A DNA stretch of 36,890 bases, taken from an uncultured Bacillota bacterium. Its GTDB lineage: Bacteria > Bacillota_I > Bacilli_A > RF39 > UBA660. The translations under genes and the position numbers were made by a program. The DNA lies in assembly GCA_946407495.1 (NCBI GenBank), contig CAMJOB010000009.1:1-36890 (forward strand). Reading direction: 5' to 3'. Numbering within the stretch: position 1 is the first letter of the stretch; every line of letters begins with the position of its first letter. This document shows, piece by piece, positions 1-36,890 of the stretch. The notes under the pieces are model-generated. The model ran no database searches. It had not been told where the DNA came from and saw only the letters and a list, made by a program, of their open reading frames with translations.

Positions 1-1972
1 TAGATGGTCCTTCATCTATACGAGCATACTCCATACCTATGTGATTTGAATCATACGTTGTTCCTGCTCCACCAACTAATGAAGTACAACTACTAAATAT
101 ATCTGTAGGATTTGCCTTATCTAATACAAAATCTTCATTAGAATATATTTTTTCTAAAGCATAATTTCCAGAAAATAAACCACCCATATCAACTACATTT
201 GGAGTTTTAAAATTACTCAAATCAAGTTCTGTTAGAGCACTACAGTATGCAAACATGCCCCACATTGTTTCAACTTTTTCATTATTGAAGTCACCTAATA
301 TTAAAGATTCTAAATAGTAGTCATCATAGAACATACAATCCATCTCTGTTACATTTTTTGTATTAAAACTACTTATGTCAAGACTTAGTAATGACATACA
401 TTCCTCAAACATTCCTCTCATATTTGTAACATTTGATGTATCAAAATTATCAAGATAAATATGTTCTTTATATTCACAAGATGCAAACATTCTTCTCATA
501 TCTGTTACACTACTTGTATCTATTCTACTTAAATCAATAATTCCATCAGATAAATTATCATAGAACATACATGACATATTTTGAACTTTACTGGTGTCTA
601 AATGATTTAGATTAACATTTTCATAACCACTACATTTAGAATACATATATGACATATTAGTTACGTTACTTGTATCCATACCAAAAGTATTAATATCAAC
701 TGCGCTATAGCATGCCATGAACATATAACTCATATCTGTTACTTTGCTCGTTACTAGACTACTAACATCTATAGAAGATAATTTATTACAATAACTTAGT
801 AGTGTACTCATATTTGTAACATTACCAGTGTATAGACTCGTAAGATCTAATTCAGTTATTGTGCTATCATAATAGAACATAGCTTCCATTGTTGTAACAT
901 TTGTTGAATCAAATCCGCTTAAGTCTATTGATGTAAGTTTTGTTAACCAACTAAATAAAAATGATGAATCTGGATTTAAGAAAATTGTATCTGCTTCTGA
1001 GTAATAATAAATTGTATCTGTATCAAACCATACATATGACTTTATTTCAGAGTCATCTGTAGAGATTATATTATCTGCAGTTAAAGAATTTTTTACTGAA
1101 TTATATTGTTCTAGAGTTGCTTTTGAAAGATGAAGAATGTTTGTTCCTTTATCTTGGACATTATTATTCATTATTTTTTTTAATTCTTTTCCATAAGTCG
1201 AATAGTCATTATGAACAGCATATGTTAAATCTGCATTAGCAGCTAATTTATGCATTTGTAAGCATACATCAGATCCTGTTTTTATATGTGATACAGATTT
1301 TACTTTAACTTCATTATTAATTTTTATATTAAGAAGAAAACTATCTGCTTTTGTAGTAAACGGAATAGTTATGCTTATAGTTAGGGCTAATAATAATGAG
1401 TAATGCGCATATTTTTTTCCTCTAATAAATAATATTACGAATACTATAACTGATAAGAAGAACATTAATATTGAAATAAGAACTGGATCTGCAGTATTAG
1501 CATTTAATGTGATAGGTAGTACATGTCCTTCTGCATAATGAACGGCAAAATTAACTGGATTATTAGTTAAATTATTTGATGATGCAGCTTTTACATATAC
1601 TGCTTTTATGTGGAATGAGTCAGTTGCTCCTGCCGCAATTACTTTTCCACTACTATCAGGATATTCATACTTTATATTTTCTGAAGTATTATCATCTACT
1701 ATTTCTTTAATAGTTACGTCATCTTCACTATTATTTTTAACTGTTACTTCATAATTAATAAAGTCTCCTACTTTGTTAAAAAACATAGTATTATCTACTT
1801 CATTATTTGATGAATCTAGTTTTTCTATTCCTACTGAAGTAGATTTTTCTGATACATCTACTCCTTCTAAAGACAAGAAATTACCTTCTGCTTTAACATT
1901 TAAAAACGGAATAATCATTATTAACAAAGCAAATAAGCAAATTGTAGATATAATTGTAATACTCTTTTTCAT
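1..1972 (-). CDS. BspA-like (DUF285) leucine-rich-repeat surface protein, 3' end cut by the window edge
   Basis: 657 codons are open from an ATG at 1972 to the left edge, with no stop, so the C-terminus is missing. An N-terminal signal peptide (about residues 1-28) is followed by an ectodomain to about residue 155. Two closely spaced hydrophobic segments come next (about 163-182 and 187-205), separated by RGKK. From about residue 335 there are roughly a dozen repeats of about 25 residues of the form LDLSxFDTSNVTNMxxMF, the hallmark of the BspA/DUF285 family. The last residues (ARIDEGPS) fit the usual end of the repeat block. Family members are secreted or surface adhesins of gut and oral bacteria; the ligand cannot be inferred. 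The start is supported by a GGGAGAG Shine-Dalgarno about 6 bases upstream and a good promoter. The double hydrophobic segment inside the protein is unusual. Confidence 0.88.
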   Translation of the reverse strand, partial: MKKSITIISTICLFALLIMIIPFLNVKAEGNFLSLEGVDVSEKSTSVGIEKLDSSNNEVDNTMFFNKVGDFINYEVTVKNNSEDDVTIKEIVDDNTSENIKYEYPDSSGKVIAAGATDSFHIKAVYVKAASSNNLTNNPVNFAVHYAEGHVLPITLNANTADPVLISILMFFLSVIVFVILFIRGKKYAHYSLLLALTISITIPFTTKADSFLLNIKINNEVKVKSVSHIKTGSDVCLQMHKLAANADLTYAVHNDYSTYGKELKKIMNNNVQDKGTNILHLSKATLEQYNSVKNSLTADNIISTDDSEIKSYVWFDTDTIYYYSEADTIFLNPDSSFLFSWLTKLTSIDLSGFDSTNVTTMEAMFYYDSTITELDLTSLYTGNVTNMSTLLSYCNKLSSIDVSSLVTSKVTDMSYMFMACYSAVDINTFGMDTSNVTNMSYMYSKCSGYENVNLNHLDTSKVQNMSCMFYDNLSDGIIDLSRIDTSSVTDMRRMFASCEYKEHIYLDNFDTSNVTNMRGMFEECMSLLSLDISSFNTKNVTEMDCMFYDDYYLESLILGDFNNEKVETMWGMFAYCSALTELDLSNFKTPNVVDMGGLFSGNYALEKIYSNEDFVLDKANPTDIFSSCTSLVGGAGTTYDSNHIGMEYARIDEGPS

Positions 1973-1997
1973 ACACTACTCTCCCTATTATATTTAT

Positions 1998-2026
1998 ATT
2001 TTATAATTAATTGGATATATAGTCAA
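1998..2026 (-). promoter_or_regulatory. Probable sigma-A promoter of the BspA-like gene
   Basis: Read on the minus strand: a TTGACT -35 box (2026-2021), a 17-base spacer and a TAAAAT -10 box (2003-1998), ending about 25 bases before the start codon at 1972. It lies just downstream of the dut terminator, so the BspA-like gene is probably its own transcription unit. Confidence 0.6.
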
Positions 2027-2032
2027 TATAAC

Positions 2033-2056
2033 AAAAAAGAGAGACATAAGTCTCTC
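2033..2056 (-). terminator. Rho-independent terminator of the nrdD-nrdG-dut operon
   Basis: The minus strand forms a 7-bp GAGAGAC/GTCTCTC stem with a four-base loop followed by six T residues, starting 3 bases after the dut stop codon. Confidence 0.85.
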
Positions 2057-2058
2057 AT

Positions 2059-2520
2059 TTATTTTTTATCTGTAGAACCAAAGCCTCCAGTTCTTGTTCC
2101 TTCTGCTTTGTCATTATCAACAGTTAAGTATTTTTGGAATACTACTTGTCCGATGACATCACCTTTTTTTACTTCAATATCATGATCACTACAATTGAAG
2201 TATGCAAAATAGAAATGTCCATCGTTATCTGGATTACCATAATAGTCAGAATCAATCAATCCTACACTATTTGCCATTAAGAATCCTTTTTTAGGTCCAC
2301 TACTTCTATTTAATAGTAAGAAGCATTCATCTTCTCCACAATAAGCTTTTAATCCTGTTGGGATTAGTGTTGGTTTAATTCCTGGTGTAAATTTAGGAAT
2401 TACTATATCCTCAGCTGCTTCTACATCATATCCAGCAGAATGTGCAGTTTTTCTTACTGGTATATGTATATCTTTGTCTTCATACCCCTTTGCGATTTCA
2501 AATCCTCTTTGTTTTTTCAT
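2059..2520 (-). CDS. dut: dUTP diphosphatase (dUTPase)
   Basis: 153 residues, a normal length for the trimeric dUTPase family, which hydrolyses dUTP to dUMP and pyrophosphate. This keeps uracil out of DNA and supplies dUMP for thymidylate synthesis in the cytoplasm. All five family motifs are visible: AGYDVEA (29-35), NRSSGPKKG (71-79), GLIDSDYYGN (87-96) with the catalytic aspartate, KKGDVIGQVVFQKY (118-131), and the C-terminal RTGGFGST (143-150) that closes over the substrate. The start ATG overlaps the nrdG stop by 4 bases (ATGA) behind a strong GAGGAGG ribosome site, so it is translationally coupled as the last gene of the nrdD-nrdG-dut operon. A terminator follows directly. Confidence 0.96.
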   Translation of the reverse strand: MKKQRGFEIAKGYEDKDIHIPVRKTAHSAGYDVEAAEDIVIPKFTPGIKPTLIPTGLKAYCGEDECFLLLNRSSGPKKGFLMANSVGLIDSDYYGNPDNDGHFYFAYFNCSDHDIEVKKGDVIGQVVFQKYLTVDNDKAEGTRTGGFGSTDKK

Positions 2521-3026
2521 GCTTCCTCCTCGTATAATACAACTTTATTTTTCTTTAATGATTTTTGTACATCTATTACTCTTTGATTAGATGAACCCTT
2601 CCATTTTAAATTAGGATTCCTTAGTTCATCTTTAAATTGTCCATCTACTAATACATCTAAGTATTTAGCTATTTCTTTATCTTTTATATATTCATCAAAT
2701 AGAAATCCTGACCATGACCATATTGTTTTATCTGGATATTTTTCTTTAAAGCGACGTGCTAATTCTGTAGTGGCTTCAATGTTTTTTGGATGCATTGGTT
2801 CACCACCTAGAATTGATAATCCTTTAATATGATCTGGACTAGCTAGGTCTAATATTTCATTTATTGTGTCTTCAGTAAATTCATTTCCTGTATCAAATTC
2901 CCATGTTTCTGGATTAAAACAGTTTTTACAGTGAAAAGCACAACCTTGAAAAAAGATGGATACCCTGACACCAGGTCCATTGGATATATCCATCTTTCTT
3001 ATCTTATTGTAATAATGCTTAGGCAT
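2517..3026 (-). CDS. nrdG: Anaerobic ribonucleoside-triphosphate reductase activating protein
   Basis: 169 residues. This radical-SAM activase uses a [4Fe-4S] cluster and S-adenosylmethionine to install the glycyl radical on NrdD. The cluster motif CAFHCKNC (CxxxCxxC, about residues 29-36) is present, preceded by NGPGVRVSIFFQG and followed by NPETW, typical of NrdG. SILGGEP is the glycine-rich SAM-binding element. The gene overlaps the end of nrdD by 8 bases with no strong ribosome site, so translation probably depends on ribosomes finishing nrdD. It overlaps dut by 4 bases downstream. Length and motifs are normal. Confidence 0.95.
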   Translation of the reverse strand: MPKHYYNKIRKMDISNGPGVRVSIFFQGCAFHCKNCFNPETWEFDTGNEFTEDTINEILDLASPDHIKGLSILGGEPMHPKNIEATTELARRFKEKYPDKTIWSWSGFLFDEYIKDKEIAKYLDVLVDGQFKDELRNPNLKWKGSSNQRVIDVQKSLKKNKVVLYEEEA

Positions 3027-5208
3027 CTTTATTATCTAAGTGAATTACTCTTTCTTTAATTTCTTGGGTTCTACCTTTATTCCAGAAATTACTTCCGATA
3101 TAACCACAAGTTCTTCTAGCTACATTTAATTTAGCATGATCTCTATTTCCACAATTTGGACAATACCATTCTAATTTATCATCAATTAAGATTTCTCCAG
3201 TGTAACCACACTCTTGGCAATAATCACTCTTAGTATTTAATTCTGCATACATAATGTTGTCATAGATAAATTTAATAACTTCCATTACTGAATCTAAGTT
3301 ATTTGTTAAGTTTGCAGTTTCAATATAAGAGATTGCTCCACCTGGAGATAATTTTTGGAATTCAGATTCTAATTTTAACTTAGTAAAAGCATCGATTTCT
3401 TCAAATACTGGTACGTGATATGAGTTAGTAATATAATCTCTATCAGTAATACCTTTAATAACTCCGAATCTTTCTCTTAAGCATTTAGCAAATTTATATG
3501 TAGTAGATTCAATTGGTGTTCCATATACGGAATAATCAATATCCTCTGCTTCTTTCCATTTTTTACATGCATCATTTAATCTTTGCATTACTGCAAGACC
3601 AAATTCTTTACCCTTTCCATTATCTGTATGAGAGTGTCCTGTCATATATTTAACACACTCATATAGTCCTGCATATCCTAGAGATATTGTTGAGTACCCA
3701 TGGTGTAATAAATCATGAATACTTTCTCCTTTTTCTAGTCTTGCAAGCGCTCCATGTTGCCATAGAATTGGTGCGGCATCAGAAGTAACTTTACTTAATC
3801 TCTTATGTCTTGCTTGTAATCCTCTATGACATAATTCTAGTCTTTCATCTAGAATTTGCCAGAAGTCATCCATATCTTTTGATGAAGATAATGCAACATC
3901 AACTAAGTTAATAGTTACAACACCTTGATTGAAACGACCATAGTATTTTCCTACACCCTCTTTGTAGTTCTTTGCTTTGGCGATGTTTCCTAGAGATATT
4001 GATCTATCTGGTGTTAAGAATGAACGGCATCCCATACATGGATAACATTCTCCTACACCATATTCATTTATCTTAAGTTCTTTCATTACTTTTTCTGAAA
4101 TGTAGTCTGGTACCATTCTTTTAGCAGTACATTCGGCAGCAAGTTTTGTTAAATAATAATATTTTCCTTTTGGATTAATATTATCTTCTTCTAGAATATA
4201 TAGAAGCTTAGGGAATGCAGGGGTAATGTAAACACCTTTTTCATTTTTCATTCCCTCAATTCTTTGTTTTAATACTTCTTCAATGATCATAGCTAATTCT
4301 TCTTTGTATTCATCTGTCTCATTTAAATACATAGCAACGCTTAAGAATGGTGCTTGACCATTTGTAGTAGTCATTGAATTTATTTGATATTGGAAAGTTT
4401 GTACACCATCTGTGATTTCTTTCTTTAAATCTTCTTCTACAAACTTTTCAACTTGTTCTTTAGTTAATTTACGTTTCTTATATCTTTTCTCATAGAACTC
4501 ACGTGAAGCTCTTACGAATGGAGCTAAGTGTGTCAATGTAATTGTAACTCCTCCGTATTGAGCTGAGTTTACGGCAGTAATCAATTGAGTAGCAATAGTC
4601 ATAGCAGTTAAGAATCTATGAGGCTTTTCAATCATTACTCCATTAATATTTGTACCATTTTGTAACATATCTTCTAGATTTATTAAGTCACAATTATGTA
4701 GTGCATTTTGTGCAAAATAGTCAGCATCATGGAAATGGATAATTCCATCATCATGTGCTTTTACGATATCTTCTGGAAGTAAAAATCTTCTAGTAATATC
4801 AGTTGATGTAATACCTGCTAAGTAGTCTCTTTGTGTTGTTACTACTCTAGCGTTCTTATTAGAGTTTTCAGTATTCCAATATTCACTTTCCCCATCAATT
4901 AGTTCTTTGATTGCTAAATCTGTAGTATTACTACGACGTACTAGTTCTCTAGTATAGCGATACGTAATGTAATGTTTGGCTAAGTTATATTTACCTATAG
5001 CCATAAGTTTCATCTCGATGATATCTTGGATGTCTTCTACCAAGATACGTTTTTTACCAAGACGTTCAATGTACTTGATAATGTTTTTGATTTGAACAGC
5101 AGATGCACGATCTTCTTCTTCAACCTCGGCATTGGCTTTCTCAATTGCTTGTTCAATCTTCTCTGGGCAATAATCGACCATATGCCCATCTCTCTTGATT
5201 ACCTTCAT
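3019..5208 (-). CDS. nrdD: Anaerobic (class III) ribonucleoside-triphosphate reductase
   Basis: 729 residues. The enzyme reduces ribonucleoside triphosphates to deoxyribonucleotides under anoxia by glycyl-radical chemistry. An ATP-cone allosteric domain occupies about residues 1-90 (starting VIKRDG). The catalytic barrel carries the active-site cysteine region CYPCMGCRSF. A C-terminal zinc site is formed by CQECG and CPNCG. The glycyl-radical motif RTCGYIG puts the radical glycine at about residue 702. The start follows a GAGGGAGAG ribosome site. It is the first gene of the nrdD-nrdG-dut operon and is divergent from a Crp/Fnr-family regulator with a palindrome in the shared upstream region. 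I saw no NrdR-box pair in the 120-base upstream region, so the palindrome is the more likely control site. Confidence 0.97.
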   Translation of the reverse strand: MKVIKRDGHMVDYCPEKIEQAIEKANAEVEEEDRASAVQIKNIIKYIERLGKKRILVEDIQDIIEMKLMAIGKYNLAKHYITYRYTRELVRRSNTTDLAIKELIDGESEYWNTENSNKNARVVTTQRDYLAGITSTDITRRFLLPEDIVKAHDDGIIHFHDADYFAQNALHNCDLINLEDMLQNGTNINGVMIEKPHRFLTAMTIATQLITAVNSAQYGGVTITLTHLAPFVRASREFYEKRYKKRKLTKEQVEKFVEEDLKKEITDGVQTFQYQINSMTTTNGQAPFLSVAMYLNETDEYKEELAMIIEEVLKQRIEGMKNEKGVYITPAFPKLLYILEEDNINPKGKYYYLTKLAAECTAKRMVPDYISEKVMKELKINEYGVGECYPCMGCRSFLTPDRSISLGNIAKAKNYKEGVGKYYGRFNQGVVTINLVDVALSSSKDMDDFWQILDERLELCHRGLQARHKRLSKVTSDAAPILWQHGALARLEKGESIHDLLHHGYSTISLGYAGLYECVKYMTGHSHTDNGKGKEFGLAVMQRLNDACKKWKEAEDIDYSVYGTPIESTTYKFAKCLRERFGVIKGITDRDYITNSYHVPVFEEIDAFTKLKLESEFQKLSPGGAISYIETANLTNNLDSVMEVIKFIYDNIMYAELNTKSDYCQECGYTGEILIDDKLEWYCPNCGNRDHAKLNVARRTCGYIGSNFWNKGRTQEIKERVIHLDNKDA

Positions 5209-5273
5209 ATTCTCTCTCCCTCATATTTTTAAAAATTACGATTTCATTTTAGCAATTTTCTAATAAAATGTAT

Positions 5274-5289
5274 TGTTGCATTTGCAACA
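5274..5289. promoter_or_regulatory. Candidate Crp/Fnr-type operator between nrdD and its divergent regulator
   Basis: A perfect inverted repeat, TGTTGCA-TT-TGCAACA, which can also be read as TGTTG-N6-CAACA. That has the 5-6-5 half-site geometry of CRP sites (TGTGA-N6-TCACA). It overlaps TTGCAA, the probable -35 box of the regulator gene. The same self-complementary hexamer sits 16 bases from a weak TATTAG on the nrdD side. The location next to a Crp/Fnr gene suggests autoregulation and control of nrdD; that is inference. Confidence 0.6.
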
Positions 5290-5310
5290 TTTTACATTAT
5301 TTGATATTAT
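5282..5310 (+). promoter_or_regulatory. Probable promoter of the Crp/Fnr-family regulator gene
   Basis: TTGCAA (5282-5287), a 17-base spacer and TATTAT (5305-5310), about 20 bases before the ATG at 5331. The -35 box lies inside the inverted repeat at 5274-5289, so a bound dimer would compete with RNA polymerase there. Confidence 0.5.
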
Positions 5311-5330
5311 TTTTTTAGAAGGTGATTTTT

Positions 5331-5960
5331 ATGGAAGATTTATTCACTAACATATCCCCTAAAAATAAAGGGAAATTACTACGTAGTCTTATGTCTCACT
5401 CAGTTATATACCCTAAGGGTGTAAACATACTGTCTAACATTCAAAGAGAGGATTTTATAGGTATAGTTGAAGCTGGTTCACTTGAAATAATATTCAATGA
5501 TTACAATGGAAATAGCGTTGTTTTAGACGAATTAGAAAAGAATGATATCTTTGGTAATCTTATTTCGTCTATTAACTCAGAAGATGCAGAATGTATTACT
5601 AAAGAGCCTACTAGAATAACCTATATTGACTATAATAATATTATTAATAGTGAGATTGTTAAGAATGATTATTACATTATTTTTGTTAAGAATTTGTTAA
5701 AGATTTTGGCAGATACTATGAATCAAAAAAATGAAAGAATTGAGATTTTAACTAAGAGAACTATACGTGATAAGTTACTTGAATATTTCAGATTATTATC
5801 CATAAAAAAAGGTTCTAAGATTTTTACTATTCCTAGAACTTATATTGATCTTGCATCATACTTATGTGTTGATAGAAGTGCTATGACACGTGAATTAAAA
5901 TATTTAAAAACAGAAGGTTTTATAAAAGTAAGTGGAAAAAGAGTTCAGTTATTATACTGA
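5331..5960 (+). CDS. Crp/Fnr-family transcriptional regulator
   Basis: 209 residues from the ATG at 5331. An in-frame GTG at 5322 directly abuts the AGAAGG ribosome site, so the ATG 8 bases after that site is preferred. The N-terminal part (to about residue 115) fits a cyclic-nucleotide-binding-like beta-roll. A long dimer helix follows, then a winged helix-turn-helix near IDLASYLCVDRSAMTRELK and a wing region (TEGFIKVSGKRV). Only two cysteines are present and neither forms an N-terminal cluster, so an Fnr-type [4Fe-4S] oxygen sensor is unlikely; the effector is unknown. It is divergent from nrdD with an inverted repeat between them, suggesting control of anaerobic dNTP synthesis. The 3' end forms part of a bidirectional terminator. 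Confidence 0.85.
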   Translation: MEDLFTNISPKNKGKLLRSLMSHSVIYPKGVNILSNIQREDFIGIVEAGSLEIIFNDYNGNSVVLDELEKNDIFGNLISSINSEDAECITKEPTRITYIDYNNIINSEIVKNDYYIIFVKNLLKILADTMNQKNERIEILTKRTIRDKLLEYFRLLSIKKGSKIFTIPRTYIDLASYLCVDRSAMTRELKYLKTEGFIKVSGKRVQLLY

Positions 5961-5968
5961 ACTCTTTT
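5936..5968. terminator. Bidirectional terminator between convergent genes
   Basis: A 9-bp stem GAGTTCAGT/ACTGAACTC (5941-5949 and 5956-5964) with a 6-base loop, flanked by A residues on the left and T residues on the right, so it can stop transcription in both directions. The stem contains the stop codon of the Crp/Fnr gene and lies just past the stop of the convergent membrane-protein gene. Confidence 0.8.
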
Positions 5969-8129
5969 ATTTTTTCTTTATTTCTTTGTATGTTACAAAT
6001 CCAATGATTCCAAGTCCACCTACTAATAAGTATAGTGAGAATGGTATTTCTGACCATAGACTTCTTAATTGGAATATTATGTTTACAATAGTTACAACAA
6101 TACCTGCTTTAAATAGGATTGATAAGTCTTCTCTACTAAATCCTAAAGCAATTAATAGAATACCTACTAGACCTACATATATTGCGACTACTATATCTGT
6201 TGTGAATATTACTTGTACTAAGATAAATAATAATCCGGCAATAATAATTCCATTACGATCACCGTTTTTATTACCAAAGAAGTATTTAACAATTAAATAT
6301 AATCCATATAATTCAATTATATTTACACATACTAGTTTGAAACTTGTATTATCAAATAATTGATTTACTTCTGCGATTAATGGTAATAGTATTGCGAAAT
6401 CACCAATTGTTTTAAGTCTTGGTTCGTCTCTAAAGATATAAGTTAATATTGCATATATAGCAATAACAACTAGTGGATTAATTAACTTAATACTTGTATA
6501 GTCGTTAAATGAAATTATAGCTAGATAGATATCTGCTAGTAATAGTAAATATAAGAATATAGTTTTTGGATATTTTTCTTCTGGAATACTATTCATAAAC
6601 ATATAACCTATTGGTAATGTAGATATTAATTGTACTAAACCATTTCTCTCTCCTAAGTTTATAAAGTATAGTACTGCAAATGAAATAATTGCTCCTACAA
6701 AATAACCTACTTTACCTTCTCTATAAGTAAATTTATGCAGTATTGCATAAATAATTAATAAGTATGTAAAAGCATATGCATAAGAAATATATCCTATGTG
6801 TTGATTAATATAATTAGTTAAACCAATTGTTAAAATAAAGATTGCGAATGGTCTAGCTAAATCATCAAATCTACTCTTCTTAAAGTCTTTTGAATCAAGT
6901 TCTCCTAATAGATTTCCTAATAAATAGAAGCATCCAATTAATGCTGGTTGGAAATCATTAATATCTAAAGCTATGATAAATACGATAAATGTTAGAATAC
7001 CATGTATTATTTGATTACATGTATTCATAGCATCATCATCACTTATTATTTTAAATCTAGTTACTAATGTTTGAATAAGTGATAATCCAACAATTAATAT
7101 TGGTGCATAATCTGTTTCTAATGAAATAGTAGTAAATATTATTGCAATATAACTTGTTATTAAAGCACCAATTGAGTAAGCTCTTTCTTTATTACGAATG
7201 GATAAATAATTAGTATTTACTACGTTAACAGCACTTGCCATAATCATTGATACTAATTCTTGTTCTGCACTTGCACCAATTAATAATACTGGGAAGATAT
7301 AACTAATAATTCTATTAAATTTAGATAATGAACTTTCTTCTTTTAGAACTATGTTAAAGATAAATGCTAGTGTTGAGAACGCTAATACCTTGTTAGTATC
7401 AGATACACCAGATGCTAATAATAAATAATTAGCCCCTAGAAGAACACTTGTATATGCAACATATACTAATCCTTCTTGTTTATACTTAGCATAAGAAATA
7501 ACTGTTAATATTGATAAATAGAAATATGTAATAGCATAAGCTAAATCTGATTGTTCTCCTACATATGTTATTTCAGGTCCAAATAATCCGTAATAACACA
7601 TTCCAATACATACAGCAAAGAAGAATGACATACTAAGTACATAGTACATAATAGATGTCTTTTTTATTTTTAATTTGTTTTCCGCAAAATAAGATAATCC
7701 TAAGAATAATAATCCTAATAATATTAAGACAACTAATTTAATTGGTAATGTAATCATTTCCCAATTAGTAGTTGCAAATAGTATTCCTGATATAAATACC
7801 ATTCCTACACCAAGCTTTAATAAAATATCTATCTTCTTCGACTCAGGATCTACTATTTCTTCTTGTTTCATAATATCGCCTTTAATATCAGTTACTGCAA
7901 GTAATAATAAAATACCTGAAATAAATGTAATAAAGAATGATACTATCGCAACCCCTGTTAGTAAATTTTTATTCTTTGCAACTGACTTTTCATCCATACC
8001 TAGTAATAGTATTAAAAATCCAAGTATTAAAGCAATTAAACCATACACTTGAAATACTGAAGTACAATAAATACCTATTACTAAGTTAATAATTCCAGAT
8101 GCAATAATAAATAACTTATTTCTATTCAT
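5967..8129 (-). CDS. Large polytopic membrane protein, DUF2157-like
   Basis: 720 residues, very hydrophobic, with roughly 18-20 predicted transmembrane segments and few soluble loops. The longest charged loop (about residues 88-105, MKQEEIVDPESKKID) separates a short three-helix N-terminal block from the main block. LLKLGVGMVFISGILFATTN followed by W (about 105-125) resembles the start of DUF2157 predicted membrane proteins, but this is pattern memory and not a firm assignment. No catalytic motif was recognised. An AAAGAGGTG ribosome site precedes the ATG. It lies 34 bases after ispH on the same strand and is probably the last gene of the five-gene operon beginning at 11891. Function unknown; a role in the envelope is plausible only from the topology. 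Confidence 0.75.
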   Translation of the reverse strand: MNRNKLFIIASGIINLVIGIYCTSVFQVYGLIALILGFLILLLGMDEKSVAKNKNLLTGVAIVSFFITFISGILLLLAVTDIKGDIMKQEEIVDPESKKIDILLKLGVGMVFISGILFATTNWEMITLPIKLVVLILLGLLFLGLSYFAENKLKIKKTSIMYYVLSMSFFFAVCIGMCYYGLFGPEITYVGEQSDLAYAITYFYLSILTVISYAKYKQEGLVYVAYTSVLLGANYLLLASGVSDTNKVLAFSTLAFIFNIVLKEESSLSKFNRIISYIFPVLLIGASAEQELVSMIMASAVNVVNTNYLSIRNKERAYSIGALITSYIAIIFTTISLETDYAPILIVGLSLIQTLVTRFKIISDDDAMNTCNQIIHGILTFIVFIIALDINDFQPALIGCFYLLGNLLGELDSKDFKKSRFDDLARPFAIFILTIGLTNYINQHIGYISYAYAFTYLLIIYAILHKFTYREGKVGYFVGAIISFAVLYFINLGERNGLVQLISTLPIGYMFMNSIPEEKYPKTIFLYLLLLADIYLAIISFNDYTSIKLINPLVVIAIYAILTYIFRDEPRLKTIGDFAILLPLIAEVNQLFDNTSFKLVCVNIIELYGLYLIVKYFFGNKNGDRNGIIIAGLLFILVQVIFTTDIVVAIYVGLVGILLIALGFSREDLSILFKAGIVVTIVNIIFQLRSLWSEIPFSLYLLVGGLGIIGFVTYKEIKKK

Positions 8130-8163
8130 AACGACACCTCTTTATTCTATAAAAATTATATCA

Positions 8164-9006
8164 TTATTTATTGTTTTGTAAAAGAATAAATACTTCATCA
8201 ATACTATTTTTTGGAGTTGATGCTCCAGCCATTATTCCGATATTTTTAAAGTTCTTTATTTCTTGAACATTTAAGTCATCTTTAGTCTCAATAATATAAG
8301 TGTTTTTACAATATTCACTTGCTACTTCATATAACTTTTTAGTATTAGAAGAATTCTTTCCTCCAATAATAATCATACAATCTTTTTCTTTTGACATATT
8401 CTTACATTCTTCTTGTCTTAAATTAGTCGCATCACAAATTGTATTATTGATTACTACATTTGGATAATCCTTTAAATATTCTTCTATTTCTTTAAATGAT
8501 TTAATAGAATGAGTTGTTTGAGCAAATACGGCGATATGTTCTTTGTCTTTAAAACTATCCCATACTTCTTTTAATTCATCTAATGATTCTACTACTATTG
8601 AGTCAGGAGATGCGAATGAAATGGTTCCAATTACTTCAGGATGTTTTTTACTTCCTACTAAAATGGTACTATAACCTTTATTAGTTAGTTCTTTTACTTC
8701 ATCATGTATTTTTAATACTTTAGGACATGTTAAATCTATTAAGTTTATTTCTCTATTATTTGCTTCTTCATAAGTCTCTTTTGGTACTCCATGAGCTCTT
8801 ATTATGACATTAGAATTATCTTCTACTTCAGATAAAGATTCTATAAATATTAATCCTTTACTTTCTAGATCTTCTACTACTTGTTTATTGTGTACTAACT
8901 CTCCTAGACAATATAGTTTTTCATATTCATTTAGTGCCTTTTCACTCTTTACAACTGAGTTAATTACTCCTCCACAGAAACCTGCATATTTACCTATTTC
9001 GATCAT
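8164..9006 (-). CDS. ispH: 4-hydroxy-3-methylbut-2-enyl diphosphate reductase
   Basis: 280 residues from the ATG at 9006. A longer in-frame start at 9030 exists, but the 9006 ATG has an AAGGAAAA site and forms a 4-base ATGA overlap with the upstream gene. The enzyme catalyses the last MEP-pathway step, reductively converting HMBPP to IPP and DMAPP with a [4Fe-4S] cluster. The three cluster cysteines are present: GFCGGV (C11), LTCPKV (C94) and TICDAT (C191). So are the substrate histidines in LGELVHN and RAHGVP, the glutamate in KHPEVIGT and QTTHS. Length is normal for stand-alone IspH. It shows that this organism makes isoprenoids by the MEP route. The gene is within a probable operon with the UDG-like gene upstream and a membrane protein downstream. 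Confidence 0.95.
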   Translation of the reverse strand: MIEIGKYAGFCGGVINSVVKSEKALNEYEKLYCLGELVHNKQVVEDLESKGLIFIESLSEVEDNSNVIIRAHGVPKETYEEANNREINLIDLTCPKVLKIHDEVKELTNKGYSTILVGSKKHPEVIGTISFASPDSIVVESLDELKEVWDSFKDKEHIAVFAQTTHSIKSFKEIEEYLKDYPNVVINNTICDATNLRQEECKNMSKEKDCMIIIGGKNSSNTKKLYEVASEYCKNTYIIETKDDLNVQEIKNFKNIGIMAGASTPKNSIDEVFILLQNNK

Positions 9007-9656
9007 AGATTTTCCTTCTTTCTTATCCATTTTATATCTTCTATAGATTTATCTATATTAAATCTTCCATTACCTATTGGGTAATATATTGCGTAACAAG
9101 GGTACGTAATACCATCTATTGTTTTTTCAAATTTTTCTTTACGTACTTGAGATACTGATATTTTTTTATTTAAGAATATAGAACTCACTTGATTACCAAA
9201 TAGAATTATTACTTTTGGATTAATGATTCTTATTTCATTTTCAAATAAAGATAGATAGCTTTTAAACACTTTATCATCTAATACTCTTGCATCTATTTGA
9301 GTACATTTAGCAAGATTAGTTATATAGATATTTTTCTTTTCAATTTCGTTATATACCTTTCGTGCGAAGTCTTCGTTCCAATCACTAGGTTTCATGCTTT
9401 TTATTTTGTCATACATTCTTTTTGGGAAAAGTTTTACTGCATAAAAAAGATTCCAAATATTTTTTGTACCTATCCATGGACTTCTTGGTCCAGTCCAATT
9501 AGGAAGAGATGCAACATTTCTTCCTGTTGGGTTCATAAATACAAAGCATATATCGGGATTATCTTCTTTTCCACCATAATAAATAGAATTTAAGGAAGGT
9601 TCTCCATAAACTTTTTGTAGTTTATCATATTCTTTTTTTAAATCATCAAGTTGCAT
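9003..9656 (-). CDS. Uracil-DNA glycosylase superfamily protein
   Basis: 217 residues. The probable motif-A region FVFMNPTGRN (about 38-47) occupies the place of the GxxPGxxE-type loop of UDG families. A central IYITNLAKCTQ strand and loop, a PKVIILFGNQ strand and a C-terminal YYPIGNGRFN (in place of the HPS loop) complete the usual order of the UDG fold. The four cysteines of family 4/5 Fe-S UDGs are not present. The aspartate or glutamate in motif A and the terminal histidine are not obvious, so glycosylase activity is uncertain and a divergent base-excision or mismatch-type glycosylase is as far as I would go. A GAGGTGG ribosome site precedes the ATG. It sits 23 bases after the PaaK-like gene and overlaps ispH by 4 bases. 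Confidence 0.7.
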   Translation of the reverse strand: MQLDDLKKEYDKLQKVYGEPSLNSIYYGGKEDNPDICFVFMNPTGRNVASLPNWTGPRSPWIGTKNIWNLFYAVKLFPKRMYDKIKSMKPSDWNEDFARKVYNEIEKKNIYITNLAKCTQIDARVLDDKVFKSYLSLFENEIRIINPKVIILFGNQVSSIFLNKKISVSQVRKEKFEKTIDGITYPCYAIYYPIGNGRFNIDKSIEDIKWIRKKENL

Positions 9657-9679
9657 ACTTCCACCTCAATGATATTTTA

Positions 9680-10933
9680 TCATACCTCTCTTAAATCTTT
9701 TACTCTTTTTACTTTTCCTGGTTTTATTTCTATAGAATTTGTTGTTAGTAAATTAATACTTGCGAATATTCCAAATTCGGATTTAAAAGCTTTTTCAATA
9801 TTCTTTTTTCTTTTTTCTAATACTTCTAATTCTTCTTTATTTAAATCTATAAAGTATTCTGCATTAATAGTTATTTTATCTTTAAAGTTTTCATTAGTTA
9901 ATATTATTTCATATTGGTGATTTAGAAAGTCATAATTCATTAAGAAGTCTTCTACTTGACTTAAGAATACTTTTACTCCTTTTATCTTTATCATGTCATC
10001 ACTTCTACCAATAAACTTAACTATTCTAGGAGTTATATTTCCACAACTACATGGTTCTTTACTAATTTCTACTATGTCATTAGTACAATATCTAATTATT
10101 GGGAATGCTTCATTATATAGAGAAGTAACAACTAACTCACCTACATTTTTTTCTGTAGGTTCTTTAGTTTTAGGATCTACTAATTCATAAGTATAATATT
10201 CACTTAAATGTAGACCTGATTCTTCAGTACACTCCATTCCAATTCCGGGGCCTAATGTTTCAGTCATGCCATAATCTTGAGTTACTGATACATCTTCTCC
10301 ATAAGCTTTTTTTATTTTTTTACGCATAGCTTCTGTTAGTAATTCACTACCTACTCTAATGTTTTTTAGAGGTATCTTTTTTACATCAATGCCTAGTTTT
10401 CTTGACACTTCATAGATATGCATTACTTGAGATGGACTTGACACTAATACTGTAGGTCTTAAGTTTTCCATGTAAAATAATTGCATTTCAGTTGAAACTG
10501 TTGCCGCAGGTATTATTTGGCAACCATATTTCTTTAATCCTTCATAGAATGTTAGACCACCTGTAAACATACCAAATCCTAGACATATTTGGACAATATC
10601 ATCTTTTGTGATACCCATTATCTCTGTACTATCTTTACACATCTTATCTCTTAGTTGCATATCCTTTTTTGTTAATCCTACTATTAATGGTTTACCTGTT
10701 GTTCCTGAAGAAGAATGATAAACCATAATATCTTTTTTATCTACACAATAGAATCCTTCTGGATAATCTTTAAAGAAATCTTTCTTTGTAGTTAATGGTA
10801 ATTTAGATAAATCATCTAAACTTTTTATATCATTAGGTTTAATACCTACTTTATCCATCTTATCTTTATATATTGGATTATATTTATATATTCTACGCAA
10901 CGTTTTGCGCAAAGCTTTTACTTTCTCTTCCAT
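9680..10933 (-). CDS. Phenylacetate-CoA ligase (PaaK/CapK)-family acyl-adenylating enzyme
   Basis: 417 residues from the ATG at 10933. The in-frame GTG at 10942 touches the AGGAGG site, whereas 10933 is 8 bases from it. The family activates carboxylic acids as acyl-AMP and then acyl-CoA. Visible motifs: the P-loop HSSSGTTGKP (about 73-82), the DYGMTET motif after the central strand, and the hinge region GRSDDMIKIKGVKVF leading into the small C-terminal domain. Length is close to the 430-440 residues of PaaK. The substrate cannot be read from the sequence. Its first 41 bases overlap the end of a membrane acyltransferase gene, so the two are made together. This suggests, as inference, an activated acyl group used for an envelope glycan or lipid, not phenylacetate catabolism, since no other paa genes are present. 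Confidence 0.88.
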   Translation of the reverse strand: MEEKVKALRKTLRRIYKYNPIYKDKMDKVGIKPNDIKSLDDLSKLPLTTKKDFFKDYPEGFYCVDKKDIMVYHSSSGTTGKPLIVGLTKKDMQLRDKMCKDSTEIMGITKDDIVQICLGFGMFTGGLTFYEGLKKYGCQIIPAATVSTEMQLFYMENLRPTVLVSSPSQVMHIYEVSRKLGIDVKKIPLKNIRVGSELLTEAMRKKIKKAYGEDVSVTQDYGMTETLGPGIGMECTEESGLHLSEYYTYELVDPKTKEPTEKNVGELVVTSLYNEAFPIIRYCTNDIVEISKEPCSCGNITPRIVKFIGRSDDMIKIKGVKVFLSQVEDFLMNYDFLNHQYEIILTNENFKDKITINAEYFIDLNKEELEVLEKRKKNIEKAFKSEFGIFASINLLTTNSIEIKPGKVKRVKDLREV

Positions 10934-11891
10934 CGATGACACCTCCTATATGTTTTTTACATTTCGGAATAATTATTGCGAATGATACTGTTATAGCTAC
11001 TGTTATTAAAAATAATTGAATACTACCAATAATTGGATCTTCTAACATTAATCCTTTACTTATAAACGTTTTTAAGACTAATCCTTGAGTCAAATAGATA
11101 TATAGAGTATTTCTACCTAGTCTAGTAAATATACTCTCTTTATTAGGCACTAAATATAGGAATCCGACACTTATAATACCTGCTACTCCATAAGATAATA
11201 ATCTTTTATATGCAAGCATTATATTATTACCTGTAATGTCATTATAACTATATGCTCCTTTTAATAATTTTAGAGAGAAGAAACTATTATTATTTAATAA
11301 GAAATACAATAATACAGAAGCTGAAATAATCATTATATATTTCCATCTCTTATTACTTTTTAATTTAATAATATCTAAGTCTTTTGAATAATATCCAATA
11401 GCATAGAATGGAAAGAATGTACAACTTCTAGCAAGTGATAATTCTAAACCTAGAGATGGAATAAAACCAGACAATACTCCTACTATTACAGATAAAGGTA
11501 TCATTACTTTGCCAGGTACTTTATCCATTACATATTCCATTAATTGATAAGTTATTAACGTAATTAAAAACCAAAGTGTATAACGAGGAAGAATTATACT
11601 TTTATCGAATGATATTATATGAAGAGAAAAATAATAATATAGAGTTATTAATGTATCCCATATGATATATGTCTTTATTTGTTTAATTATTTTATTTTTT
11701 TTACTAGATTTACTTTTTCCTGCAAAATAACCGGATATAAAGAAAAAGCATTGTAACATAAATAAACAATTAATCTTTAGTATTTTATTTGAATAACCAT
11801 AATAAGTAGCACAAAGACTTATTACATGTGCTACTATAATAAACAAGATTAAGATACCTTTCACGTTGTCAAAATAAGCGATTCTCTTCAT
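10893..11891 (-). CDS. Membrane acyltransferase, acyltransferase-3 (OatA/NodX) family
   Basis: 332 residues with about ten transmembrane segments. The N-terminal FDNVKGILILFIIVAH (7-22), placing the conserved histidine at the end of helix 1, and FFFISGYFAG after helix 2 are typical of acyltransferase-3 proteins. These move acyl groups across or within the membrane to sugars, peptidoglycan or lipids. GRNTLYIYLTQ near the C-terminus is another family signature. It is the first gene of the five-gene operon, with an AAAGGATG ribosome site. Its last 41 bases overlap the start of the PaaK-like ligase gene, an unusually long overlap that favours translational coupling. The last residues (RESKSFAQNVA) are encoded within that overlap. 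The acceptor is unknown. Confidence 0.85.
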   Translation of the reverse strand: MKRIAYFDNVKGILILFIIVAHVISLCATYYGYSNKILKINCLFMLQCFFFISGYFAGKSKSSKKNKIIKQIKTYIIWDTLITLYYYFSLHIISFDKSIILPRYTLWFLITLITYQLMEYVMDKVPGKVMIPLSVIVGVLSGFIPSLGLELSLARSCTFFPFYAIGYYSKDLDIIKLKSNKRWKYIMIISASVLLYFLLNNNSFFSLKLLKGAYSYNDITGNNIMLAYKRLLSYGVAGIISVGFLYLVPNKESIFTRLGRNTLYIYLTQGLVLKTFISKGLMLEDPIIGSIQLFLITVAITVSFAIIIPKCKKHIGGVIDGRESKSFAQNVA

Positions 11892-11951
11892 TATTCCATC
11901 CTTTCTACTACATTATCGTATAAGTTTGTGAAAATAATGGGAAATTATCCT

Positions 11952-11982
11952 AAAAAAAGTAAATTCATATGAACTTACTTTT
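11952..11982 (-). terminator. Hairpin terminator in the 11892-12127 gap
   Basis: The minus strand forms AAAGTAAGTTC/GAATTTACTTT with a four-base ATAT loop and one A-C mismatch, followed by seven T residues. It lies about 145 bases past the terminator of the 12128-12646 gene, so it probably ends a separate short transcript. Confidence 0.7.
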
Positions 11983-12085
11983 CAATTACAAATAATAAAT
12001 AAACAATCAAAAAGATTCATAATATCACTGATCCATGATAATAAATTTTCCCGTACTTCACCTTTGGCTTTCCATAATTTCTTGC
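11954..12085 (-). ncRNA. Candidate small transcript or relic of a dispersed repeat
   Basis: On the minus strand an extended -10 box (TGTTATAAT, TATAAT at 12097-12092) would start RNA near 12085. A strong terminator at 11982-11952 would end it, giving about 130 nt. The first half is less AT-rich than its surroundings. No complete ORF with a start codon spans it: one frame is open for 34 codons without a start, and another stays open through about 24 codons with no start. I matched no Rfam family by eye (not SRP RNA, 6S, tmRNA or a riboswitch class I know). Alternatives are a degraded mobile-element end or a pseudogene fragment. Confidence 0.3.
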
Positions 12086-12112
12086 CTTTATATTATAACA
12101 AAAATCTAACAA

Positions 12113-12140
12113 TAAAAAAAGGATATTCTAACGATATCCT
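12113..12140 (-). terminator. Rho-independent terminator of the 12128-12646 gene
   Basis: The minus strand reads AGGATAT-CGTTAGA-ATATCCT then T residues. The stop codon TAG lies in the loop, so the hairpin forms from the very end of the coding sequence. Confidence 0.8.
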
Positions 12141-12646
12141 AGTTTCTTTAATAAGTTTACAATATCTTCCTTGTTCTTTTGTGTCGAATTAAAGTAGATT
12201 ACTGTATTTTTAGAATTTATTACGGCACTATAGTTTCCATTTACTTCTATTACGAATTTATAATAATTTTTCTTATTAGTTTCTGTTTTTCCTTCTATAC
12301 CTTCAGCTTCAGCATCAAGCATCCCTCTTAGATCTTGATAATATCTTTTAGCATGTTTATCAGTATCTAATACATAGAAATCTAATTGATATTTATTATT
12401 CTTATCACGACATTGTAGATAAGTTTCTATCTTGTCATCATTATCATATGTAATACTTAAGTCTTCTACAGTATATCCTAGTTTTTCCATCTTTTGTTTT
12501 AATGTTTCTTCTGTATATACTTTCTTACCAATTACCTTAGTTACAATAAGATAAGAACCATATATGATAAAACAAGTAATTACTAATATTACTAATATAT
12601 TAAATAGTTTTTCCCAATTTAATTTTATACTCTTTTTATTCTTCAT
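12128..12646 (-). CDS. Small single-pass membrane protein of unknown function
   Basis: 172 residues. A lysine-rich cytoplasmic start (KNKKSIKLNWEK) is followed by one transmembrane helix (about residues 14-36, ILVILVITCFIIYGSYLIV). An extracytoplasmic domain of about 130 residues follows, with alternating strands and helices and an acidic loop (DAEAEGIEG). No known domain was recognised. The final segment NKEDIVNLLKKLGYR resembles, in type, the earlier EETLKQKMEKLGYTVEDL helix, so the domain may contain two related helix-strand units. An AGGAG ribosome site precedes the ATG and a TATAAT lies at 12673-12668. It is transcribed alone, with its own terminator, and diverges from the 12739 gene. 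Confidence 0.7.
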   Translation of the reverse strand: MKNKKSIKLNWEKLFNILVILVITCFIIYGSYLIVTKVIGKKVYTEETLKQKMEKLGYTVEDLSITYDNDDKIETYLQCRDKNNKYQLDFYVLDTDKHAKRYYQDLRGMLDAEAEGIEGKTETNKKNYYKFVIEVNGNYSAVINSKNTVIYFNSTQKNKEDIVNLLKKLGYR

Positions 12647-12738
12647 AGTATCACTCCTATTATCTATATTATAACGTAAATATTATTATTTTTGTATATT
12701 ATTTTCTTCTTTTTTCATAATAATAAAAGGAGGTAATT

Positions 12739-13158
12739 ATGGAGAAAGATAAAAGTACTATGTATGATGAATTAAATAAGGGTTGTTCTATGGGAATACT
12801 GGCAATAGATGCAATACTTGATAAGGCTCATGAAGGTAACTTTAAATCATTATTATTAAAACTATCTAAGGAATATCATGAATTATCTAAAGAAATACAT
12901 GAGTATGCTGATGAAGATCCAAAGGATTTATCCGGTATATCCAAAACTTTCTCATGGTACGGAATACAAATGCGTACTATAACTGATGATAGTGATTCTA
13001 AACTTAGTGAACTTATTATGCAGGGACTTAATATGGGCATAATTGAGGGACGTAAATTCTTAAATGAAGGAATAGAAGATGATGATTTAAGAAAACTATT
13101 ATCTAAATATATTAATATACAAGAAAAGTATGTTGAGAAATTTAAAGAATATTTATAA
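12739..13158 (+). CDS. Small helical protein, possibly ferritin-like four-helix bundle
   Basis: 139 residues, no signal peptide or membrane segment, and almost entirely helical by composition. The pattern of helices (GILAIDAILDKAHEGNFKSL, LLKLSKEYHELSKEIHEYAD, ISKTFSWYGIQMRTI, SKLSELIMQGLNMGIIEGRK) resembles small DUF2383/ferritin-like bundles seen in clostridia and relatives. I cannot confirm metal ligands. A perfect AAAGGAGG ribosome site precedes the start. A weak promoter candidate is TTGTAT (12692-12697), 18 bases, CATAAT (12716-12721). A bidirectional terminator follows at once. Function unknown; the bundle resemblance is tentative. Confidence 0.75.
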   Translation: MEKDKSTMYDELNKGCSMGILAIDAILDKAHEGNFKSLLLKLSKEYHELSKEIHEYADEDPKDLSGISKTFSWYGIQMRTITDDSDSKLSELIMQGLNMGIIEGRKFLNEGIEDDDLRKLLSKYINIQEKYVEKFKEYL

Positions 13159-13164
13159 AAAGAA

Positions 13165-13191
13165 AAAGACTCTTTCGAGTCTTTGTTTTTT
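13165..13191. terminator. Bidirectional terminator between convergent genes
   Basis: 8-bp stem AAAGACTC/GAGTCTTT (13165-13172 and 13177-13184) with a TTTC loop, followed by GTTTTTTT on the plus strand and preceded by an A run that serves as the U-tract on the minus strand. Confidence 0.85.
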
Positions 13192-13568
13192 TATCTAAAT
13201 ATGTAAGAAAGATACATTGCTACTGGGTACATTAAAAGTAGAAAACCGAATGCTAATTCTGTTTTACCTTTACGGTCTAATCTCTTATTACCTAAGATCT
13301 TTTGTTTACCAGTGATTTGAATTTTTACTTCTTCACCTTTATTTAGCCAAGGCATTGAGTATCCTTCAATTTCATATTTCTTATTTCCAGCTTTAATATC
13401 TGCATGATATTTTAGTGGAACTGAAGATTTTTCACTTCCTAATAAATAGAAATCTTCTACTTTACCTACACTTGTTTTTTCATGTTTTTGAGCTTTTTTA
13501 CTACTATTAGATAGACCTAATATTACTAATACTAATCCAGATAGTAATGTTACATAATATATTGCCAT
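13191..13568 (-). CDS. Small two-helix membrane protein of unknown function
   Basis: 125 residues from the ATG at 13568. The in-frame ATG at 13574 directly touches the AGGAGAG site, so the second ATG, 6 bases away, is preferred. There is one transmembrane helix at each end (about residues 3-20 and 103-122). Between them is an extracytoplasmic or cytoplasmic beta-rich domain with YHADIKAGNKKYEIEGY and WLNKGEEVKIQI. The layout of helix, OB-like or beta domain with a 'GD/GEEVxV' turn, then helix resembles DUF3592-type proteins, but the match is loose. It converges on the 12739 gene and shares its terminator. No function is inferred. Confidence 0.7.
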   Translation of the reverse strand: MAIYYVTLLSGLVLVILGLSNSSKKAQKHEKTSVGKVEDFYLLGSEKSSVPLKYHADIKAGNKKYEIEGYSMPWLNKGEEVKIQITGKQKILGNKRLDRKGKTELAFGFLLLMYPVAMYLSYIFR

Positions 13569-13625
13569 ATGCATCTCTCCTATTATATTAATAGTATAAC
13601 ATACGTGTTTTTGAAAAAAAAGATG

Positions 13626-14030
13626 TTATTTTATTTTATTTGGGTATTCCCAAAAAGATAATTGTCCATTTATGTCTATTGGTTCTATTTTTTCCACATT
13701 TTCTAGTTTAAAACCATAATATGTTTTATCATCTTCCTCATGATTATATATCATCCCATAGTATACTAATGGATCTTTTTCCTTTAAATATTTCTTCATT
13801 TTATCATCTATTAAGACACAGTCAGTTAGATTACATTTTGCAATAATCTTACCAGTTGGATATTCTAGATTTAGATGTTCATATCGCTTCATTGCTTTCT
13901 TATCTACACCTTTACCAGCATGAATTAGGAACTCACCACGAAACTTTGTTTTCCATGAACGGAATTCGTATTCTTTTAATCCTTCTGCGATAAGTGTTGC
14001 GAATGGTTGTTTTATTGTTAGTACTTTCAT
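13626..14030 (-). CDS. ASCH-domain protein
   Basis: 134 residues. The start MKVLTIKQPFATLIAEG with the following KEYEFRSWKTKFRGEFLIHA is the characteristic ASCH (ASC-1 homology, PUA-like) core. It contains the strand-helix with the conserved lysine and E-x-R/K, then the GEFLIHAGK strand. TGKIIAKCNLTDC and the C-terminal LENVEKIEPIDINGQLSFWE complete a PUA-like barrel. The family binds RNA or modified nucleosides, and some members hydrolyse N4-acetylcytidine; which applies here cannot be told. AGGTGATAAA precedes the ATG. The gene is divergent from the YlmH-like gene, and the two promoters overlap in a 59-base gap. Confidence 0.85.
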   Translation of the reverse strand: MKVLTIKQPFATLIAEGLKEYEFRSWKTKFRGEFLIHAGKGVDKKAMKRYEHLNLEYPTGKIIAKCNLTDCVLIDDKMKKYLKEKDPLVYYGMIYNHEEDDKTYYGFKLENVEKIEPIDINGQLSFWEYPNKIK

Positions 14031-14045
14031 TTTATCACCTACTTC

Positions 14046-14067
14046 ATTATAACATATATGATATAAT
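14046..14067. promoter_or_regulatory. Overlapping divergent -10 boxes for the ASCH and YlmH-like genes
   Basis: TATAAT occurs on the minus strand (14051-14046) for the ASCH gene and on the plus strand (14062-14067) for the YlmH-like gene, only 10 bases apart. No good -35 box was seen for either. The two promoters face each other across a very short stretch and are likely to compete for polymerase. Confidence 0.5.
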
Positions 14068-14088
14068 AATCACGAATAAGAGGTATTT

Positions 14089-14769
14089 ATGTATAATATA
14101 CAAAAGAATTTAAATAAATTATTAAGAGGACAACCTACGTACTTTCTAGATCCTAAAGAACAAGCAGAATTAAAAGGTAAACTACATAAAGATGAGTATC
14201 ATATATATAGTCCTTATCCTGATAGTGAGAAAGTAATATTCTATAAGAAAGAATTACCTGAAGTATTACTTTATGAGATTAAGACTACTACTCCACTTAG
14301 ACATCAGGATATATTAGGTACTATGTTTTCATTACAAATATCTAATGAAATGTTTGGAGATATAGTTCTTACAAATAATCGTTATTATATTTATATATTA
14401 AAGTTATTTCAAAATTACTTTGAGATGAATTTTACAAGTGTACGTAATAGTAGTATTGAATTAAGAGAAGTACCTTTAGATACACTTGATGATTATACAA
14501 GAGAATATGTAGAATTAGAACTTAATGTATCAAGTGAAAGAATAGATACAATTATTAGTAGAATACTTAATACTTCTAGAAGTCAGATAGAAGAACATTT
14601 TAAGAATAAAGAGATTATGTATAATCATGATTTATTAAAAAATTTATCTGTTAAGTTAAAAGTTAATGATACTTTTAGTATTAAAAGAGTTGGTAAATTT
14701 AAATATATGGGTATTATTAAAACTACTAAGAGTGATCATTTTATAGTTTCTATTTATCAATATAAATAA
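14089..14769 (+). CDS. YlmH-like S4-domain RNA-binding protein
   Basis: 226 residues. The middle part (TPLRHQDILGTMFSLQISNEMFGDIVL, split here as TPLRHQDILGTMF and NEMFGDIVL) matches the YlmH family pattern HRDxLGxxxxLGIxRxxIGDI. VSSERIDTIISRILNTSRSQ (about 145-164) opens the C-terminal S4 RNA-binding domain, which ends with VNDTFSIKRVGKFKYMG. YlmH proteins bind the ribosome and act in the rescue of stalled large subunits alongside RqcH/RqcP; that role is family knowledge, not seen here. The protein is a little shorter than the usual 255-260 residues. An AGAGG ribosome site precedes the ATG. In many Firmicutes ylmH lies in the ylm/div cluster; here it stands alone between unrelated genes. Confidence 0.82.
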   Translation: MYNIQKNLNKLLRGQPTYFLDPKEQAELKGKLHKDEYHIYSPYPDSEKVIFYKKELPEVLLYEIKTTTPLRHQDILGTMFSLQISNEMFGDIVLTNNRYYIYILKLFQNYFEMNFTSVRNSSIELREVPLDTLDDYTREYVELELNVSSERIDTIISRILNTSRSQIEEHFKNKEIMYNHDLLKNLSVKLKVNDTFSIKRVGKFKYMGIIKTTKSDHFIVSIYQYK

Positions 14770-14797
14770 AGAGATTAATCGTTTGATTAATCTCTTT
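14768..14797. terminator. Bidirectional terminator between YlmH-like gene and the giant-gene cluster
   Basis: A 13-bp perfect stem (14768-14780 with 14785-14797, core AGAGATTAATC/GATTAATCTCT) with a GTTT loop and T-rich tail on the plus strand, A-rich on the other side. The same AGAGATTAAT core is used in the terminator after the second giant gene. Confidence 0.88.
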
Positions 14798-14801
14798 TAT
14801 T

Positions 14802-15347
14802 TTAAAATATACCAGCTAGTTTTTGTAAGTCTGCTTCAGTTAAATCAATCATGTGCCATTTACCATCTAGTTTATGGAAAGTAAATTCAATACTATATTT
14901 TTCTTTAGAAGATGTTTTTTCCATCTCTTTTAATTTGTAATCTACTTTCTTTTCATCACTTTTAGCTTGACCATATAGACTTAAATAACTAGTTGCTTTA
15001 TCATAGCTAGATTTGTAATCTAGTACATTGAATTGTACTTTAATTGTCGCATCTACTTCTCCGACTTTTTCTTCGGCTATTTCATAATCAAGATTTTTAT
15101 ATTGTTTCTTGATTAATTCTTTATATTTTTTTAATTGAGCCTCAGTTAATTCATCATTGAAAGGATATTCAATCTTACTAACTACTTCACTATCTAATTT
15201 CTTGTATTGATTTAAGAAATCATTTGTTAGATCAAGTGGAGTTTTATTATCTCCTCCTTTTAGAAGTAATCCTATTCCTAGAACTCCTATTACTATGATA
15301 GCTACTGCAATTACACTTGCGATAAGTAATTTACTCTTCTTTGCCAT
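14802..15347 (-). CDS. Membrane-anchored extracytoplasmic protein overlapping the first giant gene
   Basis: 181 residues from the ATG at 15347. An upstream in-frame start at 15362 is less well placed; the 15347 ATG follows AGGAGG by 7 bases. A lysine-rich start (MAKKSKLL) and one helix (about 6-28) are followed by a linker and a domain of about 145 residues outside the membrane. Motifs include DLTNDFLNQYKKLD, YPFNDELTEAQ and a C-terminal FHKLDGKWHMIDLTEADL. The last reads like the end strand of an NTF2/DUF4878-like fold, but this is tentative. The gene starts 17 bases inside the 3' end of the giant gene at 15331-25125 and shares its transcript, so it may be a partner or maturation factor. The other giant copies end in a terminator without such a gene. 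Confidence 0.8.
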   Translation of the reverse strand: MAKKSKLLIASVIAVAIIVIGVLGIGLLLKGGDNKTPLDLTNDFLNQYKKLDSEVVSKIEYPFNDELTEAQLKKYKELIKKQYKNLDYEIAEEKVGEVDATIKVQFNVLDYKSSYDKATSYLSLYGQAKSDEKKVDYKLKEMEKTSSKEKYSIEFTFHKLDGKWHMIDLTEADLQKLAGIF

Positions 15348-18300
15348 GATATCCCTCCTCACTTATTCTTAATAACTTGGCATTACGAAGGAATAATCCT
15401 AAAGCTCCTAGAATAGCTACTAAGATTCCTCCGAAGATATATAATGCATTTATATTACCTAATACTTCTTCAAAGATAGATTCTTTCATATAGTATTCTA
15501 CTAAAGTATTTGATGTATAGATTTTATTGTTTTCAGTTACAACTTCATCCATATCATCACCTAAGATACTATTAACATCAACTACATCATAATCATCTCT
15601 TACTGGGTTATAGTAAGTAATATATTCTTTAGTAATACTTCCTGTATTATTAGAACCATTCTTTCTAATATACTCTTTTGTCTCTTCATCTCTCATGACA
15701 TATCTACCATTGTCATTTACATCGATTGGAGTTTCTTTTAGCATCTTTTCTAACTCTAATGCTTCATTGTAACTATTACCTTTATTTGAACCAATTAGAG
15801 GTTCTGTTACTTTAAAGTGATCTCTGAAGTATTCTAATATTGATATATCTTCATTTGCTTTTTCTTGTTCTATTTCTTTACCTGTGCGGTAATCAAATAC
15901 TACAACTTTACCTGTCTTATACATTAATACTACAGCACTTGTTTGTGAACTTAAGTTATTAGTCATATATAAGACTTCTTTATTACTAAAGTTTCCTGGT
16001 CTACTTATTGGAGTTTTAAGATCATAGATAGTTCCATCTACTCCAAGAACTGAAACATATTCTTTTTCAGCATATTCATCTACTATTATGGAGTTGTGAT
16101 AACTATCTAATTCACTATCTACAATTTGAATAGTATTATTTTTTACAAATAATTGATTATCATAAATTATCTCTCCTTCACTCTTATGAATGATTGAGTA
16201 ATTATAATATGTATCAATATTCGTATCATTATATTCAAATCTATATAATGGACTAGTATCAACTACTCTAGTAGTGAAATCAAATGAATCTTCTACAAAT
16301 TCTTCTTTATCTATATCATATACTTTTAAGTTTTCAGTTAAAGCATAATTCTTATAGATATGAATGAATTTATCTTTAGGAGCTGAAATATTACCTTTTA
16401 ATTTACCATTATAGATATAAGCATATTTCTTTTTGTATGTGCTTGCTACTTGTCTATATTGTGTTTCTTTAACTTGATATTTCTTTGTATTTCTACCATC
16501 ACTTACAACTATTTCAATCTCACTTCTATAATCAGCACCGATTGTATAAGTTCTTTGTGTGATGTTTTCATCAACTACTTTAGTTCCTCCATTTAGTACT
16601 TCGAAGTATGTATATCCATCTGCTTCACTAAATTCTAGATTTAGAGTATTTACTCCAGATGAGTAAATATTTAAATCTGGTAATACATGATCTGCAGGTG
16701 CATCCATTAATCTTCTAGTACTAAAGTTAACTACTGTTTCTGGTCTTAATAATTTCTTTTGTTCTGGTCTTACTGTACTTCCAGAATTTCTCTTAACTAA
16801 TGGGAAGTATCCACTTGATAATACTGAGAAATCCCATTTATTAGTTTCAAATGATTGTCTATCTGTATCTAGACAGATATTTGTATAGAAACTTTGAGTT
16901 GCTAAAATAGTTTGATCTATGAAGTATTGAGTAGCAATATTCGTTAAGTTTAATGAACTTACATAAATACCATTTAATCTATTATTTTTATAGATACGGA
17001 ATGTTGTTAATTGAGTTGTTGGATATAGTCTTGTATCTTGGCCATTTACTGCACCTATATATGGGTTTGATGTTGTTACTGTATTTACATCAGCAACTAT
17101 TACGATATTGTAATACATCTTAGGTGTAACTTGTGAACCAGATACTGTTGCTCCAACAAATCCTCCAGCATAGTTATTAGCTAGAACTTTTGTATTTAGA
17201 ATCATGATATCTCTTGCAATACATGAATAGTTATTATCAGATGCATGAACATTATTTAGGAATCCAAATGCTCCTCCAGCATAATTTCCTGTTGCTGTTA
17301 TATTTGCATTTACAACTACACGATATACTCTTGAGTTAGCAGCATCACCTAAAATACCACCTACATAATTTCTACCATTAATTATTACATTATTAACATA
17401 TGAATATTGTACGTTAGTTGTACTATAACATCTTCCAGCAATACCACCAGTGTAGTCACCAGCATTTGTGATAGTTGTATCAACAACACCTATATCTAAG
17501 TGTTGGTAACCACTTTCAATAAATCCAAATGCTCCACCTACTCTTTGTTTACCGGTATTAGTTTGATTAATAATACAATTTAATACCATTGATTGATCAC
17601 ATCGCCAGCATCTACCAAAGATACCACCAACATAGTTGGCATTAGCATTAATTGTTACGTTTTGAACAATGTTTCCATATTCATAATAGAATCTTGATCT
17701 TCCTGCGATACCACCAACGTACTCTCCTCCACCAGTAGAAGTTATTGTTGAGTCATATATTTCTGAGTAAGCAGCTCCACCATATCCGAATAGACCACCT
17801 ACATCATGTTTTCCAGTTACATTCATATGTCTTCCGATGAATCTGAAACAGTTTGTACCATCTCTAGCATCTCCTTGTCCCATAATTCCACCGGCATATC
17901 TACCAGTACTTGTAATTGTTGAATACTCAGCAGTTATATCGTTTGTTGGATTTGTATAAGAGTATGCAATTAATCCTCCAACATAATCTGCACCACTCGA
18001 TGTATTATGTGAAAGTTTAACATTCTTAAAGTTTTGTCCTCTATGTCTTGAGATAGGAGCTATATAACTACCTTTAGATATAGTAGTAATGTTATTAAAT
18101 TCACAATTATCTACATCGGCATAGTTCATATAAATTACACTTATTGAACTTACATTTTGAGTTGACTCTAAGTCAATATTTTCAAATATTACATTTGTAA
18201 GTGATGTAGTTACTTCTCTTATTAATGATGTCTTAGCAGCTGTGATACCAGTCTTACGATAATTCATTATCTTATATTGTGTACCATCTTGTTTTAAGAC

Positions 18301-21300
18301 ACCTTCAAGTCTTGAGAAGATAACACCGATTCTTACATTTACTTTATCAGTAAAATCTATATCTCCAGTTAAACGATAGTTTTCTGGAACTGTTGTACTG
18401 ATATGTGTCCAATCATCATACTTAGATAAGAATTTGAAGAATTGTAAGTCTATTCTTATACACTTATCATAAGGCTCTAATTTAGTTGAACTTGCATTTG
18501 TCTTAAAGTTAACTTTCGTTAAGGCATAACTATCGAAATAGTTATCTGGGGTTACTACCATATCTGCAATTGTAGTTCCATCATCTACTTGATTTACGAA
18601 TCTTGCACTTGTAGTACTTAATCCATCAAATTCTACTGATTCAATAATATATTGATTTGGATTGTCAAATACTATATGCAACGTAGCACTATTTGGAGAT
18701 GCATCTTTTTGATAACTTAAGATATCGAATAATTCACTATCAAGTTTTACATCTCTTTGATTTAAGACTAATTCTCCAGTTTCTGGATTTTTAATCTTAG
18801 GAAGTTGCTTTCTATTAATTTCACTAAAGTCAAAACTTGATTCTTCAAATCCAATCAAATCGATATATGTATTCTCTTCTTGTAAATCTGTAGTTGATAA
18901 TAGAATTTCTGCTGAAGTTTCTCCAGTAACGAATCCATAGAATTTTTGTTTATCCCATGCATAGTTATTTTGAACTACAGCGAATACATTACCTGTTGTT
19001 CTGTGAATATTATTTGTTTCATCTGCTTTATATGATGAGTATACTGCACCGATTGATAAAGTATTAGAAACGTTATTATTATCTGATCTACCAACAATAC
19101 CACCAACATAATCAAGGTTAGTCATTATATCGACATAACTCCATACATTAGTTATTGTTCCTGAACTACGTCCAGCAATACCTCCAACATATACTGAATT
19201 ACATTTAATCTTTCCTACTGCGTAAGAATTTGATACTCCTCCATTTACTAATCTTCCGACTAATCCACCAACACCTAACGTTGAGATAGAATCTTCAATC
19301 TTAATATCAACATCTTGTGCAAATGAATTTTCAATAAATAAGTAATCTGAGTATCCGGCAAATGATCCTACATGTAGGTCATCTGCTTCTGTTGGAATAA
19401 TTGGATTAAATCCTGTAACAGAACTATTTCTAATAGTCGTATAAGATGCATATCCGATTAATCCACCAATACGGGTCGTTGCAAATACTTTTACATTGTT
19501 AACATGTACGTTATCAAATATAGAGTTATTATTTGTTTGATAAATAATTCCACCATAACTTGTACTATTTGTCTTTTTATAATTTGTGAAAGTAATATTT
19601 TTAATAGTACCACCTGATACTCTTGAGAATAAGGCGTTACCACTATTGATTGTAATATTACTAATTGTATGTCCACGTCCATCTAGTTTAGCTTTAAAAT
19701 CACCATTTACTATGTAATTAGTCATTGATGTATTTAAGAAATCTATATCAGTCATTAAAGCATAGTTTTGAGCTGGGTTTTCAACAACCTTTTTCCAATC
19801 TTCTTTAGATCTAATTGGATAATATAAATCTACATTGATTGCTCTTTCATTTTTTTCATACATTCTTTCATAATTATTACCATAGGCTGGTTTTAACACT
19901 AATGTATCTAGATAGTAAATTGATTTATAAGTTCTTGGATTTAGTAATTCAACTGTTAAATCTGTTTTTCCATATAAATCTTTTTGTTCTAGGATATTTA
20001 CTGTTCCAATATCTGTGATTGTGACACTTTCAATATGTTCTGCAGATGGGTTATTAATATGAAGTTTAACTATTGCGCTATCTCCATTATTAACTACCTC
20101 TTCTACTGATGTAACATCAACAAGGTCTCCATCTGTAATCTTTGGTAATTCAATCCATTCTTGTCTTGGCATACATTCATTTAATTTTACTTGTGGGAAG
20201 TATCCCAAATCAACGAATGAATCAACTTCAAATCCATCATAGATATTAATAATATCATTTTGGAAGTTTTTGTCATATAGTGCCAACTTGGAAATTTTAG
20301 CACTGACAGTACCACCGTATGTTTTATCTGATGAATAATATACTTTATCGTAACGAAGTCCATTCTTATAACCAATATTTGGATCTTGAGTTAGGATATT
20401 TGTATTTGTTCTATTTGGTAATTCAACAGAATATGAGTTACCAAAGTAACCAGACTCATGATGACCAATAATATTACCTACGGCGCTTTCTCTTTCACCA
20501 GTACCATAGCTGTTACTCTTTTCTACAGTTACTAATGAATAAACAGCTTCAATTCTTGAGTTATATTCTGCATAACCAACCATACTACCAACATCTTTAC
20601 GTGTTCTTGTATCGACGTTTTGGAAGTATGCATATAGGTTTTCACCATAAACATAACCATTTCTTAATACTCCTGAATTGTACCAACATACATATCCTCC
20701 ACCGGCTTTAAGTGACATTGGTGCTTCAGCATTAATTACAAAATTTTTAATTTGACCATAGTTTTGTCTTACAATTAAGCCCATAATGGTATTACCATTA
20801 TTATTTGCTTCTTTAATATTTACAACCATGTTATCTATTGTTCCATAGAAGTATCTAGCAAAACCATAATATTCATTAACACTGGTTGTATTATCTAAGT
20901 AATAATCCATTACTATATTTTTAAATAAAGAACCTGCTCTAGGGTATTCAAATAATCTTGTTGAAGAACCTGCTAAATTACGTTTTATTGTATGTCCTTG
21001 GAAATCTATTTCACCATAGAAATATGAACCATAATAAGAATTGTAATTTGTAAAGTCTAGGTCTTCTAGAACTATATATTTACCATTTGTATGGATAGCC
21101 ATTAATTCTTTAGCTGTTGTAATTGCACGTATTTCATTTTCAGTAGTAAATGTTACTTCTGCTAAATCATAGAAACGTTCACGTACTTTTACTGATACCT
21201 TAACTGTGTAATAAACGTTTTTATCGAATCTATATGATTTTTGAATGTCTTCCATAGATAAAGCAGTTAAATCATATCTATGTGTTTCAACTAAAGTCTC

Positions 21301-24300
21301 TTTACGATAAATTCTTACGTACCAATCTTTATTAACTAATTCATCTCTTAGATCGTACATATTAATTTTAAATTTACCTACAAATTGATCATCTTCGTTA
21401 TAGTTTTCAAATCCAATATAGTTTGAACGATTGCTATAAGAGATACAACCTCTGTGTCCTGAGATATATGAAGAACCTCCGGCACCTGTAGTACCATGTC
21501 CGTTAGCTCCTCCGTAGTAGCCTCCGCCACCACCGCCACCCCATCCACTTGTGATGGATTGGATAGCGTATCCAAACTGTCCACGTCTATCATTTCCACT
21601 TAAACCTGTTCCACCTGATACCTGAGTTCCACCACAAGTAGTATATTGAGTAGTTTGATATGTTGTATTTGATGTAGGACCATTTAATCCAATTAATCCT
21701 CCACCAGATCCAGCTTGGGTAGATGAAGCAGATACTGCTCCTCCTCCACCAGCAGCTACCATGATACGTGATTTTAGTGATTCCAAATTATTCCAATTAC
21801 CATTTGTTAAACGGAAGTCTGTTCCACCTCCACCACCGAATGATCGTCCTCCTCCGTTATTTCCGGAAGCTCCTCCACCATTCCATGATGCAGTATTAGT
21901 AATTGTCCAATTTGCATGTCCTTTTTCTCCGACATATACATATATTTTTTTATTCTTATCTAATAATAATCTACCTGAAGTATAGGCTCCTTTTCCACCA
22001 ATATATGGACTATATGTTCCACCTTGAGCACCCCAGGCTTCAAATTTATAGTAACCAAATTCTGGTGCGGTAAATTCTTGAACTCCACCGGTATATGAGA
22101 ATGTAGTTACTGTTCCACTATTCTCATTTGTAATCTTTGCATATCCATTACCAGTATTACCAACCATTATTCCTGTTCCATCATGTGTTGGCATTTCATG
22201 ATCTCCATCAATCATTTCTGTGTTGATGAATCTTAATCCAGATTCATGATATGAAAGTATTAATTCAGAATCTGTATTATCTAATGTTGTATCATCTACA
22301 ATCATTATTTGAATATCTTTGAAATCTACTATTGTTTTTAAGTTCATGTTTGCAGTTTCAACAACGTTGAATCCAACATAGACATTGTATTGATAGAATG
22401 AGAATTCATAATCTTGGAATTCATCTGTTAAATTTTGAATTCTAAAGTTTTGGTTATTACCATTTCCAATTCCAATATAGGCAGGTGCCTTATTTGGACT
22501 ATCTGGACTATATCTTGCTTTAAATGAAACTACTATTGTGTGTAAGTATGATTCTGGAGTGTAATATGAATGGTTAACATATCCATTCTTTGCTCCAAAG
22601 GTAACCATATTATTACTTAAATCATATTGTTTATATGGAGTATTACCTTCTTTACGAATACGATCGTAATCTCTAATATTGAATAAGTTCTTTCCATTTA
22701 TTTTTCTTGTTAAGCCTGTTAATTCAATATCTGCTTTTACACCTTCTGTAGTATTAATTACTTTTTCTAATAAATGATAATCACTTTGGAATGTTTGGTT
22801 TGTATAACCAATGTTATATTCCTCTACATAGTATGTAAATGTATAATCTTTATTTGGATTTAAATGGTCATATGTTAATTGAACATAATCACCATTAATT
22901 GCTAGATATTCTTTTCCTACTAGTCTGCCACCTTCATCACGAACTTCTAGTAACGCTCTTGGTGACTCGATTGCACCATCGATATCTACTATTCTTACAT
23001 CGAAGTCAATAAATGTTCCTGTTACGAATTCATTTCTTAATTGTACTTCTGCTTTTCTCTTATAAGTTTTAAAGTTTTTGAAAGAACATAATACATTGAT
23101 TGATTCTCTTACAGTACCTTGCTTAACTACTGCTGCATAATCAATATTATAAGTAGTTACTGATTGTAGATTACTTAAACGTATTAAGAAATCTTCTCCT
23201 AGACGAAGATTATCTAATTCATCATCTTTATATGTATGTGCATATAGAAGAACTCCTTGTTCATCTGTTACTGATACACTGAAGCTATCTAGTAATTCCA
23301 TAAGTATTGGACTTACATTGGCAATATCAATTCTTGATGAGATAGTTGCTCTATCACTTTCTAATTCTGTAGTAGATGCAACTACACGGTAGAATCCTAA
23401 TGAGTTTAATGGAGAAGTAGTAAACTTACCTTCACCCATAACTTGATCTACTTGTTTTCCCTTTCCATCTTCTACATCATATGTACCTAATACTTGAATA
23501 GTATATGTAGTATTTGGATTTAAATCTCTTAAAGTAATTGTATTAGTTTCTTTAGTATTATCTAAGTTTTGCTCTTTTATAATATTATTCATATTATCAA
23601 ATACGATAAATTTATAATGAGCAATATTTACTTCATCAACATTCTTTAAAATGATTTGAGTAACTACTTGATTAACTTGTGAAGAAACTATTTTAACAGC
23701 TGCAGTTGGTTTATTTTTACTAGTTCTACTGCTACCTGTATTATTTCTTATTTTAATTTTATTTCCATAGGCATCTAGGAATTGAATATCATAATTATAT
23801 GATGTATTTGCCTCTAATTTTGCAGGAGATGTATAAGTAACTTGTCTACCTATTAACATTTCTTGTAGTAATCCTGTAGAAATAGAATATTGTTCATCAC
23901 CTATATTAATTACTGCTTTATTAACACCTTTTGTTGTTTCACTTTTTATATCTGAAGTTATTCCTAAATTTAATAATTCTATTTTATTTGGATATACTTC
24001 TCCATTTTCAAAAGTTAAATCAATCGGATCTAGATTATCAACACCTAAGGTGCGAATTTCTTGTTCAAAGAAAGTCTTCTCCATTTTCTTACTTTCTTCA
24101 TTATAGTATTTATAAGTACCTACAATTTTGAAGTTTTGATTTGGAACAAGTCCAACTACTTCAATAGCACCACCAGATACAAATGTCTTTCTTAAATATA
24201 CTTTATCATTTACATAGAATTGGAAGTTAATTCCACCTACAATAACTCTTGATGGATCTGAAATACTTAATGATGCTTTTGCTGAATAAACATTTGCTGT

Positions 24301-25125
24301 GAAACTAGTTACTTTTACTTTAGGAGCAATATATTTAGTTTCTTTTGGTTCATCATTTTTAATTATTATTATATAATCTTCTTTTTCTGGTTCTTCTTCA
24401 ATTATTTGTTCCTCTTTTGGAGGAGCTTCATATTTACCTAATTTAGTAAGAACTCTTTCATATGTATATTTATAATCACCAAATATAATAATATCACTTA
24501 GATTTATTCCATCTATGATGTTATAAACCATCTTACCTTTTTTACTATAAGAATAATAATTAAAATAATCTTCTTGAAAATTAATAACACTGTTTTCTGG
24601 TACTTCTTTTAATCCACTATTTGTATTTATAGTTAAAGGCAATAAATTTATATAAGTACCATTTGCTAATTGTAATAAAATATAGTTTTCATAATCAGCT
24701 TGTTCATAATCTCCGAAGTTATATAATTTACCACCAGTTACAGTAAAGTTTTCATAAGTATCAAATAACTCGAATTTATTATTAATAAGAACTGATTTTG
24801 TATCTAAGTTAACTACTCCTAAACCATTATTAATATACATTGGATATACTGTATTAACTTCAGTCTTTTTTTCTTCACCGACATAAACTTTATCTAAGTT
24901 TGTATAAAAAGTATCATTAGAACTAATTTTATTTAAGTTAACATTACCTGTTTTAGCAACTTTATTTTCATTAAGCAGAACCTCATCCATGTCTTCTCCA
25001 CTAACAAAGAAACCATCCCTTGCGATAAGTGATGCTTCATTGAATCTTGTTAAATAGAATAAAATTCCACTAAAAAGAACTAGTGCGATAAATGCAAAAA
25101 CATAATATGATTTTTTCATTAGCAT
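15331..25125 (-). CDS. Giant surface protein, copy 1: double membrane anchor, glycine-rich domain, three beta-helix blocks
   Basis: About 3,264 residues from the ATG at 25125, 8 bases after AGGAG; an in-frame GTG at 25128 is 5 bases away. Order with rough residues: N-in transmembrane anchor 7-25; conserved domain 30-235; acidic linker 236-268; Fn3-like repeats 270-800; jelly-roll-like segment beginning GKNLFNIRDYD 813-940; INTEMIDG...GNGYAKIT strip 968-996; glycine-rich domain 1007-1228. GLUG-like beta-helix block 1 is 1330-1650, block 2 about 1776-2110 and block 3 about 2240-2715. In block 3, YVGGIAG-type turns recur every 28-30 residues. A conserved C-terminal domain (2790-3215) and a second helix (IFGGILVAILGALGLFL, about 3230-3248) with basic tail RNAKLLR follow. 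The DIDF...GRGHTISNI block openings resemble Zmp/M26 protease N-termini, but no HExxH is present. Probably an adhesin or display scaffold; ligand unknown. Its own promoter lies at 25158-25186. Confidence 0.93.
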   Translation of the reverse strand: MLMKKSYYVFAFIALVLFSGILFYLTRFNEASLIARDGFFVSGEDMDEVLLNENKVAKTGNVNLNKISSNDTFYTNLDKVYVGEEKKTEVNTVYPMYINNGLGVVNLDTKSVLINNKFELFDTYENFTVTGGKLYNFGDYEQADYENYILLQLANGTYINLLPLTINTNSGLKEVPENSVINFQEDYFNYYSYSKKGKMVYNIIDGINLSDIIIFGDYKYTYERVLTKLGKYEAPPKEEQIIEEEPEKEDYIIIIKNDEPKETKYIAPKVKVTSFTANVYSAKASLSISDPSRVIVGGINFQFYVNDKVYLRKTFVSGGAIEVVGLVPNQNFKIVGTYKYYNEESKKMEKTFFEQEIRTLGVDNLDPIDLTFENGEVYPNKIELLNLGITSDIKSETTKGVNKAVINIGDEQYSISTGLLQEMLIGRQVTYTSPAKLEANTSYNYDIQFLDAYGNKIKIRNNTGSSRTSKNKPTAAVKIVSSQVNQVVTQIILKNVDEVNIAHYKFIVFDNMNNIIKEQNLDNTKETNTITLRDLNPNTTYTIQVLGTYDVEDGKGKQVDQVMGEGKFTTSPLNSLGFYRVVASTTELESDRATISSRIDIANVSPILMELLDSFSVSVTDEQGVLLYAHTYKDDELDNLRLGEDFLIRLSNLQSVTTYNIDYAAVVKQGTVRESINVLCSFKNFKTYKRKAEVQLRNEFVTGTFIDFDVRIVDIDGAIESPRALLEVRDEGGRLVGKEYLAINGDYVQLTYDHLNPNKDYTFTYYVEEYNIGYTNQTFQSDYHLLEKVINTTEGVKADIELTGLTRKINGKNLFNIRDYDRIRKEGNTPYKQYDLSNNMVTFGAKNGYVNHSYYTPESYLHTIVVSFKARYSPDSPNKAPAYIGIGNGNNQNFRIQNLTDEFQDYEFSFYQYNVYVGFNVVETANMNLKTIVDFKDIQIMIVDDTTLDNTDSELILSYHESGLRFINTEMIDGDHEMPTHDGTGIMVGNTGNGYAKITNENSGTVTTFSYTGGVQEFTAPEFGYYKFEAWGAQGGTYSPYIGGKGAYTSGRLLLDKNKKIYVYVGEKGHANWTITNTASWNGGGASGNNGGGRSFGGGGGTDFRLTNGNWNNLESLKSRIMVAAGGGGAVSASSTQAGSGGGLIGLNGPTSNTTYQTTQYTTCGGTQVSGGTGLSGNDRRGQFGYAIQSITSGWGGGGGGGYYGGANGHGTTGAGGSSYISGHRGCISYSNRSNYIGFENYNEDDQFVGKFKINMYDLRDELVNKDWYVRIYRKETLVETHRYDLTALSMEDIQKSYRFDKNVYYTVKVSVKVRERFYDLAEVTFTTENEIRAITTAKELMAIHTNGKYIVLEDLDFTNYNSYYGSYFYGEIDFQGHTIKRNLAGSSTRLFEYPRAGSLFKNIVMDYYLDNTTSVNEYYGFARYFYGTIDNMVVNIKEANNNGNTIMGLIVRQNYGQIKNFVINAEAPMSLKAGGGYVCWYNSGVLRNGYVYGENLYAYFQNVDTRTRKDVGSMVGYAEYNSRIEAVYSLVTVEKSNSYGTGERESAVGNIIGHHESGYFGNSYSVELPNRTNTNILTQDPNIGYKNGLRYDKVYYSSDKTYGGTVSAKISKLALYDKNFQNDIINIYDGFEVDSFVDLGYFPQVKLNECMPRQEWIELPKITDGDLVDVTSVEEVVNNGDSAIVKLHINNPSAEHIESVTITDIGTVNILEQKDLYGKTDLTVELLNPRTYKSIYYLDTLVLKPAYGNNYERMYEKNERAINVDLYYPIRSKEDWKKVVENPAQNYALMTDIDFLNTSMTNYIVNGDFKAKLDGRGHTISNITINSGNALFSRVSGGTIKNITFTNYKKTNSTSYGGIIYQTNNNSIFDNVHVNNVKVFATTRIGGLIGYASYTTIRNSSVTGFNPIIPTEADDLHVGSFAGYSDYLFIENSFAQDVDIKIEDSISTLGVGGLVGRLVNGGVSNSYAVGKIKCNSVYVGGIAGRSSGTITNVWSYVDIMTNLDYVGGIVGRSDNNNVSNTLSIGAVYSSYKADETNNIHRTTGNVFAVVQNNYAWDKQKFYGFVTGETSAEILLSTTDLQEENTYIDLIGFEESSFDFSEINRKQLPKIKNPETGELVLNQRDVKLDSELFDILSYQKDASPNSATLHIVFDNPNQYIIESVEFDGLSTTSARFVNQVDDGTTIADMVVTPDNYFDSYALTKVNFKTNASSTKLEPYDKCIRIDLQFFKFLSKYDDWTHISTTVPENYRLTGDIDFTDKVNVRIGVIFSRLEGVLKQDGTQYKIMNYRKTGITAAKTSLIREVTTSLTNVIFENIDLESTQNVSSISVIYMNYADVDNCEFNNITTISKGSYIAPISRHRGQNFKNVKLSHNTSSGADYVGGLIAYSYTNPTNDITAEYSTITSTGRYAGGIMGQGDARDGTNCFRFIGRHMNVTGKHDVGGLFGYGGAAYSEIYDSTITSTGGGEYVGGIAGRSRFYYEYGNIVQNVTINANANYVGGIFGRCWRCDQSMVLNCIINQTNTGKQRVGGAFGFIESGYQHLDIGVVDTTITNAGDYTGGIAGRCYSTTNVQYSYVNNVIINGRNYVGGILGDAANSRVYRVVVNANITATGNYAGGAFGFLNNVHASDNNYSCIARDIMILNTKVLANNYAGGFVGATVSGSQVTPKMYYNIVIVADVNTVTTSNPYIGAVNGQDTRLYPTTQLTTFRIYKNNRLNGIYVSSLNLTNIATQYFIDQTILATQSFYTNICLDTDRQSFETNKWDFSVLSSGYFPLVKRNSGSTVRPEQKKLLRPETVVNFSTRRLMDAPADHVLPDLNIYSSGVNTLNLEFSEADGYTYFEVLNGGTKVVDENITQRTYTIGADYRSEIEIVVSDGRNTKKYQVKETQYRQVASTYKKKYAYIYNGKLKGNISAPKDKFIHIYKNYALTENLKVYDIDKEEFVEDSFDFTTRVVDTSPLYRFEYNDTNIDTYYNYSIIHKSEGEIIYDNQLFVKNNTIQIVDSELDSYHNSIIVDEYAEKEYVSVLGVDGTIYDLKTPISRPGNFSNKEVLYMTNNLSSQTSAVVLMYKTGKVVVFDYRTGKEIEQEKANEDISILEYFRDHFKVTEPLIGSNKGNSYNEALELEKMLKETPIDVNDNGRYVMRDEETKEYIRKNGSNNTGSITKEYITYYNPVRDDYDVVDVNSILGDDMDEVVTENNKIYTSNTLVEYYMKESIFEEVLGNINALYIFGGILVAILGALGLFLRNAKLLRISEEGYHGKEE
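21446..22110 (-). other. Segment encoding the glycine-rich (ALK-GRD-like) domain of giant copy 1
   Basis: About 220 residues with YYKFEAWGAQGG, KIYVYVGEKG, GGGGGTDFR, RIMVAAGGGG, GGGGGGGYYGG and GGSSYISGHRGC in order. This is the Pfam Gly_rich pattern, shared with the extracellular glycine-rich region of ALK/LTK receptors (ISAYGAAGG, LYILVGQQG, LLVAAGGGG, GGGGGGYRGG). In ALK, the polyglycine stretches pack as a bundle of left-handed helices. The GC content is visibly higher than the rest of the gene because of glycine codons. Two cysteines (TTCGG and RGCIS) could form a disulfide. Confidence 0.8.
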
Positions 25126-25157
25126 CACCCATTCTCCTACTTTTTTACCTTACTTTT

Positions 25158-25186
25158 ATTATACTAAAAAATACTAGTATTTTAAA
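25158..25186 (-). promoter_or_regulatory. Promoter of giant copy 1
   Basis: On the minus strand: TTTAAA (25186-25181), 17 bases, TATAAT (25163-25158). The same boxes and spacing occur before copy 2. The spacer here contains a perfect 16-base palindrome (AAAATACTAGTATTTT, 25168-25183) that copy 2 lacks. Confidence 0.7.
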
Positions 25187-25240
25187 TAAAAAATAGCGTT
25201 TTATCCTTATCTAATACAAAATAAATATTATTTGTTTAAT

Positions 25241-25276
25241 AAAAAAAAAGAGATTAATCTTTATTAATCTCTTTTT
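25241..25276 (-). terminator. Terminator of giant copy 2
   Basis: AAAAAGAGATTAAT/ATTAATCTCTTTTT stem (25245-25258 with 25263-25276) with a four-base loop. The U-tract comes from the A run at 25241-25249. It includes the stop codon of copy 2 and separates it from the promoter of copy 1. Confidence 0.85.
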
Positions 25277-28200
25277 GTTTCTGAAATATCACTTACTCTT
25301 AAAAGTTTAGCATTTCTCATGAATAAACCTAAAGCAGTTAAGATTGCAACTAAGATTCCACCAAAGATATATAATGCATTGATGTTACCTAAAACCTCTT
25401 CAAATATAGAAGGCTTCATGTAGTATTCTACTAAAGTGTTTGAAGTGAAGATTTTGTTGTTTTCAGTTACAACTTCATCATCGTCTCCTTCAAATATACT
25501 TTCGACATCAACTACATCATAATCATCACGAACTGGGTTGTAGTAAGTAATGTATTCTCTTGTAATACTTCCTCCACCACTTACTTCTCCACTTCTCTTG
25601 ATTTGTTCTTTAGTTTCTTCATCTCTCATTACATAGTTACCATTACTATCTCTATCAATTGGTGTTTCTTTTAATGCTTTTTCTAGTTCTAGAGCTTCTT
25701 GATAACTGTTTGTTGTTCCTTCTCCTAATAATGGAGCTCTTACATTAAAGTTTTCTTTAAAGTAATCAAAGATTGAAACATCTTCACTTGCTTTTTCTTG
25801 TTCTATTTCTTTTCCAGTACGATAGTCAAATACAACTACTTTTCCAGACTTGTAAACTAATACAACTGCACTTGTTTGAGAGTCTATATTATTAGTCATA
25901 TAATATATCTCTTTATTACTAAAGTTGCTTGGTCTACTTATTGGAGTTTTTAAGTCATATAATGTTCCATCTAAACCTAGAACTGAAACATATTCTTTTT
26001 CAGCATATTCATCCACTATTATTGAACTATGATTACTATCTAATTCTCTATCAACTATTTGAATAGTATTATTCTTAACAAATATTTGATTATCATAAGT
26101 TAAGTCGTAATCATTCTTATGAACAATTGAATAACTATAGTAAGTATCAACTCTTGTATCATTATATTCAAATTTAAATAGTGGTTTGGTTAATTCAAGA
26201 CTTGTTTCAAAATCAAATGAATCATCAACAAATTCTTCTTTATCAAAATCATATACTTTTAGATCATCTGTTAAAGCATAGTTCTTATAGATATGAATAA
26301 ATTTATCTTTAGGTGCGGATACATTTCCTTTTAATTTACCTTTATAGATATAAGCATATTTTTTACCATAAGTACTTGCGATTTGACGATATTCATTTTC
26401 TTTTACAACGTATTTCTTAGTATTTCTACCATCACTTACTGTAATTTCTATTTCACTCTTATAATCTGCATCAATTGTATATGTTCTTTCATTGATGTTT
26501 TCATCAATTACTTTTGTTCCACCATTTGTAACTTCAAAATATGTATATCCATCTGCTTCACTAAACTCTAAATTCAATGTATTAATTCCAGAAGAATAAA
26601 TATTTAGTTTCGGTAATACATGATCAGCAGGTGCATCCATTAATCTTCTAGTACTAAAGTTAACTACAGTTTCTGGTCTTAATAAGTCTTTTTGTTCATC
26701 TTTAATATCTTGATTTGCTGTAGACCATTTTTTAACTTTAGGGAAGTATCCACTAGCTAATTTAGTATAACTCCATCTATTAGTTACGAAGTTTAAGTTA
26801 GTATAATAAGTTTCTGTTCCTAGATTTGTTTGATCTGCATAGTATTGTGAAGCTATATGAGGTAAGCTTAATGAACTAGCATATACACCATTTAAACGGT
26901 TATTTTTATAGATACGGAATGTAGTTAATTGAATATTAGAATATAATCTTGTATCTTGTCCATTTACTACACCAATATATGGATTTGATGTTGCGGTTGT
27001 ACTACAATCGGCAACTATTATGATGTTATAGAATTTGGCAGGTGTTACTTGTTTACCTGTTGGTGTTGCACCTACAAATCCACCTACATAGTTATTACCT
27101 AAGACTTTAGTATTTGCTACTAAGATTTCTTGTACTACTGCTGAATAGTTACTATCAGATTCATGTACTGAAGATATGTAACCAAATACTCCACCAACAT
27201 AATCACCTGTTGCAGTAATATTTACGTTTGTTACATTTCTATATAATCTAGCAGTTGTACCTGAACCAGCAGCTCCACCTACATATGATTTACCATTAAT
27301 AACTACATTGCTTGTAAATGAGTATTCAAGAAGAGCACCACCATTGATACGTCCTTCAATACCACCAGTATAGTTACCTGCATTTGTAATTGTTGTATCA
27401 GATACGCCCATATTATTATGAGTATAACCATCGTGGATTCCGATTGCTCCACCTACATATGATTTATTTACATTTGTTTGATTGATTATACAATGTTTAA
27501 CTGTTCCACCATATAAGTGTCTAGCCCAACCATATAATCCACCAACGTAGTTTGCATTGGCATTGATAGTTACATTTGAAGCAAGTTGTGTGTTTTCAGC
27601 TTCGTATGAAGTTCTACCTCCAATACCACCAACATATTCTCCACCACCAGTTGAGTTAACTGTTGAATCGTAAATGCTTGAAGTATAGGCTCCACCATAA
27701 CCATATAGTCCACCTACTTCATTCTTTCCTGTAATATTCATATTTCTACCAGTAAATCTATAAGCGTTATAACCATTACGATAATCACGATAAGCAGTTA
27801 TACCACCACAATATCTACCAGTACCTGTTACAGTATTTCCATCTCCAGTAACATCGTTTGCTGGAGTGTTATAAGTATGAGCAAGTAATCCACCGACATA
27901 GTCTGCACCGGACGATGTATTATTTGTTGCTTTTACGTTATTGAAGTTCTGACCTCTATGTCGACCAATTGGAGCTATATAACTACCTTTAGATTTAGTA
28001 GTAATATTCATAAACTCAACATTTTCTACGTCGGCATAATTTAAATAAATTACATTTATAAAGTTCTTATTCTGTGTAGACTCTAAATCAATATTATCGA
28101 ATGTAACATTCTTTAATGTAGTTGTAACTTCACGTATTAAAGCTGTCTTTTCAGCAGTAATACCAGTCTTTGTATAATTCATAATCTTGTAGTTTGTACC

Positions 28201-31200
28201 ATCTTGTTTAACAAGTCCTTCAAGTCTACCAAATATTACACCAATTCTTACATTATCTCTATCTGTGAAATCAATGTCTCCAGATAGACGATAATTTTCT
28301 GGAATTGTTTGACTTACATGTGTCCAGTCATCATATGTTGCGAGTGGCTTATAGAATTGTAAGTCAATTCTTATTATCTTGTCATAACTATCTCTCTTAC
28401 CAGATGGTAATGCATAATTAACTTTATTTAAGATATAACTATCGAAATAAGATTTAGGTGTTACTACCATATCTCCGATAGTAGTTCCATCATCTGCTTG
28501 ATTAACAAATCTAGCATTTGAAACTGTTAAACTATTAAATTCAATACTTTCAATTGTATATTGATCAGGATTATTTATTACAACGTGAAGAATGGCACTT
28601 GCTGCTGAAGCATCTGTTTCATAACTTAATAAGTCAAATTTTTCATTCTTTAACTCAATATCTTTTTGTTCTCCTACCAATAAACCTGTTTGTTTATCAA
28701 TTACTTTTGGTAAGATATTTCTTTCAATTTGACTATAGTCATAATCATTATCAGCAAAACCAATTAAATCAATATAAGTATTATATTCTTGTAAATCAAT
28801 TGTTGATAATAAGACTTCTGCTGAAGTTTCACCAGTAACGAATCCATAATATTTTTGTTTATCCCAAGCATAGTTGTTTTGAACTACTGCCATAACATTA
28901 CCTGTAGTTCTATGAACGTTACTCGTTTCATTTGATAAGTAAGATGAATAAATTGCACCAAATACCATAGTATTATTAATACTTTGAGTATCGGCTTTTC
29001 CAACTATTCCACCTACATAATCTAAGTTAGTCATTATATCAACATAACTCCATACATTATTGATGGTTGCCGAATCATATCCAACTAATCCACCAACATT
29101 GGCAGAGTTACAATTAATTTTTCCTGTAGCATATGAACTTGTTAAGGCACCGTTTACCATACGACCTACAAGTCCACCTACTCCTAATGTTGATACAGCA
29201 TTTTCAATGTTTATGTTAACATCTTGTGCAAAACTACTTTCAATTATTAAGTAATCAGAGTATCCAACTAATGCTCCTGTATAATAGTCATCTGCATTAT
29301 TTGGAACTATAGGACTAAAGTTAGTAACTGAACTATTTCTAATTGTAGTATACGATGCATATCCAAATATACCACCAGCTTGAGTATTGGCATATACTTG
29401 AACATTTTTCATATGGACATTATCAATAATTGCATTACCATTACTTTCATAAATTAGTCCACCACGAGCTGTAGCATTGGTCTTTTTATAATTCTCAACA
29501 TTTAAGTTTTGAATTGTTCCACCTGCTAATCTTGTGAATAAACCGTTACCACTATTGATAGTAATATTACTAATAGTATGTCCTCTACCATCTAATTTAG
29601 CAGTAAAGTTTGAAGTAACCATATATTGTGTCATTGATGTATTTGTAAAATCAATATCAGCCATCAATGCATAATTTTGAGATGGGTTCGCAACTATTTT
29701 CTTCCAATCATCTTTTTCGTAAATTGGATAATATAAATCTACGTTTATTGCTCTTTCATTCTTCTCATAAATCTTATCGTAGTTACTACCATATGCAGGT
29801 TTAAGTGTTATTGTATCTAGATAATAAATTGATTTATAAGCAGTTGGATTTAATAATTCAACTGTTAAATCAGTTTTTCCATATAAATCTTTTTGTTCTA
29901 GGATATTAACTGTACCAATATTAGTTATTGTTACTTTTTCAATTTTTTCTACAGATGGATTATTAATATGAAGTTTAACTATTGCACTATCTCCATTATT
30001 ACTTACTGTTTCTACTGAAGTAACATCTACTAAGTCGGCATCTGTTACTTTTGGTAATTCTATCCATTCTTGTTTAGGCATACAGTCATTTAAATCAACT
30101 TGTGGGAAGTATCCTAAATCAACAAAGCTATTTACCACAAAGCCATCATATTTATTAAGAATCTTATTTTGGAAGTTCTTGTCATATAAAGCTAATTTAG
30201 ATATTTTCAAACTCTTTGAACTACCATAAACTTTATCAGACGCGTAGTATAAATCGCTATAACGAATTGCATTTACATATCCTAAGTTAGGATCTTTAGT
30301 TAAGATATTTGTGTTAGTTCTATTTGGTAATTCAACTGAATATGCATTACCAATATAACCTGATTGTTGGTGACCAACTAAGTTACCTACAGCAGTTTCT
30401 CTTTCACCTGTACCATAACTATTACTCTTCTCAACTGTTACTAATGAGTATACAGTTTCAATTCTTGAGTTATTTTCTGCCCAACCTACTAAACCACCAA
30501 TATCTTTTCTATCACGTGTTTCAATATTTTGGAAATAACCATAGAAGTTTTCTCCATAAACATATCCATTTCTTAAAACACCCTGATTATTCCATACAGC
30601 GTAACCTGCACCAGCAATTGCTGATAAAGGTGCTTCTGCATTAATTACGAAGTTTTTAATTGTTCCATAATTATTTCTACAGAATAAACCAACGATATAG
30701 TTTGGATTATTATTAGCTTCTTTAATATTTAAAATAGCATTGTCTATTGTTCCATAATGGTATGCAACAATACCATGATAATCCGATTTACTAGTTGTAT
30801 TATCTAGGTAGTAATCAACAACTATATTTTTAAGAACTGCACTACTTCGTGTATTTTCAAATATACGATAGTTTGCATTTGTAACGTTACGTTTAACATG
30901 ATGTCCTTGGAAATCTATCTGTCCATAGAAGTACGATCCATAGGCACTATTTAAACCAGTGAAATCCAAATCTTCCAGTACAATATATTTTCCATTTGAG
31001 TGGATATTTAATAATTCTTGGGCTGTTGTGATAGCCCTTATTTCTGTTTCAGTAGTGAACTCTACAAAGGCTAAATCATAGAAACGATTACGTACTTTTA
31101 CTGAAACACTAACTGTATAGTTAACGTTTTTATCGAAAGTATAAGATTTTCTTACATCTTCTAAAATATCTTCAGTTAAGTCATATTGATGTGTCTCTAC

Positions 31201-34200
31201 TAAAACACCTTTACGATAGATTCTTACATACCAATCTTTATTAACTAATTCATCTCTAAGATCATACATATTAATTGTAAAGTTACCTTTATATTGCTCT
31301 TTTTCAATATATTTCTCTGTTTGTAAGAATGTTGCAGCATTATTATTTGAGATACAACCTAAGTGACCTGAGATGTATGATGATCCTCCACCAGCACCAC
31401 CATTATAGTTGTTTGATGGTTGTCCACCATACCAGCCGCCGCCACCGCCTCCGGTATCAGTATTTGTTGTTACATTTCCACCAATTCCAAAAGCAGCTCC
31501 ATATGTTTGAGAAGCAAAATATGCTCTATTTAGTACACCATTAATGTAGGCACCTTCACTTACGATATTACCTCCGGCACCTCCACGTCCATCATTTGCA
31601 CCATTTAGTGTTCCTCCGGCATCATCAACACCGCCACCGCCTCCGGCGACCATGATTCTTGAATTAAGAGATTCTTCACTATTCCATGCACCATTCTTTG
31701 TACGAACATCTGTAGCTCCTCCTCCGGAACCAGAATTCTTATTTCCACCATTTCCGCCGCCATTCCAGCCGCCTAATGGTCCTCCATATGAATTAGTACC
31801 TGCTCCATATTTACCAGCGCCACCTACATAAACATATAATGTATATCCATCATTTAATGAAACTTCACCATATGTATATCCACCACGTCCAGAACGGCCA
31901 GCCATAGTTCTATTTGAACCTACTGGACTTGCAGTATCTCCTCCAGCTGCTCCCCAACATTCAATAGAATATTTTCCTGATGATGGGATTGTGAATGTTT
32001 GTGGACTACCAGTATAATCAAAGTTATATACTTTACCATCACTTAATCTAGTGATTCTAGCATAACCGTTACCTGCTCTACCAACCATTGTTCCACCTGA
32101 TGGATTAGGCATTGTACTATTACCATCAATCATTTCGGTATTAATAAAACGATATCCAGAGTTGTGGTAAGAAAGTGTAATATCTTGTTTTGATGGATCC
32201 ATATCCATTAAGTCAGCATATTGAATTTGAATATCTTTAAAGTCAATTGCTGTTTTCTTATTTTGGTTGGAAGTTTCAACTATATTAAATCCAACATAAT
32301 TACTTGTTAGGTAGTAAGTAAATGAATAATCTTTATATTCATCTTCTATATCTTTTATTTGGTAGTTTTGGTTATTACCACTACCCATACCTATATAAGC
32401 AGGTGCTTTGTTTGGAGATTTTTTATTATATCTAGCTTTAAAGCTTACTGTAATAATATGACCATTTGCTTCTGGTAGGAAGTATGCATGGTTAACATAT
32501 CCATTTTTTGCACCAAACATAACAGTATTATTCTTTATATCATACTCTTTGTATGGTGTATTACCTTCTTTACGAATACGATCATAATCTTCAATATCAA
32601 ATAAGTTCTTACCACTTATTTGTCTTTCAAGGTCTATTAATTCAATTTCTGCTTTTACACCTTCTGTAGTATTAATTACTTTTTCTAATAAGTGATAATC
32701 ACTTTGATATGTTTGATTTGTAAAACCAATATTATATTCCTCAACATAGAATGTTAATTTATAATCTTTATTTTTCTCTAATTGATCATAAGTTAATTGA
32801 ACAAAGTCTTCATTAATTCCTAAGTACTCTTTTCCAACTAATCTATCTCCTTCATCACGAACTTCAAGAAGTGCTCTTGGTGACTCGATTGCTCCATCGA
32901 TATCTACGATACGAACATCGAAGTCGATAAATGTTCCTGTTACGAATTCATTTCTTAATTGTACTTCTGCTTTACGTTTGTATGTTTTGAAGTTTTTAAA
33001 TGAACATAATACATTGATTGATTCTCTTACAGATCCTTGTTTAACTACTGCTGCATAATCAATATTGTATGTAGTAACTGATTGAAGGTTTGTTAATCGA
33101 ATTATAAAATCTTCTCCTAAACGAAGAGTATCTAGCTCGTCATCTTTATATGTATGAGCATATAGAAGTGTTCCTTCTTCATCTGTTACCGCAATACTAA
33201 AACTGTCTAATAGTTCCATTAGTATCGGATTGATATTTGCAATATCAAGTCTTGAAGATACTGTTGCTTTATCACTTTCAAGTTCTGTAGTAGATGCAAC
33301 TACACGATAGAATCCTAATGAGTTTAAAGGTGCTGTTGTAAATTTACCTTCACCCATTACTTGGTCTACTTGTGTACCATGACCATCTTCAACATCATAA
33401 GTACCTAATACTTGAATATTATATGTAGTATTTGGATTCAAATCTCTTAGAGTAACTGTGTTTGTTTCTAAGTTTTTGTCTAAGTTCTTTTCTTTAATAA
33501 CATTATTCATGTTATCAAAAATAATAATTTTATAATGGTTAATATTAACATCATCAATATTCTTTAAGATGATTTGTGTTATTACTTGATTAACTTGAGA
33601 TGAAGCAATCTTAACTGATGCAGTTGGTTTATTTTTACTTGTTCTACTGCTTCCTGTATTATTCCTAATTTTAATCTTATTACCAAAAGCATCTAGAAAT
33701 TGGATGTCATAATTGTATGATGTATTGGCAGTTAATTTTGCAGGTGAAGTATAAGTAACTTGTCTACCAATTAATATTTCTTGTAGTAAACCAGTTGAAA
33801 TACTATATTGTTCATCACCTATATTAATAACAGCTTTGTTAACACCTTTTGTTGTTTCACTTTTTATATCTGATGTAATACCAAAGTTTAATAATTCAAT
33901 CTTACTTGGATATATTTCACCATTTTCAAAAGTTAAATCAATTGGATCTAGGTTATCAACACCTAAGGTACGTATTTCTTGTTCAAAGAAAGTTTTTTCC
34001 ATTTTTTTACTTTCTTCATTGTAGTATTTATAAGTACCTACGATTTTAAAGTTTTGGTTTGGAACAAGTCCAACAACTTCAATTCCACCACCAGATACGA
34101 ATGTCTTTCTTAAATAAACTTTGTCATTTACGTAGAATTGGAAATTGATTCCACCAACTATAACCCTTGATGGATCTGAAATACTTAATGATGCTTTTGC

Positions 34201-35040
34201 AGAATATACATTAGCTGTGAAACTAGATACTTTTACTTTTGGAGCAATGTATTTAGTTTCTTTTGGTTCATCATTTTTTATGATGATAATGTAGTCTTCT
34301 TTTTCTGGTTCTTCTTCAATTACTTCTTCTTTTGGAGGTGCTTCATATTTACCTAATTTTGTTAATACTCTTTCGTATGTATATTTATAATCTCCAAAAG
34401 TGATTATGTCACTTAAGTTAATTCCATCTACTATTCCATAAACCATTTTCCCAGATTTACTATAAGAATAATAATTGAAGTAATCTTCTTGGAAATTGAT
34501 TACACTGTTTTCTGGTACTTCATGTAGACCACTATTTGTAGTTATTGTTAATGGTAATAAATTAATATAAGTACCGTTTGCTAATTGTAATAAAATATAT
34601 GTTTCGTAATCAGCTTGTTCATAATCTCCGAAGTTATATAATTTACCACCAGTTACAGTGAAGTTTTCATACGTTTCAAACAATTCAAATTTATGGTTAA
34701 TAAGAACAGATTTTGAATCTAGGTTAACTACTCCTAAACCATTATTAACGAACATTGGGTAAACTGTATTTACTTCTGTTTTCTTTTCTTCTCCAACAAA
34801 GATTTTATCTAGATTAGAATAGAATGTATCATTAGAACTAATTTTATTAAGTTTTACGTTACCAGTTTTAGCTACTTTATTCTCATTTAGAAGAACTTCA
34901 TCCATGTCTTCTCCACTAACGAAGAATCCATCTCTTGCGATAAGCGATGCTTCATTAAAACGAGTTAAATAAAATAATGCACCAATAAAAATAACTAGTG
35001 CGAGGAATGCAAAAACGTAATACGATTTTTTCATTAGCAT
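25264..35040 (-). CDS. Giant surface protein, copy 2
   Basis: About 3,258 residues from the ATG at 35040 (GTG at 35043 also in frame), with the same start region as copy 1. The domain order is identical: N-terminal anchor, conserved domain, acidic linker one residue shorter, Fn3-like part, KNLFDIEDYD jelly-roll-like segment, MIDGNSTMPNPSGG...GNGYARIT strip, glycine-rich domain (about 1007-1231), three beta-helix blocks, conserved C-terminal domain and terminal helix (about 3232-3250) with basic tail RNAKLLR. The first roughly 700 residues are almost the same as copy 1, mostly with synonymous base changes. The glycine-rich domain and parts of the beta-helices are strongly different. It has its own promoter and terminator and no small partner gene. 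No HExxH protease motif and no LPxTG signal were found. Confidence 0.93.
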   Translation of the reverse strand: MLMKKSYYVFAFLALVIFIGALFYLTRFNEASLIARDGFFVSGEDMDEVLLNENKVAKTGNVKLNKISSNDTFYSNLDKIFVGEEKKTEVNTVYPMFVNNGLGVVNLDSKSVLINHKFELFETYENFTVTGGKLYNFGDYEQADYETYILLQLANGTYINLLPLTITTNSGLHEVPENSVINFQEDYFNYYSYSKSGKMVYGIVDGINLSDIITFGDYKYTYERVLTKLGKYEAPPKEEVIEEEPEKEDYIIIIKNDEPKETKYIAPKVKVSSFTANVYSAKASLSISDPSRVIVGGINFQFYVNDKVYLRKTFVSGGGIEVVGLVPNQNFKIVGTYKYYNEESKKMEKTFFEQEIRTLGVDNLDPIDLTFENGEIYPSKIELLNFGITSDIKSETTKGVNKAVINIGDEQYSISTGLLQEILIGRQVTYTSPAKLTANTSYNYDIQFLDAFGNKIKIRNNTGSSRTSKNKPTASVKIASSQVNQVITQIILKNIDDVNINHYKIIIFDNMNNVIKEKNLDKNLETNTVTLRDLNPNTTYNIQVLGTYDVEDGHGTQVDQVMGEGKFTTAPLNSLGFYRVVASTTELESDKATVSSRLDIANINPILMELLDSFSIAVTDEEGTLLYAHTYKDDELDTLRLGEDFIIRLTNLQSVTTYNIDYAAVVKQGSVRESINVLCSFKNFKTYKRKAEVQLRNEFVTGTFIDFDVRIVDIDGAIESPRALLEVRDEGDRLVGKEYLGINEDFVQLTYDQLEKNKDYKLTFYVEEYNIGFTNQTYQSDYHLLEKVINTTEGVKAEIELIDLERQISGKNLFDIEDYDRIRKEGNTPYKEYDIKNNTVMFGAKNGYVNHAYFLPEANGHIITVSFKARYNKKSPNKAPAYIGMGSGNNQNYQIKDIEDEYKDYSFTYYLTSNYVGFNIVETSNQNKKTAIDFKDIQIQYADLMDMDPSKQDITLSYHNSGYRFINTEMIDGNSTMPNPSGGTMVGRAGNGYARITRLSDGKVYNFDYTGSPQTFTIPSSGKYSIECWGAAGGDTASPVGSNRTMAGRSGRGGYTYGEVSLNDGYTLYVYVGGAGKYGAGTNSYGGPLGGWNGGGNGGNKNSGSGGGATDVRTKNGAWNSEESLNSRIMVAGGGGGVDDAGGTLNGANDGRGGAGGNIVSEGAYINGVLNRAYFASQTYGAAFGIGGNVTTNTDTGGGGGGWYGGQPSNNYNGGAGGGSSYISGHLGCISNNNAATFLQTEKYIEKEQYKGNFTINMYDLRDELVNKDWYVRIYRKGVLVETHQYDLTEDILEDVRKSYTFDKNVNYTVSVSVKVRNRFYDLAFVEFTTETEIRAITTAQELLNIHSNGKYIVLEDLDFTGLNSAYGSYFYGQIDFQGHHVKRNVTNANYRIFENTRSSAVLKNIVVDYYLDNTTSKSDYHGIVAYHYGTIDNAILNIKEANNNPNYIVGLFCRNNYGTIKNFVINAEAPLSAIAGAGYAVWNNQGVLRNGYVYGENFYGYFQNIETRDRKDIGGLVGWAENNSRIETVYSLVTVEKSNSYGTGERETAVGNLVGHQQSGYIGNAYSVELPNRTNTNILTKDPNLGYVNAIRYSDLYYASDKVYGSSKSLKISKLALYDKNFQNKILNKYDGFVVNSFVDLGYFPQVDLNDCMPKQEWIELPKVTDADLVDVTSVETVSNNGDSAIVKLHINNPSVEKIEKVTITNIGTVNILEQKDLYGKTDLTVELLNPTAYKSIYYLDTITLKPAYGSNYDKIYEKNERAINVDLYYPIYEKDDWKKIVANPSQNYALMADIDFTNTSMTQYMVTSNFTAKLDGRGHTISNITINSGNGLFTRLAGGTIQNLNVENYKKTNATARGGLIYESNGNAIIDNVHMKNVQVYANTQAGGIFGYASYTTIRNSSVTNFSPIVPNNADDYYTGALVGYSDYLIIESSFAQDVNINIENAVSTLGVGGLVGRMVNGALTSSYATGKINCNSANVGGLVGYDSATINNVWSYVDIMTNLDYVGGIVGKADTQSINNTMVFGAIYSSYLSNETSNVHRTTGNVMAVVQNNYAWDKQKYYGFVTGETSAEVLLSTIDLQEYNTYIDLIGFADNDYDYSQIERNILPKVIDKQTGLLVGEQKDIELKNEKFDLLSYETDASAASAILHVVINNPDQYTIESIEFNSLTVSNARFVNQADDGTTIGDMVVTPKSYFDSYILNKVNYALPSGKRDSYDKIIRIDLQFYKPLATYDDWTHVSQTIPENYRLSGDIDFTDRDNVRIGVIFGRLEGLVKQDGTNYKIMNYTKTGITAEKTALIREVTTTLKNVTFDNIDLESTQNKNFINVIYLNYADVENVEFMNITTKSKGSYIAPIGRHRGQNFNNVKATNNTSSGADYVGGLLAHTYNTPANDVTGDGNTVTGTGRYCGGITAYRDYRNGYNAYRFTGRNMNITGKNEVGGLYGYGGAYTSSIYDSTVNSTGGGEYVGGIGGRTSYEAENTQLASNVTINANANYVGGLYGWARHLYGGTVKHCIINQTNVNKSYVGGAIGIHDGYTHNNMGVSDTTITNAGNYTGGIEGRINGGALLEYSFTSNVVINGKSYVGGAAGSGTTARLYRNVTNVNITATGDYVGGVFGYISSVHESDSNYSAVVQEILVANTKVLGNNYVGGFVGATPTGKQVTPAKFYNIIIVADCSTTATSNPYIGVVNGQDTRLYSNIQLTTFRIYKNNRLNGVYASSLSLPHIASQYYADQTNLGTETYYTNLNFVTNRWSYTKLASGYFPKVKKWSTANQDIKDEQKDLLRPETVVNFSTRRLMDAPADHVLPKLNIYSSGINTLNLEFSEADGYTYFEVTNGGTKVIDENINERTYTIDADYKSEIEITVSDGRNTKKYVVKENEYRQIASTYGKKYAYIYKGKLKGNVSAPKDKFIHIYKNYALTDDLKVYDFDKEEFVDDSFDFETSLELTKPLFKFEYNDTRVDTYYSYSIVHKNDYDLTYDNQIFVKNNTIQIVDRELDSNHSSIIVDEYAEKEYVSVLGLDGTLYDLKTPISRPSNFSNKEIYYMTNNIDSQTSAVVLVYKSGKVVVFDYRTGKEIEQEKASEDVSIFDYFKENFNVRAPLLGEGTTNSYQEALELEKALKETPIDRDSNGNYVMRDEETKEQIKRSGEVSGGGSITREYITYYNPVRDDYDVVDVESIFEGDDDEVVTENNKIFTSNTLVEYYMKPSIFEEVLGNINALYIFGGILVAILTALGLFMRNAKLLRVSDISETKRD
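31351..32023 (-). other. Segment encoding the glycine-rich domain of giant copy 2
   Basis: Same ordered motifs as in copy 1: KYSIECWGAAGG, TLYVYVGGAG, SGGGATDVR, RIMVAGGGGG, GGGGGGWYGG, GGGSSYISGHLGC. The intervening loops differ in length and sequence (for example the SNRTMAGRSGRGGYTYG loop and the NGVLNRAYFASQTYG loop). It is the most divergent region between the two complete copies, flanked by well-conserved sequence on both sides. Confidence 0.8.
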
Positions 35041-35072
35041 CACCCATTCTCCTATTTTTTTACCTTATTTTT

Positions 35073-35101
35073 ATTATACTAAAAATACGCTTTATTTTAA
35101 A
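35073..35101 (-). promoter_or_regulatory. Promoter of giant copy 2
   Basis: On the minus strand: TTTAAA (35101-35096), 17 bases, TATAAT (35078-35073), matching the copy 1 promoter in boxes, spacing and distance to the start. The spacer differs and lacks the palindrome found in copy 1. Confidence 0.7.
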
Positions 35102-35171
35102 TAAAAATAATACATTTTTAAGCATAAAAATTACTTATGGTACAAATTTAAAATAATTGTTTAAAATCAAT

Positions 35172-35201
35172 AAAAAAAGGAGATATTTTAATCTCCTTTT
35201 T
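35172..35201 (-). terminator. Terminator of giant copy 3
   Basis: AAAAAGGAGAT/ATCTCCTTTTT stem (35174-35184 with 35191-35201) and a six-base loop containing part of the stop codon. The A run at 35172-35178 gives the U-tract on the minus strand. Confidence 0.82.
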
Positions 35202-36890
35202 CATCGCTTACTTTTAATAATTTTGCATTACGTAGGAATAATCCTAAAGCAGTAATTATTGCGATTAATATACCACCAAATATATATAGTGCATTAACAT
35301 TTCCAAGTACTTCTTCGAATATTGATGGTTTCATGTAGTATTCTACTAAAGCGTTAGATGTATAAATCTTATTATTTTCAGTAACTACTTCTTCTTCGTC
35401 ACCCTCTAAGATACTTTCAATGTCCACAACATCATAATCATCTCTTACTGGATTGTAATATGTGATGTATTCTCTTGTGATACTTCCACCACCACTTACT
35501 TCTCCACTTCTCTTGATTTGTTCTTTAGTTTCTTCATCTCTCATGACGTATTTTCCATTACTGTCAGTATCGATTGGAGTTTCTTTTAAAGCTTTCTCAA
35601 GTTCTAGAGCTTCTTGATAACTATTAGTTGTTTCACTACCAGTTAATGGTGTATTAAATTTGAAGTTTTCTTTAAAGTAATCAAAGATTGAAACATCTTC
35701 ATTTGCTTTTTCTTGTTCTATTTCTTTACCTGTACGATAATCAAAGACTACTACTTTACCAGTCTTATACATTAATACTACAGCACTTGTTTGTGAATTC
35801 AAGTTATTAGTCATAAACAAGATTCCTTTATTACTAAAGTTACTTGGTTTATTTAAAGCTGATTTTAGATCATAAATATTTCCATCTAATCCAAGAACTG
35901 ATACATATTCTTTTTCTGCATATTCATCAATTATTAATGAATTATGATAACTATCTAATTCTTTATCAACTATTTGAATAGTATTATTTTTTACAAATAA
36001 TTGGTTATCATAAGTTAAGTCATAACTCTTCTTATGAACTACTGAATAATTATAATATGTATCTATTTCAGTATCATTATATTCGAATTTGAATAATGGT
36101 CTTGTTATTTCTAGAACTGTTTCAAAATTATATGAATCTTCTACAAATTCTTCGAGATCAAAGTCATATACTCGTAAGTCATCAGTTAAGGCAAAGTTAT
36201 TATAAACATGTATGAATTTATCTTTTGGTGCAGAAATATTTCCTTTTAATTTTCCACCATAGATATATGCATATTTCTTTCCATATGTACTTGCAAGTTG
36301 ACGATATTCATTTTCTTTTACTTGATACTTCTTAGTATTTCTACCATCACTTACTACTACTTCTATTTCACTCTTGTAGTCAGCATCAATTGTATAAGTT
36401 CTTTCATTGATATTTTCATCAACTACTTTAGTTCCACCATTTAGAACTTCAAAATATGTATAACCATCTGCTTCACTAAATTCTAGATTTAGAGTATTTA
36501 TTCCAGATGAATAAATCTTTAAATCAGGTAATCTATGATCAGGAGGTGCATCCATTAATCTTCTTGCACTAAAGTTAACTACTGTTTCTGGTCTTAATAA
36601 ATCTCTTTGATTTGAACTAACATCTTGATTTCCTGTAGACCATTTCTTAACTTTAGGGAAATATCCACTAGATAGTTTTGTATAACTCCATCTATTTGTA
36701 TGGAAATTCAAGTTAGTATAGTAACTTTGTGTAGCTAAATTAGTTTGGTCTGCAAAGTATTGAGTAGCAATATTAGGTAAGCTTAATGAACTTACATATA
36801 CTCCATTTAAACGGTTATTTTTATATATACGGAATGTTGTTAATTGAATATTTTGGTGTACTCTTGTATCTTGTCCATTTACAGCACCTA
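35188..36890 (-). CDS. Giant surface protein, copy 3, C-terminal part; start lies beyond the right edge
   Basis: 567 codons are open from the right edge to the stop at 35188; the frame continues through 36711, so an internal ATG there is not the start. The visible part begins in the last turns of beta-helix block 3 (GAVNGQDTRVHQNIQLTTF). It continues through LRPETVVNFSARRLMDAPPD into the conserved C-terminal domain (EYAEKEYVSVLG, VFDYRTGKEIEQEKA) and ends in the terminal helix IFGGILIAIITALGLFLRN with the basic tail AKLLKVSDEKGD. It is closer to copy 2 than to copy 1 in the linker after the beta-helix and in the SGEVSGGGSITREYI segment. From the two complete copies I expect about 2,690 more residues upstream, but this is not seen. 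Confidence 0.92.
   Translation of the reverse strand, partial: GAVNGQDTRVHQNIQLTTFRIYKNNRLNGVYVSSLSLPNIATQYFADQTNLATQSYYTNLNFHTNRWSYTKLSSGYFPKVKKWSTGNQDVSSNQRDLLRPETVVNFSARRLMDAPPDHRLPDLKIYSSGINTLNLEFSEADGYTYFEVLNGGTKVVDENINERTYTIDADYKSEIEVVVSDGRNTKKYQVKENEYRQLASTYGKKYAYIYGGKLKGNISAPKDKFIHVYNNFALTDDLRVYDFDLEEFVEDSYNFETVLEITRPLFKFEYNDTEIDTYYNYSVVHKKSYDLTYDNQLFVKNNTIQIVDKELDSYHNSLIIDEYAEKEYVSVLGLDGNIYDLKSALNKPSNFSNKGILFMTNNLNSQTSAVVLMYKTGKVVVFDYRTGKEIEQEKANEDVSIFDYFKENFKFNTPLTGSETTNSYQEALELEKALKETPIDTDSNGKYVMRDEETKEQIKRSGEVSGGGSITREYITYYNPVRDDYDVVDIESILEGDEEEVVTENNKIYTSNALVEYYMKPSIFEEVLGNVNALYIFGGILIAIITALGLFLRNAKLLKVSDEKGD

Follow-up and report, generated by a model that had tools for sequence, protein, structure and literature searches.

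The giant surface proteins encoded in the window (36,890 nucleotides, the whole stretch of DNA analysed) are, on balance, best read as the variable outer arm of a rotary machine that derives from an F-type ATPase, is decoupled from ions and moves surface proteins. Comparison across related genomes argues strongly that the giant gene belongs, by genetic linkage, with an F-type-ATPase-derived gene cluster. Judged from the genes that it contains, this Bacilli cluster is an undescribed machine derived from ATP synthase; a literature search on giant proteins in RF39, or on such a cluster, found nothing relevant.

Tandem copies of the giant gene

Three giant genes follow one another on the reverse strand. 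Copy 1 (15331..25128) is an open reading frame of 3,265 codons counted from a GTG, with full-length homology to single-copy genes elsewhere; translation probably begins at the next codon, an ATG. Copy 2 (25264..35043), defined by its reading frame and translation, encodes 3,259 residues. Of copy 3 (35188..36890) the contig end leaves only the C-terminal 566 codons. The window takes up all of contig C9 (from an assembly of 1.14 Mb, 68% complete), which leaves no sequence into which the array could be followed further, and the missing part of copy 3 was not found on the other contigs. The sequence-only reading had proposed at least three tandem genes, each of about 9.8 kb and 3,260 residues. The tandem arrangement, the minimum of three and the completeness of two hold; for the third, that length is not borne out. 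The giant frames are open under genetic code table 11 and equally under table 4, and an alternative code was rejected. Searches of the window for Rfam families and for tRNAs gave no match.

Are the copies real, or might a misassembly have stacked strain variants of one gene? Copies 1 and 2 are 74% identical overall and 84–96% identical over residues 1–800, and copies 3 and 2 are 84% identical in their C-terminal region. At third codon positions copies 1 and 2 agree at about 55–75% across most of the scaffold and at as little as 34–42% in the glycine-rich region. Relatives carry one full-length giant each. The third-position divergence and the single full-length homologues in relatives exclude misassembly, which the sequence-only reading had named as one of the findings that would overturn it. 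We conclude that the giants of the window are, by their divergence, old paralogues and not strain variants.

The promoter motif TTTAAA-N17-TATAAT precedes copy 1 (25158..25186, reverse strand) and copy 2 (35073..35101, reverse strand). It is kept, with a spacing of 16–17 nt, upstream of the orthologues in three other species (G001, G004 and G005). Hairpins followed by a T-run, recognised from sequence and folding, lie 3' of copy 2 (25241..25275, reverse strand; −11.5 kcal/mol) and of copy 3 (35173..35202, reverse strand). The earlier proposal that each gene has its own promoter and terminator thus stands for the promoters of both complete copies and for the terminators of copies 2 and 3, and fails for the terminator of copy 1. 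The end of that copy overlaps the gene for p184 (14802..15362, reverse strand), and the hairpin lies 3' of the latter. The small protein p184 has one N-terminal membrane helix and homologues in six other genomes; in relatives, too, the giant gene is followed by p184.

Domain architecture of the giants

How is so large a protein built? Most features are given here for copy 2, all on the reverse strand. Hydropathy places a membrane helix at residues 9–27 (34963..35019) and another at residues 3224–3242 (25318..25374; about 3224–3247), the latter followed by a short tail. Helices at both ends recur in all 14 full-length homologues, in agreement with the two anchors first read from the sequence. 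Residues 790–944 (32212..32676) form a CBM-like jelly roll in the AlphaFold model; Foldseek returned CBM4/6/16/22 rows with weak E-values and a probability near 1. The ALK/LTK-type glycine-rich domain spans residues 1021–1252 (31288..31983; PF12810, E = 4e-43) and is of a type common to G001 and G004. Its counterpart in copy 1, residues 1025–1233 (21430..22056, reverse strand), was assigned by Pfam, comparison and tree, and is of the type of G005. The Pfam matches to this domain range from E = 1e-39 to 4e-43, as the ALK-like assignment made earlier would predict. The domain is an optional module, present in 7 of 14 homologues. Pfam matches to Fn3 are weak to marginal and those to the Glug motif weak.

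Two β-helix blocks and a probable third follow. Block 1 (residues 1336–1657; 30073..31038) was modelled and compared by VIA-align. The modelled part of block 2 covers residues 1769–1960 (29164..29739; AlphaFold), with a Glug motif at 1953–1977. Block 3 (residues 2413–2700; 26944..27807) is a probable β-helix, proposed from GG-x-x-G motifs that are invariant about every 29 residues in an alignment of 14 sequences. The models of domain slices therefore support the jelly roll, the glycine-rich domain and the β-helices that had been anticipated, and the Fn3-like segments find their marginal counterpart in Pfam. The earlier remark that no named family was known to have this architecture agrees with an NCBIfam search, in which the giants matched no family.

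Block 1 resembles the Glug-type β-helix of M26 IgA1 proteases (Z 25, rmsd 3.1–3.2 Å over about 270 residues; the next unrelated rows score Z about 15). Do the giants, then, handle antibody? In mycoplasmas the F1-like X0 ATPase is required for the MIB–MIP system, the genes of which are tandemly amplified next to the ATPase (PMC12994834). Together with the fold match, this would suit a counterpart in which host antibody is bound by the giants and then set free by the action of the ATPase. We consider such a role very improbable. No Pfam peptidase, M26 or other, was matched in 14 giants; architecture and anchoring differ from those of the M26 enzymes; a match of folds shows no function; and glycans or some other ligand are what the CBM-like and glycine-rich modules suggest.

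The glycine-rich domains of copies 1 and 2 are only 39% identical. In each of four scaffold segments the two copies are sisters (support 1.0); in the tree of the glycine-rich domain, copy 1 joins G005 (0.996), and copy 2 sits with G001 and G004. At the level of sequence, these trees demonstrate a module swap, by which the glycine-rich tips of copies 1 and 2 differ and the N-terminal scaffolds beneath them are nearly identical.

Distribution and linkage to the ATPase cluster

Within this Bacilli family the giant gene occurs in 15 genomes. Its architecture extends beyond the window genome: the other 14 have it in single copy. In 10 of the 15, belonging to many genera, the giant lies within the same cluster as the alpha–gamma–beta–eps–p180–p240 genes, and the F-type-ATPase-like operon is present in every carrier tested. 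In a sample of 386 genomes of the family, all 14 giant carriers fall among the 33 that are positive for the gamma-like gene; a hypergeometric test gives a nominal P of 6e-17, uncorrected for phylogeny. The same pattern holds inside the genus of the window: G000, G001, G004 and G005 have both giant and operon, and G002 and G003 lack the giant, the gamma-like gene and the c-like gene. A giant of this family was undetectable in 19 further gamma-positive genomes, mostly of the gene order termed subtype II; it is therefore not an obligate part.

The giant gene stands apart from the operon in G012 and in the window genus. In the window genome the operon is on contig C12 and the giants are tandemly amplified on C9; in this 68% complete assembly the copy of protein A is truncated at a contig end. 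The link to the ATPase cluster is not visible from the window alone. In profile comparisons the N-terminal part of the giant matched p480 of the cluster with a probability of 88% (E = 3e-6), the Fn3 region of the giant matched protein A (96%), and protein A matched p480 (97%).

Might the giants simply be stand-alone adhesins or glycan-binding proteins, inherited together with the ATPase cluster and mechanically uncoupled from it, their copies giving antigenic or ligand variety? Their own promoters, the unlinked position in the window genus, the swap of glycine-rich modules and the subtype II clusters without a giant would all fit, and CBM, glycine-rich and β-helix domains are common among adhesins. 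Against this stand the complete co-occurrence, which extends to presence and absence within one genus, the placement of the giant within the cluster in ten genomes spread over many genera, and the domains that it has in common with A and p480. We regard independent adhesins as rather unlikely.

An F1-like head, a stalk-like protein and a rotor homologue without the ion carboxylate

What does the cluster encode? The beta subunit has GGAGVGKT and GER–REG in 15 of 15 sequences, alpha has Walker A (G-K-TGKT) and the arginine finger SVSRLGGA in 9 of 9, and gamma matches PF00231; as read from these residues, the catalytic motifs are intact. A candidate assignment of p456 as a HerA-like HAS-barrel ATPase was rejected, Pfam identifying it as ATP-synthase beta subunit. 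Beta scores 461.5 bits against the atpD model, just under the cut-off of 462.85, and 399.8 bits against the curated Type 3 model NF045934, short of its cut-off of 570 bits. In a FastTree phylogeny it forms its own clade (0.954), apart from the mycoplasma F1-like X0 motors; the node that would place this clade relative to Type 3 is weakly supported (0.635).

The model of p250 has a long N-terminal helix and a delta/OSCP-like domain, and its leading Foldseek rows, with weak E-values, are peripheral-stalk subunits of ATP synthase; p250 thus resembles a b–delta-like stalk. A conserved gene for 80–90 residues 3' of beta was called eps-like by position and size, and profile comparison with canonical epsilon gave no supporting match. 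Profile searches of PDB sequences with the eps-like and b–delta-like alignments returned nothing useful.

Does the rotor still carry ions? A c-subunit homologue (PF00137) scores above cut-off in 15 of 17 genomes, the remaining two being without the cluster; in the 15 cluster genomes tested it sits at the cluster wherever its position was checked. The notion of a cluster without any Fo part was rejected on this match to a small gene (<100 aa). The loop GRNPE is invariant in all 26 c-like sequences, and the ion-binding carboxylate of helix 2 is found in none (S in 10, T in 8, A in 7, M in 1). Helix 2 has no acid at all in 24 of the 26. Of the exceptions, G001 carries an Asp immediately before the lost position and the other only a C-terminal Asp. 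Subunit a (PF00119) was found in none of 17 genomes by a search that was positive in 9 of 14 controls. With the rotor carboxylate lost and subunit a not found, the torque would not be spent on pumping ions.

The cluster membrane protein with the most helices, p180 (about four), has an unassigned fold and no conserved Arg; it could be a divergent subunit a. If so, and if other polar residues bind the ion, the cluster would be a divergent ion-moving F-ATPase, with the giants as unrelated neighbours or stabilisers. The c homologue, the stalk and the F1 parts are indeed all encoded, and in 18 of 26 sequences Ser or Thr stands where the carboxylate would be. Yet the mostly acid-free helix 2, the absence of PF00119 and the lack of a conserved Arg in p180 make an ion pump improbable.

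Relation to known F1-derived machines

F1-derived surface machines are described as specific to mycoplasmas, and how force is transferred across the membrane there is unknown (PMC3369863, PMC12994834, PMC11864180). Like the mycoplasma Type 3 F1-like X0 with MIB–MIP (PMC3369863, PMC12994834), the Bacilli cluster gives a bacterium with a small genome an extra F1-like alpha/beta/gamma set; its genes lie among those for membrane proteins of unassigned kind, and it goes together with surface proteins encoded in tandem repeats. Its gene order differs, as do its outer partners (A, p480, p240 and the giants) and the separate clade of its beta. Type 2 and 3 F1-like X0 are marked by the lack of peripheral-stalk and rotor-ring homologues, whereas the cluster has a c homologue and the b–delta-like p250. 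They are also marked by a protein 1 of 12 TM helices and a protein 5 that has two helices at its C-terminus; here there is no 12-TM protein, and p180, with about four helices, has the most. For the epsilon-like subunit that likewise marks these types, the cluster offers its conserved eps-like gene, without a profile match to epsilon.

The gliding motor of Mycoplasma mobile (Type 2, G1-ATPase, Gli349/Gli521; PMC11864180) is likewise an ATPase of F1 descent for which an action on very large surface proteins has been proposed. In contrast to it, the Bacilli beta lacks an N-terminal extension, alpha aligns from near its N-terminus (G1-alpha lacks helix H1) and a c-type rotor is present; the likeness of the giants to Gli349 and Gli521 is one of size and setting. 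To a genuine F1Fo ATP synthase the cluster is alike in alpha, beta, gamma, a c homologue with its RNP loop and a b–delta-like stalk as in mycobacteria. It differs in the lack of a detected subunit a and of the ion carboxylate, in a beta just short of the atpD model, and in its wealth of outer-surface proteins.

How might a machine with the giants as outer arm work? The alpha/beta/gamma head would hydrolyse ATP and turn the c-type rotor in the membrane, and the b–delta-like stalk would stop the head from rotating with it. Torque would cross the membrane to the outer proteins A, p480, p240 and the giant, which would presumably be in physical contact with the motor. The giant would be a ligand-binding surface protein of some 3,260 residues, held by a membrane helix at each end, the N-terminal one staying uncleaved. 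Driven by ATP, the mechanical output would let its CBM-like, glycine-rich and β-helix parts take hold of a ligand and let it go, or shift it; the ligand would probably be glycans of the host or of a neighbour. Tandem copies with different glycine-rich tips would allow one motor type to serve several ligands. It is quite possible, if short of probable, that the c-type rotor is an ion-free drive shaft through which ATP hydrolysis moves the ligand-gripping giants; this branch, distinct from the motors of mycoplasmas, would have kept rotor and stator parts.

Such a further branch in uncultured Bacilli, its rotor and stator parts recognisable and its ion site erased, would provide a testable model for how force crosses the membrane. 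If true, it would show by what route an ATP synthase may turn into a motor that works mechanically at the cell surface, and it suggests a role for a giant-protein family on which genomes of about 1.0–1.5 Mb spend tens of kilobases.

Giant genes and their tips

How many giant genes does the contig hold? On the minus strand, positions 15331–36890 are filled by ORFs of 3,265 aa (copy 1, 15331–25128) and 3,259 aa (copy 2, 25264–35043) and by the final 566 codons of copy 3 (35188–36890). Of the three genes of about 9.8 kb described in the sequence-only reading, two are thus complete, but the third is present only as its end. The TTTAAA-N17-TATAAT promoter was found before both complete copies. Such sites are no more numerous in our scan than expected by chance; since three other species of the genus also have the motif, spaced by 16–17 nt, upstream of their orthologues, the promoter is very likely genuine. 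A terminator had been assigned to each copy: a hairpin and T-run stand after copy 2 and after copy 3, but copy 1 instead overlaps the next gene, p184. That the copies are strain variants was ruled out by third-position divergence. The window is the entire contig C9; its source assembly is 1.14 Mb, 68% complete. Positions 2–1972 encode a DUF285/PARCEL-repeat surface protein, truncated at the left contig end.

Copies 1 and 2 are 84–96% identical over residues 1–800 and 45–57% over residues 901–1200, where copy 2 is nearer to other species' orthologues than to copy 1. Trees of four scaffold segments pair the two copies (support 1.0). The tree of the glycine-rich domain disagrees, placing copy 1 with G005 (0.996) and copy 2 among G001 and G004 (0.944), all other species of the genus. 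This conflict between the sequence trees is best explained by recombination, which would have placed the tip on a common scaffold. Other proteins of the genome (loci L184, L185, L186 and L187) carry glycine-rich domains, two each in two of them, with about 35–50% identity to those of the giants; they are possible donors.

One hydrophobic helix lies near either end of all 14 full-length homologues. Pfam detects an ALK-type glycine-rich domain, Fn3 and weak Glug motifs. In an AlphaFold model of copy 2 residues 790–1960 (mean pLDDT 77; glycine-rich region partly disordered), a jelly roll and the glycine-rich domain are accompanied by beta-helices interleaved with domains whose strands we judge to be Ig-like. 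Beta-helix 1 aligns with M26 IgA1 proteases at a VIA-align Z of 25, the next rows standing at about 15. Foldseek rows for the jelly roll include carbohydrate-binding modules, with E-values weak for so long a model. The glycine-rich domain occurs in 7 of 14 homologues; a laminin-G-like lectin domain occurs in two of 14, at another position in the single one inspected.

Linkage to an ATPase cluster

With a 900-residue N-terminal query the giant was found in 14 of 386 family genomes (11 of 150 genera), and a separate search added G005, fifteen in total. It is single-copy in every carrier but the window genome. In 10 of the 15 it shares one cluster with gamma-, beta- and alpha-like ATP-synthase subunit genes; in G347, another family member, the order is A (1,770 aa), p459, c-like, p250, alpha, gamma, beta, eps-like, p182, p249, giant, p194. 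In the window genome the cluster lies on another contig (C12, locus L056) and lacks the giant. Of 386 family genomes, 33 carry the gamma-like gene, and these include all 14 giant carriers of the sample; two species of the window's genus have neither gene. Most of the remaining gamma-positive genomes follow another gene order (subtype II), in which A, p480, p240, c-like and p250 are retained and no giant was detected. When 395 genomes of the class were searched with a p250 profile, clear matches were confined to this family. We regard a genetic association of giant and motor as well founded and quite probable.

Two acetate kinase genes (PF00871; L056:12157–14620) lie downstream of the cluster in the window genome, and relatives carry acetate-kinase-like ORFs close to theirs; in mycoplasmas, Beven et al. 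(PMC3369863) report eutD/ack downstream of the Type 2 cluster. Several subtype I clusters have an EzrA homologue (PF06160, E 9e-100; L115:4766–6478) immediately ahead of gene A.

Subunits of the proposed motor

Is this one of the F1-like ATPases of mycoplasmas? A FastTree of beta gathers the cluster sequences into one clade (0.954), within which subtypes I and II are sub-clades. Separate from it are the mycoplasma Type 3 sequences (1.0) and the canonical subunits (0.92). Because the clade is separate and the branching order of the three has a support of just 0.635, we assign the ATPase to neither Type 2 nor Type 3.

Alpha and beta retain the catalytic and Arg-finger motifs. The alpha-like subunit of the window genome (L056:3938–6889, 983 aa) ends in a long acidic, low-complexity tail, found in many subtype I clusters and little or not at all in most subtype II clusters; in G012 the subunit reaches 1,416 aa. 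In G023 the beta-like gene (L095:4812–6161) appears as two adjoining ORFs (4812–5378 and 5379–6161), as if interrupted. The p250 model has a long helix, then a delta/OSCP-like domain; its leading Foldseek rows are almost all ATP-synthase peripheral-stalk subunits, including the mycobacterial b-delta fusion, at weak match strength (best E-value 0.007; VIA-align Z about 5–7).

The cluster at first appeared to lack a c subunit, a view overturned by a PF00137 search giving one above-cut-off match per cluster genome. The c-subunit loop of ATP synthase binds gamma/epsilon; here it reads GRNPE in 26 of 26 distinct sequences, and the ion-binding carboxylate position holds S, T, A or M. This position was set by alignment to c-subunit sequences taken to be those of E. 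coli and Bacillus PS3. The c-like gene of G001 (L057, before 3065) has an Asp one residue ahead of the lost position, the sole acid in the helix 2 core across the 26. Subunit a was searched for in 17 genomes and not found. The membrane protein p180 has about four membrane helices and shows no conserved arginine; it could be a remnant of subunit a or a novel component.

If not ion flow, what might such a motor drive? A rotor loop that is conserved, an ion site that has been erased, a stalk and an active head together point to some other output. The other conserved cluster products are A, p480 and p240, each with a single N-terminal helix, and the doubly anchored giant, which has domains in common with p480 and A. 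Mycoplasma gliding and MIB–MIP systems tie an F1-like ATPase to surface proteins (PMC11864180, PMC12994834). By analogy, torque would be handed from the ATPase, through putative contacts, to the outer proteins A, p480, p240 and the giant. For this full mechanical explanation, the giant–motor association included, the balance tips slightly in favour.
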